Shown piece after piece: positions 1 to 64,000 of a DNA stretch of 64,000 nucleotides (positions are counted from its first letter, which is position 1; every line of letters starts with the position of its first letter). A program made the translations under genes and the position numbers. Under the pieces are notes generated by a model, which had not been told where the DNA came from, ran no database searches, and saw nothing but the letters and a program-made list of their open reading frames with translations. Origin of the DNA: Thermoguttaceae bacterium (GTDB lineage Bacteria; Planctomycetota; Planctomycetia; Pirellulales; Thermoguttaceae); assembly GCA_017447745.1 (NCBI GenBank), contig JAFSMW010000148.1:1-64000 (forward strand), written 5' to 3'.

Positions 1-3000
1 ACGATGGCGATTGACGATCTGCTGTATCAGTACCAGTGGAACCTGGGCGACTTCAGCGTCGGCAATGCAGGCATTGGCGTTGAGGGCGCGTGGCTGTACG
101 CAACCGGGTCTGGCGTTTCGATTGCTGTTGTTGACACTGGAACGGAGTACACTCACGAAGATCTGTATGACAACTACAGCTCCGCGATTTCTTACGACTT
201 TATCGATAAGGACACTAACCCGTCGCCGGAAGACGAATACGAAAACCACGGTACTTCGGTTGCCGGCATTATTGCCGCTGACGACAACGGTTTAGGCGTT
301 GTTGGCGTTGCGTACGATTCTACGTTTGGAAGCATCAGAATTGTTGGCGGCGACACTGATGCAAACGATTATGCGAACGCTTTGACCTACGCTCTGGACA
401 CGGTTGATATTTACAACAACTCTTGGGGAGCCACTCTTTATGAGTACGGTACAACGTATTATTCCCATGTAGCCATGGATCCATTGGAACTGGCGGCTAT
501 CGAAATGGGCGTTACTCAAGGTCGAGACGGCAAAGGCGCCATTTATGTCTTCGCTGCTGGCAACGAGGGAGAGGGCAACATTGACGTCAACATGATGGGA
601 TACACCAATTCCCGATACGTCATTACAGTTGGCGCCGTTAATCAGGACGGAACGAAGTGCGAATATTCTAACACTGGCGCTGCGCTGCTGGTTGTCGCCC
701 CGTCTGGCGGAGACACTACGTACGATGACGAAGACGTTCTGACCGACGCGACCATCGGAACGACCACGACTGACCGCATGGGCGCAGACGGATACAATAA
801 TCTTGATTCGGACGAAGAACTCGCGGCTCTCATTCCAGACTATGAAGATCTGAACTACACCAATTCGTTCAATGGTACGTCAGCCGCCACTCCGGTTGTT
901 TCCGGCGTTGTCGCTTTGATGCTCGAAGCGAATCCCAGCCTGACCTGGCGCGACGTTCAGCAGATTCTGGTTGAAACGTCCGTTCAGGTAGACGCCTCCA
1001 ACGAAGACTGGACAACCAACGGCGCGGGCTACAACATCAGCTACAATTATGGCTTTGGTCTTGTCAACGCGAAAGCGGCTGTCGAAAAGGCTTTGACGTG
1101 GGAAAATCTTCCGGATGAAATTCACACGACCGCTTACTCTATTGACACGCCTGTTACAATTGGCAAACAAAGCTCTTCAACTATTTCTGTTACAGATAAG
1201 AGCATCAGCTGCCTGGAAACGGTTGAAATTACCGTCGAAATCATTCACCCGACAGAAGGCGATTTGAAGATTGAACTGATTTCGCCGGACGGCACGGTTT
1301 CCGTTTTGGCTCAACCTCGAGAGGTTTTGTGGGCAGATGGCGGCTACGACAATTACACGTTCACAACCAAACGCTGCTGGGGCGAAGCCGCTCTTGGCGA
1401 TTGGACGCTGAGAATTACCGATACCGGCACGGAACGAACTGGCGTTTTGAACAGCTGGTCTCTTGATTTTTACGGCAACCAGGGCGACATCGCTCACGTT
1501 GGTCCGGACGTCGTTTCCGTATTCCCGGACGCAGGCGATTCCCTTATCAATTCGCCGACTCTGGATTACGCGCCGAATCAGCTGACCGTTCGTTTTACCG
1601 AAGGACAGGAAATTGATCCCAACACGCTCGACGCCATCAAACTGATGTACCGTCAGAACGAAGGTTCCGAATGGGAAGAAGTTTCTCTGGGCTGGGTTGG
1701 CATCGGCGAACAGCCGAACGAAGTCATTCTTCGCCCGGCGTCTACGTTCCTTGACGGCTTGTATGAACTGGTTATTCTCGGAACGGGCGACAGTCCACTG
1801 CTCAACAACAAGGGCTTTGAATTCCGTTACGATCCGGAAAAGGACGCGGGTTCCGACTATACGTTTGATTTCGCCATGACGCTGCCGCTTCAGGTAACGG
1901 CTGTCGTTCCGATGCCGATTGTTGACGGCGAAGTCAAAGGCGACCAGATTGAAGTTTACTTCAATGCTGACAAGACAGACAATAATTACTATACGGAACC
2001 GCAGTACTATACGCTCTTTGCGACGTATGACACTGCTTCTTCCATCGACGATTATCACGTCAATCCGGATTCCGTTGAACTGGATACCGTTGTTGACGCA
2101 GCAGGGCACAACGTCATGCGCGCCACGCTGACATTCTCTGACGATATTAATAAGATATTTGGCATTTACGGGTCTTATCGCCTCAAGGTTGGCGAAAAAT
2201 ACAGTTACAGCGATACCGAAGAGTTTGACGACGTCGACGGCGAAGATTTCGAAGCGGGCGACGCGTTCCGCACGTCCAAAGACGTTTCCGGCTATTTCGC
2301 CACTACAAACGACGTCTATTCTTCCTTGATTATCAACGGCAACATTGACGTTAAGAAGGCGAACGCAGCGATTCAAACCATGATCGCCAGCGGCGGCGTT
2401 ACAGCGGATGAAATCGACGCTCTGATGGAGCAGATTTACGATTATACCAATCGCTGGCCGGGCGGAAACGACGAACCGGGACACGAAATGCGAACGACGT
2501 CTCTGGAAAACACTGCCAACGTCGAACAGCACATCATGAACTGGGACTTCGACAGTTACGACGCTGAAGCCGGCGTTGTTACATATTTCTACTGTTTCCC
2601 GAAGTCAAACGGTCCATTCAACAACTATGTAACAGAACAGCAAAAGAATTCGGTCAGACAAATCTTCCAGCTTTTGGGCGATTCCTGCGGCATTCAGTTC
2701 TTTGAACTGAAGACGCCGGACGATGGGTCTACTGTTACATCTGTTACTTACAAAGATACAGATTTCCCGGTTATCAGCTTCTTCGTTTCCGATTTGGCGC
2801 TTTTGGGCGGCGAAAGCGGCCCTGGCGGCGTTGCCGGTTTGGGCGGCGGAACGTCAGCCTGCCTGGACCTTGCGGACTTTGGCAACACAACCAACTGCGA
2901 ATACGGTTCCGGGTTCTACTCCGTTGCAATGCACGAAATCATGCACTGCCTGGCGCAGGGACACACCTACGACCTGGACGGCTCCACAATTATGGGCGCC

Positions 3001-6000
3001 AGCACGAAAGAATTCTACACCGGTTCGGAAGAATCCGTCTTCCCAGCTCCGGCTGACGTCGTTCACCTGCAGTACATGTTCCGCAACGACAGCTTGGACG
3101 TTGACATGTACGCCTTCACGCTTCAGCAGAGCGGAACGCTGGAACTGGAAACGATTGCTCGCCGTTTGGAAATGGGCAGCGCGTTGGACACCGTCCTCAA
3201 CCTGTACGACGAAAACGGAACGCTCATTGCTACCAACGACAACTACTTCGGTCTTGACTCCCTGATTGAAGTTTCGCTCAAGCCGGGTAAATACTACGTC
3301 GGCGTTTCTTCTGCGGGCAACGAAGATTACGACCCGGTCAATATCAAGACCGGTATGAACGGTACGACCGAAGGCGAATACCAGCTCAAACTGTCGTTTA
3401 CGCCAGCGCAAAAGGCGTCGACGCTGCTTAACTTTGACGGCGACATGGACGGCAAAGTCGGCGGCGATTTCAACTTCTGGTTTGACGTTCAGAAGGACGA
3501 AAACATTCTCTACGTTGACAAGACCGGAGAATTCACGCCGGACAACGGAACGACCGTTTACACTCAAATTGACGAAGCGATTGCCGACGCAGCCGCGATG
3601 GTTGAACAGCTCAAAGCAACCGGCTCTGACGAACGCGTTATCGTTCGCATTTTGGCTAACAATACCGATAAAGACGATTTGACTCAGCGTGAGGCGTACG
3701 AAATCGGTACGTACACTCAGGGCGGTTCAACAACGACTCTGGAAGACGGCGCGACGCTGGAAATTCCGAAGGGCGTCAGCGTAGTTGTAGAGCAGGGCGC
3801 TGTTATCAAGCTGGCTAACACCAATATTACCGCTGGCTCTCAAAGCGCCATTGGTCCGGTCAACAACGTTCTGGATCAAACCCCGGCTGGAACCATTCAG
3901 CTTTTGGGCGCTCCCAACGAAAAGGTTTACCTGACCTCTTACTGGGATGAAACCATTGGTTCCGACTCCTACAATCAAACGACCACTCCGAAGAGCGGCG
4001 ATTGGGGCGGCATCGTTTTGACCAACGTCAAAGAACATGAATACAACGAAAGCGAAACCGCCAAAGTCTACGGCAAAGTCAAGATTCTCGAAGATGAAGG
4101 CGTTTTCATCAACTACATCGGTTTTGCCGACATCTCCTACGGCGGCGGCGAAGTCAACGTCAACGGATTCAAGTCCGTTTACGCGCCGGTTTATCTGGAC
4201 GAAGCGCGTCCGACAATTCTGTCGAACACGATTACCAGCTCCATGACCGCGGCGATTTCTGCCGACCCGAACAGCTTCGAAGAATCGCACATCTACGGTC
4301 AGGACGAGTTCGACGACTGGTTCACAGCCGATTACGATCGCGTTGGTCCGACCATTCATAACAATACGCTCGTTAAAACTCACGACGTTAAGAAGATCAA
4401 CAAGGCGACTGGCGAAATCACCATTGAAACTGTTACATCCAGCAACTCTGTCAACGGTTTGGCGATTCGTACAACGACCCCAAGCCAGTCCACAATTACC
4501 AAGCTGGACGTTACCGCTCGCTTTGACGATTGGGACATTACCCACGTCATTCAGGAAGACCTTATTCTGGCGTCTGCCGCAGGCGGCGCGGAAGTTTATA
4601 TTGACCCGCGCGGCAATACGTCTGTTAAAAGCCGCATTGGCGGTTCTCTCCGCATTGACGACAACGTTTTGATCAAGCTGGGCAACTCCCGAATTGAACT
4701 GGAAGACAACGCCAATTTGATTGCGGAAGCGACAAAGGGCGACGAAATTGTCTTCACGTCCATTTACGACGACACCTACGGCTACGGCGGTACGTTTGAC
4801 GTTACCAACAACGGCTTCAACGCCGAGATCAACCCCAACGCTGATGAATATAATCCAGAAAACAACGATTATCTTCAGGGCGGCAACTGGGGCGGCATTT
4901 ATCTGGGACATTCGTCCACCGCGTCTTTGGACAATATCAAGTTGATGTACGCCGGCGGTCAGAGCCGAATTGAAGGTTACTTCGTCAACTTCCAGCCGAT
5001 TGAAGTCGTTCAGGCGGATCTGCGTGTAACAAATTCCTACTTCGCATACAACTCTGCGGCGACGGAAGCTTCTGACCGTATCGGTCGCGGCAACGTTACC
5101 AATCCGGCTGTTATTTACGTCCGCAACGCTCAGCCGATTATCGTTGACAACAATTTTGCTGAAAACGAAACGGCGATTATCTCTATCAACGCCAACGCTT
5201 TGACGGCAAACACCGTTAAAGATTACGGTCGTCAGACAGGACTGCTTATTAAACAGGAAGACGGCGCAAAATACGATAATCTGTATCCAGAATACGCCAG
5301 CAACTACGGCCCGATGGTTCGCGAGAACGAATTCAACGACAACCTTTACAACGGCATGGTTGTTCGCGGAGAAGTTCTGACGACGGAAAGCATTTGGGAC
5401 GACGTTGACATCGTTCACATTCTTCAGGACGAAATTGTCGTCGGCAACCATCACACCTACAGCGGTCTGCGTCTGCAAAGCTCGACGACCGGCAGCCTGG
5501 TTGTCAAACTGTTTGGCAATAACGCCGGCTTTACCGCGGCGGGCGCTCCCAACGACGTTGAAGACCGTATCGGCGGCACGGTTCAGGTCATGGGCAACGC
5601 CATGTATCCGGTAATCCTGACGTCTCTGTATGACAATTCCTACGGAGCCGGTTACGATCAGTGGGGCAATTCCGTTACCAATACATATACCGCAACGCCG
5701 CACGCTGCCGACGACGACCCGGAAGGAACGGTCAAAGAATACACTCCTAAAGCCGGCGATTGGCGCAGCATTAAATTCCAGCAGTACAGCAACGATCGCA
5801 ACGTTGCGGTTGTCGTTGAAACTGAAGGAACGTACAACGTTACCAACGACGTCAACAACACGCTTAAGAACGCTCAGAATCTTGGCGCCTTGGCAAACAA
5901 CATCAACGGCGGCGACGAAAACAATCGCCTTGGATTCGATATTCACGGTACGATTCATTCCAACCGCGATTCCGCCGATCAGGCAGATTCCGACGTCTAC

Positions 6001-9000
6001 AGCTTCAAGGCGATTGCCGGAACCGATATTTGGGTTGACGTCGACCTGACTCGTTATGCGTTGGATACGATTGTCGAACTGCTCGACAGTAACGGAAACG
6101 TTGTTGCTCGCAACGACCGCAGCGAAGATCTGTATTCGTGGCTGGATTACACCGCCATGGTTTCTGAAGAACTGCGAAATCTGTCCGACCTGTGGGGAAC
6201 CACGCTGGACAAGATTCCCGCCAGCGAAAAGAATGAATCCAACTTCCGCGAAGCTATTGTTACAACCATGCAGCAGCAGTTCTACGTCCAGTACTATCAG
6301 GACGCGGGAGAACTGGAAGGCTTGGCTAACGCCAGAGTGGACGCTGAACAGCAGTACTCTCGTTTGACCGGATACGACTGGGACGAAGACGCGTACCTCA
6401 ACGCCAACGGCGATTATCAGGCAGAACCTGATCCGCTGGTTACAAGCGGTTACGCTTCCAGCATGAACATCGACATCTGGGAACGCAACTCGAATGACGA
6501 TTACGGTCTGAACGAAAAAGACTCCGGCTTCAAAGTAACGCTTCCTGGCGTTGCCGGCGTTGAAACACAGTACTATCTGCGCGTAAAGAGCAATTCCAAC
6601 GACAGCAATACGTCAACTAACACGTCTGCCCCCATTGCCAATCTGGAAGGCCGCACCTACGGCGAATACACTGTTCAGATTCGTCTGCGCGAAACCCAGG
6701 AAAAGGCGGGCTGCACGGTTCAGTACGCTCAAATCTTCTACGCCACCAACGGCATCGAAGTTATCGGCACGCCGTCTTCATCGCCGTTGACGGTTGACAT
6801 GGCAGACGTCGAAATTGGAATCACCGGAAAGAACATCTCGCCAGACGGCATCGGAAAGAACGACACGTTCCGCGCCGCGCAGAATATCGGCAACGTTCTG
6901 GAAACGACTCACGGTTCCATGAGCCTGACCGGTTACATTGCCAGCTCGAACGATATTGACTGGTACAAGTTTGACGTCAAAATTCCAAACCAGCAGGATA
7001 TTCCGGGCGTTTCCAACACAGGGGAAGGCGTCTATCCGCTTACCATTGACGTTGACTACTCCGACGGCATGGGACGCGCCAAGGTCAACCTGTGGCTATT
7101 CGACGCTTCTGGAAAGCTGATTGCTTCTTCGACCGGAAGCAACATCACCGGCGACCAGGCGACGCCGTTTACCGGCGCAGACTCCAGCAATCTGGAATCC
7201 GGGTCCGGCGGAACGGGCGACCCCTACATTGGCACGTTCTACGTCCCGGAAGGCACGTATTACGTTGCCGTCGCGCCGCAGCACATGACGCCTGCCGCAT
7301 TGTCACAGCAGTTGCTTCGTCAGGAATCGGTTGACTCTGTCGAACGCATTGTGGAAGACGATATGTCTGGCAGAGGCTGGACGAACCTGCCGGTTGATAC
7401 AACGTATGCACTCAATTTCAAACCGGAAGCGTACTCGCTGGCTGACGTCCGTATGTATCTTGGAAACAACAAGACGCTGTACTCCAACAACAGCTTTACC
7501 GGCGCTGGAGAAGTCAACTGGGGCGGCAACCATGATCACGATAACGACAACCCGTCGTTCAACGACGTTTACGGCGATTACGTCATGCGAAGCGACGGTC
7601 AGATGTACGCCATCGACAACAAGACCGGTACGCGACAGATTATTAATCTGGAAGACGCTGGTCAAAGAACCGATGCAGGCGTTTTGGGAACCATTGCGTA
7701 CTCAATGGGTGAAGACGGTCTGGAAAGAATTGACGACTACACGACTGGCATTCGTTATGAAGCGATTGTCTTTGCTCACGAAAACGGAACCAGCTACCAG
7801 TATACCAACCGCCCGATGTTCGTCATCGGCAACCTGACTCGTCAAATTGCCGGCGTTGACTTCAACCAGAACTTGCTGTACATGGTCAACAACGACGGTA
7901 CAGTTCATTCGCTTGAAGGCGGTCAGGACGATGCAGCCAAGGCTGGAACCAACGACGTTCCGCTGTCTTACCTGCTTTCCGGACTTACGCTCAAGACGAA
8001 AGACGCTTCTGATCCCAGTACGGATTCTACGCAGCTTGATCTGCGCGATGGACATCAGCTCACGTTCAAGTTTGAAGAGGAAACCGCTCTGGACGACGTT
8101 ATTGTCGAATTCGACACAGGCGTTGACCTGATGGTAGACCCGATGGGCGGCTTGAAGATTCGCGACGGTCAGACGTTCACCGTTGCCGGCAAGACGTTCG
8201 AGTTTGACAGCGGACAGGTTCTTGAAATTGCTCAGGATCCGGCAGTTACCGACGGCGACCAGCTTCTGTTTGTCAACATTGATGAAGAAAATCCAACTCC
8301 CAAAATCATCTTCTTCTCCAACAGTACATTGCCAGAAGCCGATCGCGCCAAGGCTCCAGAAGGCGCCTATACGGTTGTCATCAATAACGATGAATCGTCC
8401 ATGTCGTTGATGCGAAAAATTGTTGCTCAACTCAACAAAGCGGGTATTACCGCTATTGCAGGTTGGGACGACGCCAACGAAAATATGGCTCAGGACGACG
8501 AAGAAATCGGTCGTATTTCCTTCAACTCCCTGTTCACGTATACGTCTCAGACCTCCCAACCATGGGTTACTCAGGTTGCTTTCACAGGCGTAACGGACGG
8601 CAACATCGCAATTCCGTTTACGGAATGGGCGACAGGCGAAAGACCGTCTGACGTCAACGCCTGGCTGACGAAACTTGACGAGTCGATTTGCGACGCTATT
8701 AATCAAAACGTTTCCGGCGTTTACGCTTCGTTCTTCCATCGCGATGTAACTCAAGACGCAAACGGCAACCTCGTTCCGTCCATTGGCGACAGAATTACGA
8801 TTCACAACCTGGCGGCGGACGAATTCGACGCTGGCGATACGACTGTCTTCACTCATCGTGAAAACGTCCTGGGCGGACTCAGCGGAGCAGGCGTTACAGA
8901 AGGAACGAACGTCATTCGCGTTCGCGTTGACGCTGATTATCAGGCTGACCAGATTTCCCGCCTTATCAATCGCGCGATTGAAAACTTCAAGCTGGAAAAT

Positions 9001-12000
9001 CGCGAATATGAAGACGCCATTCAAACGACCGTTACCGGCAAATACATCATGTTTACCGGCGAACTGGAAGAGGTTAATGCCAACGACGACGCGGTCTTCG
9101 TCTTTGACGGCGACATCAACGCTAACGGCGGCAAGCTGACCGGTCTGGCGTGGGTTGGAAACGATCTGTACGCCGTTTCGGAAAATGGCGACCTTTATCG
9201 CGTTACATACGAAGGCGGCTCCATGGCGAACTTCGACGTCCGAGACGAAAATAACGGCAACGATTTCCATGACACGTTCCGCTTCGGTACAGACGATGAA
9301 GAAATTGACGCTGCGGAAACGGATTGGGACGTTATTTACGAAACCCGCGAGGACGGCGATGATACGTATCTCGCTTTGTGTGACAACACCTACCGCGACA
9401 AAAAATTCAATCTGGAACTCATTGCCTGCCTGGGCAAGAACTTCACCGGTTTGACCAATGGTCCGGAAAACGTCGAAGACGGGCTTTACGCCGATCTGCT
9501 CTTTGCAACGGATAACAACGGCGTCGTTTACTGCTTCGACACGACCGGCGCGTACAAGGGCGTTTTCAGCAACGGCGCGTACTCTGTCGAAACAGGCAGA
9601 GGCGGCGCGGTCGGAATCGACTTCACCACGCAGGACTTCAACATGTGGCACCGCACCAACATCCGTCAGGATGAGGCGGGACACAAGATCAACAAAACCT
9701 TTGACCGCGCTCGTACAAACGATGCAGACGGTAACGCCAGCTACTACTTCGGTATGGAAGATCCGTATACCGATATCTATATCGGATACGATCAGGGGTC
9801 GGTTACCAACACGCTTCAAGCGTATGTTACCAATTCAGGTTTGTACAGTACGTACAACGCAGCAGGCGGTACGCATGGTTCACTGGTTTCAGATGAATTC
9901 TCGCTGACGAATATTTCTTCTGACGACCAGCCGTTTATGACGTTCGAATATTATCTTGATTCCGAATCAAGCGAGATTTACGACTCGTTCCGAATCTATA
10001 TCCGCAGTACGGATCCTTTGGCTTCCCAGTTGGTTGGTCAGAACGCAACAACTATTGGAAGCAAGGTAAATCCGCAGGGATACGATACCATGGCAGCAAT
10101 GCTCACAGCCGCCAACGGACAGTGGGTTATGCTGGGAACCAACCTGGACAACGATTTGCCTGATAATAACAATAATTACTATAACAGCAACAGACCAACC
10201 TCCAAGGTTGGTTATGACGTTGTCGATTTGGGCGGCGGCTGGTATCAGGCGAAGATTGATTTGTCCGATTACGCCGGTCTGTCGAACCTCCAGCTCAAGC
10301 TGGACTTCACAACTCAAAGCAGCGACTTTGTCGGCGATTTGAGCACGACAGGCGAACTGCTCTATGGAACTGAAGGTCTCAACGTCTTCAGCGGCGACCA
10401 GATCGCTATCGACAACGAAGTCTTTACGTTCAACGCTGGCGAGAAGGTTTTGGTATACAGCAATCCGGCGTTGCGTATGTCGGGCAACATGACCGTCCTG
10501 CAATTCCAGTCTCCTGAAGTGGGAACGATTAACGTTAACGTTTTCAAAGCAACAGACTATCAGGAACCGGGCGTTCAAAATATGAACATTTACATCACCG
10601 ATTCCACGACGGCGTCTGAATTTGCTGAATACCTGACGGAAGCTCTTAACAATCAATATGCTGATATTGCATCGTGCGCTCAGCAGATTGAAGATGATAT
10701 TTTGACGCCTGGTCACAAGTCCACCGCCGCCAGAGACATTGTCGGTTTGAACAAGGGATTAACGTTCTCCGCCAGCGGCGACGACCTGCTGGTTGTTGTT
10801 GGAACGGATACGATTGAGTTCTCAACCATCAATACGGCTGTTGTCAATAACGGCGGATCCCGAGCTGATAATCCGGAAGGAACCAACTTTACTTCTTTGA
10901 TTAACAGACCCTTCTCCATTACAGACATTTACGGTCAAGAGGTTGAATATACGGTTGTTCCCAGTCAGCAAAGTAAAACAGGTTACTTCGTTGAAGCTCT
11001 GACTGCCGGCGAAGACGAACCGGAACAATTTGAAGTTGCGTCGATCTACGACGTTGCCACGGCTGTTTCGGAAGTTTCCGGCCGCGGCGGCGTTTCCGCC
11101 TACATTTGCGAAAACAGCATGATCGTTCGCTGCGCGTCTGGCGTTACCATTGGCGCTGGCATGGCAACTTATTCATCTCGCGGCAACGACGTCGCGGGAG
11201 AGCATACCATTGACGTTGAATACTCCATGACGTCGCATGAGGTTTCAAACGCAATCGCAGAAGCTTTGGAAGAAGCGTTTGCATCGTCTGAAACGATCGA
11301 CACGCCAGACGGATCTTACTCAACGAAGGTTGACGATCTCTGGACGGTTGTCAAGATCAACGGCGGCGTTGACAACAACGGCAACGACACCGGATTTAAC
11401 GATCAGCTTCACGTGATTAATCATGTTATCACGTCTCCGGGCTTCCTGTCTGCTGCCAGCATGCAGTGGGGCGACGCTCGCGTTCGCGCCAGCTATCGAT
11501 GGCTTCAGGGTGAAATTGGCGGATATGAAACTCATCAGGATAACGCTCTGAAGAAGCATCAGGGTCAGGATAATGCGTACGAAGGCGTGTATGTAGACAA
11601 CTTCTGCATTTCGCTCGGAGGACGCGGAACGATGTACACAGCCGTTACCGGCAATACAACATTCAATTCAGGAACGCCGTCCGGACCGACTTCCGGATAC
11701 TATCTGCTCAATATCCGAACTGCAACTGATTATGGCGTTTACGACGTTGATTCTGAAACATTGTCTTTGACGCGAACGTTCCGCGCCACTGACCGGCTCG
11801 ACGGCGGTTTGACGATGGTTTCACCCGAAGGCGGGGCGATCAACCATCTGCAAACGTTCAGCATTGGCGACGGCAACAGCGAACAGCGCTTTGTCATGGT
11901 CAATATGGACATTGTAAATACCGAAATCACGTCTGGCGCGTTTGCCGACTTTGAAGAATGGTGGGATTACAACGTTGCTCAGGAAATCGTTCGCGAGTCT

Positions 12001-15000
12001 GACTTCTACGTCCAGTATCACTCCAGCTACAGTTCGTACGATATGGCGGAAGTGATTGCAACAGCCGTCAATACCCAGTATCTGTACACGATTAACGATC
12101 CAACGTATCGCGCATTCTCGGTCAGAGCCAAACATTCAGACGGCAGCAATCACGTTGACCTGTACGGCGCAACATGGATTAAGGGCATCACGGCGGTTGA
12201 TTCCGATTGCGGCGATGCGATTATTAACCAGATGACTGGCAAGATTGAAGGCTACACCGGCTTGAAGGCTCTGTCGTATATCAACTACGGAGCTGAAACC
12301 GCGACATATCAGGAATTCGTTAACGGTCAGAATCAGGCTAACGACAAGTCCCTGCTTCATGGCGACGCTAACGTTACAACGGGTCAGGGTCAGATTGTTC
12401 TGAGCAACAACCTCGTTGCGTACAGTTCCGGCTACGGCATTTACTCTGCCGGCAACAAGGCGGTTGATTCATCCGGACATCAGAACGAAGTGTTCCAGCT
12501 GGCAAGCAAACCGGATTCCAAGTACACGATTTATCTGGACTTCACAGGACACACCGCAGTTGGAACGTCGTGGAACGGCGGCGCGGAAGTCGTTACGCCG
12601 ACTTACGATTCCAATTACGATTTGATTTACGAAGTCTGGCAGCGAGTTGCTGAAGACTTCATGCCGTGGGACGTCAACGTTACGACGATTGAACCGGAAG
12701 ACGATTCTTGCGCTCAGGCGGGCGTTCTGCGCGTCTGCATTGGCGGTTCGTGGTCAGATTGGTATGGCAAGTCCGCCGGCGGCGTTGCGTTCCTTGGTTC
12801 GTTCACCTGGGACAGCGACACTCCGGCTTACGTCTTCGCCGACAACCTTGGCAGCGCGAAGAGCATTGCTGAAGCCGCATCGCACGAAATCGGTCACACA
12901 TTTGGACTGAGCCACGACGGCGACCCGACCAACGAATACTACGGCGGCGCCAACGGCTGGGCTCCGATCATGGGCGTTGGATATTCTCAGGTCTTGACTC
13001 AGTGGAGCAAGGGCGAATACCCAGGCGCAACCAACAAAGAAGACGACATCAAGATTATTACCGACGTTATTTCTGGTCTTCAGAAGACAGATCCAGATGC
13101 GACCAGCACAATGGGCGTTCGTCCGGACGATCACGGCGACGGTTCTGGCAACGCTACTGATCTGGGAGACATCCTTCAGGCAACTTCCGGCGTCATCGCA
13201 ACAGGCATTATTACCACCAAAGACGATGTTGACTGGTTCATGTTCACCGTTTCGGAAGATTGCACTCAGAAAGTTACCATCGGCGGCATTGACCTGATTA
13301 CCAACCTTGACGCTGGCGTTCGTCTGTACAATAATAACGGCGCTGAGATTACTGACCCGACGGTTATTCAGGAATCCGGTTTGAAATACATCATCAATCT
13401 GGATCAGCTGGTTATTTCTCAGGCGGGCATGTTTGAAGACGGCGTTGCCACCTTCCGTTTGAGCGTCGAAGGCACAGGAAGCAGCCAGGCGACTACTGGA
13501 GACTCCATCTCCACGGGTTCAGGAGGAAATTACACTGACTACGCCAGCTTGGGATCCTATACAATCAGCATTCAGGTTCCCGCTACTGATGTAACAGTCG
13601 ATCCAGACGCGCCTGACGCCATCTTCCCCGGCTTTATCGTTCCGTTCTCCACGATTAACGATGAACGCTGGGTGCCGTCAACCGTTGCGTACAACAACAT
13701 CCTGGCGTTTAACGAAACCGGCGGCATTTACTTCGCCGGCAACTCCAACGCCGAGGAAATCATCGGCACGGTTCCTTACGGACGAATTGTTAACAACACG
13801 ATTTGGGGTACGAAGGACGGCGACACCGGTATTTTGGTCGGCAGCAACGCAACGGCAACCGTTTTGAACAACGTTGTCGCCAACTGCGGCGCCGGCATCT
13901 CCATGGACGGCACCGCCAGCAGCTCGATTGTCAGCGGTTACAACGCTTACTACTCCAACAACGTCAATACCAGCGGCGGCGCGGCTCTGGGGTCGAACGC
14001 GATTCTGCTTCGTTCCGGCGAACCTCTGTTCGTCAACCCGGATAAATTGAACTTCTATCCGGAAGCCGATTCGAGAATCATCGACGCGTCCGCAAACGTT
14101 TTGGCTCAGCGCGCTGAAATGGACAAGCTGTATGACCTCCTGGGAATCAGCACGTCTCCGATTCAGGCGCCTGACACCGACATTTACGGTCAGCTCCGCG
14201 CGGACGATCCGAACGTTCAGAATTCTTCCGGCGTTGGCGCTAACGTCTACAAAGATCGCGGCGCTGTCGAACGCATTGACTGGGTTGGTCCGGTTGCCAC
14301 TATTTACAATCCGGTTGACCTTTACAATACGGCTCCGTCAACCAAACTGACGGACGATTCCGATTTGAATCGCAACGACGTCGTTCTGACCGGCGTTTCG
14401 CTTTCCAACTTCATTCTCGACTTCACCGACGAAGGCGTTGGCATTGACGACGACACTGTTACAGAGAAATCGTTCACGCTTTATCGCATTCTCAACGGAT
14501 ACGAACAGGACGCTGACGGCAATTATATCGACGCCAAAGCGGAATTTGAAGCTGGCAATCCGTATGTTGAGAAACTCAAGCTGACCTATGATTACCTGTT
14601 CCGTTACAACGCAACGTTAGACAGAGTTACGCTCATTCCGGTAACGGGTTCGTGGACGCTGGGATACACGTATCAGATTGAACTTGATTGCAACTCCACC
14701 AGTCCGTACTGCATTTACGATTTGGCGGGCAACGAACTTCAGCCCAACCGCACGTCCGGAACTCAGGTTGGCAGAACGATATTCAACATTTCGCTCTCCG
14801 GCATGAACTTCGGCGATGCTCCGGACAAGCCCATGTTCCCGGACTACAACTACCAGACGTTCCTGGCGAACGATGGTCCCGCTCACGTGATTGTTCCGGG
14901 CTTCAGTCTGGGCGAAACGGTTATGGCGACAGCCGATGCGATTGTCAACAAAGACGCTACTGGTTCTGCGGACGACGACGGTCTTGAATTCAAGTTCAAG

Positions 15001-18000
15001 GACGCCATGCTCAGCCGCAAGGAAGACAACACGATTATTGTTTCTGTTCGCAACGACGCCATTGCAGCAGAAGACGCTCCGACAACGATTGCCGGTTACG
15101 TCTGCATGTGGATTGACGTCAATGGCGACGGTTACTGGAACACCGCTGGCGACTTCTTCACAATGAAGGAAGTCTACGTTGGCGAAAACGAATTCAACGT
15201 TTCGGCGTCTGATTTGGCAGGCGGCGCAGACGAGACTTATCTCCGCGCCAGACTGTTCACGGTCGATACCGTTACAGAAGCCATTGCAGACGGCGCTGAC
15301 TTCAGCCAGTGGTTTGCCGGCTCTCGAGACGCCGATGGCAACTTCATCGTTAATCCGATCGTCCTCGGCGGCGAAGTTGAAGACTACAAGGTTTACCTGG
15401 TCGACGACTTCTTCGATTACGGCGACGCGGCGCAGTCTTACGGCTCTGCTTCGCACATAGTCGATAACGCGTCCGGCGACTACATTTACCTCGGTACGGA
15501 AGACGACGGCGTTACCGGCGGCGTTGACGCTGAAATCACTCAGCATTATTCACAGAATGCAACCGGCGACGACCTGTACGGCAAACTCGATCCTGACGGC
15601 GCTGTTATCAACGACGAGCAGGGCGTAGTAATCGACGAAGAAACGCTCACGCCGGGCGAATACGTCCACCTGACGGTCAATACCGCCAACACGCTTGGAA
15701 CCGGTTACCTGTACGTCTGGCTTGATGTCGACGCCGACGGCATTTTCGAGATTGACGAATGCATCGTAAGCGATTACGTCATCTCTGGAACTGGCGTCAC
15801 GGACATCGTTTCCGATTACCAGATTCCTCAGATTGAAGGCAACTACATGACGGCGGCTCGCGTTCGTTTCAGCGCTGAACCGTTGACAGACGCTGGAACT
15901 GCCGACGCCTCTGGACGCGATCTGGGCGCTATCGGTTTCGGCGGCGCAGTTGCCACCCGCGGCGAAGTGGAAGATTATCAGGTTATGATGTCTGAATTTT
16001 TCTATGACTACGGCGACGCGGAAGATTCCTACAAGACGCTGGCAATCAGCAGCGGTCCATATCATCAGCTTACCCCGCGCGACAGCGAAGGAAATCGCGC
16101 GACGATTGGCTCCGATGTAACATTTGAACTAGATGGAAAACCGTCTCCGATGGCTGACGCTGACGAAGACGACGGAATCAGCGTTGATTCCTACACCGGT
16201 TACGTCGATACCGCGATTGTCGTTGGCGCTACGGTTCAGCTGCCGATGTCCGTTACAGGCGAAGGCTATCTGGTATTCTGGATTGACCTTAACCAGGACG
16301 GAACGTTCAGCGAATCGGAACGCGTTGAAGTCAGCAGCGTTGCTCAGAGACAGGGAACTGACAAGTTTGAAGATATTCCGAAGTCCAAGTGGAACGTTAC
16401 CTGGGGTTACGAAGTTGGTTCGTACACCGGCGTCAACGAAGCTTCCGACCTGTTGGTCAGCCTGAACATTCCTGAAACTGCGAAGGTCGGCGAAACGGCA
16501 ATGCGCGTTCGCTTCTACGAACAGTCCAACGACTTTGCCAGCATGACGCCTGCCGCTTCCGGCTTCGGCGGATACGGCGAAGTTGAAGACTACATCGTCT
16601 TCGTCCAGGAAGGCTCCAGCGTCATTGAAGGCTACAAGTTCAACGATACTAACAATAACGGCATTTGGGACGTCTATCCGGAAGACGATGAAACGTCCAT
16701 TACGGAAGACGGACTCAAGGGCGCTGCGATTTATATCGACGCCAACAACAACGGCGTTTGGGACGACGGTCACGAAGATAACGGCAAGTGGATTCCGGCG
16801 GAATCAATTGCTGTTACAAATCCGTTCGGATACTACAAGTTTGACAATCTGGTTTCCGGAACGTACATCGTTCGTGAGATCTTCAACATTGAAGACCTGT
16901 CCACGGAATTTACATCGACGTTCATTACAGACGGTTCTGTCGATGAAGACGCTGTAATTCAGTGGTTCAAGGAAAACTACGGCGCGACGCTCCATACGCT
17001 GGAAGAATCCGACCTGTATCTGCGCTCTTATCCGCAGCGAGTCGCTTCCATTCCGGAAAACGACGCGTCCAATGCAGACGTTCCGGTCAACGAGAAGGCG
17101 TTCACGTTTGAATTCCTCAACGAGAACAACATTTCTCTGGAAGGCTGCCACGTTTACATTACCAACTACGGAACCAACTACACAGACGGCATCCCGGTAA
17201 CATACGACTTTATCCTGACGAACGTTCCGGATATGGTTTCGACCGACTCGACGAAGATTTACGTCTACTTCGATCCGTCCGTCGCCAATCCGATGGAAGA
17301 ACTGGCGAAGAACTTTGCCAACGCGGTCAATACGCTTGCCAGCGTCAAGATGACGGCAACGCGCACGGGCAATCGTGTTACGATTAACTCCGGCGTGTTT
17401 GACCTGCGCGTCAGCAACGGCGGCGAAAAACTGCTTCCGACTGAGGATATCGAATGGTTCAACATTCTCACCTCGCACTCCATGCCGGGCGAGAACCTGT
17501 CCGACGGCGGTTATCAGGTTGTCGTTGTAACAAAGGAAGGCGATTACTCCGGAGTCAACTTCGGTTCGTATCGCAAACCGGAAGTTGCCGTTCATCAGAC
17601 GGACATCTACGCTGAAGGCAATACAGGCTGGCATACGATTCAGGTTCCGATTATGATTACCAAGTCCTTCGGTTCGGAATTCGACCTGTACTACGAAACC
17701 GCCGACGGCACGGCTAAGGGATACGGCGATCCGGCTAATCCGTATGATGGAAACAATCCAACTGTCAGAGCGCAAGCTACGCCTCTGGCTCCGGAAATTG
17801 ACTTCATCCACACCAGCGGAACGGTTCACGTCAGCATTGACGCCGATGAAATTCAGGGCGGCGGATGGCAAGTTACTCCGGTTACCGTTGCCAGCTCTTC
17901 AGACAACTATGAAACCGCGATTGCTGGCGATTACATCGTCTTCCGTTCCGGCAAAGACATTCACTATATCGACACCCGAACGGCGTGGTCTGAAGAAACC

Positions 18001-21000
18001 GGTTACGTTACCATCAACGACATTACCCGCGACGGCGAAGCGACTGACGACGCTTATCTGACCGCACGCGAAATGGAAGACGGTTCTGTTTTGGTCGTCT
18101 GGTCGAAGCAGGATCCGAAGACGCTGCACTGGTCGCTGTACTACTACGTCATTGGAGAAGCCACTTCGGAAAGCGAAGGAACTCCGATTCCGTTTACCTA
18201 TTCAGATTACGACTACTACGCACCAGTAATTGCCGACAGCTGCATTTACTACTTCTTTGCAGAAAAAGCAGGGTCGACAGTCGGTTCGCTGTACTCGCTG
18301 GACATTGCAAGCCTCCAGAATCCGTCTGCCGGCATGAATTCGATTGCTTACGGCAATATTCCGATCGAATCGCTGCACGTCAATAAGAGCATTGACAAGA
18401 ACGATTTCGCCGCGAAAGCCAACAGCATCGTCTTCACGCTTGACAATCAGATTTACTACAAGGAAGGCGAGGGAACGACCACGCCGACTTGCATCAGCGC
18501 TACTGGCGTTAAATGCTACAACCCGCAGATTGACGGCGACTACATCGTTTGGGAAGAAGACGTTGAAGGCGTCAGCACCCGACGACTGGTCATGTACACG
18601 ATCTCTACGGGCGAGCAGGTTACCATTCGCGAAACTCAGACTCTGGAAGTTACTGGCAAGAATGGCGACCCCGAAGAAAAGGTATACACGACCAATAACG
18701 TCAGAGCGGCGATCGACAACGGCATGATTGTTTGGGAAGGCGACGTTTATTCAGTCAATGAAAGCGGTCAGGTTGGCAAGACGACGGAAATCCTGCTGTA
18801 TGACATTGCTTCCAAGGAAACGATGCAGCTTTCAGACGGCACGGGACGCAACGCGACCCCGTCCATCAACGGCTCGCTGATTTCCTGGGCGCATGAAGTT
18901 ACCAAGACTAACGGTCAGCTGGACAAGGAAATCGTAGCGTACGATCTGGATTCGCTGGAATCCTCGCTCATTACGCGTCAGGGCAACGACTGGGATCCGC
19001 TGGTTTGCAACGAAGACATGATCATCTGGCGCGGCGAATCCAAGACGTCTGGCAGCTATGAACTGTATCTCGCCTCCGTTGTGGAACCGTACTATGTGGC
19101 TTACGTAGACGTTTGGGTGTACGGCGACACGATTGTCGAACCCGACGAATACTTCTACATGAACGTTTCCACGACAGAAGGAAACGTCATCGTTCACAAC
19201 GACCAGACTCAGGTTTGGCTGCTCAACGACGACAGTAATTCTGGCGACAGCGTTTCGATGGATTACGGCGACGCTCCGTCTACCTACAAAGTAACTTTGG
19301 AGAAGAACGGCGCGCGTCACGACGCTTCCGATTACAAACTCGGAGCTTCGATTACCTACGAAAAGACAGCCAACTCCAACTCGGACGCCACTGGCGACAA
19401 GGGCGACGACGGCGTTGCAGAACTGAAAGACCCGACCAAGGTCAAGACGTTTGTTTCTGGCATGGTTTACACCTTGACAGTTAGCGCGACGATTCCGGAT
19501 ACGGACGCCGACGGCTCCGCTTATCTGGACGCCTGGATCGACTTCAACGGCGACGGTCTGTGGACTGATGATGAACGCATTGCGGATTCGGCTATTGTTG
19601 TCAACGGCGAAAACGAAATCACCTTCATGGTTCCGTACACGTCATACGCTGGCAATTCCTACGCTCGTTTCCGTCTGTCTGACGAAGGCGGTCTGGATTC
19701 GGTCGGATACGCTGCCACTGGCGAAGTTGAAGATTACAAGGTTGCGGTTGCGAAGGCGAATCCAACCAACGCCAAGACGCTGACGATTACCAGCAACACC
19801 GCTGGCGAAGCGTACGAACTGAAGTTTGTCAACGACGGCTCGCAGTTCGTTGTTACAAAGACTGTCGGCGGCGTTACCCAGTACGCGAAGTTTGCGTCTA
19901 ACAAACTGTCGTGGGTTGATACCGAGAATGTGTTGAACGTCAGCGCCTTCGATCTGATCAAGATTTCCAATTCGGCTGGCGACAGTACGTTCAAGTTCAC
20001 CGGTTTGGACAGCGGAGAAGAAATCTACAAGCTCTATCAGAACAAGGGATTCATCTACTCCAACGGACTCAACGTCAACGTTTCCGGCATGGCGTATATG
20101 GACGTCAATACCAAGGGCGGAACCGACAAGATTACGCTTCTCGGCTCCAACAGCCAGGATCTGTTCCAGGTTGGTAACGCCAGCGCCACGGTTTCCAGCG
20201 TAGAAGATGGAACTGCTTACTACAATGTAACCAACATCGACTCGACCGCCGTTGTCATGTGCTACGGCGAAACCGCTCAAAACGACAGCGTTGAAATGTA
20301 CACGGTTGAAGGAACCTCGTCCAAGGCGGAATTCACCCGCAATGACCTGGTTATTTCCGACCTGACCGGCGGCGTGTATCGCAAGGCTATTGGATTCAAG
20401 AACCTGTCCGCTTACGCGTCCAACGCTGACGACGAAGTTGTGTTCAACTACGTTACTGGCACAATCGACTTCACGGTCGACCCGATTGTCAATACCGACA
20501 AGGAGAACACCTTCTATCAGGAAGCTTACGGATTCAGCAATCCGGAAGCAAACGCGGTCAGTTCTTCGGCGAGAATTATCGTTTCGGCTCAGGAAGACGG
20601 CGAACTGGTTGTCAGCCCGACGCAGTTGGTCTTCACGGGTATCGAAAAGACGATTACCGCGCAAGGATTCGCCAACGTCGAATTTGACGGTAACGGACAT
20701 GATATCAGCGCGGCGATGTACGACTCCGAGGGCGACGATCTGGTTACCATGTACGCCAACAACGTCCAGATGAAGGGAACCAATTACCTCAACGTTATCA
20801 AGAACGTCAAGTTTGTCAACGCTTACTCGACCAGCGGCAACGACATCGCGAAGATTTACGACACCGACGATGTCAACTACCTCTATTCGCAAGCGTACTC
20901 GACAACAATCTTCGACGCGAAGAGAACGTACAGCAATTCGGCAACCGGATTCAAGACGGTTCAGGCGTATGCGACCACGGCTGGAAGCAAGGCGTTCATG

Positions 21001-21339
21001 TACGACTCCGTCGGCAACGACGTCCTCGTTTCGACCTCGGCGTACACGGCGATGTCTGGCAATTCCTACAGCAACAAGGTGTACGGATACACAACGGTCA
21101 ACGTAGCCAGCGTCAACGGCGGAAACGACGTTGCTCGTCTGTACGACTCCGCTGTGGACGACGTCCTGTCAGCTGGAACGGACTGGGCGCAGATTGAATC
21201 CGCCGACCTCGGCATGACCCGTAAGGTTTCCAACTTCGGTCTGGTTGAAGCGGTTGCGACAAACGCCGGTTCGAAGACGGTTTCCAACGCCAACAGCGCC
21301 AGAGATTACGTCCTCAACACCTTCGGTTGGGATGACTAA
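1..21339 (+). CDS. Giant multidomain exported protease/surface protein (5'-partial)
   Basis: The frame is open to the left edge. The first ATG (base 4) starts directly in a subtilase domain with no signal peptide, so the true start is probably upstream. Residues counted from that ATG: S8 subtilase about 15-365 with D44, H82, N187 and S293 (NGTSAATP); P-domain about 380-493; a matrixin-like zinc site HEIMHCLAQGH at 977-987; a PPC domain; a Ca-binding-like segment near 1145; long right-handed beta-helix stretches with further PPC domains; a second zinc site HEIGHTFGLSH at 4294-4304; four GEVEDY-ended modules near 5123, 5320, 5525 and 6573; an SdrD/B-like module near 5541-5640; TolB-like propeller repeats; a Calx-beta-like segment near 6360-6410; and C-terminal repeats with YDS-x-GNDVL-like cores. 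The protein is probably surface-bound or secreted. The substrate is unknown. No PEP-CTERM or LPXTG-like sorting tail was recognised. Confidence 0.93.
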   Translation, partial: TMAIDDLLYQYQWNLGDFSVGNAGIGVEGAWLYATGSGVSIAVVDTGTEYTHEDLYDNYSSAISYDFIDKDTNPSPEDEYENHGTSVAGIIAADDNGLGVVGVAYDSTFGSIRIVGGDTDANDYANALTYALDTVDIYNNSWGATLYEYGTTYYSHVAMDPLELAAIEMGVTQGRDGKGAIYVFAAGNEGEGNIDVNMMGYTNSRYVITVGAVNQDGTKCEYSNTGAALLVVAPSGGDTTYDDEDVLTDATIGTTTTDRMGADGYNNLDSDEELAALIPDYEDLNYTNSFNGTSAATPVVSGVVALMLEANPSLTWRDVQQILVETSVQVDASNEDWTTNGAGYNISYNYGFGLVNAKAAVEKALTWENLPDEIHTTAYSIDTPVTIGKQSSSTISVTDKSISCLETVEITVEIIHPTEGDLKIELISPDGTVSVLAQPREVLWADGGYDNYTFTTKRCWGEAALGDWTLRITDTGTERTGVLNSWSLDFYGNQGDIAHVGPDVVSVFPDAGDSLINSPTLDYAPNQLTVRFTEGQEIDPNTLDAIKLMYRQNEGSEWEEVSLGWVGIGEQPNEVILRPASTFLDGLYELVILGTGDSPLLNNKGFEFRYDPEKDAGSDYTFDFAMTLPLQVTAVVPMPIVDGEVKGDQIEVYFNADKTDNNYYTEPQYYTLFATYDTASSIDDYHVNPDSVELDTVVDAAGHNVMRATLTFSDDINKIFGIYGSYRLKVGEKYSYSDTEEFDDVDGEDFEAGDAFRTSKDVSGYFATTNDVYSSLIINGNIDVKKANAAIQTMIASGGVTADEIDALMEQIYDYTNRWPGGNDEPGHEMRTTSLENTANVEQHIMNWDFDSYDAEAGVVTYFYCFPKSNGPFNNYVTEQQKNSVRQIFQLLGDSCGIQFFELKTPDDGSTVTSVTYKDTDFPVISFFVSDLALLGGESGPGGVAGLGGGTSACLDLADFGNTTNCEYGSGFYSVAMHEIMHCLAQGHTYDLDGSTIMGASTKEFYTGSEESVFPAPADVVHLQYMFRNDSLDVDMYAFTLQQSGTLELETIARRLEMGSALDTVLNLYDENGTLIATNDNYFGLDSLIEVSLKPGKYYVGVSSAGNEDYDPVNIKTGMNGTTEGEYQLKLSFTPAQKASTLLNFDGDMDGKVGGDFNFWFDVQKDENILYVDKTGEFTPDNGTTVYTQIDEAIADAAAMVEQLKATGSDERVIVRILANNTDKDDLTQREAYEIGTYTQGGSTTTLEDGATLEIPKGVSVVVEQGAVIKLANTNITAGSQSAIGPVNNVLDQTPAGTIQLLGAPNEKVYLTSYWDETIGSDSYNQTTTPKSGDWGGIVLTNVKEHEYNESETAKVYGKVKILEDEGVFINYIGFADISYGGGEVNVNGFKSVYAPVYLDEARPTILSNTITSSMTAAISADPNSFEESHIYGQDEFDDWFTADYDRVGPTIHNNTLVKTHDVKKINKATGEITIETVTSSNSVNGLAIRTTTPSQSTITKLDVTARFDDWDITHVIQEDLILASAAGGAEVYIDPRGNTSVKSRIGGSLRIDDNVLIKLGNSRIELEDNANLIAEATKGDEIVFTSIYDDTYGYGGTFDVTNNGFNAEINPNADEYNPENNDYLQGGNWGGIYLGHSSTASLDNIKLMYAGGQSRIEGYFVNFQPIEVVQADLRVTNSYFAYNSAATEASDRIGRGNVTNPAVIYVRNAQPIIVDNNFAENETAIISINANALTANTVKDYGRQTGLLIKQEDGAKYDNLYPEYASNYGPMVRENEFNDNLYNGMVVRGEVLTTESIWDDVDIVHILQDEIVVGNHHTYSGLRLQSSTTGSLVVKLFGNNAGFTAAGAPNDVEDRIGGTVQVMGNAMYPVILTSLYDNSYGAGYDQWGNSVTNTYTATPHAADDDPEGTVKEYTPKAGDWRSIKFQQYSNDRNVAVVVETEGTYNVTNDVNNTLKNAQNLGALANNINGGDENNRLGFDIHGTIHSNRDSADQADSDVYSFKAIAGTDIWVDVDLTRYALDTIVELLDSNGNVVARNDRSEDLYSWLDYTAMVSEELRNLSDLWGTTLDKIPASEKNESNFREAIVTTMQQQFYVQYYQDAGELEGLANARVDAEQQYSRLTGYDWDEDAYLNANGDYQAEPDPLVTSGYASSMNIDIWERNSNDDYGLNEKDSGFKVTLPGVAGVETQYYLRVKSNSNDSNTSTNTSAPIANLEGRTYGEYTVQIRLRETQEKAGCTVQYAQIFYATNGIEVIGTPSSSPLTVDMADVEIGITGKNISPDGIGKNDTFRAAQNIGNVLETTHGSMSLTGYIASSNDIDWYKFDVKIPNQQDIPGVSNTGEGVYPLTIDVDYSDGMGRAKVNLWLFDASGKLIASSTGSNITGDQATPFTGADSSNLESGSGGTGDPYIGTFYVPEGTYYVAVAPQHMTPAALSQQLLRQESVDSVERIVEDDMSGRGWTNLPVDTTYALNFKPEAYSLADVRMYLGNNKTLYSNNSFTGAGEVNWGGNHDHDNDNPSFNDVYGDYVMRSDGQMYAIDNKTGTRQIINLEDAGQRTDAGVLGTIAYSMGEDGLERIDDYTTGIRYEAIVFAHENGTSYQYTNRPMFVIGNLTRQIAGVDFNQNLLYMVNNDGTVHSLEGGQDDAAKAGTNDVPLSYLLSGLTLKTKDASDPSTDSTQLDLRDGHQLTFKFEEETALDDVIVEFDTGVDLMVDPMGGLKIRDGQTFTVAGKTFEFDSGQVLEIAQDPAVTDGDQLLFVNIDEENPTPKIIFFSNSTLPEADRAKAPEGAYTVVINNDESSMSLMRKIVAQLNKAGITAIAGWDDANENMAQDDEEIGRISFNSLFTYTSQTSQPWVTQVAFTGVTDGNIAIPFTEWATGERPSDVNAWLTKLDESICDAINQNVSGVYASFFHRDVTQDANGNLVPSIGDRITIHNLAADEFDAGDTTVFTHRENVLGGLSGAGVTEGTNVIRVRVDADYQADQISRLINRAIENFKLENREYEDAIQTTVTGKYIMFTGELEEVNANDDAVFVFDGDINANGGKLTGLAWVGNDLYAVSENGDLYRVTYEGGSMANFDVRDENNGNDFHDTFRFGTDDEEIDAAETDWDVIYETREDGDDTYLALCDNTYRDKKFNLELIACLGKNFTGLTNGPENVEDGLYADLLFATDNNGVVYCFDTTGAYKGVFSNGAYSVETGRGGAVGIDFTTQDFNMWHRTNIRQDEAGHKINKTFDRARTNDADGNASYYFGMEDPYTDIYIGYDQGSVTNTLQAYVTNSGLYSTYNAAGGTHGSLVSDEFSLTNISSDDQPFMTFEYYLDSESSEIYDSFRIYIRSTDPLASQLVGQNATTIGSKVNPQGYDTMAAMLTAANGQWVMLGTNLDNDLPDNNNNYYNSNRPTSKVGYDVVDLGGGWYQAKIDLSDYAGLSNLQLKLDFTTQSSDFVGDLSTTGELLYGTEGLNVFSGDQIAIDNEVFTFNAGEKVLVYSNPALRMSGNMTVLQFQSPEVGTINVNVFKATDYQEPGVQNMNIYITDSTTASEFAEYLTEALNNQYADIASCAQQIEDDILTPGHKSTAARDIVGLNKGLTFSASGDDLLVVVGTDTIEFSTINTAVVNNGGSRADNPEGTNFTSLINRPFSITDIYGQEVEYTVVPSQQSKTGYFVEALTAGEDEPEQFEVASIYDVATAVSEVSGRGGVSAYICENSMIVRCASGVTIGAGMATYSSRGNDVAGEHTIDVEYSMTSHEVSNAIAEALEEAFASSETIDTPDGSYSTKVDDLWTVVKINGGVDNNGNDTGFNDQLHVINHVITSPGFLSAASMQWGDARVRASYRWLQGEIGGYETHQDNALKKHQGQDNAYEGVYVDNFCISLGGRGTMYTAVTGNTTFNSGTPSGPTSGYYLLNIRTATDYGVYDVDSETLSLTRTFRATDRLDGGLTMVSPEGGAINHLQTFSIGDGNSEQRFVMVNMDIVNTEITSGAFADFEEWWDYNVAQEIVRESDFYVQYHSSYSSYDMAEVIATAVNTQYLYTINDPTYRAFSVRAKHSDGSNHVDLYGATWIKGITAVDSDCGDAIINQMTGKIEGYTGLKALSYINYGAETATYQEFVNGQNQANDKSLLHGDANVTTGQGQIVLSNNLVAYSSGYGIYSAGNKAVDSSGHQNEVFQLASKPDSKYTIYLDFTGHTAVGTSWNGGAEVVTPTYDSNYDLIYEVWQRVAEDFMPWDVNVTTIEPEDDSCAQAGVLRVCIGGSWSDWYGKSAGGVAFLGSFTWDSDTPAYVFADNLGSAKSIAEAASHEIGHTFGLSHDGDPTNEYYGGANGWAPIMGVGYSQVLTQWSKGEYPGATNKEDDIKIITDVISGLQKTDPDATSTMGVRPDDHGDGSGNATDLGDILQATSGVIATGIITTKDDVDWFMFTVSEDCTQKVTIGGIDLITNLDAGVRLYNNNGAEITDPTVIQESGLKYIINLDQLVISQAGMFEDGVATFRLSVEGTGSSQATTGDSISTGSGGNYTDYASLGSYTISIQVPATDVTVDPDAPDAIFPGFIVPFSTINDERWVPSTVAYNNILAFNETGGIYFAGNSNAEEIIGTVPYGRIVNNTIWGTKDGDTGILVGSNATATVLNNVVANCGAGISMDGTASSSIVSGYNAYYSNNVNTSGGAALGSNAILLRSGEPLFVNPDKLNFYPEADSRIIDASANVLAQRAEMDKLYDLLGISTSPIQAPDTDIYGQLRADDPNVQNSSGVGANVYKDRGAVERIDWVGPVATIYNPVDLYNTAPSTKLTDDSDLNRNDVVLTGVSLSNFILDFTDEGVGIDDDTVTEKSFTLYRILNGYEQDADGNYIDAKAEFEAGNPYVEKLKLTYDYLFRYNATLDRVTLIPVTGSWTLGYTYQIELDCNSTSPYCIYDLAGNELQPNRTSGTQVGRTIFNISLSGMNFGDAPDKPMFPDYNYQTFLANDGPAHVIVPGFSLGETVMATADAIVNKDATGSADDDGLEFKFKDAMLSRKEDNTIIVSVRNDAIAAEDAPTTIAGYVCMWIDVNGDGYWNTAGDFFTMKEVYVGENEFNVSASDLAGGADETYLRARLFTVDTVTEAIADGADFSQWFAGSRDADGNFIVNPIVLGGEVEDYKVYLVDDFFDYGDAAQSYGSASHIVDNASGDYIYLGTEDDGVTGGVDAEITQHYSQNATGDDLYGKLDPDGAVINDEQGVVIDEETLTPGEYVHLTVNTANTLGTGYLYVWLDVDADGIFEIDECIVSDYVISGTGVTDIVSDYQIPQIEGNYMTAARVRFSAEPLTDAGTADASGRDLGAIGFGGAVATRGEVEDYQVMMSEFFYDYGDAEDSYKTLAISSGPYHQLTPRDSEGNRATIGSDVTFELDGKPSPMADADEDDGISVDSYTGYVDTAIVVGATVQLPMSVTGEGYLVFWIDLNQDGTFSESERVEVSSVAQRQGTDKFEDIPKSKWNVTWGYEVGSYTGVNEASDLLVSLNIPETAKVGETAMRVRFYEQSNDFASMTPAASGFGGYGEVEDYIVFVQEGSSVIEGYKFNDTNNNGIWDVYPEDDETSITEDGLKGAAIYIDANNNGVWDDGHEDNGKWIPAESIAVTNPFGYYKFDNLVSGTYIVREIFNIEDLSTEFTSTFITDGSVDEDAVIQWFKENYGATLHTLEESDLYLRSYPQRVASIPENDASNADVPVNEKAFTFEFLNENNISLEGCHVYITNYGTNYTDGIPVTYDFILTNVPDMVSTDSTKIYVYFDPSVANPMEELAKNFANAVNTLASVKMTATRTGNRVTINSGVFDLRVSNGGEKLLPTEDIEWFNILTSHSMPGENLSDGGYQVVVVTKEGDYSGVNFGSYRKPEVAVHQTDIYAEGNTGWHTIQVPIMITKSFGSEFDLYYETADGTAKGYGDPANPYDGNNPTVRAQATPLAPEIDFIHTSGTVHVSIDADEIQGGGWQVTPVTVASSSDNYETAIAGDYIVFRSGKDIHYIDTRTAWSEETGYVTINDITRDGEATDDAYLTAREMEDGSVLVVWSKQDPKTLHWSLYYYVIGEATSESEGTPIPFTYSDYDYYAPVIADSCIYYFFAEKAGSTVGSLYSLDIASLQNPSAGMNSIAYGNIPIESLHVNKSIDKNDFAAKANSIVFTLDNQIYYKEGEGTTTPTCISATGVKCYNPQIDGDYIVWEEDVEGVSTRRLVMYTISTGEQVTIRETQTLEVTGKNGDPEEKVYTTNNVRAAIDNGMIVWEGDVYSVNESGQVGKTTEILLYDIASKETMQLSDGTGRNATPSINGSLISWAHEVTKTNGQLDKEIVAYDLDSLESSLITRQGNDWDPLVCNEDMIIWRGESKTSGSYELYLASVVEPYYVAYVDVWVYGDTIVEPDEYFYMNVSTTEGNVIVHNDQTQVWLLNDDSNSGDSVSMDYGDAPSTYKVTLEKNGARHDASDYKLGASITYEKTANSNSDATGDKGDDGVAELKDPTKVKTFVSGMVYTLTVSATIPDTDADGSAYLDAWIDFNGDGLWTDDERIADSAIVVNGENEITFMVPYTSYAGNSYARFRLSDEGGLDSVGYAATGEVEDYKVAVAKANPTNAKTLTITSNTAGEAYELKFVNDGSQFVVTKTVGGVTQYAKFASNKLSWVDTENVLNVSAFDLIKISNSAGDSTFKFTGLDSGEEIYKLYQNKGFIYSNGLNVNVSGMAYMDVNTKGGTDKITLLGSNSQDLFQVGNASATVSSVEDGTAYYNVTNIDSTAVVMCYGETAQNDSVEMYTVEGTSSKAEFTRNDLVISDLTGGVYRKAIGFKNLSAYASNADDEVVFNYVTGTIDFTVDPIVNTDKENTFYQEAYGFSNPEANAVSSSARIIVSAQEDGELVVSPTQLVFTGIEKTITAQGFANVEFDGNGHDISAAMYDSEGDDLVTMYANNVQMKGTNYLNVIKNVKFVNAYSTSGNDIAKIYDTDDVNYLYSQAYSTTIFDAKRTYSNSATGFKTVQAYATTAGSKAFMYDSVGNDVLVSTSAYTAMSGNSYSNKVYGYTTVNVASVNGGNDVARLYDSAVDDVLSAGTDWAQIESADLGMTRKVSNFGLVEAVATNAGSKTVSNANSARDYVLNTFGWDD

Positions 21340-21481
21340 ACAGAAGAGTTTTGAGATGTGAGAGTAACAGATGGAGTCAGAGGGCAAAAATGAGGAGTTA
21401 GACGTTGAACAAACGCCAGCAAATACTCCTCATTCCAAACCCTTGACTCAAAATGATCCAAGCGACCAACGGGAGCGAGTT

Positions 21482-23164
21482 ATGTCTTTTCGCGCGGAAG
21501 CGCGGACTGGGAGCGGCGCCTCGCCGTCTTCTCACTCCTCACTCCTCACTCCTCACTCGCAACCCTTTTTTTATTCAATAATCATATTTATAATCGCCTT
21601 TGTTCTGCTCAACGTAACCGGTAAACGGATTCCGTTGTGCTGGGACGAAGGCGATTCTCTTTGGCGGGCTGAACAGATTGAACTTTGGCTTGGGTTAAAA
21701 GACGCGCCAGCTTCCGCGAAGCCAACCGCTGATTCTTTACCGTATATTACGTATTCGGAAGGACACCCCGCTTTTTACGGGATTCTGGCGGCGTCTGGAG
21801 ACGTTTTAGGACGATTCGTTCCCGACGCAGGGTTCAGAACTCTTTTTTATCTCTTTTATGCTTTTGCGATTGCCGCAGTGTTTGGAAAACTGCTTCGGCG
21901 TTACCCGACAACCATCGCGCCTTCAATGATTGCAGCGTCGAGCATGATTCTCATACCGCGTCTGTACTGTCACGCTCATTTTGCCGTCAACGACTCGATA
22001 TTAACGTCCTGCTGGGTTTTGGCGTGGGTTTTCTTTACGGAAGAGGAAAAGCCGCGATCGGTGTGGCATGCGATTCCATTTGGTTTTTTTTGGGGCTTGA
22101 CGATGGCGTCGAAGTTCACCGGCTGGCTGGCGATTCCCTGCTTTGCCGCGGTCTGGCTATTCCATAGGAATTGTAAGCTGTTTTTGTATTTATTAGCGGG
22201 ATTTGTCGTTGCCGCGCTGACGTTTTATATCGTCAATCCGCCTTTGTGGTCTAATCCGATTGGAGGAATGTGCGAATTCTTTTCTCGCAATCTGGGACGG
22301 GAAGAAACGTTCAATTTGACGGGATACTTTTTCGGACGCCTGTATAATGTAACATATTCGCTGCCGTGGTACAATACAACAGTTTGGATTCTGATAACCA
22401 TTCCGGTTGGAATATTGGCGCTCGTCTTTCTTGGATTTGGAGAATTGTGGCGAAATCGTCAAATGCTGTTTATTCAGAGCTTGATTCTTAACGCCGCTGT
22501 TTTACCAATTGTTCGGGCGCTGCCTCACGTTCCGGCTCACGACAACGAACGGCTGTTTATTACAGCGTTCGCGTTTCTGGCGATAATCGCCGGGGTGGGA
22601 ACGCTGACGCTCAAACGGCTTCTTTCCCGGCTTCCTGAATTTCGCCGTCGATTTGTTTACGTTAGTTTGATAAGCGTCGTATTTCTCGGATCGTTGAGCA
22701 GTTGGATTATTTACGCACCGCATTGGCTGTCGTATTACAATCTGACGGTTGGAGGGCTTCCCGGCGCGTATCGATTGGGACTGGAGCCGACGTACTGGTG
22801 GACGGACCTGGACGATTCTGTTCTAAACTGGATTAACGAAAACAGCCAGCCGGGAGAGAAAGTTCAATTTCAGCTTTGTTCACGATACAATTTAAATATA
22901 TTGATTCGCGAAAAGAAACTTCGAGTCAATTACGCGTCTGCTGCGCCGGGACGCTATCGCTGGTACGTCATGCAGACGCGTCCGAGCGTTATGAATAAAC
23001 GGGACTGGCATTTTGCACAAACGCAAACTCCGGCGCATACTGTCACAATACCGTTTTCCGGTACTGGTCCGTGGAATCTGAGTTCTGTTCCTCTCATTCG
23101 CATTTACGACTTAAATGCTTATAGCGAAGAAGAGGGCGGCGAAAAGCCGTTGCGAGGCAACTAA
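21482..23164 (+). CDS. GT39-like (PMT/ArnT-type) membrane glycosyltransferase
   Basis: Integral membrane protein with about a dozen hydrophobic segments. The first is followed by CWDEGDSLWRAEQI, the acidic first-loop motif of polyprenyl-phosphate-dependent glycosyltransferases, and then SEGHPAFYGIL, typical of the same superfamily. It probably transfers a sugar from a lipid carrier to protein or glycan on the outer face of the membrane; donor and acceptor are unknown. The start at 21482 is preferred because GGGAG lies 7 bases upstream. An in-frame ATG at 21371 would add 37 low-complexity residues. Even the shorter form has an odd Ser/His-rich leader encoded by a heptamer repeat (21531-21560) just before the first membrane helix. 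It starts about 140 bp after the giant gene and may be co-transcribed with it. Confidence 0.85.
   Translation: MSFRAEARTGSGASPSSHSSLLTPHSQPFFYSIIIFIIAFVLLNVTGKRIPLCWDEGDSLWRAEQIELWLGLKDAPASAKPTADSLPYITYSEGHPAFYGILAASGDVLGRFVPDAGFRTLFYLFYAFAIAAVFGKLLRRYPTTIAPSMIAASSMILIPRLYCHAHFAVNDSILTSCWVLAWVFFTEEEKPRSVWHAIPFGFFWGLTMASKFTGWLAIPCFAAVWLFHRNCKLFLYLLAGFVVAALTFYIVNPPLWSNPIGGMCEFFSRNLGREETFNLTGYFFGRLYNVTYSLPWYNTTVWILITIPVGILALVFLGFGELWRNRQMLFIQSLILNAAVLPIVRALPHVPAHDNERLFITAFAFLAIIAGVGTLTLKRLLSRLPEFRRRFVYVSLISVVFLGSLSSWIIYAPHWLSYYNLTVGGLPGAYRLGLEPTYWWTDLDDSVLNWINENSQPGEKVQFQLCSRYNLNILIREKKLRVNYASAAPGRYRWYVMQTRPSVMNKRDWHFAQTQTPAHTVTIPFSGTGPWNLSSVPLIRIYDLNAYSEEEGGEKPLRGN
21531..21560. repeat. Heptamer tandem repeat inside coding sequence
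   Basis: About four imperfect copies of the 7-mer TCACTCC. They encode a Ser/His/Leu/Thr-rich stretch ahead of the first membrane helix of the glycosyltransferase. The repeat is of the same style as the intergenic heptamer arrays elsewhere in the window. Confidence 0.8.
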
Positions 23165-23689
23165 GGGCTTATTATTTGTTTTTTTGCGAAAACACAAAAA
23201 AACAGAAATACGTTTATCTTCATATTGAGGGCTTGTCCGTTCTGGTAAAAAGCTAAAATCGTTCCCAATTTTTTGTTTGAAAATGGATTTAACCGGGGAA
23301 TCCAGGCGTTTGACAGCGTCATTTTCGCGCAATTCTGTCGAATATAAATCATTATTTTATAAACAGATAAGTACATTTCAAAAAAGTTGTTTAAAATTAT
23401 TTAAATTTATCGTAACATTTTTTTAAGTTAAATGTTTCAGATTGCACAAAACTTGGAGCTAATCAGGTTCAGAATATCAGAAAGAATCATTTAGTTTTTT
23501 AACTACCCCTTGTAGTTGATATACTATATTATGAATGATGGTAAATAATCCCTATTTTGGCATTTTCAAAAAGATTATGCAACGTATGAGAGATCTCAAC
23601 CGTTATTTAATGAATAGAAAGTTTGTTTACTCTCAGATTTTGTTAGAGCGTTTTTTTGTTTTACTAACCTTTTTATAAAGGAATCAATT
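23165..23689. other. AT-rich intergenic region with a small palindrome
   Basis: 525 bases with no convincing gene on either strand. AACTAC (23501-23506) and GTAGTT (23512-23517) form an inverted repeat directly before TATACT (23520-23525), a plausible -10 box, so the palindrome could be an operator for the downstream island. No good -35 is visible. An AAAGGA ribosome-binding site sits just before the ATG at 23690. Confidence 0.35.
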
Positions 23690-24187
23690 ATGAAAAAGCA
23701 GATCCTTACTATCGGTTTAATTTTTGTCATCGCGCTGACAGGCGGTTTTGTTCAGGCAAATGGACAAAAGCAAAGCCAGAAGCAGAATGTTGTCGTTCAG
23801 GAAGTTGTCGAACAAACTCAGTCCAAACCTATACAGAAACAAACTCAGTCCAAACCTATACAGAAACAAACTCAGTCCAAACCTACACAGAAACAAACTC
23901 AGTCCAAACCCGCTCAGAAGCAGGAACAGGCGCAGTCCAAGCCCGCTCAGAAACCAGCACAGAAGCCAGCACAGAAGCCAGCACAGAAGCCCGCTCAAGC
24001 TCAGAAGCCAGCTCAGAAACCGGCTCAGAAGCCGACTCAAGCTCAAAAGCCCGCACAAAAGCCCGTTCAGAAACCCGCTCAGAAATCGCCGTTACTGAAG
24101 GATGCCTTTGATGAGGATATTCCTGAAGCTCCGGCTCCCGCGCCTGCAACTCAGCAGAACAGAGATGGCGGTTGGTTGATTCGGTAA
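23690..24187 (+). CDS. Exported Gln/Lys/Pro-rich repeat protein
   Basis: 165 residues. A clear signal peptide (MKKQ, hydrophobic core, cleavage probably near QANG) is followed by repeats: first QTQSKPIQK-type units of 9 residues, then PAQK units of 4 residues. By hand count about 37 residues are Gln and 25 are Lys. A short acidic/Pro-Ala tail ends in GGWLIR. No enzymatic domain is present; the composition suggests an extended, disordered, highly polar polypeptide. The next gene encodes a transglutaminase-family protein, whose known chemistry links Gln to Lys side chains, so this protein may be its substrate (inference from composition and adjacency). It could instead be a periplasmic or cell-wall spacer. 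Confidence 0.85.
   Translation: MKKQILTIGLIFVIALTGGFVQANGQKQSQKQNVVVQEVVEQTQSKPIQKQTQSKPIQKQTQSKPTQKQTQSKPAQKQEQAQSKPAQKPAQKPAQKPAQKPAQAQKPAQKPAQKPTQAQKPAQKPVQKPAQKSPLLKDAFDEDIPEAPAPAPATQQNRDGGWLIR
23811..24084 (+). repeat. Coding tandem repeats, 27-bp then 12-bp units
   Basis: Four 27-bp units begin at 23811, 23838, 23865 and 23892 with few substitutions. From about 23941 on there are 12-bp units encoding PAQK. The near-identity of units 1-3 suggests recent expansion. The repeats are coding and contiguous, without spacers, so this is not a CRISPR array. Confidence 0.85.
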
Positions 24188-24209
24188 ACATCAGGAGGAA
24201 TGAAGAACG

Positions 24210-25658
24210 ATGCGCCATTTAACGTTTATAATTTTTGTATTGTGTTTTGGACTTGTGCTGCAGTCTTCTCAACCAGCGAATGGTTTTGAAGAATCCGCAC
24301 GTTCCTAAAAAAGCGTTTGGTCTGGATATTGGTGGCCGTTGCGCCGAGGTGAAATAGTAGCGCCATTATCCAAATACGACAAACAGACAGGAAAAAAGTC
24401 GGCAGAGTGGGAGAAGAAGAACAATCCTGCTGGTTCTGAAGTTCCTCAATGGTTTGGATACTGTCATGCATGGTCAGCTTCAACTGTTCTTGAAAACGAA
24501 CCGAAACAAGTCCTTCAATCCGGTTCACAAAGTTTGACGGTTGGAGATCAGAAAGGTCTCTTGGCAATCATTCACGCTGATGACGATGCCGAATTTGTCG
24601 GTACGCGTTACGAAGCGGGCGGCGATTTCGCCGACGTTGAACCGACTGCGCTTTGGAGCGCTCTGAAGACCTATATTAAAGAAAAGGGCGTGCCGATAGT
24701 GGCAGATATTGAACCCGGCGAGCCGGTTTGGAATTATCCGGTTTACGCCTATAGAACCAAACTGATTCCCCGAGGCAATAAGGGATTCGGAACCATTGAA
24801 ATCTGGTTTGCGGACGATGCTGTCGGCAAGGATTTTGTCGGACTGAAGGCCTTGTATAAAAAGTACACATTCGAGCTGCAACTCGACGCAAACGGCAATC
24901 CCGTGATGGGATCCGGCAAGTGGACCGGGAGAAGCGTCAAGGATCATCCAGATTTTCTGTGGTATCCGACTTGTACAAAGCCTGAAAATCCAGAGGTTGA
25001 GACTGCCCAGGTTAAAAGAATGCTTCGTTGCGCGCCTCCCACTCCTCCGACGCCAACCACTCCGACTCCGCCGCCGACTCCGGAAATCCCTGCAATTACG
25101 CCTTCAGAACTTGTAAACCTGATTGCGGATCAGACTTCAGATTTTATGCTGGATATTACGGTGGATAAATTTGACGGTGGAATGTACGACATCGGCGAGA
25201 AAATCTCGGTATTTGGTAAAAGTGATAAAAGCGGTTATCTTTATCTCATCGGCATTTCACCAAAGGGAGGTTTGACCGTTTTATATCCGCAGAATGGAGA
25301 TAACAACAAAGTCCAGGCGGGACAAGATTTCACAATTCCAGATCCTAATTCAAGGTATTCGTTTTCAATAGCTTCGCTGCCAGGAAAGTATCGAGTGAAG
25401 GCGATTGTAACTGATAAACCTTTGGTTATCGGCGGTTGGGATCAGGAAACGAGCTCGTTAACGCGAACCAAATCTGGCAGTTTGGCAATGGATATTTCAA
25501 ACTTCCGTTGGAGTCCAACAACCACGGATACGGCTCAAAGCGATGTTTGCGAGCTTATGACCAAACGCGTTGGAAATGAAGGCGACTCTGTCAAAAAACG
25601 GTTCAATTTGAAGCAATTTGCTCAAGATGAAGTCGTATTTATTGTTAAACCCAAGTAG
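24210..25658 (+). pseudogene. Transglutaminase-elicitor-type protein with DUF4384, interrupted by an in-frame stop
   Basis: An ATG at 24210, 10 bases after AGGAGGA, opens a signal peptide (MRHLTFIIFV...). After 32 codons there is TAA (24306-24308), and the same frame continues uninterrupted to 25658. Just after the stop comes WSGYWWPLRRG, then PLSKYD, W-F-GYCHAW with candidate catalytic Cys at 24462, VWNYPV (24726-24743), which resembles the Pep-13 signature VWNQPV of Phytophthora GP42 transglutaminase, and HPDFLWYP with His at 24945. This fits the TGase_elicitor family. A Thr/Pro linker (about 25036-25090) leads to a DUF4384-like domain (GYLYLIGISPKGGLTVLYP). Without readthrough, only an internal TTG at 24339 could start the rest, without export signal and within the domain. 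Either a recent nonsense mutation or recoding. Confidence 0.75.
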
Positions 25659-25677
25659 TAATTGTGAAAGGTAAATA

Positions 25678-27210
25678 ATGAAAAAATTGGCATTTTTGAC
25701 GTTTGCAGCGCTTCTTTTTGTTTCGGCGTCGGTTGCGTTTGCTCAAACCAGAAACGTTGTTGTTGAACCTGGATCAATCCTCCCCCAGTCTTTCTACGTG
25801 AATGTTTCGGTTGATCATGAAAATCGGGTTTATCAGTAAGGCGAACTCATGACAGTAACTGTCAACGCTAACAAACCTGGTTATTTGTACCTGTTCTATA
25901 CAGATGCCAGCGGACACGTTACGCTTCTGTTTCCGAACGCTTACCACAGAGATAATCATATTGAAGCAAATACAAAGGTAGTCGTTCCGAACTCCAATAT
26001 GAATTTTAAGCTTCGAACAGCCGCTCCGTTTGGAAAAGAATACCTTCAGGCAATTGTTTCTCTCAAACCGATTAATATTCAGTCGGTTTCGGGATAGCAG
26101 GGCGATAAGTCTCTGTACACGTTTAACAACGATGAGTTGGACGGCGTGAGATCATTGATGGACGGATATCGCGGCATGGTTGTTGAAGGGACTTCTGGCG
26201 CTGATGGAATAACGGTTCCTTCGATAAGCCAAAGAGAAGGCATGGCGGAGTACACGATTGAAATTAATACGTATCCAAAAGGACAGGTTCCTCAGACTCA
26301 AAAGGCGCGACGCTTTTTTGTCGGGATTGGTCTGTCGAAGTATAATGATCGACGCATCCACAGTCTTCCCGCTTGTGAAAAAGACGTTATAGAGATGACT
26401 CGTTTCTTTAGAAACAGCCCTGCTGTGAACAGCGACGATGTTTTATTGCTCCTCAACGAGAAGGCAACAAAAGAGAATATTCGTAAACTCTTTTTCGATG
26501 TTCTGCCGAAATTTACAAAGCCGGGCGATGAAGTAATTATCTTCTGGACTGGACACGGCGCGCGTTGTGCAGATACGGATGGCGACGAAAAAGACGGTTT
26601 CGATGAAACTCTTATCCTGTACGACTCTGTTGCAACGGATCCGAAAACCCAGGTTACGGACGACGAGTTCGGTCGTTGGGCGCAGAACCTTTCATGTCGA
26701 AAAGTGTTGTTCATCCTTGACACATGTCACAGCGGTGGAATGGCGGAAAACGCCAAAGGCATTGGCGATGCATTCGGTAACGCCCCCGCTGGCAACAGCA
26801 GCCTCAAGAATGGGTTCCAACCCGACAGTCTTAGTTCATTCGGCAGCCCCCTGCCTTCTGACAGCGACGATTCCAACAAGAGCGTCGACAGCGACCCGAG
26901 TTATAACTTTGACTTTGGTTTGGATGAATGCTGCTCAGTAAAGGATCTTGGACAGGCGAATCTTTCCGTTATTACTTCCAGCGCCAAAACTGAACCTTCG
27001 CTTGTTATGAGAGAAAAGGAATTCAGCGTCATGACCTGGTTTATTCTGGAAGAACTGAGAGGTCAATCCGGGATTACTCACAAACAGCTTTTTGAAAGAA
27101 TTAAACCAAAGGTTTCCAAATACGTAGAGGAAAACTATAGCGATTGCTCCCTTGGACAAAGCGTTTCTTTCCAGGAAGGTTTTGCCCAACCGATGATTGT
27201 TAATCCGTAA
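25678..27210 (+). pseudogene. DUF4384-caspase (C14) protein with two in-frame stops
   Basis: ATG 25678 starts a signal peptide (MKKLAFLTFAALLFVSASVAFA). The frame is stopped by TAA at 25837-25839 and TAG at 26095-26097, yet continues without any indel to 27210. Between the stops is a DUF4384-like domain (GYLYLFYTDASGHVTLLFPN), related to that of the preceding gene. After the second stop is an intact caspase-like peptidase: RFFVGIGLSKYND, catalytic His in WTGHGA (His codon 26554), catalytic Cys in LDTCHSGG (Cys codon 26725), and Asp-rich loops. The caspase part could be translated from TTG 26137, but no ribosome-binding site is evident and it would stay in the cytoplasm. It begins 19 bases after the transglutaminase gene, so the two probably formed an operon. 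Confidence 0.78.
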
Positions 27211-27324
27211 TCAAAACGGATTTTCCGACAAACGCCCGTCCGGCAGCGTTAAACTCATCAGTTTTACTAACCCGGACGTGTATTTGCCTATGGCGTTCTA
27301 ACATTGAAACAAGGAGAATATTCG

Positions 27325-27609
27325 ATGAAACGTTTTATTGCAGCGCTTGCCGCTGTAACATTTAGCGCCTCGCTGTTCCTGACGGCTGGATGCGACTTTA
27401 AAATTCCAGGTCTGAATTCGACGCAAGAGCAAACGGAAGAAGAGTCGAAAGGGAAAAGCGATGGAAAAGGAAAGTTTGAAATGACCGAGGAAGTTCCACC
27501 GGCTCCCGGCGACGAACAATTCATCTCCCAGAAACAGGATCAGAAACAGCCTCAAAAACAGAGCCAAAAACAGAGTCAAAAGCAGGATCAAAAGCAGGAT
27601 CAAAAATAA
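27325..27609 (+). CDS. Small lipoprotein with Gln/Lys tail
   Basis: 94 residues. The start at 27325 is preferred for its AAGGAG site and because it gives a proper lipoprotein signal (MKRFIAALAAV...) with lipobox LTAGC. The mature part is short and acidic, then Pro-rich, and ends in QKQDQK-like repeats, mirroring the Gln/Lys repeats of the protein at 23690. It is probably anchored to a membrane by its lipidated Cys with the Gln/Lys tail exposed. Inference: a membrane attachment point for transglutaminase crosslinking. No known domain was recognised. Confidence 0.8.
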   Translation: MKRFIAALAAVTFSASLFLTAGCDFKIPGLNSTQEQTEEESKGKSDGKGKFEMTEEVPPAPGDEQFISQKQDQKQPQKQSQKQSQKQDQKQDQK

Positions 27610-27832
27610 AGGTTCATCCGCTGCATGTATGCCAATTATTTTCATAGTGGTAAGTTTTTAACGCTAAGCGTCAGGATGTGATGCCTTTCACTTATTGCTG
27701 ACCACTTACCACTATTTCTTTTATCTGGGCGCTTTCCACCGCAAAATGACCAAAGGAAACGTACTGCGTTCGTTTAATCCCCACGGGTTTATACCTGCGA
27801 CTCGTATGAATTGTTCGCCTGGTTGCCGTCTT

Positions 27833-30079
27833 TTATTTTCCCTTGATTGGAATGTATTTTCCTGGTTTGAGCATAACGCTTTCAACCGCCTGAACAGCCT
27901 GATTGTGCAGGATTTCCTGAGCGCAGACCGGTTCTCCAGTTGGATTGACGCGTTTCCAGACGCCGTTTTTGTCGAGCGTGTGCCGTTTCTGGTTGTCGGA
28001 GAAATACAGCTTGAGCATTTCGATTAAACGCACGCGGATTTTGTCGTCCAGAACAGGGAAAATCGTTTCCATGCGCGTTTCCAAATTTCGAACCATCAGG
28101 TCGGCAGAGGACAGGAACACTTCCGGATGTCCGCCGTTTTTGAAATAGTAAATTCGAGCGTGTTCCAGATAGCGTCCAACAATGGAGGAAACGCGAATGT
28201 TTTCCGACAGCTTTTTTACTCCCGGTTTGAGACAGCAAATTCCTCGAACGTTGATGTCGATTTTAACGCCTTTTTGAGACGCGTTATAAAGAGCTTCGAT
28301 AATATCCGGATGTTCCAGTGAGTTGCATTTGAGCATAATATGCCCAGGCTGAGCGTGACTCGACTGGTCGATTTCCTGCTGAATTAGATCGAGAATTCTC
28401 TGTCGAAGCAGGTGCGGCTCGACGGTGAGGTATTTCCAGCCGACGGTTTCTGAATCTCCGGAAAGGATATTGAAAAACGCCGCCAGGTCGCTGACAATGC
28501 CCGGGTCTGCGGTGAGTATTCCCAAGTCAGAATAGATTTTAGCGGTTTTGTCGTTATAATTCCCGGTTGCCAAGTGAGCGTACCGTCGAATGCGTCCGTT
28601 TTCTCGTCGAACAACCAGCAGGGCTTTTGCGTGAGTTTTCAGCCCAACGATGCCGTAGATGACGTTGCAGCCGGCGTTTTCCAACCGTCGCGCCCATTGA
28701 ACGTTTTGCGATTCGTCGAATCGGGCTCGCAATTCGACTAAAACTGTAACTTCTTTTCCGTTGAGGGCGGCGGTTTCCAAGGCTTTGACGATGGGGGATT
28801 TCCCGCTGGTGCGATAGAGAGTCTGCTTGATTGCCAGCACGTCCGGGTCTTGAGCGGCTCGTTCGAGAAACTGAACGACGGGATCAAACTTTTCGTAGGG
28901 CAAAGACAGCAAAATGTCTTTGTGGCGAATGGTTTCCCACATGTCCTGATTTTCAGACGCGTCGAGCAAATCGCGTGGAATTTGCGGTTCCCAATCCGGA
29001 TCGCGGTAGTTGTCAAAAACCGACATCCCAGACAACGTAAACAAGGACTTGGCGTCCAGAAGCCCGTCGACGTCAAAAACGAATTCGTCTTGAACGTTGA
29101 GCGTCTTTGCCAGCCATGAACGAATGTTTGCCGGGGCAGTAGAGGAAATCTCCAGTCGAACGGCGTTTCGGCTGCGTCGTTCAACTACCGCCTCTTCAAT
29201 GGAAACGGTAAGGTCGACAATTTCGTCGAAGTCCGTTCCCAAGGGATTGTCACAGACGCGAATGTCGGCGTCGCGCGTTATGCGAAATACGGCGCTGGAA
29301 TTGACATTGCATCCCGGGAAAAGCGAACCGATGTTCACCTGAATAATGTCGTCAATCAGTGCGTATTCCTGGACGTCTTTTCCGGAAGGAAGCTTGAGAA
29401 AACGCGGCAGCAGTTTGGGAATGGGCACGACGTCAATATGAGACGTTGACGAATTTCCTTCTTCTGCCGGCTTGGCGTTTGGATTATAGATTTCTTCCAG
29501 CGTCTTTCCTTCAGCGATGAGCTTTCTTTCAAGGCTGGCTTGTTTTGCAATAGACGCCTTTTTCATTCCCGTCAATTCGACAGCGACAACAAGCTGCAAT
29601 CCGGGAATGGTTGGCGCAAGCCCTTCTTCTGAAAAGTCCTCAAACGCCAACGGCGTAAGAATTGGCAATACGCTGTCTCGAAAATAGCTGTAAACAAAAT
29701 CCTGTTGGTCATAAGACCAGTCGCTTGGCGGAAGGATGGTTAAGCCCGCCTTTTGAGCGTCTTTGAGAGCGGACTCGATGGCGTCTGACTGATCCTGAAC
29801 CATTTTTTTGGCTCTGACGCTGATTGCGTCCAACTGCTGAGACGGCGTCATGCCGGCGCGGTCTTTTGATCGGGAACCGGCTTTTTTTTGCTGCATTAAA
29901 CCGGCGACGCGAATCATAAAGAATTCGTCCAGATTGGAACTGACGATGGCAAGAAACTTCATTCGTTCTGCCAGCGGATTTGTCGAACTGAGTCCTTCGT
30001 CGAGAACTCGCTGGTTGAATTCCAGCCAGCTTAATTCTCTGTTAATAAACCTATCTGAATTATCAGGAGTTTTTGCCAT
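27833..30079 (-). CDS. ppk1: Polyphosphate kinase 1
   Basis: Makes and degrades inorganic polyphosphate from ATP through a phosphohistidine. The 748 residues match the usual length. The N-terminus reads RFINRELSWLEFNQRVL and SSNLDEFFMIRVAG, both hallmarks of PPK1. GLKTHAKALLVVRR contains the active-site His region, followed by HLATGNYND and, near the C-terminus, ARIYYFKNGG and FLSSADLMVRNLETR. The PP2C phosphatase gene lies 39 bases upstream on the same strand, so the two may form a signalling or phosphate-related operon. Confidence 0.97.
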   Translation of the reverse strand: MAKTPDNSDRFINRELSWLEFNQRVLDEGLSSTNPLAERMKFLAIVSSNLDEFFMIRVAGLMQQKKAGSRSKDRAGMTPSQQLDAISVRAKKMVQDQSDAIESALKDAQKAGLTILPPSDWSYDQQDFVYSYFRDSVLPILTPLAFEDFSEEGLAPTIPGLQLVVAVELTGMKKASIAKQASLERKLIAEGKTLEEIYNPNAKPAEEGNSSTSHIDVVPIPKLLPRFLKLPSGKDVQEYALIDDIIQVNIGSLFPGCNVNSSAVFRITRDADIRVCDNPLGTDFDEIVDLTVSIEEAVVERRSRNAVRLEISSTAPANIRSWLAKTLNVQDEFVFDVDGLLDAKSLFTLSGMSVFDNYRDPDWEPQIPRDLLDASENQDMWETIRHKDILLSLPYEKFDPVVQFLERAAQDPDVLAIKQTLYRTSGKSPIVKALETAALNGKEVTVLVELRARFDESQNVQWARRLENAGCNVIYGIVGLKTHAKALLVVRRENGRIRRYAHLATGNYNDKTAKIYSDLGILTADPGIVSDLAAFFNILSGDSETVGWKYLTVEPHLLRQRILDLIQQEIDQSSHAQPGHIMLKCNSLEHPDIIEALYNASQKGVKIDINVRGICCLKPGVKKLSENIRVSSIVGRYLEHARIYYFKNGGHPEVFLSSADLMVRNLETRMETIFPVLDDKIRVRLIEMLKLYFSDNQKRHTLDKNGVWKRVNPTGEPVCAQEILHNQAVQAVESVMLKPGKYIPIKGK

Positions 30080-30118
30080 GGTTATTAAAAATGAGGAATA
30101 TTAAATTCCATTTGTATT

Positions 30119-31459
30119 CTATCGAATTTGCTCCATGAGGAAATGCAGCCCCAACGCGTAATTTTTTGCGGCGTCTGTAAAACTGGCGCGTTCAATAGCG
30201 ACCTTTCCAGCATGTTCTAAAGAACGATACTCGTTCCAGACGGAAGCTGCGTCTTCGCCGAATTTGTTGTGAATCGCGTCCTTCGCTTCCGGACGCACGT
30301 CGCCGATGAGTTCCAGAAGCGTTCTGACAAAGGAGTCGTTTGGAACAGCGCTGGTTTTGGTGTACGGTCCCTTGCCGTAACGTTTGTTTTTCAGACTGTC
30401 CCCGTTGTTTCTCTTGATCAGAGCGACTACTGACAGGATGATGGCAATAATTACCGAAATGACGGCTCCTAAGATGCTGAATGGAATGATGCACAGACCA
30501 AACAACAGGAAAAGGATCGACAGGGTAACGAGCGATTTTGAAAACGGCTTTTTAATAACAGGCACGGAATTGGCAACCTGTTCGTCTGTCGCGCCGACGG
30601 CTTTTTGCTGTCCGAGGTATTTGGCGACGACAACCGTGATGTTGTCCGGGCCGCCGCGAAGGATTGCCAAGTCCCGGAGCGTTTCGACCGCCAGAGCAGG
30701 GGGAAGCGTATAGAGAATCTTGCCGATTTCGTCGTCTGTAACCTGTCCGGACAGACCGTCGCTGCACAGTAAATATGTATCGCCAGGCTGGAGCGGGAAG
30801 GGTCCTTCAATATCAGGAATAACTTCAGGATGAACGCCCAGACAGCGGGTAATATAGTTTTTGGGAACCTGATCCGTGAGCGTTTCTCCGTTTTGACGAG
30901 CTAACGCCTGCATCTCCCAGACGAGAGAATGGTCAAAAGTCATTTGTTCAATGACGTTTCCTCTGAGACGATAACAGCGGCTGTCGCCAACGTGCCCGAT
31001 AAGCGCGCCGTCTGGCAAAAAGAGAAACGAACAGCACGTTGTCCCCATGCCGCGAAAATCGTCGCTGCTGTTACCGCGTTTATGAATCAGATCGTTTGTT
31101 TCGATAATTGCAGCTCGAAGAGCTTCAGAAGGAATCTGATCGACTTTCTTTTTATATAACATCGGCACGTGGTCCGCCGCCAATTTGCTGGCAAGTTCTC
31201 CTGCTGCGTTGCCGCCCATGCCGTCTGCAACAAGAAACAGGTGTCCGCGGGAGTTCCATTCTTCCTGACTCGAAGCTGGAACGACAGCGTAATTGTCCTG
31301 ATTGTTTGTTCGGCGAAGACCTATATCGGTGCACGCCGCAAAGTCAAGACAACTTGACCAAATGCCGTCTGAATTTTTACTGTTTTTTTGTGAATTCATG
31401 GAAAATTGCTCTGGAACTGTTTTAAATTTTTCGCTATTATCCCCCTCAGGATGAAACAT
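30119..31459 (-). CDS. PP2C-family Ser/Thr phosphatase, membrane-anchored
   Basis: The metal-dependent phosphatase domain has all main motifs: RRTNNQDNY, LVADGMGGNAAGELAS, GTTCCSFLF, GHVGDSRCYRL, LLCSDGLSGQV and GGPDNITVVVA. After it come two hydrophobic segments (about 30425-30545) and a C-terminal region of about 100 residues. It probably reverses phosphorylation by kinases such as the one at 55831. The start is uncertain: GTG 31480, ATG 31459 and ATG 31399 are all in frame. A TATAAT-like box lies just upstream of 31459, which would favour 31399 if it is the promoter. Upstream of, and probably co-transcribed with, ppk1. Confidence 0.93.
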   Translation of the reverse strand: MFHPEGDNSEKFKTVPEQFSMNSQKNSKNSDGIWSSCLDFAACTDIGLRRTNNQDNYAVVPASSQEEWNSRGHLFLVADGMGGNAAGELASKLAADHVPMLYKKKVDQIPSEALRAAIIETNDLIHKRGNSSDDFRGMGTTCCSFLFLPDGALIGHVGDSRCYRLRGNVIEQMTFDHSLVWEMQALARQNGETLTDQVPKNYITRCLGVHPEVIPDIEGPFPLQPGDTYLLCSDGLSGQVTDDEIGKILYTLPPALAVETLRDLAILRGGPDNITVVVAKYLGQQKAVGATDEQVANSVPVIKKPFSKSLVTLSILFLLFGLCIIPFSILGAVISVIIAIILSVVALIKRNNGDSLKNKRYGKGPYTKTSAVPNDSFVRTLLELIGDVRPEAKDAIHNKFGEDAASVWNEYRSLEHAGKVAIERASFTDAAKNYALGLHFLMEQIR

Positions 31460-31528
31460 TTTCCTATCTTTATTATACACATCGTCAAGTAAAAATAAAG
31501 GCTCCCTGGCTCAGTATTGCCAGATTTT

Positions 31529-32182
31529 ATGAAAATGTTTATAAAAAAATGTCCTGTCGTTTGTCTTATGTTACTGACATTATCCATTTTGTCAGCAAGC
31601 GGCTGTGTGCACAGACGAATGATGATTAATTCTGATCCGCCGGGAGCTATGGTTTTCATTGACAATCAGAAGGTCGGACAGACGCCTATTTCGCATGATT
31701 TTACGTATTACGGAACCCGAAAATTTCGTCTGGAAAAGGACGGATACGAGACCGTCAACGAACTGCGAGATATAAAGCCGCCATGGTATCAAATTCCGCC
31801 GCTGGACTTCTTTTCGGATAACTTTGCAGGAAGAGAGATTTACGACAATCGTTGTTTCACCTTTAAGCTTCGTCGAAGCGCAGACGAAAGTGAAAATGAC
31901 ATTATAGCTCGCGGTTTGGAATTGAAGAATTATCAACCGCCTGTCAGTTCAGAGCAAATAACCAGTCCGTATGAACCCGGATCTGTTCCGCCTGTTGATT
32001 ATTCTGGCGGGGGAACCGGATCCAGTCCGTATTCTCCAACTCCGTCGCCGTCGCCGCCTTCGGAATACAATCCGTATATTGGGGCGGAACCGGGATCTTT
32101 CCCGCCGCCGTCGCAGAAAGCGCCATCCGTTGAGAACTATCCAGACAATTACTATCAGACGCCGACGACGGTAATAGAATAG
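31529..32182 (+). CDS. PEGA-domain lipoprotein
   Basis: 217 residues. A signal sequence with lipobox SASGC is followed immediately by a PEGA domain (INSDPPGAMVFIDNQKVGQTP ... RKFRLEKDGYE), a beta-sandwich common in planctomycete envelope proteins. The rest has a conserved-looking PPWYQIPPLDFFSDN segment and a long Pro/Ser/Tyr-rich tail, probably disordered and reaching into the periplasm. A TTG 12 bases upstream is a possible alternative start. Divergent from the PP2C gene; it ends 3 bases before the next gene, suggesting co-transcription. Confidence 0.85.
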   Translation: MKMFIKKCPVVCLMLLTLSILSASGCVHRRMMINSDPPGAMVFIDNQKVGQTPISHDFTYYGTRKFRLEKDGYETVNELRDIKPPWYQIPPLDFFSDNFAGREIYDNRCFTFKLRRSADESENDIIARGLELKNYQPPVSSEQITSPYEPGSVPPVDYSGGGTGSSPYSPTPSPSPPSEYNPYIGAEPGSFPPPSQKAPSVENYPDNYYQTPTTVIE

Positions 32183-32185
32183 CGC

Positions 32186-32962
32186 ATGATAACCAGTCTT
32201 ACGAATCCTCAAGTTAAAGAAGCCGTTAAACTTCGCGACGGGAAAAAACGTCGTGAAGACGGTCTGTTTTTAATTGACGGAAGACGGGAGATTCAGCGCG
32301 CTATTGAGTCTGGAATTGAAGTTCAGAAGATTTTTTATTTCCCGAACGGGTGCAGCGAAGCCTTTACAAAGCTGATGTATTCCTCCGGGGCGGAAATGGT
32401 TGACGTTTCCGAGCCGGTTCTGGAAAAGATCGCCTATGGCTCTCGAGACGAGGGCGCAGTTGCTATTGCCAAACGTCCGGTCAGAACGCTGGATTCGCTC
32501 AAACTGTCGGCTTGTCCGTTAATTGGCGTGGCGGAAGGCGTAGAAAAGCCGGGCAACGTTGGCGCGTTGCTTAGAAGCGCAGACGGGGCAGGGCTGGACG
32601 CTCTGATTCTGGCGGATTGCAAGACGGATCTGTACAATCCTAACGCCGTTCGCGCTTCACTGGGCACGATTTTCTCCGTTCCTGTTGTTGAAACGACTTC
32701 TCAAGCCGCTGTCGATTGGCTGACGAAAAAGGGAATTGTCATTTTTGCCGCTATTGTCGACGGCGCGATCGAATATTCTACCGCTGATTATCGGAAACCG
32801 TGCGCTATTGTTGTCGGCTCTGAGGCGGACGGTTTGACCGCTGCCTGGCGCGGAACGCACGTTCAGCCGATTTATCTGCCCATGAAGGGAATCGCCGACA
32901 GCCTCAACGTTTCTGTTACAGCTGGAATTCTGTTTTATCACGCCTTGGCGAACAGACGATAA
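32186..32962 (+). CDS. TrmH/SpoU-family RNA 2'-O-methyltransferase
   Basis: SAM-dependent ribose methyltransferase of tRNA or rRNA with a trefoil-knot fold. The N-terminal substrate-binding domain starts ITSLTNPQVKEAVKLRD. The three SpoU motifs are present: EGVEKPGNVGALLRSADG, IVVGSEADGL and PMKGIADSLNVSVTAGI. Its 258 residues match rRNA-type members such as RlmB or TsnR-like enzymes. The exact target base cannot be read from sequence. It follows the PEGA lipoprotein by 3 bases. Confidence 0.92.
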   Translation: MITSLTNPQVKEAVKLRDGKKRREDGLFLIDGRREIQRAIESGIEVQKIFYFPNGCSEAFTKLMYSSGAEMVDVSEPVLEKIAYGSRDEGAVAIAKRPVRTLDSLKLSACPLIGVAEGVEKPGNVGALLRSADGAGLDALILADCKTDLYNPNAVRASLGTIFSVPVVETTSQAAVDWLTKKGIVIFAAIVDGAIEYSTADYRKPCAIVVGSEADGLTAAWRGTHVQPIYLPMKGIADSLNVSVTAGILFYHALANRR

Positions 32963-33058
32963 AACAGGCTAATATCTTTTCTTCTTGTCCGATTGCATAG
33001 AATTTTTCTGTAAGTTTTTTTGTTTGATTTCCATTTTAATCCAACAGGAGAATAAACT

Positions 33059-33979
33059 ATGCGGCGAATAATTTTAATCTTCCTTTTGAGCGTATTCGTT
33101 GTCGCGCTGTCTGGCTGCGATAAAATCAAATCGGAACTGGAACGTCGGCATCTTGGCGGACGCGTTGAGAATGATACGCACATCGAGGCGACTCCGTCAA
33201 CGCTCCAGGATCAAAAGACGTCCGTGAATACGCCAAACGCCGTCGAGACGTCTTCAAAGAGAAAACAAATCGTTTTTCGCATCGACCTGCCGACAGACGA
33301 AAAGATTCAAATACGTCTCATTAAGAATCCTGAAGAAGCAGAATCGGTCAGCCCGGTTCAATCGGATTCCAACGTAACAGAAAACAAATCCAAAGCGGAA
33401 TTTGAAACGCAGAAACTGAAGGACGAAAAGAATGAGGATAAAAGCGGAAAACAGGAGTCAAGCGTCGAGGAGCAATCGATGGGATCGATAGAAACGCATC
33501 TGGTTGAGCAGCAGCATAAAAAAGCAAAAGAACCAGAATCAAGCGATGACAAATTCCGCTCTGGAATAAAAACGGACTCTGGAATAAAAACGGATCGCGA
33601 AGAGAGTTCCCCCACAATTAAACCCGTTTCTGCGCCGACGATTGTCGTTCCCTCGTCGTCGAAAATGCCTTTACCGCCAAGGACGCTCAACAGACAAAAA
33701 GAATTATCGCGTCTGGAGTCGACTGAAATGACTCCCGCTGAGAAAGCCGTCGAATCCGCGCTGAGGATAACTCCGCCTGAGACAAAACTGCCTGCGTCCA
33801 AGGAAAAGTCAGCCAGGACGATAACGCCTCAAGAAACGTCGATAACGCCTCAAGAAACGTCGTCTGCCTGCCCGTGGGCAATTCCCAGCACTTCAGTACT
33901 ACTAGAGGTTTCTGTATCGCCAAGAGTCAAAATACCGTTCTTCCGACAGACAGTGAACGGACTGACAGATTCAATTTAA
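33059..33979 (+). CDS. Hypothetical Lys/Glu/Ser-rich lipoprotein, 3' end possibly frameshifted
   Basis: AGGAG precedes the ATG. A lipoprotein signal ending LSGC is followed by a charged, low-complexity, probably disordered chain. Two tandem microduplications are visible: SGIKTD twice (about 33560-33595) and ITPQETS twice (33818-33859). From about 33871 the annotated frame gives an unremarkable tail, while the neighbouring frame stays open to 34095 with a more protein-like sequence (TTAEIIAMYNSSSHNSIYEA), so a frameshift near 33860-33875 may have replaced the original C-terminus. Function unknown. Confidence 0.72.
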   Translation: MRRIILIFLLSVFVVALSGCDKIKSELERRHLGGRVENDTHIEATPSTLQDQKTSVNTPNAVETSSKRKQIVFRIDLPTDEKIQIRLIKNPEEAESVSPVQSDSNVTENKSKAEFETQKLKDEKNEDKSGKQESSVEEQSMGSIETHLVEQQHKKAKEPESSDDKFRSGIKTDSGIKTDREESSPTIKPVSAPTIVVPSSSKMPLPPRTLNRQKELSRLESTEMTPAEKAVESALRITPPETKLPASKEKSARTITPQETSITPQETSSACPWAIPSTSVLLEVSVSPRVKIPFFRQTVNGLTDSI

Positions 33980-34097
33980 AATACACGACTGCTGAAATTA
34001 TAGCGATGTATAATTCCAGCAGTCATAATTCGATTTACGAAGCGCACTGTTTTAAAAACAGTCGACTTTTTCTGAATTCAGACGAAAAAGCTTAAAC

Positions 34098-34373
34098 TTA
34101 TTTAGCAGCAGCTTCGATTTTGTGCAAACGCTGCGCCAAACGAGACTTCAGACGGGAAGCCGTGTTTTTGTGAATAAGCTTGGAAGCGGCGGCGCGATCC
34201 AGTTTCTGGAACGTTTTGGGCAGTGCAGCAGTTGCTTCTTCTACATTGCCAGCGGCGCATGCTTCGCGGAATTTGCGAATGTATGTACGCAATTCACGTT
34301 TGGCGGAAAGGTTGCGGGCGCGTCGAACTTTATTCTGACGCAGGTCTTTTTTAGCGCTTTTCAGATTCGGCAT
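34098..34373 (-). CDS. rpsT: 30S ribosomal protein S20
   Basis: 91 residues, very basic and helical, starting MPNLKSAKKDLRQNKVRRAR and ending LHKIEAAAK, the classic bS20 pattern. It binds 16S rRNA early in small-subunit assembly. Stands alone, convergent with the lipoprotein gene. Confidence 0.97.
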   Translation of the reverse strand: MPNLKSAKKDLRQNKVRRARNLSAKRELRTYIRKFREACAAGNVEEATAALPKTFQKLDRAAASKLIHKNTASRLKSRLAQRLHKIEAAAK

Positions 34374-34389
34374 AGTTCAATATAAAAAT

Positions 34390-34500
34390 GGTTGTTAGTG
34401 GTAAGTGGCAAGTGGTAAGTGGTTGTTAGTGGTTTGTGGGAACGACGCTTGCGTCCTCACTACTTACCACTTATGACTTACCACTTATGACTTACCACGA
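34390..34500. repeat. Heptamer repeat arrays in inverted arms
   Basis: The left arm has imperfect GTAAGTG units and the right arm the complementary CTTACCA units, around a core GACGCTTGCGTC (34444-34455). The whole could fold as a large hairpin. It separates rpsT from the TPR gene. Confidence 0.8.
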
Positions 34501-34509
34501 AGTTTAAAA

Positions 34510-35967
34510 TTATGAATTCATATTATTGCGCAATTCTTCCAATTTGTCAAGGAGGGAGGCAACATCTTTGTAGTTAAAATCCATACTTGCGAGCGATTTT
34601 AAGTATTTTTCTGCCAGCTCAAGCTGTTTTAACCCCAATGCAAGGCGTCCCGCCTCGTAATATGCGCGTTTTTTGTTTTCAGCGTCTCGGTCTGGAATGT
34701 TGGCAATCGCCTGATCGTAAGAGGTAATCGCCATCTGATACTGCTTGATTGCCTGGAAGCACATTCCCAGCTGCAGACAGCAGACGCCTTTACGACGCGG
34801 TTCGTTTTGAGCTGGCTGGAACTGCATAATGGCATTGTTGTAATCGCCATTGATTTTGTATCGCAAACCAAGCTCGTATTTGAACGCCAGGTTGTTGGGA
34901 TAACGTTCGCAGCGACCCTTCCAGACTTCCAGTTCTCTGGCGTTGAGATCCATACGCATCTTTTTCCATTCTTCTGACGTCTTTCCCTGCGAGCGTTCGA
35001 TTTCCACGAGTTTTTGACGCAGGTTACGAAGAGAGGAGTCTTCCAGTTTGTCTAACAGCTCGCGGTTTTCAGTTTCGCCAGTTTGCTTGACGGCGTTGGT
35101 AAGGACTCTTTCTGCCTTGTCAAACTGTTCCAGAGCGATGTAGTAATCTGCCAGAGCGATGTATCGATCCGCCTCTTTTGGACGTTCCTTGATTTTGTTT
35201 TTGAGGAAGTCTTCCTGAGACATCTGAACCTTTTCGCCGCTGGAACTGGTCGTTTCGACGGTAGCGGCTTTGCGTTTGTCTTCGTTGTTTCGACCGCCAG
35301 TTTCATACAGGTTTTTGGCGACAATGAGCTCTGTAATGTTGCGAGCGGCTTCTTCGTTTCCATTTGGAAAACATTGTTCAATTCGACGCCAACAGGAAAT
35401 CGCTTCGTTAAATCGATGCAAGGATTTCAAGACGTTAGCCAAAGATCTGTTAACGTTAATGTCTTTGGGGTTCCCTTCCAGAGCGATTTTCATATACGCC
35501 AACGGCGTTTCGGTAAATCCGAGTTCAATACACGTTTCCCAGAGAATAGTCAAAGTTTGAATGTCCCAAGGGTTGACTCTCAAAGCTTGCAAACCGCTTT
35601 CAATTGCTTTGGGGTATTCTTTTAATCCCAGGGCTTTTTTAGCGGCTTTGCGGGGAGAACCGATTTTGAAAAAACCCATCGGATCGCCCTTTTTGTTGTT
35701 ATTGTACTTTTTACGGAGATTTTCCAGATATGCCTGGACGTAGGTCATGTTGCCCGGGTCATTAGTAATGCACTGGATGAACAAGTCTGAAGCGTAATCG
35801 TAGTTTTTCTGATTGAACTGCACCATTGCATGATCGTACAGATGCTCCGTACGACGGCGTTTGACGTCGTTCATTGCAAAAGGATTCTCCTGGACTTTTT
35901 CCTCCTGAGATTCCGGGGCAGTCTCTTCATTTTTAATTTCTTCTGAGTTGTTGTTATTTTCTGCCAT
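34510..35967 (-). CDS. TPR-repeat protein
   Basis: 485 residues. A polar, acidic N-terminus is followed by several tetratricopeptide-like helical pairs (YDHAMVQFNQKNYDYASDLFIQC, AIESGLQALRVNP, YIALADYYIALEQFDKAERVL, YEAGRLALGLKQLELAEKYL). No signal peptide or membrane segment, so it is probably a cytoplasmic scaffold. A Lys-rich linker (RKKYNNNKKGDP) and a KKALGLKEYPKA segment follow the first repeat. Partners unknown; divergent from hemD. Confidence 0.87.
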   Translation of the reverse strand: MAENNNNSEEIKNEETAPESQEEKVQENPFAMNDVKRRRTEHLYDHAMVQFNQKNYDYASDLFIQCITNDPGNMTYVQAYLENLRKKYNNNKKGDPMGFFKIGSPRKAAKKALGLKEYPKAIESGLQALRVNPWDIQTLTILWETCIELGFTETPLAYMKIALEGNPKDINVNRSLANVLKSLHRFNEAISCWRRIEQCFPNGNEEAARNITELIVAKNLYETGGRNNEDKRKAATVETTSSSGEKVQMSQEDFLKNKIKERPKEADRYIALADYYIALEQFDKAERVLTNAVKQTGETENRELLDKLEDSSLRNLRQKLVEIERSQGKTSEEWKKMRMDLNARELEVWKGRCERYPNNLAFKYELGLRYKINGDYNNAIMQFQPAQNEPRRKGVCCLQLGMCFQAIKQYQMAITSYDQAIANIPDRDAENKKRAYYEAGRLALGLKQLELAEKYLKSLASMDFNYKDVASLLDKLEELRNNMNS

Positions 35968-36041
35968 GGCGATAAATTAAATACGTTATCCGTAATAAAA
36001 GCTGATTGGGAATAACGAGTCGATTTTGTGGAACGCTTTGC

Positions 36042-36071
36042 GTAATTACTAATTGCTAATTACTAATTATA
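36042..36071. repeat. Heptamer repeat (AATTACT type)
   Basis: Imperfect tandem AATTACT units preceded by a CGCTTTGCG core at 36034-36042. It lies in the divergent gap between the TPR gene and hemD, upstream of the TATAAT at 36103. Confidence 0.75.
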
Positions 36072-36126
36072 AGGTCTTCCTTTATCTTTTGAAAAATTAT
36101 ATTATAATATAAAAAAGTAATTTTGT

Positions 36127-36159
36127 CGAGAACCCCCTGACTAAGGTTCTCGGATTTTT
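36127..36159 (+). terminator. Terminator-like hairpin in the hemD leader
   Basis: CGAGAACC (36127-36134) pairs perfectly with GGTTCTCG (36145-36152) and is followed by GATTTTT. It lies after a TATAAT at 36103-36108 and 30 bases before the hemD start. The only gene upstream is divergent, so this hairpin cannot be ending a normal plus-strand gene. It may be an attenuator, or the end of a very short RNA. Confidence 0.6.
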
Positions 36160-36189
36160 ATGAGTTTCTTGAAAAATTAACAGTATATT

Positions 36190-36978
36190 ATGCCTGCGTT
36201 TCCCAATTTGAAGCCGCTGTCCGATATTTGCGTTTTGGTAACTCGTCCGGAAGGACAAGCGGATAAACTCCAAATATTGCTGGAAGAGCAGGGCGCCAAG
36301 GTTGAATTCCAGCCTGCAATAAAAATTTTACCGCCGGATTCGTGGCTTGAGGTGGACGACGTTGTTACTCGCCTGAGTGAGTATACGTATGTAGTGTTTT
36401 CAAGCGTTAACGGCGTGAATATGTTTTTTCGGCGTCTGACGGAACTTGGTCTTGGCGCGGACGCTCTGAGCGCAAGTTGCGTAGCGGCTGTTGGCGCGTC
36501 GACGGCGGCTGAACTGGAACGGCAGGGCGTACCCGTTCAAATTGTTCCCGACGAATACCGGGCGGAAAATCTTGCTGCTGCAATAGTTGCAGACGTTAAA
36601 AATCGAACTGTTGAACAAGCGCCGATAAAGGCTTTGCTTTTTCGAGCCAGTCGCGGTCGGGAGATTCTTAAATCTCAGTTGGAAAGCGTTGGCGTTGAAG
36701 TAACTCAAATTGTAATTTATCAAAGCGTTGACGCGCTCAACCCAAATCCGGAAATTTTGGAAAAACTCAATTCCGGTAAAATTGACTGGGTTGTTCTGAC
36801 CAGTTCTGCCATAGCGCAATCTACGATCAATATGCTCGGCGAATCTCTTCGCAATGCAAAAATCGCTTGTATTAGCCCGATTACAGTCGCCGTCGTTGAA
36901 AAAAACGGCTTTTCTGTCGACGCCGTTGCTGAGTCCTATACGATGGAAGGGCTGGTTGAGGCGATAATAAGGCAGTAG
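36190..36978 (+). CDS. hemD: Uroporphyrinogen-III synthase
   Basis: Closes and isomerises hydroxymethylbilane to uroporphyrinogen III in haem and corrinoid synthesis. 262 residues, usual length. The family is weakly conserved, but the two-domain pattern is clear: VLVTRPEGQADKLQILLEEQG, then YVVFSSVNGVNMFF, AAVGASTAAELERQG, LLFRASRGREIL, DWVVLTSSAIAQS and a C-terminal ISPITVAVVEKNGF. No other haem gene is adjacent. Confidence 0.9.
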   Translation: MPAFPNLKPLSDICVLVTRPEGQADKLQILLEEQGAKVEFQPAIKILPPDSWLEVDDVVTRLSEYTYVVFSSVNGVNMFFRRLTELGLGADALSASCVAAVGASTAAELERQGVPVQIVPDEYRAENLAAAIVADVKNRTVEQAPIKALLFRASRGREILKSQLESVGVEVTQIVIYQSVDALNPNPEILEKLNSGKIDWVVLTSSAIAQSTINMLGESLRNAKIACISPITVAVVEKNGFSVDAVAESYTMEGLVEAIIRQ

Positions 36979-37036
36979 GCTGTAGGCAGAAGGAGAATCT
37001 TTACTCTTGCCTACGGTCTCTTGCCTATTGCCTATT
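36970..37036. repeat. Heptamer repeats, inverted arms
   Basis: AGGCAGT/AGGCTGT-type units overlapping the hemD stop face inverted TTGCCTA units next to the following minus-strand gene. Same style as the other intergenic heptamer arrays. Confidence 0.7.
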
Positions 37037-37220
37037 ATTTGTCCTGTTCGCGGAACGTCATCCAGCTTAAAGCAAGAATCGTCAGCGATGAAACCATCAT
37101 GACGACGTCCATAATAATGCTAGCGCGGGAAAATGGGAATCCACAGCTGATGTCGACAGTGAACAGGATAAAAACCAGCAGACAGATTATAACCGCTGCC
37201 AAACAAAGTTTTTTTGCCAT
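37035..37220 (-). CDS. Small two-helix membrane protein
   Basis: 61 residues starting MAKKLCLAAVIICLLVFILF, a first membrane helix, then DISCGFPFSRASIIMD and a second helix (VVMMVSSLTILALSWM) ending FREQDK. The layout resembles tiny conserved membrane proteins of planctomycetes. The reading frame fills the gap between hemD and the repeats before coaD. No ribosome-binding site is obvious. An overlapping plus-strand frame is less protein-like. Function unknown. Confidence 0.65.
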   Translation of the reverse strand: MAKKLCLAAVIICLLVFILFTVDISCGFPFSRASIIMDVVMMVSSLTILALSWMTFREQDK

Positions 37221-37298
37221 AATTTTAATTTACGAGATTGGGAAAGTGTTAAACTCTTAATCGCGAATTATTGAGGCGCGAAACGTAATTACTAATTC

Positions 37299-37362
37299 CG
37301 TGGGGTAAACCTAACGGTTACTAATATTGAACCGCTAAAACGGTTCTAGAGGAAGCGCTTTG
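37299..37362 (+). repeat. Double-hairpin dispersed repeat, copy A, flanked by heptamer repeats
   Basis: A degenerate first hairpin (CCGTGGGG...) is followed by ACTAATATT, a second hairpin GAACCGCTAAAACGGTTC, and the tail TAGAGGAAGCGCTTTG. AATTACT heptamers lie on both sides (about 37286-37298 and 37363-37399). Copies B, C and D are at 42852, 55429 and 57770. Confidence 0.85.
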
Positions 37363-37502
37363 TACTAATTACTAATTACTCATTACTAATTACTAATTCT
37401 TCAACGGCTCCCGCCCTTTTATATTTTTCTAAATATATTATAATACCATTTTTCAGGAAATCCAGAGGGGAAAAGCTGAAAAATGGAATTTTGGAGAGAA
37501 AA

Positions 37503-38006
37503 ATGACTCAACCAATAATAAAAGCGGTATATCCGGGTTCTTTTGACCCGATAACGTTAGGACATTTAGACATTATTAAACGGGCGTCGCGCCTGTTTGA
37601 CCATTTAATAGTCGGCATTGGCGACAATGCTGATAAAACCGCTCTTTTTACGCCGGAAGAGCGTAAACAGCTGATTTTGAAATCGACGGAAAACATCTCC
37701 AATCTGGAAATTCAAATTTTTCACGGCTTGGCAGTTGATTTCGTTCGAGATTGCGGCGCGAAGATTATGATCCGCGGCGTTCGTCCTATTACCGACATTC
37801 CCGCTGAATTGACCATGATGATGGCTAACCGTCGGCTTTCGCCCGATGTAGAAACGCTGATGATGATCGCCGACGGCGAACTGGCGCACGTTTCCAGCTC
37901 GCTGATTAAACAAATTGCACATCTGGCGAGAAACGAAGAACTCGAACGCTTTTTGCCACCGCCCGTCGTCAAAGCCGTTCGAGCTAAAATCCCTCTGCGG
38001 GGTTAG
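37503..38006 (+). CDS. coaD: Phosphopantetheine adenylyltransferase
   Basis: Adenylates 4'-phosphopantetheine in CoA synthesis. 167 residues with AVYPGSFDPITLGHLDII (nucleotidyltransferase T/H-x-G-H motif), MIRGVRP and ELAHVSSSLIKQIA. ATG 37503 with GGAGAG just upstream is preferred over an in-frame TTG at 37491. panC, two genes further, belongs to the same vitamin pathway but lies on the other strand. Confidence 0.96.
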   Translation: MTQPIIKAVYPGSFDPITLGHLDIIKRASRLFDHLIVGIGDNADKTALFTPEERKQLILKSTENISNLEIQIFHGLAVDFVRDCGAKIMIRGVRPITDIPAELTMMMANRRLSPDVETLMMIADGELAHVSSSLIKQIAHLARNEELERFLPPPVVKAVRAKIPLRG

Positions 38007-38021
38007 TATCTATGAAAACGA

Positions 38022-38058
38022 AAAAGCGCAAGACGTGAATTGAAACGCTTGCGCTTTT
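38022..38058 (+). terminator. Intrinsic terminator after coaD, possibly bidirectional
   Basis: AAAAGCGCAAG (38022-38032) is perfectly complementary to CTTGCGCTTTT (38048-38058). A- and T-tracts on the two sides allow it to serve both coaD and the convergent moxR. Confidence 0.85.
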
Positions 38059-38087
38059 ATTCTAAATTGATTTTTGGGAATCTCTTT

Positions 38088-39092
38088 TTATTCGCTCAGC
38101 ATTGTTTTATCGGCGGAATCGAGCAGGTTTTGAATAATCGCGTATGCGTCTACGCCGTCGAGTTTAGCTTTATAGGACAGAATCATTCGATGGTTGAGCG
38201 CAGCAGGTGCGACGTACTTTACGTCCTGGAATCCGCAAGTCGGGCGACCGTCCAGCAATGCGGCGGCGCGGGCTGATTCTGCAATTCCAATCGCGGCTCT
38301 GGGCGACGCCCCGAACGTTACGTACTGCTTGACCAGTTCCGGCGCGTCGGGGGAATCCGGGTGCGTTGCCGCGACGACCTGAGAAATGTACTTCGCCACA
38401 GCAGGCGGCAGGAAGACGTTTCTCAACAATGCAAACGCCTTTTCCAGCTCGCTGGACGAGAAAATAAATTCTGCCGTTGGCGGAACGCCGTGACGTCGAG
38501 ATGTAATAATCTCTTCAAGCGTCTGTGCGGACGGCGAGGCAACGTGCAGCTTGAACAGGAATCGGTCTAACTGCGCTTCCGGCAGCGGGTACGTGCCTTC
38601 CAGTTCTATCGGGTTTTGGCTTGCCAGGACGAAAAACGGCTCCGGCAGCGGGCGGGTCTGTCCGAAAGCGGTAACGCGGCGTTCCTGCATCGCTTCCAGC
38701 AGAGCGGACTGCGTCTTGGGCGAAGCGCGGTTGATTTCGTCCGCCAGCAAGATATTCGTAAAAACGGGACCTTCCTGAAAGACCATCTCCCGCTTTCCCG
38801 ACGGCGTATCCTGCAACAGGTGCGACCCGGTGATGTCGCCCGGCATGAGGTCAGGCGTGAACTGAACGCGATTGAACTTCAATCCCAACAGCGTTCCCAG
38901 CGCCTGAATGAGCGCGGTTTTCCCGACGCCGGGCACGCCTTCGAGCAGAATATGCCCTCGGCTGAAAATTCCAATCAGAACCAGTTTATGCAGTTCAGGA
39001 CGCCCCAGCAAAACTCGGTTGAGTTCGTCCTGAAGACGGTCAATTTTTTCTTTTACCGGCTGAATCTGTTCGGCTGTAAGTAATTCGGACAT
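38088..39092 (-). CDS. MoxR-family AAA+ ATPase
   Basis: 334 residues. Walker A GVPGVGKTALIQ, Walker B ILLADEINRASPKTQSALLEAMQERR, sensor VLASQNPIELEGTYPLPEAQLDRF and C-terminal ASPRAAIGIAESARAAALLDGR, all typical of MoxR chaperones that assemble or activate metalloenzymes or surface complexes. The usual DUF58/VWA partner genes are not next to it here. The upstream neighbour is panC. Confidence 0.95.
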   Translation of the reverse strand: MSELLTAEQIQPVKEKIDRLQDELNRVLLGRPELHKLVLIGIFSRGHILLEGVPGVGKTALIQALGTLLGLKFNRVQFTPDLMPGDITGSHLLQDTPSGKREMVFQEGPVFTNILLADEINRASPKTQSALLEAMQERRVTAFGQTRPLPEPFFVLASQNPIELEGTYPLPEAQLDRFLFKLHVASPSAQTLEEIITSRRHGVPPTAEFIFSSSELEKAFALLRNVFLPPAVAKYISQVVAATHPDSPDAPELVKQYVTFGASPRAAIGIAESARAAALLDGRPTCGFQDVKYVAPAALNHRMILSYKAKLDGVDAYAIIQNLLDSADKTMLSE

Positions 39093-39107
39093 GGCAATTG
39101 AATTAGT

Positions 39108-39187
39108 AATTAGTAATGAGTAATTAGTAATTACGCAAAGCGCCTCACAAAATATTCTCGCAACTCGCTACTCGCAACTCGCAACTA
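39108..39187. repeat. Two adjacent heptamer arrays
   Basis: TAGTAAT-type units (39108-39132), then a CGCAAAGCG core (39134-39142), then ACTCGCA-type units (about 39160-39187) that touch the panC stop codon. Two unrelated heptamer sequences of the same period stand side by side. Confidence 0.8.
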
Positions 39188-40057
39188 TAGCAAAACCGCG
39201 TTGTCGATGAGTCGTGTCGACCCGATTCTAACCGCCAGCAGGGCGACGAGTTCTTTGTCCTGCCAGAGTTCCGGCTTGACGACGTCTGTTTCCGGAACGG
39301 GGTCGAGGTTTTCGCCTTCAACCAGAATCGCGTAATCGACGCTGGCGTCTTTCGGTTCGGAAACGATTTCTCTCATGGCGTCGGCAATTTGAGCGACGGT
39401 ATATTCTCCCGTGCCAGCCATCTCTTTAGCCTTTTTCAAAGCGCGGCTTAAGCAGAGGGCTTCCTCGGTTTCCGCTTCTGACATGTACCGGTTTCGGCTG
39501 CTGATCGCCAGCCCTTCCGGTTCTCGAACGATGGGACAGCGAATGATTTCAACCGGCACGTTGAGGTCATTTACCATCCGTTTGACGACCTGAACCTGCT
39601 GGAAGTCTTTCTGCCCGAAATAGGACTTTGTCGCCTGAGTGAGGTTGAACAATTTCAAAACGACGGTCGCAACGCCTTGAAAATGAATCGGACGCAGTTT
39701 GCCTTCCAAGCGGTCTGCCGGGGCGGCGGTAACATTAACCCACGTGCAGAATCCTTCCGGATACATTTCCGCCGGAGACGGAATAAACGCGACGTCGCAG
39801 TGCGCCGCTTCGAGCTTTTCGATATCCGCCGCTTCCGTTCGCGGGTACTTGTCGAAATCCTCGTTCGGCCCGAACTGGGACGGGTTGACAAACACGGACG
39901 CGACGGCAATGTCGCATTCTGCCTTTGCGAAGTCAACGAGGCTGATGTGCCCTGCGTGAAGGGCGCCCATTGTCGGGACAAGCCCTACGGTTTTATTTTC
40001 TTTTCGCCATTGAGCGGCAAGCGCCGCCATTTCTGAGGTTGTACGAACTATTTGCAT
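39185..40057 (-). CDS. panC: Pantothenate synthetase
   Basis: Joins pantoate and beta-alanine with ATP to give pantothenate. 290 residues. PTMGALHAGHISLV carries the HxGH-type ATP site, VFVNPSQFGPNEDFDKYPR and YFGQKDFQQVQVVKRMV bind substrates, and SSRNRYMS is the KMSKS-like loop. Together with coaD it covers two steps of CoA supply, relevant to the fatty-acid block downstream. Confidence 0.97.
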   Translation of the reverse strand: MQIVRTTSEMAALAAQWRKENKTVGLVPTMGALHAGHISLVDFAKAECDIAVASVFVNPSQFGPNEDFDKYPRTEAADIEKLEAAHCDVAFIPSPAEMYPEGFCTWVNVTAAPADRLEGKLRPIHFQGVATVVLKLFNLTQATKSYFGQKDFQQVQVVKRMVNDLNVPVEIIRCPIVREPEGLAISSRNRYMSEAETEEALCLSRALKKAKEMAGTGEYTVAQIADAMREIVSEPKDASVDYAILVEGENLDPVPETDVVKPELWQDKELVALLAVRIGSTRLIDNAVLL

Positions 40058-40093
40058 GGTTTTGTTGAGGAATTAGGAGTAGAAAGTGGATGG

Positions 40094-40230
40094 AAGGCGG
40101 TAACGGAGCGAACAACGTGAGCGGAGTTACGCAGTTCGCCGAAGGCGAACAAAAAGTTAAAACCAACGCCAAGTTCGCCTGACGGCGAATGCGTAATTCC
40201 GTTCGCTAACGCTCACTTCATTACCGCCTT
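40094..40230. repeat. Palindromic MITE-like element
   Basis: The ends AAGGCGGTAA and TTACCGCCTT are exact inverted repeats. The arms stay imperfectly complementary inward, each holding a small hairpin of the form TTCGCC-loop-GGCGAA (40135-40149 and 40174-40189), with an AT-richer centre (40151-40172). No reading frame inside. Similar small hairpins occur at 57657-57671. Confidence 0.65.
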
Positions 40231-40302
40231 TCAATCCTTTCGCAAATCATTTCCAATTTCTCTCTATTTTACATTTAATTATACGAATCTCAACCCCCCC
40301 TA

Positions 40303-40331
40303 TTGTATTTCTGACAATATTATTTTATAAT
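40303..40331 (+). promoter_or_regulatory. Sigma-70-like promoter of the VCBS gene
   Basis: TTGTAT (40303-40308) and TATAAT (40326-40331) are spaced by 17 bases. Predicted transcription would start about 75 bases before the ATG at 40414, so the heptamer array lies in the 5' leader. Confidence 0.6.
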
Positions 40332-40413
40332 TCATTAAATGATATGGGGAAACCATCATTCCTACTCCCTATTCCCTACTCCCTATTTCCTTCCCACAAC
40401 TCAAGGAGACAAC

Positions 40414-41601
40414 ATGAAACGAATCCTGTTTTTGGCGTTGACGTTATCGGCGTCTTCGCTCTTTGCGGCAGATTATTTGACGTTCGAACGCGTTGACGTC
40501 GACCCGGTCTTTCGTTCTGAAGGCGCGGCAATTGCCGACTATAACAACGACGGCACGCCTGACCTGGGCGTTGGCGAACTGTATTATGCGGCGCCTGACT
40601 GGAAGCCGGTTCCGTTTAACGGCAAAAGCTATTCTGAATACAAATGGCAAAACTACAGTACCGTTTTCGGCGCTGCGGCGGCAGACGTCAATAAAGACGG
40701 TTTTGTTGATTTCATTCGTCTTCCGTGGCCTGGCAAGACGCAGTACTGGTACGCCAACCCCGGCAAAGACGCGGCTAACGGCGTTGAATGGAAAGAGTAC
40801 AAGATTACAGACGTCCTCAATAACGAAAGCCCCGTCGCGCTGGATATGGACGGCGACGGCATCGTAGAAATTGTCGGCGGCTGGAATCCCGACGTCAACA
40901 ACACCAACAGCCCCCAGCGTCGCGTTGCGATTTTCAAAGCGGGCGACGATCCCACTCAGCCGTGGACGCGAATTGACGTCTCGGAACTCGATCATCCGGC
41001 GGCGGGGCATTATTCTCACGGCTTCGGAATCGGGGACGTCAACGGAGACGGCCGCCCGGACATCGTAACGCCGTTTGGGTATTTCCTTCAGCCCAAAGAG
41101 GGTTTGACAAGCGGCGCGAAATGGGAAGAAGTCAAAGCGGATTTCGGTCCGGAATGTTCGCACATGCAGGTTGCTGACTTCGACGGCGACGGAAAAGCGG
41201 AAATCTTTACAACCGCCGCTCACAATTTCGGAATCTGGATGTTTAAGCAGAACAAAGACGGCGGCTGGGACAGAATCGTCATTGAAGACCCGGACGACAA
41301 AATCAATTCCCAGTACCACTCCACAAAGATGGTCGACATGAACGGAGACGGCAAGCTGGACATTGTTACCGGCAAACGCTGGATGGCGCACGGCGGACAC
41401 GATCCAGGCGCGTTCCTCCCGGCTGAACTGATCTGGTACGAGAACAAATGCACCCCTGAAAAGGTCAAGTGGGTTCGACACCTTATCGACGGCGCCAGCG
41501 GCGTCGCAACCGACTTTGACGTCAACGACGTCAACGGCGACGGCAAACCTGACATTCTCATTTCCAATAAGCGCGGCGTTATGCTGTTTATTCAGAAATA
41601 A
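40414..41601 (+). CDS. Secreted VCBS/FG-GAP repeat protein
   Basis: 395 residues. ATG 40414 has a strong AAGGAG and gives a signal peptide (MKRILFLALTLSASSLFAA). About seven FG-GAP/VCBS calcium-binding repeats follow, with cores like DYNNDGTPDLGVG, DVNKDGFVDFI, DMDGDGIVEIVGG, DVNGDGRPDIV, DFDGDGKAEIF, DMNGDGKLDIV and DVNGDGKPDIL, so it probably folds as a beta-propeller. No catalytic motif was seen. Likely periplasmic or extracellular; ligand unknown. Confidence 0.9.
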   Translation: MKRILFLALTLSASSLFAADYLTFERVDVDPVFRSEGAAIADYNNDGTPDLGVGELYYAAPDWKPVPFNGKSYSEYKWQNYSTVFGAAAADVNKDGFVDFIRLPWPGKTQYWYANPGKDAANGVEWKEYKITDVLNNESPVALDMDGDGIVEIVGGWNPDVNNTNSPQRRVAIFKAGDDPTQPWTRIDVSELDHPAAGHYSHGFGIGDVNGDGRPDIVTPFGYFLQPKEGLTSGAKWEEVKADFGPECSHMQVADFDGDGKAEIFTTAAHNFGIWMFKQNKDGGWDRIVIEDPDDKINSQYHSTKMVDMNGDGKLDIVTGKRWMAHGGHDPGAFLPAELIWYENKCTPEKVKWVRHLIDGASGVATDFDVNDVNGDGKPDILISNKRGVMLFIQK

Positions 41602-41635
41602 TTTCCCATACAACGCGAATAATTAATAAGATAAT

Positions 41636-41686
41636 CGGCGCAAAAGATAAATATTTCAAAATATTTTTCTTTTTGCGTCGTTTTTT
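41636..41686 (+). terminator. Intrinsic terminator after the VCBS gene
   Basis: A long hairpin: CGGCGCAAAAGA pairs with TCTTTTTGCGTCG, extended by AAATATTT/AATATTTT, followed by TTTTTT at 41681-41686. Confidence 0.8.
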
Positions 41687-41756
41687 ATTTTGTTTTTGAC
41701 TATAATAATTATTTAAGCAGAATTAAGATTCCTCTATTTTATTTATATTGTTTATT

Positions 41757-42845
41757 ATGAAATATGCCAACGTTGTTTTGATCGTAATTGCAGCTGTTGC
41801 TTCAGTCCTTTTTTCCGTGAACGTTCAGGCGCAACAGGGGACGTCTTTTCCGTTTTCTGGGATTGACGGCGCTCATCAAATTTGCGGACCAAAGATTTCT
41901 CCCGACGCGCTCCGGGGAAAAGTCGTCTTTGTTGAATACTGGGGGACGAATTGCGGTCCGTGCCGTCAAATGATGCCTCATCTTCAAGAAATGTATTCTC
42001 AGCTTGGCAAATCCGGTTTGTTTTGCGTTATCGGAAACCACGTTCAGCAGTATTCCCCTGAAACTGACAAGTTCCTTAAAGAAAAGGGTATTACGTTTCC
42101 GGTATATCAACATCTGAGCTTGCCGGTCAACCAAGGTTTTTCCGGCATTCCGCACGCTTTTCTGTTTGACGTTACCGGGAAAGTTGTAGCAGAAGGGCAT
42201 CCGAAGGATCTCATCAACAAGGTTCCCCCATTGCTTCAGGAAGCCATGGTTATGAAAAAAACAGGCGTTCTGAACGCTTTTGAGGATTCTACGATCCCTG
42301 GCGGTCTGCGACATCCCTTCGCCGATTCCGACCTGGGAAAGTTCCAAAAGGCTGCTTTGGCTATGTTCATGCCTGGTAAACCGTGGCTGCCAAACTATAA
42401 AAAACTTCAAAAAGCGGCTCAATCCGATGAGAATTTAGAGGCGCAAAACGCTCTATCAACTCTCGACAGCTATCTTCATGACGAGATTGTTCGTCTGCTG
42501 GCGTTGGCAAAAACGGACCCGGCAAAAGCTTACGTTTCAATTGACAGACTCAACCGATCAATTAAAGGCATGAATCAGGAGCGCGCTCTTGCGGACGTTG
42601 TCAAAACGCTTTCCGCCGACAAGAACGTTAAAGATCTATCGGCGATACTGATTAATATTGCCGATTTCGAATCCAATGCCAAACGAATGAATCCAACAGC
42701 GGTCAAAAACAAGGCGGAAAGTTTGTTTAATTCCCTTAAAACCTATTGCAGCAGAAAAGACCTTTCTAAACTACTCAAAAAGGAAGCCATTGACGCCGCT
42801 CGGGAACTCAAGCAAAAATACGGAAGCAGGTCAGCAATTAAATAG
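41757..42845 (+). CDS. Exported thioredoxin-like (TlpA/ResA-type) protein
   Basis: 362 residues. Signal peptide ending VNVQAQ, then a thioredoxin fold: GKVVFVEYWGTNCGPCRQMMP with the CGPC redox pair, and GIPHAFLFDVTGKVV with the cis-Pro region. The C-terminal part of about 180 residues is helical, Lys/Ala-rich and not recognised. It probably reduces or oxidises envelope disulphides, for example in cytochrome maturation. ATG 41757 is preferred to an in-frame TTG at 41748. A TATAAT at 41701 may be its -10 box. Confidence 0.88.
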   Translation: MKYANVVLIVIAAVASVLFSVNVQAQQGTSFPFSGIDGAHQICGPKISPDALRGKVVFVEYWGTNCGPCRQMMPHLQEMYSQLGKSGLFCVIGNHVQQYSPETDKFLKEKGITFPVYQHLSLPVNQGFSGIPHAFLFDVTGKVVAEGHPKDLINKVPPLLQEAMVMKKTGVLNAFEDSTIPGGLRHPFADSDLGKFQKAALAMFMPGKPWLPNYKKLQKAAQSDENLEAQNALSTLDSYLHDEIVRLLALAKTDPAKAYVSIDRLNRSIKGMNQERALADVVKTLSADKNVKDLSAILINIADFESNAKRMNPTAVKNKAESLFNSLKTYCSRKDLSKLLKKEAIDAARELKQKYGSRSAIK

Positions 42846-42851
42846 ACAGCA

Positions 42852-42920
42852 GCGCAAAGCGCTTCCTCTAGAACCGCGTAGCGGTTCAATGTTAATAGCC
42901 GTGGGTTTTAACTCACGGAG
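42852..42920 (-). repeat. Double-hairpin dispersed repeat, copy B
   Basis: In reverse orientation. Tail GCGCAAAGCGCTTCCTCTA, hairpin GAACCGCGTAGCGGTTC, spacer AATGTTAATAG, hairpin CCGTGGGTTTTAACTCACGG. It lies 6 bases after the thioredoxin gene stop and could also act as its 3' end. Confidence 0.88.
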
Positions 42921-43038
42921 GCAGTAGGCGTCAGTGCAAAGCGCTTCGCTTGCGTAATTACGCATTAATTCCAACTCATCTCTCCTAGCCTATTTCATAT
43001 TTTTGTTTATATTAGGAAAAATTTTCCCGTACAGCCCC

Positions 43039-43066
43039 TTGACAATTCTTGAAAAATCAATATTAT
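43039..43066 (+). promoter_or_regulatory. Sigma-70-like promoter of rpmF
   Basis: Consensus TTGACA at 43039-43044 and TATTAT at 43061-43066, spacing 16. It drives rpmF; the terminator after rpmF may limit readthrough into fabD. Confidence 0.7.
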
Positions 43067-43186
43067 ATTTATTCAAGTTTTTTCTGTAGGGAAAAGTTTA
43101 CGTTTTCCATACAGATTATCGTAAAATAATTTTTCTCCGTAGCGGGGAAATCAAATTAACATACAAGTAACTCAAAGGAGAGAAAA

Positions 43187-43372
43187 ATGGCAGTCCCCAA
43201 GAGAAAACATTCCAATCATCGCACCGGCATTCGTCGTTCCCACGACGGTAAATCCCCAATCCAGCTTTCCATTTGTCCAGAATGCCGTCAGGCAGTCCCG
43301 ACTCACGTTGTTTGCCCAAACTGCGGCACGTATATGGGACGCAAAATTACTGAAGAAGTCGAAAATAAATAA
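43187..43372 (+). CDS. rpmF: 50S ribosomal protein L32
   Basis: 61 residues. MAVPKRKHSNHRTGIRRSHDG is the typical bL32 N-terminus. CPEC and CPNCG form the zinc-binding cysteine pairs. AAGGAG precedes the ATG. Neighbouring fatty-acid genes are the common bacterial context of rpmF, although plsX and fabH are not present here. Confidence 0.97.
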   Translation: MAVPKRKHSNHRTGIRRSHDGKSPIQLSICPECRQAVPTHVVCPNCGTYMGRKITEEVENK

Positions 43373-43397
43373 AATAAGACAAAACTCCTTGATAAAA

Positions 43398-43431
43398 AAC
43401 GCGAGAGGGATTATCTTTCTCGCGTTTTTTT
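43398..43431 (+). terminator. Intrinsic terminator after rpmF
   Basis: AACGCGAGA (43398-43406) pairs with TCTCGCGTT (43418-43426), followed by a run of T to 43431. Confidence 0.9.
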
Positions 43432-43611
43432 ATATATTTATCAATTATAACGATAAAACGGTCTTGTTTTTTTAGCCAAAAAAGGTATGCTAGGTAAAAG
43501 GGCGAGAGACATGAGTTTTTCTCTGTAATCCTTTTATAGAGAAATGGCGTTGTTCCTTGGTTTTTACTGAAAGGTCTCTTGGCGTCCTACAATTTAACCA
43601 AATTCCCAACA

Positions 43612-44529
43612 ATGAGTAAAATTGCATTTTTATTTCCAGGACAAGGCGCTCAAAGCGTCGGCATGTGCGGAGAACTGTTAGCCTCCAATTCACGCGTTCA
43701 GGAGTTATTTCGTCAAGCAAACGATATTTTAGGTTACGATCTGGCAGACGTATGTCTTCACGGTCCGGTGGACAAGCTGGACAGCACGGTTGTTTCGCAG
43801 CCGGCGATTTTTACAGCGTCTTTTGCTGCATTGGAAGTTCTCAAAGAGACTGATCCGGAAGCGGTTGAAAATTGTTCAGCGGCGGCGGGGTTGAGCCTGG
43901 GCGAATACACCGCATTGACCTTTGCTGGCGCAATGACGTTCGAGGAAGGACTGAGACTGGTTCAAAAACGCGGCGAAGCCATGCAGGAATCGGCAGACGC
44001 CACTCAAGGCGGGATGGTTAGCATCATGGGATTGGAACGAGAAAAAGTCTCGGAACTCTGCGCCAAAGTCTTGGAAGATTTGCCGGGAGAAACGCTCAAA
44101 GAGGCGAATTTCCTCTGTCCGGGCAACATTGTATTGTCGGGAACGAAGGCGGCTTGCCAGCATGCAGAAGAATTGGCGGAATCGTTTGGCGCAATGAAAG
44201 CGACCGCTTTGGCGGTAGCTGGCGCGTTCCATACTGAAATGATGAAGCCGGCAGACGAGAAGCTGGCGGCAGCTCTGGAAGGCGTCAACATGCAGTCGCC
44301 TCGCATTCCGGTTTATTCCAACGTGGATTTTCAGACTCACTCTGATCCGGAAGAAATCAAGGCGATTTTGGTCAAACAGGTTTTGTCCTCCGTATACTGG
44401 GAAGACCTTATTCGCAAAGCGCTTGAGGACGGTTTTGACCAGTTTTACGAAATCGGACCCGGCCGCGTTCTGACAAGCCTCATGAAACGCATCAACCGCA
44501 AGACGCCTTGTAAAAAGATTGATTGTTAA
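43612..44529 (+). CDS. fabD: Malonyl-CoA:ACP transacylase
   Basis: Loads malonate onto acyl carrier protein for fatty-acid elongation. 305 residues. KIAFLFPGQGAQSVGMCGEL is the conserved start, GLSLGEYTAL holds the active Ser, and AGAFHTEMM the active His. ATG 43612 gives the family-typical N-terminus; an in-frame TTG at 43579 would add 11 residues. First of the fab genes (fabD, fabG, acpP, fabF). Confidence 0.96.
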   Translation: MSKIAFLFPGQGAQSVGMCGELLASNSRVQELFRQANDILGYDLADVCLHGPVDKLDSTVVSQPAIFTASFAALEVLKETDPEAVENCSAAAGLSLGEYTALTFAGAMTFEEGLRLVQKRGEAMQESADATQGGMVSIMGLEREKVSELCAKVLEDLPGETLKEANFLCPGNIVLSGTKAACQHAEELAESFGAMKATALAVAGAFHTEMMKPADEKLAAALEGVNMQSPRIPVYSNVDFQTHSDPEEIKAILVKQVLSSVYWEDLIRKALEDGFDQFYEIGPGRVLTSLMKRINRKTPCKKIDC

Positions 44530-44673
44530 GTCCGCTTTCCCGTTTAAGCGATACCTTACAGACGTACAACAGATACATAAATTCTTTGAGAAATTGGATG
44601 AATTTTCCTCAAAAATGACAAATGACGTCCATTTCTCAATCATTTTATAACTTCATTTGAAAGGAATGTAATT

Positions 44674-45438
44674 ATGGAAAATCCATCCCCAATTTCGGTA
44701 GATTTGTCCGGGCAGAAAGCTCTTGTAACAGGAGCGACGCGCGGTCTGGGGCGAGCCATTGCGATTACTCTTGCCGCTAACGGCGCAGGAGTTGCCTGTA
44801 TTGGAACGAACGAAGCCAAACTCAACGAAACCGTAGAGTATATCCGTTCAGCCGGAGGCGAAGCGGACGCATACGTCTGCAACGTTGCCGACCCGGCAGC
44901 CGTCGCTGCAACCTGCGAAGCCGTTATTGCAAAGTGGGGATTTGTTGACATCCTGGTCAACAACGCCGGCATTACGCGCGATAAATTGCTCATGCAAATG
45001 GAAGACGAAGACTGGGACGCGGTTCTCAACATCAACCTCAAGGGAACGTTTCTCTTTACTCGCGCGATCTCTCGTTTGATGATCAGCAAGCGCAAGGGTA
45101 AAATCATCAACATATCCAGCGTTTCCGGCTTGATGGGCAATCCAGGTCAGGCGAACTATTCCGCTTCCAAGGCTGGGATTATTGGATTCACTGCCACCGT
45201 TGCCAAGGAAATCGCCAAACGCGGCGTAACCTGCAACGCTATCGCTCCCGGATTTATGCAGACGGACATGACTGCGGCGTTGGGAGAGGTTGGTCTGGAT
45301 ATTGCCAAGCAGACAATCCCGATGAAAAAAGTCGGTCAGCCGCAGGACATTGCCAATGCGGTTCTGTTCCTGGCTTCGCCGGCGGCGTCGTACATAACCG
45401 GTCAGGTTTTGGCTGTCGATGGCGGCATGACCTGCTAA
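44674..45438 (+). CDS. fabG: 3-oxoacyl-ACP reductase
   Basis: NADPH-dependent short-chain reductase of fatty-acid elongation. 254 residues. TGATRGLGRAIA binds the cofactor, NNAGITRD follows, and the Ser-Tyr-Lys triad is in ISSVSG and YSASKAG. Ends with VLAVDGGMTC. An AAGGAA site precedes the ATG. It lies 144 bases after fabD. Confidence 0.96.
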   Translation: MENPSPISVDLSGQKALVTGATRGLGRAIAITLAANGAGVACIGTNEAKLNETVEYIRSAGGEADAYVCNVADPAAVAATCEAVIAKWGFVDILVNNAGITRDKLLMQMEDEDWDAVLNINLKGTFLFTRAISRLMISKRKGKIINISSVSGLMGNPGQANYSASKAGIIGFTATVAKEIAKRGVTCNAIAPGFMQTDMTAALGEVGLDIAKQTIPMKKVGQPQDIANAVLFLASPAASYITGQVLAVDGGMTC

Positions 45439-45442
45439 GTTA

Positions 45443-45545
45443 TGGGGCAGTAGGGAGTAGGGAGTAATATTAAGTTTTTAGTGGTTAGTAGTTAGTGGTT
45501 AGTAGTTAGTACGCAAGCGCTGCTCTCACTTACCACTTACCACTT
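45443..45545. repeat. Three heptamer families in one block
   Basis: GGGAGTA units (45450-45466), TTAGTGG/TTAGTAG units (about 45480-45510), a CGCAAGCG core (45512-45519), then inverted CTTACCA units (about 45528-45543). It fills much of the fabG-acpP gap. Confidence 0.8.
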
Positions 45546-45592
45546 TAACCCAATTTTCTTTTCAGAAAAAGAAAATTTATAGGAAACTGATA

Positions 45593-45620
45593 TAGACAAA
45601 TTTCATAAAAGCAGTACAAT
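45593..45620 (+). promoter_or_regulatory. Candidate acpP promoter
   Basis: TAGACA (45593-45598) and TACAAT (45615-45620), spacing 16. With the 293-bp gap after fabG this suggests acpP has its own promoter, fitting the high demand for acyl carrier protein. Confidence 0.5.
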
Positions 45621-45731
45621 AAACATATAGAGATTATTGAAATAATCTCCTGTATGGAGTAATGGATTATATTCCATCCGTTTTTTGTTCTGATTACACA
45701 GAACCAGTTTATTTTTTTTGGAGGAACAACC

Positions 45732-45980
45732 GTGTCTGAACAAGATATTAAACAAAAGGTTTTCGAACTCGTTTCCGAACACCTTGGAGTTGACATTGAG
45801 AAAATTACAGACGATACGTCTTTTATTAACGATTTGGGCGCTGACTCGTTGGACATTGTCGAACTGGTCATGGACTTGGAAGAACAATTCAACGTCAAGA
45901 TTCCGGAAGACATCGCTGACAAGATTCAAACCGTCGGCGACGCTGTAACGTACATTACGGAGCAGTCGGCAAATAACTAA
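45732..45980 (+). CDS. acpP: Acyl carrier protein
   Basis: 82 residues, acidic and helical, with the phosphopantetheine attachment Ser in LGADSLDIVELVMDLEE. The start is GTG, preceded by a strong GGAGGA. Carries growing acyl chains between the neighbouring Fab enzymes. Confidence 0.97.
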   Translation: MSEQDIKQKVFELVSEHLGVDIEKITDDTSFINDLGADSLDIVELVMDLEEQFNVKIPEDIADKIQTVGDAVTYITEQSANN

Positions 45981-46004
45981 CGGAAAAGAAGTGAAAGACG
46001 AGGG

Positions 46005-46034
46005 AAAGGCTCCGCTGTCAGGCGGGGTTCTTTT
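46005..46034 (+). terminator. Possible terminator after acpP
   Basis: AAGGCTCCGC pairs with GGCGGGGTTC (some G-U pairs) and is followed by TTTT. The stem is weaker than the other terminators; it may partly uncouple acpP from fabF. Confidence 0.5.
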
Positions 46035-46080
46035 CCTTGCTGTCGCTTGTTACTAACAATTTACTTCTAATCACTTGAAT

Positions 46081-47334
46081 ATGGAAAAGCGAATTGCTGT
46101 TACCGGTTTTGGAGCGTTATGTTCGTTGGGCGCCACGGCAAAAGAAGTTTGGGATAACGTTTGCCAGGGGAAGTCTGCCATTTCACACATCAGCAACTTC
46201 GATGTAACAGCGTATCGCACTCGTATAGCAGGTGAAATCAAGGATTTGGAAGCACAGCTTCATCTTTCCAAATTCATTCTTCCCAAAGACGTCAAAAAGC
46301 TGGATAACTCGTCGATTTACGGTCTTATCGCCGCTCAGGAGGCGATGGACATGGCGGCAATTCCGGAAAATTATTACGACACCTGGCGCTGTGGAACGCT
46401 TATTGGATCTGGAATTGGCGGACTGCGAACGATGGAACTTCAGTACGACCGGCTTATTTCAGGCGGACCGTCGAGAGTTTCTCCGTTTACAATTCCCAAG
46501 CTGATTGCCAACATGGTCTGCGGCAACTGTTCCATTCGATTTGGACTCCATGGCCCGTCGTACGCCGCTGTAAGCGCCTGCGCTTCTGGCGCTCACGCTA
46601 TCGGCGCGGCAATAGACATGATTCGTCTTGATCGCTGCGACATGGTTCTTTGCGGCGCGGCGGAAGCGGCGGTTACTCCGCTGAGTTTTGCCGGGTTCTG
46701 CGCCATGCGCGCTATGTCTGAACGAAACGACGATCCGCAAAGAGCGTCGCGTCCGTTCGACAAAGACAGAGACGGGTTCCTTATGTCAGACGGCGCCGGC
46801 ATTCTGGTTTTGGAAGACTTGGAAAAGGCGAAAAAACGCGGCGCAAAAATCTATGCTGAAATCGTGGGCTTTGCCTCTACAAGCGATGCTAACCATATCA
46901 CAAGCCCCCTTAGCGACGGCTTGGGCGGAGCCATGTCCATGAGATTTGCGTTAAAAGAAGCAAAGCTTAATCCTGAACAAATCGGATATATCAACACTCA
47001 CGGAACAAGCACCCCGCTGGGCGACATTTCAGAAGTCAACGGAATCAAAGCCGTTTTTGGAGATTACGCCAAGTCGCTGCCTATTTCCAGCACGAAGTCT
47101 GAAACAGGGCATCTGCTCGGCGCCAGCGGTTCTGTAGAAGCCATCTTTTCAATGTTTGTCATTAACGAGGGAATTATTCCTCCAACAATCAACATTGAAA
47201 ATCAGGATCCGGAATGTGATTTAGACGTCGTTCCAAACGTGGCGCGAGAAAAGAAAGTCGATTACGTTTTGTCCAACAACTTCGGTTTTGGAGGGCATAA
47301 CGCGACATTGATTCTCAAACGATTTATGGACTAA
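46081..47334 (+). CDS. fabF: 3-oxoacyl-ACP synthase II
   Basis: Condensing enzyme of fatty-acid elongation. 417 residues. The Cys-His-His triad is in VSACASGAH, NTHGTSTPLGD and KSETGHLLGASGS; the C-terminus NNFGFGGHNATLIL is typical. ATG 46081 is preferred over a TTG two codons upstream. Follows acpP by about 100 bases. Confidence 0.96.
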   Translation: MEKRIAVTGFGALCSLGATAKEVWDNVCQGKSAISHISNFDVTAYRTRIAGEIKDLEAQLHLSKFILPKDVKKLDNSSIYGLIAAQEAMDMAAIPENYYDTWRCGTLIGSGIGGLRTMELQYDRLISGGPSRVSPFTIPKLIANMVCGNCSIRFGLHGPSYAAVSACASGAHAIGAAIDMIRLDRCDMVLCGAAEAAVTPLSFAGFCAMRAMSERNDDPQRASRPFDKDRDGFLMSDGAGILVLEDLEKAKKRGAKIYAEIVGFASTSDANHITSPLSDGLGGAMSMRFALKEAKLNPEQIGYINTHGTSTPLGDISEVNGIKAVFGDYAKSLPISSTKSETGHLLGASGSVEAIFSMFVINEGIIPPTINIENQDPECDLDVVPNVAREKKVDYVLSNNFGFGGHNATLILKRFMD

Positions 47335-47394
47335 AAAGTGATTAGTAATTAGTAATTAAATTACTGACTGATTACACAAGCGTAACAATATTAG

Positions 47395-47434
47395 AATGCG
47401 GGAGAACCACAATAGCGATCCTCCCGCATTTTGT
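47395..47434 (+). terminator. Intrinsic terminator after fabF
   Basis: AATGCGGGAG (47395-47404) pairs with CTCCCGCATT (47421-47430), then TTGTTTT. A short TTAGTAA heptamer run (47341-47358) precedes it. Confidence 0.88.
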
Positions 47435-47461
47435 TTTATACGACAATCAGAAAGTCTGGTT

Positions 47462-49909
47462 TTACATTTCTGAATTACTCTTGTACTTGTTTTCAAGAGC
47501 TTTAAGCGTTGTTTCTGATTTCTTCAAATCATTCGGCTTGTACGTTCCCAGATTGACGCCGCGAGATTTAAGCAGGCAATACGATGCAACGCGAACGCAT
47601 AGCGTTTCGTCTCGCAGGTCGCTGATCAAAGCGTTCATGTCCTCGGCGGTCAGTTCGTTATGATACTTCCAAAGAATTTCGAAAATTCGCTCTCCTTTGT
47701 TGTCATAGCGTTTTTTCAGTTCTTCCAGAACGCTCTGAGCGTTAGCTTGACTTTTGAGAATGGACGCCTGAAGAACGATAAACTCATCCATCCAGACGCC
47801 GAAACGATCTTCTTTGTTAAAATCTTCAACCAGAGTTGAATACTGTCCCATCATCGACAAAGAGACCAAAACGGTTTGACGCAGTTCTTTGCTGATCGTT
47901 TTATTGTCGATAATCTCGGAAAGCGTAACGCCAATTGGCTTCTCGCCAATAAGACGCTTTTCCAGATCGGTAACTGGCGCCGTTGCCTCCTGTCTCCATT
48001 CCGGAGCTGAACCCTGAGGATTGGTCGTTCCAGACTGACAATCGATCAACGTCGGCGCAGCAACAGGGCTCAGAACGCCTTTATTCTGCACATTCGCCTT
48101 TCCATTTAGCAATGAAATCGTCCCGTAAAAACTGGCGGGCGTTGTACAAGGATCGTCGCCTGGTCTGAGGACGTCTGCTTCAAACGTTACCTGAACGGAT
48201 GGCTGATTGATTTCCAAAACCGTTGGGAGATTGGCGCATTTAATAACGATCTTTTGAGTAAATGCGGCGCTTGTAGCCAAAATCAGTCGACCGTAATCCA
48301 AAGTAATATGTATTTCCTCTGGCGTGGATTTTGGCGAAATCGTCATTTTTGCCGGACCAACCAGTCGAAGTCGAGCGTTTTTATCGAGCATAATGTCCGG
48401 ACGATAGTCTGGAAACGCCAAGAGCGTATCTCCAGAACGAACGCTGGCGTTTTCTGTCATGCGTCGCCAAGTTTCGGCGCCTTTGGCTTTGTACGCCAAA
48501 ATTTGTGAATCAACGCCATTGCGTTTGACGAATTTACCCAATTCTACCATTGTTTGAGGAGCGTCGTCTTCAAAAAGCTCCAAAGAGTTATTATCAGAGT
48601 TTTCCTCTTCTTCAGCCGTTGGAGCTTTTGTATCTGTCGGGTCAATAGGGGCTGAGTCTGTATTGAGCGAATCGTCTGGAACAGAAACGTTGTTGTCTTC
48701 ATCGGTTGATGGAGAATCGGGATCTTCGATTACGGCTTTCGTATTTTCTTCCGGAAGAGAATCCTGATCGTCTTCCTCCTCGGTCGCCGAATCGGGCGAG
48801 TTGTCCGTTTCCGCTGCTGGGGTTTCAGGATTGTCGTTGTCTTCAGGTTGCTGCTGGTCAGCGGGCTGAGTTGTTTCGTCGTCAGGAGGCGTTTGTTCGT
48901 CGCCGTTTGAATCAGCAGGCGAGGCTGCGTCTGCAGGGGTAGTTTCAGTGGAAGCTTTTTCAGAAGCGTTGTCTTTAGACGAAGGTTTCGTCGCTTTTTC
49001 TGTTAAAGAATCTGAAGCGTTCGGTTCTTCTGTTACAGTAGCGTTTTCGTTGTTAGCAATTTCTGATTCGCCGTTCTTTTTGGGTCCAAGGAACAAAACG
49101 ACGAACAGAATAATCAGAGCCGCCAGCGCAGCAAGGCATAAGAGCCAGGTCAGAATGTTCTGACGCGGTTTTTCAGGCTGTTGGATTTCCGGCGTTGTAA
49201 TCATCTGAGCGTACTGCTCCAACGCCGCTTGCGGATTGACGGCGCTGGGAGCGCTGTCTGTATTGGGAGCGCTTTGAGCTATCGGCTCTGGCGGAGTTTG
49301 CGGTTGTCTGGGAGCTGGCGCTGCTGGAGGGACGGGAATCGGATCGGCTTTTTCGACAGGCGGGGGCGCCGCCGCTTTACGATCCAGATTCAATTTCAAG
49401 CTTTGTCCTCCGCCCAAAATTCCAGACGCGCCGCTGAGAATGCCAGACAAACTCGCCATGAAACCGGATGGAGCCGACTGCTCAGCTGGCTCGCCGCCCA
49501 AGTCAACAGACTCCTCTTCAGCAACGCGTTCTGGAGCGGTGTAGACTTTTTCTCGCCATGCTGGATCGACTTCTGCCGGTTCAATTTGGACGACCGTTAA
49601 GATTTGATGGCAGGCGCTGACTTCGCTAAGTTGACGATCTGAATTGATGCAAAGACGTTCGTATTCCGGAGATTCTTCGGAGGAAAGAACATTGTCCAGG
49701 TATTCTGCCGTTACGTTCGGGTCTAAATGTGAACCCTTGTCGAGAACATCCGGCGCGCCCAGTTCAGGACGAGTCATTACAGAGCGAATTCGATTGCACA
49801 GGTTGTTTGCCGCTTCATTTTTACTCAGCAGCGCTTCAAATTCTTCCGCATCCTGAGCTGGCAAAAGATTGTCAATATACGCCAAAAGCGTGCGAAGGGT
49901 CAGTTTCAT
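47462..49909 (-). CDS. Membrane protein with anti-sigma-like N-terminus and FecR-like domain
   Basis: 815 residues. The N-terminal 110 residues hold two helical segments (LLAYIDNLLPAQDAEEFEAL and VTAEYLDNVLSSEESPEYERL ... ACHQIL) of a type common in planctomycete anti-sigma-like proteins. A Pro-rich linker leads to one membrane helix (TWLLCLAALAALIILFVVLFL), then an acidic, Thr/Asp/Glu-rich spacer of about 170 residues, a FecR-like beta domain (RSGDTLLAFPDYRPDIMLD ... RLRLVGPAKM), and a C-terminal helical domain. The FecR-like part is probably periplasmic and the N-terminus cytoplasmic, suggesting envelope sensing. No sigma-factor gene is adjacent. Confidence 0.82.
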   Translation of the reverse strand: MKLTLRTLLAYIDNLLPAQDAEEFEALLSKNEAANNLCNRIRSVMTRPELGAPDVLDKGSHLDPNVTAEYLDNVLSSEESPEYERLCINSDRQLSEVSACHQILTVVQIEPAEVDPAWREKVYTAPERVAEEESVDLGGEPAEQSAPSGFMASLSGILSGASGILGGGQSLKLNLDRKAAAPPPVEKADPIPVPPAAPAPRQPQTPPEPIAQSAPNTDSAPSAVNPQAALEQYAQMITTPEIQQPEKPRQNILTWLLCLAALAALIILFVVLFLGPKKNGESEIANNENATVTEEPNASDSLTEKATKPSSKDNASEKASTETTPADAASPADSNGDEQTPPDDETTQPADQQQPEDNDNPETPAAETDNSPDSATEEEDDQDSLPEENTKAVIEDPDSPSTDEDNNVSVPDDSLNTDSAPIDPTDTKAPTAEEEENSDNNSLELFEDDAPQTMVELGKFVKRNGVDSQILAYKAKGAETWRRMTENASVRSGDTLLAFPDYRPDIMLDKNARLRLVGPAKMTISPKSTPEEIHITLDYGRLILATSAAFTQKIVIKCANLPTVLEINQPSVQVTFEADVLRPGDDPCTTPASFYGTISLLNGKANVQNKGVLSPVAAPTLIDCQSGTTNPQGSAPEWRQEATAPVTDLEKRLIGEKPIGVTLSEIIDNKTISKELRQTVLVSLSMMGQYSTLVEDFNKEDRFGVWMDEFIVLQASILKSQANAQSVLEELKKRYDNKGERIFEILWKYHNELTAEDMNALISDLRDETLCVRVASYCLLKSRGVNLGTYKPNDLKKSETTLKALENKYKSNSEM

Positions 49910-50120
49910 GGCAGGTATTGAGAGTTAATTTCCAATCAAAACCGCTTAACGTTCAGAACGACGCCGTCTGAAAACGCCCGTTTAGACGAAGACAAAACAT
50001 CGTTAAGCAGTTCCACACTATTAATAGTGCCTCATTCTGCCATTTTTCGTACAAAAAATCTCTCGATTTTTAAAATTTATCTATTAAAACAGATTATTTA
50101 GATATAGTTTGCTTGACGCT

Positions 50121-50300
50121 TTACGAAACCAGAGTCGTATTTGAGGAAGATTCCTCTGTTTCTGCCGTTGCCGTGTCTTGCGCCGAACGAATAGCCTCTT
50201 CGATTTGCTTGTCAAGCTCTTCCAGACTGGCTAAAATCGCATCGTGTCGAGCGTCCAGTTCCATGAGCGTCTCAATTTGTTTAAAATTATCGCTATCCAT
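50121..50300 (-). CDS. Tiny coiled-coil protein
   Basis: 59 residues from ATG 50300: MDSDNFKQIETLMELDARHD, then a heptad-rich helix (ILASLEELDKQIEEAIRSA) and an acidic tail. Its style is like short conserved planctomycete proteins with an LDARHD core. An upstream in-frame start (50375) would add 25 Asn/Tyr-rich residues that look non-coding. Function unknown; it lies between two envelope genes on the same strand. Confidence 0.6.
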   Translation of the reverse strand: MDSDNFKQIETLMELDARHDAILASLEELDKQIEEAIRSAQDTATAETEESSSNTTLVS

Positions 50301-50464
50301 TTTTTTAATTTTGATTATTTTCAAATTCTGGTTGTACGGGTTATAACGATTATACTCATTATATAATTTCGGCAATTTTCATGAGAAAATCCAGCGGAGA
50401 GTAAAAAAGTCCGAAATCCAACTTGAAAAAGGGGGCTGATTCGAACGGAAAGCCTTTTGCCGCT

Positions 50465-53400
50465 TTACCGGTTAATCCTGTTTTGTGCGGTGGCAGGCGG
50501 CGATTGGGGTGGTGGAGAATCTTCGAACAGCGGGGATTCTCGCTGTATATGAAGCTGATTAATCGGGCCTTCCAGTCGGATTCGCAAAATACTTTTACTC
50601 ACTCCTTTGAGGATGTTGTCAAAAACTGGAATTCTATAATCGCCTTTCCCTACTTGCGTATAGAAAGACATGTTGACTCGTTTGTTGAAATCCATTTCTC
50701 CAGATCCGTAGAGGCTAATAGCGTCGCCGCGGAAATTGATCTTGTCGAAAAACATATGCGGACCTGAAAAACGAAACGACGCTTCGGAATTGCTAAACGC
50801 GTTTTGACTGGGTTCTTTAATGCTCAATAATTTCAGCAAAGAAACCATTGCGGGCAGATGATAAATGTCAGCTTCTTCCAACCACAAATCGCCTCCTCCG
50901 CCCAAGGTGTTTATATCGTCGGAAATACCCCATATTTTAATAAACGTGTGGAATTTCCCTAACAGTTGATCCGATTGAGTAACTTCGCCACACTGTTCCA
51001 GTCGGGCGTTTCTTAAATTTGCAAAAACGCAAAAGCGAGCTGGTTCATTGAAAAGCAGCACGCCGTCGGTTGTGAAATCGCCTCCAAACACTTTGGCGGT
51101 AAGCGGCTGCGCTTTTTCGCTGCCAACGGCGTTTTGAATTGACCTTTGAAATGTATTGGTTTCCCTTGGGAAAATGCTTCGCAAAATCTGAGGCGCGGCG
51201 CTTCCGAAAAACGCTTGATAGTTATTAATCTGATACGGTCCTTTAATATTGGAAAACTGAACCATGTTCCACAAAGCGCTTTCGATAGCAAGCTGTCCTT
51301 CAGAATAGAATTCGCCGTTGACCATGTAACCCGAGGTCGTAATTCCTCCGCAAATTCCGCGAAGCGTGATTCCCTTGCTTATTGACACTTCCTGAACGCC
51401 AATCTCTCCGTTCCATTGCGCTGAAAGAGGCGTTTGATTTTTGTAGTTATAGTTCAAATTGACGATGCCGCGATAATGCAGAGGGCCTTTCAAATTCAAG
51501 GACGTTAAGGTCTTTCGCATGGATTCCGGAATCGCATTGATCAAGTCGCGATCCACGGTCAGACGATCCACAGCAACTTTGGACAGATTGGCTTTCCATC
51601 CGGAACCGGGAATAACATTGCCGTCGATTTGACAGCATAGCATCGTTTGGTTATGATTTCCTGTAAAATCCTTGATGGTAAAATGTTCGTTTTCGTAGTC
51701 GATTGTTCCTGAAACTTTATCCAGACGATACGGAAAGGAAGCGGCGCGCATGCTGAATTCTTCGCCTGTTGGAATCGCGTGAATTTTCAGCTTCGGACCT
51801 TTATCGACGCCTATCCGCATGGCTATATCCACTTGAGCGTTGACAGAACCGGTTATACCCAGTCCATAGATGAGCTTGGCGTTTTCCTCTGGCATGGACG
51901 ACGTGAGAACCTTGTCAACCGGCAAGTCGGTCATCTTCAAATTGAGAAAGAAATCATGCGGTTGATCCGGCTGTAAATTGACTCTCCCGCTTCCCGTTAT
52001 TTTTACCGGCGTTGTGCTGACCGTCAGATTTTCAAACGTCCAAAAATGATTTTTCATGTACAATCTGCCGTTAAGACTGCGGAGAGGATACGGGAAATGT
52101 TCATAACGTCCGGAGCAGTTGACCAGACCGATATCGACGATCAAATCTATCGGCGTACCGTTTCCGTGGACGTCCAGACGCACGTCAACGTCAACCGTTC
52201 CTTTAGGATCAAATTGATGAATTAAATCTTGCGCCTTTTGGGGACACGCGTTGACAACCTTGTCTGAAATGACGATTTTTCTGCCCTTAACCTGAAAATA
52301 GCCGGAAATCTTTTTCAGATGAGAATCGTTGGGATTATCCGTTTTGGGGTTCTCGTCCGAGATTGTAAATACCTCAGCCGGAATGAGAAACTCTCCGTTC
52401 AAGGTGATATTGTCGTTGTCTTTGAGATTGATGTTGAGCTTCTGATTGTTCAGTTCAATCGTTCCGTCAAGATTGGAAAGAGGATACGGGAATTTTTTGT
52501 ATAACATGGTCCCGTTGTGACACTGTAACTTAACATAAGGCGTCCATGTTTGCCCGTCGAACTTGAAATAGGCGTCAGCCGTTACCAGACCGGACGGCTG
52601 AATTGATTCCCAGATTTCCGCAACTTTGGCGGGCAGCTTCGAGACAAGCCGGTTGTCTATAGGCATATTGCCGAGTTTGATTCTCAATTCTTTCGGCGCA
52701 TTTTTCTCGTACGTCAATTGCCGATAAGCCATCTGGATATTTCCAGTTCCCATGTTGGCGGAAAAAGACTGAATATTCGCTTCCTTTTCCGAGACGTCGT
52801 ATTTAATGTGAATGTTAGTCAGCGGTTCAGAAGAAGCGCTCCAGTCCCAGCGACCGTTGACCACTTCTCCGATAACTCTGTAATGCAGCTTTTTTCCAAT
52901 TTCGGCTGATCCGTCATAAAAAAACAGACACTTCGAGGACATTATTCCCATGACGTTTTTGACAAGACGCATGTCCGACATCAGGCGGGCGATTTCATCT
53001 CGCGGCAAAACCTCAAGAGGCAATGCGTTATACAATCGATCCGACAGCTCGCACTGACTGACGTTGGCTTCTATGTTTACCTGTTTTTTGTCAAGATTTA
53101 ACAAGCCGGAATAGGTCATTGATTTGGCGTAATCTCCGGTCATGACGCCAACGATGTCATAAACGTTGTTCGCTTTGAGCGTCATGTGAGCTTTGATGTC
53201 CCGCAGCTCGAACATGGCGTTGACTTTTCGATAGTCTCGTATTTGACAATCGACGTCGTCAAGATCTACCACGCGAAAGGGCGTGTTCTTTTTTTGTCTT
53301 GTAAAATGCAAAAATTGAAAATTCCATCGTTCTTTGTCAACCGGATAGAGAACAACGTCGGCGTTGCGGAGCTGTACGCGCTCTATGGAAAGACCTTTGA

Positions 53401-53779
53401 ATACCAGATCTTTTATTGACTGCTGCGTTACAATGAACATCTCTTCCACCGATACGAAATCGTACAGACCGCTTTTGGATTCCGGCAAAACTAGTTCAGA
53501 TGCGTTTACCGGATTGCTTTCCGAATTGAGAAATGCGTTTTTGGGAAAGCGGATTTGTAATCTGCGAAGTCGAATGCCTTTGCCGTGAATGAACTCGGCG
53601 GATTCCAGACTCACAACCGCATCGGGAAACTGTTCTTCGAGCTTTGCAACTGCTTTTGAACGTATATATGGATTAATGTTCAGTATTAATATTGGAATTA
53701 TTATTAACAACCCCAATCCAAGCAAAGGAATGAGGCGTCTGATAATGAATTTCAACAGCGATAACAGAAAATTAAACAT
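50465..53779 (-). CDS. AsmA-like/TamB-type large envelope protein
   Basis: 1104 residues. One N-terminal membrane helix (LIPLLGLGLLIIIPILILNI), then a long series of beta-strand repeats seen in AsmA/DUF3971 proteins, for example NLDGTIELNNQKLNI, YPLRSLNGRLYMKNHFWTFENLTVSTTPVKITGSGRV (cut here in family style), YRLDKVSGTIDYENEHFTIKD and a C-terminal LWLEEADIYHLPAMVSLLKLLSI. Such proteins bridge the periplasm and are implicated in lipid transport to the outer membrane. Its role here is inferred from fold only. Confidence 0.82.
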   Translation of the reverse strand: MFNFLLSLLKFIIRRLIPLLGLGLLIIIPILILNINPYIRSKAVAKLEEQFPDAVVSLESAEFIHGKGIRLRRLQIRFPKNAFLNSESNPVNASELVLPESKSGLYDFVSVEEMFIVTQQSIKDLVFKGLSIERVQLRNADVVLYPVDKERWNFQFLHFTRQKKNTPFRVVDLDDVDCQIRDYRKVNAMFELRDIKAHMTLKANNVYDIVGVMTGDYAKSMTYSGLLNLDKKQVNIEANVSQCELSDRLYNALPLEVLPRDEIARLMSDMRLVKNVMGIMSSKCLFFYDGSAEIGKKLHYRVIGEVVNGRWDWSASSEPLTNIHIKYDVSEKEANIQSFSANMGTGNIQMAYRQLTYEKNAPKELRIKLGNMPIDNRLVSKLPAKVAEIWESIQPSGLVTADAYFKFDGQTWTPYVKLQCHNGTMLYKKFPYPLSNLDGTIELNNQKLNINLKDNDNITLNGEFLIPAEVFTISDENPKTDNPNDSHLKKISGYFQVKGRKIVISDKVVNACPQKAQDLIHQFDPKGTVDVDVRLDVHGNGTPIDLIVDIGLVNCSGRYEHFPYPLRSLNGRLYMKNHFWTFENLTVSTTPVKITGSGRVNLQPDQPHDFFLNLKMTDLPVDKVLTSSMPEENAKLIYGLGITGSVNAQVDIAMRIGVDKGPKLKIHAIPTGEEFSMRAASFPYRLDKVSGTIDYENEHFTIKDFTGNHNQTMLCCQIDGNVIPGSGWKANLSKVAVDRLTVDRDLINAIPESMRKTLTSLNLKGPLHYRGIVNLNYNYKNQTPLSAQWNGEIGVQEVSISKGITLRGICGGITTSGYMVNGEFYSEGQLAIESALWNMVQFSNIKGPYQINNYQAFFGSAAPQILRSIFPRETNTFQRSIQNAVGSEKAQPLTAKVFGGDFTTDGVLLFNEPARFCVFANLRNARLEQCGEVTQSDQLLGKFHTFIKIWGISDDINTLGGGGDLWLEEADIYHLPAMVSLLKLLSIKEPSQNAFSNSEASFRFSGPHMFFDKINFRGDAISLYGSGEMDFNKRVNMSFYTQVGKGDYRIPVFDNILKGVSKSILRIRLEGPINQLHIQRESPLFEDSPPPQSPPATAQNRINR

Positions 53780-53865
53780 ACGTATTGCAAAGTTTCGAGT
53801 TGTAAGAAAACGATATTAAAACGCATCCCGCCGTCAAATTGTTCGCTGGTTGCGGTTTTAAATCG

Positions 53866-55131
53866 TTAAATACAATTTTCCTCTTGCTGTTTTTGTTTGG
53901 TCGCCAATATACACATCAGCCACATCGCAGGAAGGCGATATCGTATTGACCCGACAAACAATAATGGTATGCCGCATATATATATAGCTAGTAAGACAAA
54001 TAATAGCCAAAAATTCGTTTTTTGACCAGAGCAGTTTAATGAATATATAGTAAAAATCCATAAAAGAATATACGGAACGCCCATCGTCAAACGAATTGAC
54101 AATTTAGAGAATGTAGATTGATTAGGAAATGGAGACCATGTTCGCATCAATTTGACTACGGCTAATTGACAGGCTTTTCCCGGATTGGACGTTGCCCAAT
54201 CCCAGGCGGCGCGGCGAGTATAGTCGTTGACTTGCAGTTCCTGCTCAATATTGTCGACTTGACCGTTGGCTTTGGCGCCAAACCGTTCGTAGACGTCAGC
54301 CATAAACGCCATATTGCTTGAACCGTCTGCGTCTGGATTGAGACCGTCCATGAGCGACGGACCGCCTTGGAGGGTTGTGAAAATCCAGCGTCCTGAAATC
54401 CGATAGTTTCGATAAGCCCACGGCGTCAGCGCGAGAAACATAACGGCAATCGACACAACGCCTTGCAAAAAGAGCTTTATCGATCCCGTTCTCTTCCATA
54501 GCCGATACAGCCCGATAGCCGCCAGCGCTCCGGGAGTAAACAGAATCCAGCCTGGCTTGACCAACGTTGCCAAACCGGCAAACAGACCCATCAAGATCGC
54601 ATCCTGCCAGCGGGATGATATGAAACATCGAATCCAAAAGAATACTTGCGCCAGCATAAAAACGGAAAAGAGAGTTTCCGACAAAATCATGGGGCTGATG
54701 AGAACAAACTCCGGATAAAGGGCGGCAATTGCGGCGGCTATTAGTCCGGATTTTTCTCCATTGAGAAGTTGAGCAATCGCCCACGTCTGCCAAACGCAAA
54801 CCGTTGCCAGAACTGCTCCACCCAGACGAGCGTACAGAATTGGCATGGACGTCCCGAAAATTGTTTGCAATGCAGCCAAAAACAGAGGATAGCCCGGCAT
54901 GCGAAAGATTTGCCGACCGAAATATTCATACGGCTTTCCAGAAGCGACATTTTGGGCGAGAGTCCAGTACCCGTCGCTGTCGCCGTAGACGAACCCGCCA
55001 TGAGCGTAACAAACGTCCCAGAATATTGCAGCCAAAAGGCGAACAGCTAATGCGCCCAGTAGAATAAACGTCAGCCAGAGTCTGGTTGAGGAGCGCTGTT
55101 CGCCGTTGGCTGTCTGTAGGACGCTTTTCAC
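53866..55131 (-). CDS. GT39-like membrane glycosyltransferase
   Basis: 421 residues with about ten hydrophobic segments. The first loop has YGDSDGYWTLAQNVASG with the acidic pair expected in polyprenyl-phosphate glycosyltransferases, then FRMPGYPLFLAAL, a family-typical motif. It probably adds sugars to envelope molecules at the outer face of the inner membrane; substrates unknown. It begins 8 bases after the stop of the small membrane gene upstream and is likely co-transcribed with it. Related in class, not close in sequence, to the enzyme at 21482. Confidence 0.85.
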   Translation of the reverse strand: MKSVLQTANGEQRSSTRLWLTFILLGALAVRLLAAIFWDVCYAHGGFVYGDSDGYWTLAQNVASGKPYEYFGRQIFRMPGYPLFLAALQTIFGTSMPILYARLGGAVLATVCVWQTWAIAQLLNGEKSGLIAAAIAALYPEFVLISPMILSETLFSVFMLAQVFFWIRCFISSRWQDAILMGLFAGLATLVKPGWILFTPGALAAIGLYRLWKRTGSIKLFLQGVVSIAVMFLALTPWAYRNYRISGRWIFTTLQGGPSLMDGLNPDADGSSNMAFMADVYERFGAKANGQVDNIEQELQVNDYTRRAAWDWATSNPGKACQLAVVKLMRTWSPFPNQSTFSKLSIRLTMGVPYILLWIFTIYSLNCSGQKTNFWLLFVLLAIYICGIPLLFVGSIRYRLPAMWLMCILATKQKQQEENCI

Positions 55132-55139
55132 TTCGCGTA

Positions 55140-55376
55140 TCAGTCCTTTTGAAGGGGTTTATCCCGACGATGAACGGGAGCGCACGTTACCATTAAAGCC
55201 AAGCCAATGCAGAGAACGACCAACATGTATGCCATCATATAAGCAGACCAGCCTGGCGTTTGAAATTCAATTTTGGGCTCATCAGCCTCTTTTGCTGCGA
55301 AGCACAAAAGGGGAAAGAATGTTACACAAACGAATAAAACGATTTGGTAAATGCGTACGGACAGTTTGTTCAACAT
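55140..55376 (-). CDS. Small membrane protein
   Basis: 78 residues: an N-terminal hydrophobic signal or anchor (IVLFVCVTFFPLLCFA), a short polar part ending PGWSAYMMAYMLVVLCIGLA with a second membrane helix, and a basic Pro/Arg tail (CAPVHRRDKP). Located directly before the glycosyltransferase in the same direction. No known function. Confidence 0.72.
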   Translation of the reverse strand: MLNKLSVRIYQIVLFVCVTFFPLLCFAAKEADEPKIEFQTPGWSAYMMAYMLVVLCIGLALMVTCAPVHRRDKPLQKD

Positions 55377-55830
55377 GGAAAATCTTTCGGAGTTGCGAGT
55401 GGTTTAGGGGGTGGTTAGTTGGAAATAGGCGCGAAGCGCATCCGCTAGAACCGCATTAGCGGTTCAATATTAGTAGCCGTGGGTTTCAACCCACGGAGTA
55501 AGTGGTAAGTTAGATGATCGCTTGCGTACTAACCACTAATCACTAATTACTAATCACTAATTTAATTATACATAGTTTGAAGGCTTTTTCAATAGTCCAA
55601 TCAGAAAAGAAACCTAAAATTTTAAGTAAAATCGAAGATTTTATCGAATAATTCGAACGTTCGTTCTGGAATTTTCCGAAAATTTTTGGATTTTTTATTG
55701 TAAAATCCTTGACAACTTCGTAAAAAAAAGACAAAATATATATGGGGAAATCTATAATACCGTGATACTGATATTATCCTTTTGCATCCTGACGTTTTCC
55801 CTTTCCATAACCATTTAATGCTTAACCGTC
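55377..55830. other. Divergent intergenic region with repeats and kinase promoter
   Basis: 454 bases. Contains double-hairpin copy C (55429-55498), GTAAGTG heptamers, a CGCTTGCG core (55519-55526) and TAATCAC/TAATTAC heptamers to about 55562, then an AT-rich stretch with TTGACA at 55709-55714 and CAAAAT 17 bases later, a plausible promoter for the kinase. No gene was seen. Confidence 0.6.
55429..55498 (-). repeat. Double-hairpin dispersed repeat, copy C
   Basis: In reverse orientation: tail GCGCGAAGCGCATCCGCTA, hairpin GAACCGCATTAGCGGTTC, spacer AATATTAGTAG, and hairpin CCGTGGGTTTCAACCCACGG, whose arms are fully complementary. The best preserved copy. Confidence 0.9.
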
Positions 55831-57618
55831 ATGTCGTCGAATTCAGATAATCATAATACGCCAACAACGCCCATCAACATTGGCGATGGAAACAACGAAT
55901 CGGAGCGCAGCAGTTCTCTGACCGTTGAATTGTCCAGTTCGTCGTCGGCGTCTGTTTCCGGTAAGAATTCGTCTGCTTTGTCAACTGACTCGATATCGGC
56001 AAATGGTATAACGGCGGCTCCGATAAGTCAGGAAACGGCGGTATTGTCAGATGCAACGGTAATCCGCAACCGAAACGATCAGCAGGAGCCAACCAGTTCG
56101 AATTCCTCGAACGTTAATTCTTCAGTGGATTCTTCCAACGCGAATGTCAAAATAGTTCAGGACAATTTATTTAACGGTCATGATTCCGCCCGATTGCAAT
56201 TAGGCGATTATCAGATATTGGAATCTATCGGCGGCGGAGGCATGGGGCGAATTTATCGCGCCAGGGACACTCGTCTGGACAGAGACGTCGCTCTGAAAGT
56301 TCTGGCTCCCAATCAGCAGTCAGAAGAATTTCGGGAACGGTTTGTCGTCGAGGCAAAAGCGTCTGCCCGGCTTCATCATGATAATATTGTTTCTGTTTAT
56401 TCCTTTGGGCAGACCGACGGCTTGACGTATTTGGTTATGGAATACATACCAGGCAGCAATATTCGCGATCTGGTAACTCAAAACGGTCCGCTGTCGATAG
56501 AAGATACGCTTGTGTATGCAATACAATTGGCGTCCGCTCTGGAACACATCAATGAAAAAGGCATCGTTCATCGAGACATCAAACCGTCCAACGTTCTCAT
56601 TACGAACGACGGAACGGTAAAGGTTATTGATCTGGGGCTGGCAAAAAACAACTCGGAGCCGGCAAACGACCTGACGCAAACCGGCGTTACTCTCGGCACG
56701 TTTGACTATATCTCTCCAGAACAGGCTCGAGACGCTCGAAATGTCGACATCCGATCCGATATTTATTCGTTGGGCTGTTCGTTGTTTTTCATGCTTACCG
56801 GTCAACCGCCATTTCCCAATAGAAACGCTTTGCAAAAACTGCTCAGCCATCAGGGAGATGAAGCGCCAAGCATTCAGAGTCTTCGACCGGACGTTCCCAA
56901 TCGGCTTGCTGACATCATCATGCGCTGCATGGCAAAAAATCCTGAGATGCGTTATCAAACGCCTCAGGAGTTATCCAAAGCGCTTTATATAGCCGCTGAA
57001 GAACAGGGAATGCGTCCAAGCGGGTTTTCGATGTCAAAATGGTACATGCCGTCTATATCGCGTCTGCTGGTTTGGAAAGATCGTTTATGGTGGGCTATTC
57101 CAATCGTCGCCCTGGTTATTGCCATCATGATTTTGGATAACCTCTGGAAACCAAACCAGCGACAATCGGAATTCCTGCCGGAAAATCCGGGGTTAAAACG
57201 AAGCGTTGTTTCAGTAAACTCTGTCGACAGCTTTAAGTCAGACCGTATGACGCCAAGTCCGAAAGTCAAACCATTCAATTTTAATATTCATCCGAAAGCC
57301 TACCCGCAGTCTTCTAGTATTATTTCAACTGAAGACAAGCGTTCCAAAACGTCCGACATTCCTAAAGAACCCGTTCCAACGTCTGAAAACAATCCGCCTT
57401 CTGACGTTGGAGCTGTTATTCCGCCGATTGCAGATCCGTTAAACCCGATTGCAGATCCGTTAAGCGACGTTCAACCTGTCCTCACTTCCGAAACGCCGAC
57501 TGGCGAATTGCAGGATGCGTTTTTGTCGGACGTCAATAATCCGTCGCCCGACAATGCGCCACAGGGGAACGCTACGCCAAGAAAAAAGGTTCATTCCGTA
57601 ACGCTGGAAAACGACTAA
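55831..57618 (+). CDS. Membrane-anchored Ser/Thr protein kinase (PknB-type)
   Basis: 595 residues. A Ser/Asn-rich disordered N-terminus of about 125 residues precedes the kinase domain (about 127-390): Gly loop IGGGGMGRIYRARD, ALKVL with the catalytic Lys, HRDIKPSNVLI catalytic loop, DLGLAK in place of the usual DFG, and GTFDYISPEQARD activation segment. One membrane helix (WAIPIVALVIAIMILDNLW) is followed by a Pro/Ser-rich extracytoplasmic tail with an ADPLNPIADPLS-type duplication and no recognised sensor domain. The kinase side is cytoplasmic. The PP2C enzyme at 30119 is a candidate antagonist. Confidence 0.94.
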   Translation: MSSNSDNHNTPTTPINIGDGNNESERSSSLTVELSSSSSASVSGKNSSALSTDSISANGITAAPISQETAVLSDATVIRNRNDQQEPTSSNSSNVNSSVDSSNANVKIVQDNLFNGHDSARLQLGDYQILESIGGGGMGRIYRARDTRLDRDVALKVLAPNQQSEEFRERFVVEAKASARLHHDNIVSVYSFGQTDGLTYLVMEYIPGSNIRDLVTQNGPLSIEDTLVYAIQLASALEHINEKGIVHRDIKPSNVLITNDGTVKVIDLGLAKNNSEPANDLTQTGVTLGTFDYISPEQARDARNVDIRSDIYSLGCSLFFMLTGQPPFPNRNALQKLLSHQGDEAPSIQSLRPDVPNRLADIIMRCMAKNPEMRYQTPQELSKALYIAAEEQGMRPSGFSMSKWYMPSISRLLVWKDRLWWAIPIVALVIAIMILDNLWKPNQRQSEFLPENPGLKRSVVSVNSVDSFKSDRMTPSPKVKPFNFNIHPKAYPQSSSIISTEDKRSKTSDIPKEPVPTSENNPPSDVGAVIPPIADPLNPIADPLSDVQPVLTSETPTGELQDAFLSDVNNPSPDNAPQGNATPRKKVHSVTLEND

Positions 57619-57870
57619 GTTAGAGGCAATAGGCAATAGACAGTAGACAATAGTGTTTCGCCTACGGCGAATTTAAAACTAATGCCTTCACCCTATTTCC
57701 TAAACTACAGTCTCCGTGGGGGGTAACCCACATGAGAATTAGATTTATGAGGCGCTTGCGCTCTACTGCCTCCGTGGGTTAAAACTCACGGCTACTGATA
57801 TTGAACCGCTAAAGCGGTTCTAGCGGATGCGCTTCGCGCCTATTGCCTACTGCCTATTGCCTAAATAATC
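57619..57870. repeat. Repeat-filled intergenic region with double-hairpin copy D
   Basis: GGCAATA heptamers (57624-57650), a TTCGCC/GGCGAA hairpin (57657-57671), a partial first hairpin (57711-57732), a GCGCTTGCGC core (57752-57761), double-hairpin copy D in forward orientation (57770-57840; CCGTGGGTTAAAACTCACGG, then GAACCGCTAAAGCGGTTC), and CCTATTG heptamers up to the next gene. Almost the whole gap is repeats. Confidence 0.85.
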
Positions 57871-58584
57871 ATGAGAGTATACTTCCTCCTTGAAGACAGC
57901 CGATCCTTTTTTGAAACTCTGCCGTGCTGGCTGAGCATTCTCAAGCCGACGTATCGACGCGTGCCGGAAATAAATCGCATTTACGATGGAGATTGTTACG
58001 TCATGAAAAGCGGCTGCGGATTCCCTCGAATTCTGGGCGTTGACCCGCACTCGCCGGCGCAGAACGTCTTGGGAGCCACCATCACCGACATCAACCGTTA
58101 CGGCAACATCGACCGGCTGGTTCTGGTTTTCGATTCCGACGACGTCCCCATCGGGAAACGTTACCGCATGGCGATTCAGGCGATTAAATCCTATCCTGGC
58201 GGGCTGAAATGCCCGTTCAGCATCTTTCTGGTCAACCACTGCTTTGAAACGTGGCTGCTGGGAAATCGGGATATGTACCCCAAAGGACACATTCCATACG
58301 ACTTCCAGCCGTTTGACGAGTATTACAACGTCTCGACTCACGATCCGGAGAAGATGCTCGGCGTTGAGGAATATCTCACCACGTCGCTTTTCCATGCAGA
58401 GTATCTGCGTCAGATGCTCCTGACGCAGAAAGTCAACTATTCCAAACGCAACCCGGGCGCGGTCTGCACCCGGGCGTATCTGGAAGCCCTCCGTCAACGC
58501 GTCGCCGCTCTGGACGAACACCACAGACCGGAAGGACACTTGAATTCGCTCAAACGTTTCTTTGACTTTCTTGACAGACTCTAA
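57871..58584 (+). CDS. TOPRIM-like orphan protein (DUF4276/RloB-like, tentative)
   Basis: 237 residues, no signal peptide. It shows the layout of small TOPRIM-fold nucleases: an early beta strand with Glu (VYFLLEDS), a hydrophobic strand ending in acidic residues (RLVLVFDSDD), and CFETWLLGN, resembling the FEAWLL motif of DUF4276 proteins. The C-terminal half is unrecognised. Relatives occur in defence loci, but no partner ATPase is next to it, so function is open. The gene lies between a repeat-filled gap and a terminator, alone on its strand. Confidence 0.6.
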   Translation: MRVYFLLEDSRSFFETLPCWLSILKPTYRRVPEINRIYDGDCYVMKSGCGFPRILGVDPHSPAQNVLGATITDINRYGNIDRLVLVFDSDDVPIGKRYRMAIQAIKSYPGGLKCPFSIFLVNHCFETWLLGNRDMYPKGHIPYDFQPFDEYYNVSTHDPEKMLGVEEYLTTSLFHAEYLRQMLLTQKVNYSKRNPGAVCTRAYLEALRQRVAALDEHHRPEGHLNSLKRFFDFLDRL

Positions 58585-58589
58585 AAAAA

Positions 58590-58617
58590 GAATCCCACGC
58601 TTTTGAACGTGGGATTC
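58590..58617 (-). terminator. Intrinsic terminator for the minus-strand small genes
   Basis: GAATCCCACG (58590-58599) pairs with CGTGGGATTC (58608-58617). On the minus strand the stem is followed by a T-rich run (58583-58589), so it ends the gene stopping at 58672. It may also act on the TOPRIM-like gene. Confidence 0.85.
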
Positions 58618-58671
58618 AAAACGATACAAATAGTCCTGTAACGCTCCCGATATGAGTAATGACATATGCGT

Positions 58672-58842
58672 CTACTTTCGTTCAGCATTAATAGAATTAC
58701 AGAAATTAACCACGTCTTTTGTTTTGTCTGAAATTCTCTTTAGAATTCGATTTGCAGCTTTATCATTTCCTCGTCGAAAAAACACATCCGCCAGGTTTAA
58801 ACTCGTCATGCACAATGATTCTACGTCATAACATGACGACAT
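58672..58842 (-). CDS. Tiny hypothetical protein, TPR-like
   Basis: 56 residues, MSSCYDVESLCMTSLNLADV at the start and VVNFCNSINAERK at the end. The central NLADVFFRRGNDKAANRIL looks like a TPR helix pair. The ATG lies 2 bases after the stop of the upstream gene, a spacing typical of translational coupling, and a good terminator follows the stop. These support a real gene despite the small size. Alternatively it is the detached C-terminus of a once longer upstream protein. Confidence 0.5.
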   Translation of the reverse strand: MSSCYDVESLCMTSLNLADVFFRRGNDKAANRILKRISDKTKDVVNFCNSINAERK

Positions 58843-58844
58843 TT

Positions 58845-59141
58845 TTATAAGATTTCTATAATGCCGTAAAAGAACGTCGTCGCTTGTTTATGATATATTG
58901 GAATCTCAAGCAGAGAGCTTTCCAGCATAAAAATCATCTCACGAACTTGAGGATGTTTGACAACAAACTCAAAACTTAATGATAATAATTCATTTTGTAT
59001 ATTCTTGATTCTTAACGCCCCTTCTTCGTAAGAGCTAAAGAACATCTCTTTTTGGACTTCTTTATAGTCGTCAAACAGCTTATCAAGTTTTATATTCATA
59101 CGTTCATAATAACTCTTAGCGTCATTCTGCCATATCGACAA
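58845..59141 (-). CDS. Hypothetical small helical protein
   Basis: 98 residues from TTG 59141, or 84 from ATG 59099 (MNIKLDKLFDDYKEVQKEMF). Predicted helical and charged, ending FFYGIIEIL. With the TTG start it overlaps the end of the sialidase-like gene by 20 bases; with ATG it starts 23 bases after it. No family recognised. AT-rich compared with the neighbouring sialidase-like gene, which hints at a separate origin. Confidence 0.55.
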   Translation of the reverse strand: MSIWQNDAKSYYERMNIKLDKLFDDYKEVQKEMFFSSYEEGALRIKNIQNELLSLSFEFVVKHPQVREMIFMLESSLLEIPIYHKQATTFFYGIIEIL

Positions 59142-60210
59142 TGACGATTTTGGTCGTGTCCAAGCCCCAGTTCATTCTCAAGCCGGCGCAGTAGGAGATC
59201 ATGAAGCGGTTATTGTCTAAAGGCAAGATGGCGGAATAGCAGTACCAGCGCGCAGGGTCGGGGTCGGACTTGTCCAGAATCTGTTTGGTGATGAATTCCA
59301 GCTTTTCGTTGACAACCGCGACTACCAGCGGGTTGCGTTCTGCTTTGTCTTCCGTCCAGACGGCGAGGATGTTGTTGGAACCGGGAATATGCTGCAGCGT
59401 CATCGGAGCCAGCGGGGAGACAAACGGCGACTTTACCGCTTCCGTCCAGGTAGCGCCGCCGTCAGACGAGTAAGAAACGAACTGGCAGCCGGCGTCGGCG
59501 CGGATGTACATCAAAATGCGTCCGTCAGACAGAGCAATCAAACCGGGCTCCTGAAAAGCAATATTTTGCGGGTTCGGGTTGGCGGCTTCGCCGGATCTGA
59601 CCCACGTTTTGCCAGCGTCTTTGGAGATGTAACAGAACATCTTGGCGTTCCTGTTGAACTTCTCGTTGGGCAGGTTGTGCAGTGCGACCGGGATGAGCAA
59701 CGTTCCATCTTCGAGCTGTAAAATGCGAGAATTGTTTACTACATAATAGCCAATTTGATCGATAATGCAGTACGTCGGTTCAGACCACGTCTTGGCTTCG
59801 TCGGTTGAATAGCGAATGCACGGACGGCAGTTTTGCCGAGAGTGTTTATCCAGATAAATCAACGCCAGACGCCCGTCTTTGAGCCGAAGCGTAGAAACCG
59901 ACATGACGTTGAGCGACCCTTTTGGTCGAGTAACAATCGTTTCCGGCTCCGACCAGGTTTTTCCATTGTCGGACGAGTAAATTGCAACCAGATTGGCGGG
60001 TGCGTCGTCATAATTGGAATCGCCGTTGTAGCGGGAATAGACAAACATAATCCGCCCGTCCTTGAGTTTGACGAAATCGCCCTCGCTGTGACGAGGAAAC
60101 CCCTTGGTCGGGGCAAGAGTGCAAACCGTTTCTGTTTTTGCTTTTGGATAATCGGCGGCGATTACCGTAGAAGCTAACGCTATGAGGATGATTGAAAGTA
60201 AATGTTTCAT
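59122..60210 (-). CDS. Secreted BNR-repeat sialidase-like protein
   Basis: 362 residues from ATG 60210, which opens a signal peptide (MKHLLSIILIALASTVIAA). Four Asp-box repeats (S-x-D-x-G-x-T-W type) are visible: YSSDNGKTWSEP, YSTDEAKTWSEP, ISKDAGKTWVRS and YSSDGGATWTEA, indicating a six-bladed sialidase-type propeller. It may release sialic acid or another acidic sugar from host or mucin glycans, fitting a gut lifestyle. The catalytic arginines cannot be assigned with certainty, so another glycan activity is possible. Confidence 0.85.
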   Translation of the reverse strand: MKHLLSIILIALASTVIAADYPKAKTETVCTLAPTKGFPRHSEGDFVKLKDGRIMFVYSRYNGDSNYDDAPANLVAIYSSDNGKTWSEPETIVTRPKGSLNVMSVSTLRLKDGRLALIYLDKHSRQNCRPCIRYSTDEAKTWSEPTYCIIDQIGYYVVNNSRILQLEDGTLLIPVALHNLPNEKFNRNAKMFCYISKDAGKTWVRSGEAANPNPQNIAFQEPGLIALSDGRILMYIRADAGCQFVSYSSDGGATWTEAVKSPFVSPLAPMTLQHIPGSNNILAVWTEDKAERNPLVVAVVNEKLEFITKQILDKSDPDPARWYCYSAILPLDNNRFMISYCAGLRMNWGLDTTKIVIVDMAE

Positions 60211-60222
60211 GATTATGGAGTG

Positions 60223-60423
60223 TTTTGGAGTGCGACGCCTTGGCGTCGCTTTTCCATGAAAAAAAGTTAAGAAAATCCAAGTATGTCTTTCGTGCAAACA
60301 ACGTTCGAACAATAATTTTCGTTTATAGTGTATTGTTCATTACATTGTTAGCACGAATTACGTTTTTTCAGGTTAGCATCGGAACTGTTAATGAAAGCGA
60401 CGGCAAGCCGTCGCACTCCAAAA
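60223..60423. repeat. REP-like inverted pair (MITE/BIME-like)
   Basis: Two 27-base ends in inverted orientation (60223-60249 and 60397-60423). Each has TTTTGGAGTGCGACG followed by the second half of a GCGACG-type hairpin. They differ only by compensating swaps in the hairpin (GCC..GGC against GGC..GCC), so pairing is kept. About 147 AT-rich bases lie between. The right end stops exactly at the secA stop codon; the left end begins 12 bases upstream of the sialidase-like start. Confidence 0.85.

Positions 60424-64000
<3,577 letters not shown>

Follow-up and report, generated by a model that had tools for sequence, protein, structure and literature searches.

The window analysed comprises 64,000 nucleotides, and its base 1 is also base 1 of contig G000:C115 of a 4.35-Mb MAG of a Thermoguttaceae bacterium. 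An ORF scan and full translation yielded one uninterrupted reading frame (frame 1) of 7,112 codons at the start of the window, in agreement with an earlier note on this DNA, which had described a single polypeptide of more than 7100 residues with three protease active sites. Because the window begins at the contig's first base, the ORF is truncated at its 5' end. An intact copy of 7,268 aa is carried on a 453-kb contig of a second MAG of the same genus (G063; RGIG2232, goat duodenum), where the domain order is colinear with that of the window: S8, P, metzincin 1, metzincin 2 and GEVED. A second allele lies on C180, another contig of the same MAG as the window; its ATG is 156 residues ahead of window codon 1. 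In a further MAG of the genus (G049; RUG11551) the head and metzincin 2 are found on two separate contigs. The closest members are MAGs, from goat duodenum by record title and from rumen by the isolate name RUG. The features of the ORF are collected in Table 1.

Table 1. Predicted features of the giant ORF in window coordinates
Feature	Position	Strand	Evidence and remarks
Giant ORF	1..21339	+	5' truncated; about 156 N-terminal residues with LEPR-XLL-like motif and conserved pre-S8 segment found on C180/G063
Peptidase S8, kexin/furin-like	106..1059	+	PF00082 E 1e-48 (residues 36-353); D45, H83, N188, S294 (frame codons)
P domain (P_proprotein)	1213..1470	+	PF01483 E 1.8e-24 (residues 405-490)
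Metzincin 1, matrixin/serralysin-like	2455..3078	+	HEIMHCLAQGH 978-988, Met-turn STIMG 995-999 (frame codons)
PPC domain 1	3097..3312	+	PF04151 E 1.5e-6; Foldseek to ColG collagen-binding and other collagenase PPC domains
Lineage-specific insertion, about 390 aa, metzincin 2 and PPC-like segment	12454..13620	+	Colinearity with G017 (L053)
Metzincin 2, adamalysin/M12B-like	12493..13110	+	HEIGHTFGLSH 4295-4305, Met-turn WAPIMG 4320-4325 (frame codons)
PPC-like segment behind metzincin 2	13153..13605	+	Tentatively assigned from position and look of the sequence
Putative beta-helix segment (DUF5123/NosD-like)	13618..14220	+	Pfam DUF5123 E 3.4e-4, NosD 0.063, both below cut-off
GEVED domains 1-3	14818..16620	+	PF20009 E 1.5e-39
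Calx-beta-like domain apparently interrupted by beta-propeller-like insert	17650..19236	+	Calx-beta C-terminal part E 0.03; TIGR04275 E 7.6e-5, below cut-off
GEVED domain 4	19258..19770	+	Pfam; similarity to GEVED of relatives

A PMT_2-like glycosyltransferase gene (21371-23164) starts 32 bases past the stop of the giant ORF and is directly downstream in G063 also. It was rejected as a partner of the family, since in eight other genomes its best matches were distant or on other contigs and it was absent from one. Further downstream (24339-27210) come a TGase_elicitor and DUF4384 gene and, behind it, a gene for a caspase-like C14 peptidase.

The possibility that separate genes had been fused by misassembly was considered, as the contig does carry a join between strains. 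Window bases 1-4268 differ from G063 by a single base, and from 4269 onward identity falls to approximately 91%; C180 shows the opposite pattern, with differences from G063 as far as 4219 (window coordinates) and none beyond. The window contig and C180 look like the products of a reciprocal strain switch made by the assembler inside one gene, between 4219 and 4269. What this chimera exchanges are two alleles of one gene, at the identical place and with the reading frame preserved, and the domain architecture is unaffected by it. Since G063 has the same colinear ORF within its 453-kb contig, misassembly can be ruled out for the architecture; a misjoining of distinct genes was rejected, the strain chimera notwithstanding, and the fused-gene explanation is extremely improbable. 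Downstream of the switch, dN/dS against G063 was 0.05-0.18 in all segments (0.07 for metzincin 2), and against C180 it was 0.13 for S8, 0.11 for metzincin 1 and 0.36, from few changes, for the P domain. Judged by these ratios, purifying selection acts on the entire chain.

The S8 domain has its full catalytic set (Asp, His, Asn, Ser), including the complete subtilase triad described earlier, and the P domain follows directly behind. The earlier note had placed the triad at D44, H82 and S293 and the zinc motifs at 977-987 and 4294-4304; these positions are exact when numbering starts with the Met of codon 2. The best PDB relative of the S8+P head is yeast Kex2 (1ot5; E 1.2e-73, both domains aligned), with furin next, and by virtue of this similarity the fold of the head is settled. 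The acidic S1/S2 pocket residues of Kex2 (DDG after SWGP and the D of DGYTNS) are not retained: VDDG of Kex2 is replaced by VDTG, SWGPADDG by SWGATLYEYG and NYDGYTNS by NMMGYTNS. In Kex2 and furin these substrate-pocket acids confer dibasic specificity. As they are altered in the head, dibasic specificity is unlikely here, and it is classed as a kexin-like fold and not as a dibasic convertase.

A segment in the position of a prodomain precedes S8 and is conserved among the S8-bearing members of the family. Searches of Pfam returned no inhibitor or prodomain family for this segment, NCBIfam likewise gave no match, and the best PDB prodomain match (E 0.62) was not counted as evidence. Near residue 40 the N-terminus carries IEQCEDRVLLS, a look-alike of the LEPR-XLL motif. 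The motif was not recognised by Pfam or NCBIfam profiles, with no LEPR-XLL match in NCBIfam up to E 1, and membership of the LEPR-XLL planctomycete surface proteins was rejected on these grounds.

The HExxHx5H motif occurs twice in the chain against 0.0005 expected per shuffled protein. Profiles and predicted structures assign a metzincin fold to both segments, the point on which the earlier proposal of two metalloproteases depended. For metzincin 1, a profile of 22 family sequences matched MMP-12 in the PDB (E 4e-7). An AlphaFold2 model built from 41 sequences (pLDDT 75.5) recovered serralysins and MMPs as fold matches (Z 12.3-13.9), the best being the serralysin-type 1o0q (Z 13.9, 167 residues aligned, 3.5 A), with MMP-3/7 at Z 12.9. 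The Met-Gly of the Met-turn is invariant in family alignment A1. In fold searches the adjoining PPC domain resembles the binding domains of clostridial collagenases.

As the earlier note had observed, site 1 has Ala in place of the usual Gly (HEIMHCLAQGH), where relatives have HNLGFGH, HLLGYGH and similar. Among the best 80 of 243 places in a public genome collection, HExxHx5H was found in 71, of which 66 have the usual Gly, and no HExxHx5(H/D/E) was found in eight. Ala occurs at this position in this genus only, among the sequences examined, with Arg, Ser and Asn singly elsewhere; as far as these alignments indicate, the substitution is a genus-level change. The Gly of the metzincin motif has been termed strictly conserved (PMC3427221), and G or N has also been given at the position (PMC12237041). 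With the conserved Gly missing and the genus on a long branch (0.93) of the metzincin 1 tree, catalysis at site 1 could be impaired. Taken further, one or both metzincins, site 1 foremost, might be non-catalytic and act as modules for binding or structure, a view to which the Gly-to-Ala change in a fast-evolving genus, the outright loss of the motif in some relatives (e.g. HEILSLLGLGQ in G039/L080) and its lack in eight of the best 80 loci lend some weight. Site 1 nonetheless keeps its Met-turn, its Glu and each of its three His in the four alleles of the genus, and the dN/dS of metzincin 1 is low (0.11); a scaffold of pseudoproteases is considered unlikely.

Metzincin 2 has the motif HExxHxxGxxHD HEIGHTFGLSHD and the Met-turn WAPIMG, with His, Glu and Met invariant in alignments A2 and A4. 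Its third His precedes Asp, and an Asp following the third zinc His is a trait of adamalysins. Matches to Pfam were below the curated cut-offs (Reprolysin_5, E 1e-4, 23.1 bits against 27; Reprolysin_3, 20.4 bits against 22.4), and the domain is for this reason labelled adamalysin-like rather than M12B; a relative in G015 does exceed the curated cut-off. A profile of 20 sequences matched snake-venom adamalysins (4q1l, E 2e-5), and the top fold matches of a weak model (pLDDT 56.8) were metzincins, with ADAM8 and snake-venom enzymes first (Z 8.7). Neither a PDB search nor profiles gave a match for the PPC-like segment that follows.

The G017 protein (L053) is colinear with that of the window over residues 3853-4153 and 4543-5560. 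The window has 389 residues between these blocks (4153 to 4543), where G017 has only eight (4693 to 4702), the edges being placed from local matches. Metzincin 2 and its PPC-like segment thus appear as a clean later insertion of approximately 390 aa that is absent from G017. Of 101 genomes of the taxonomic family, G000, G063 and G015 were the only ones with both metzincins in a single ORF, and the G015 protein showed no S8 in its first 2,000 residues. The three-protease combination looks specific to the genus in this sample, for which public loci were examined with 10-kb flanks. The same genome as that of the window has a second giant ORF of 3,723 aa (L062 6728-17899, G000:C189) with two M12B-like metzincins (HEIGHTLGLSH and HEAGHTLGLYH), such paired domains recur in the taxonomic family in ORFs of up to 9,310 aa, and ten loci (L143-L152) on contigs catalogued in IMG/VR encode metzincin 2 relatives.

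The earlier note had also listed GEVED, propeller and beta-helix modules. Pfam confirmed GEVED as four stretches in the C-terminal third, and the profile matches for the propeller and the beta-helix both fell below cut-off. The beta-helix segment is nevertheless probable, and the insertion would have fallen into its upstream part. A Calx-beta-like domain seems to be split by the beta-propeller-like insert; a PDB search of this segment gave nothing useful.

Metzincin 1 has relatives in 49 of the 101 taxonomic-family genomes, where their frames reach 10,025 aa, and at the 243 places of the public collection already mentioned, of which the best 80 form the basis of all public counts. These 80 are labelled planctomycetes with a few exceptions; two cultured species, Blastopirellula marina (DSM 3645) and Roseiconus nitratireducens, are among them. 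This is a giant-protein family of Planctomycetota, mainly of Pirellulales. Its core consists of metzincin 1, PPC, long beta-rich repeats and GEVED. The N-terminal slot is variable: S8+P or an M12B-like domain may occupy it, or it may be empty. S8 and metzincin 1 share one ORF in 13 of the 80 relatives; in 12 of these S8+P lies upstream, and in L132 S8 stands between a P-like and a metzincin-like match. Two relatives have an M12B-like domain but no S8, neither was detected in the stretch examined in 55, and ten were truncated at the 5' end. The fusion of two catalytic classes, which the earlier note had thought remarkable, is thus real and conserved, if less singular than supposed. On the metzincin 1 tree S8 is clustered, requiring 7 changes compared with 13.1 in shuffles; several gains or losses would be required, which fits a swappable N-terminal slot. 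The longest frame, of 10,025 aa (G010:C8, L059), has S8+P and several stretches matching the metzincin 1 profile, but the part examined lacks an HExxHx5(H/D/Q) motif.

The sequence shows one continuous ORF that encodes three protease domains, with their catalytic residues conserved. The favoured explanation, held with moderate confidence, is a giant protein of many domains, secreted or attached to the cell surface of a planctomycete from the ruminant gut, in which an adhesive, beta-rich scaffold is armed with three proteases. Export and surface exposure would be expected, as GEVED was defined from fibrillar adhesins (PMC10952558) and planctomycete giant proteins have been read as surface or adhesion proteins (PMC5177795; PMC7717043). 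Metzincin 1 and PPC form a core conserved across the family, and the adamalysin-like metzincin was added later by insertion. Subtilases commonly remove their own pre-segment, and the S8 head may do the same, thereby removing the LEPR-XLL-like N-terminus. The two metzincins would then cleave external proteins, for example host or feed glycoproteins, held by GEVED and the other modules.

That the chain cuts itself extensively is a possible reading, though not the leading one. In one form of it, the giant would be cut by its kexin-like head, alone or together with the metzincins, into functional fragments that are retained together or released. Kexin and furin do have the proprotein-convertase fold, the pre-S8 segment is conserved, and cleavage of huge proteins into smaller ones after their synthesis has been proposed (PMC11573180). 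Dibasic pairs are not enriched in the giant, however (13 against 22 expected, with just four KR/RR), so that an array of dibasic cleavage sites was rejected; the pocket acids of Kex2 are lost, and the absence of S8 from many relatives means that S8 processing is no requirement of the family. A self-maturing polyprotein of this kind is quite improbable. The fuller version, in which three built-in proteases of two catalytic classes would mature a single 7,270-residue chain into a set of extracellular modules, is regarded as very doubtful.

The adhesive scaffold with outward-acting proteases remains the preferred reading, and the family as a whole places proteases inside a giant chain by means of a swappable N-terminal slot and domain insertion. 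The present protein offers a case of a kexin-fold protease with matrixin- and adamalysin-type metzincins in a single polypeptide. Since the proteases are built into the chain, processing and substrate use are addressable by point mutants of defined active sites. Giant genes abound in planctomycetes, and what becomes of their products after synthesis is an open question (PMC11573180); and self-processing, if true, would answer it for this case of a bacterial huge protein.

Searches of open-licence papers found neither a subtilisin-metalloprotease fusion in one bacterial polypeptide nor a giant with kexin-like and matrixin-like domains or with three proteases. Planctomycete giant genes and a matrixin-annotated giant have already been published. 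Fibrillar adhesins of the CshA type also have GEVED in a long, extracellular-type repeat protein, and proteases are not mentioned for them in the available portion of the source (PMC10952558). The nearest published protein is Pla52n_17500 of Stieleria varia (6,858 aa; PMC7717043), a planctomycete giant of the same size class with a matrixin annotation and adhesion-type domains; by description, the only basis of this comparison, neither S8 nor a second metzincin is reported there. The head shares the S8 fold, P domain and Asp/His/Asn/Ser set of the kexin/furin (S8B) convertases, but differs in lacking the Arg/Lys pocket acids and in heading a 7,270-residue chain, where kexin and furin are stand-alone enzymes. 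Metzincin 1 has the fold, HExxHxxxxxH motif and Met-turn of the matrixins and serralysins (M10), its third His being followed by Thr (Ser/Thr in matrixins), whereas its Ala for Gly at motif position 8 and its embedding in a giant chain with PPC behind set it apart. Metzincin 2 agrees with the adamalysins/reprolysins (M12B) and their bacterial relatives in HExxHxxGxxHD, Met-turn, best profile matches and, on the weak model, best fold matches, and is distinguished by a score below the Pfam cut-off and by a subfamily signature of its own, WAPIMGVGY...QWSKGEY.
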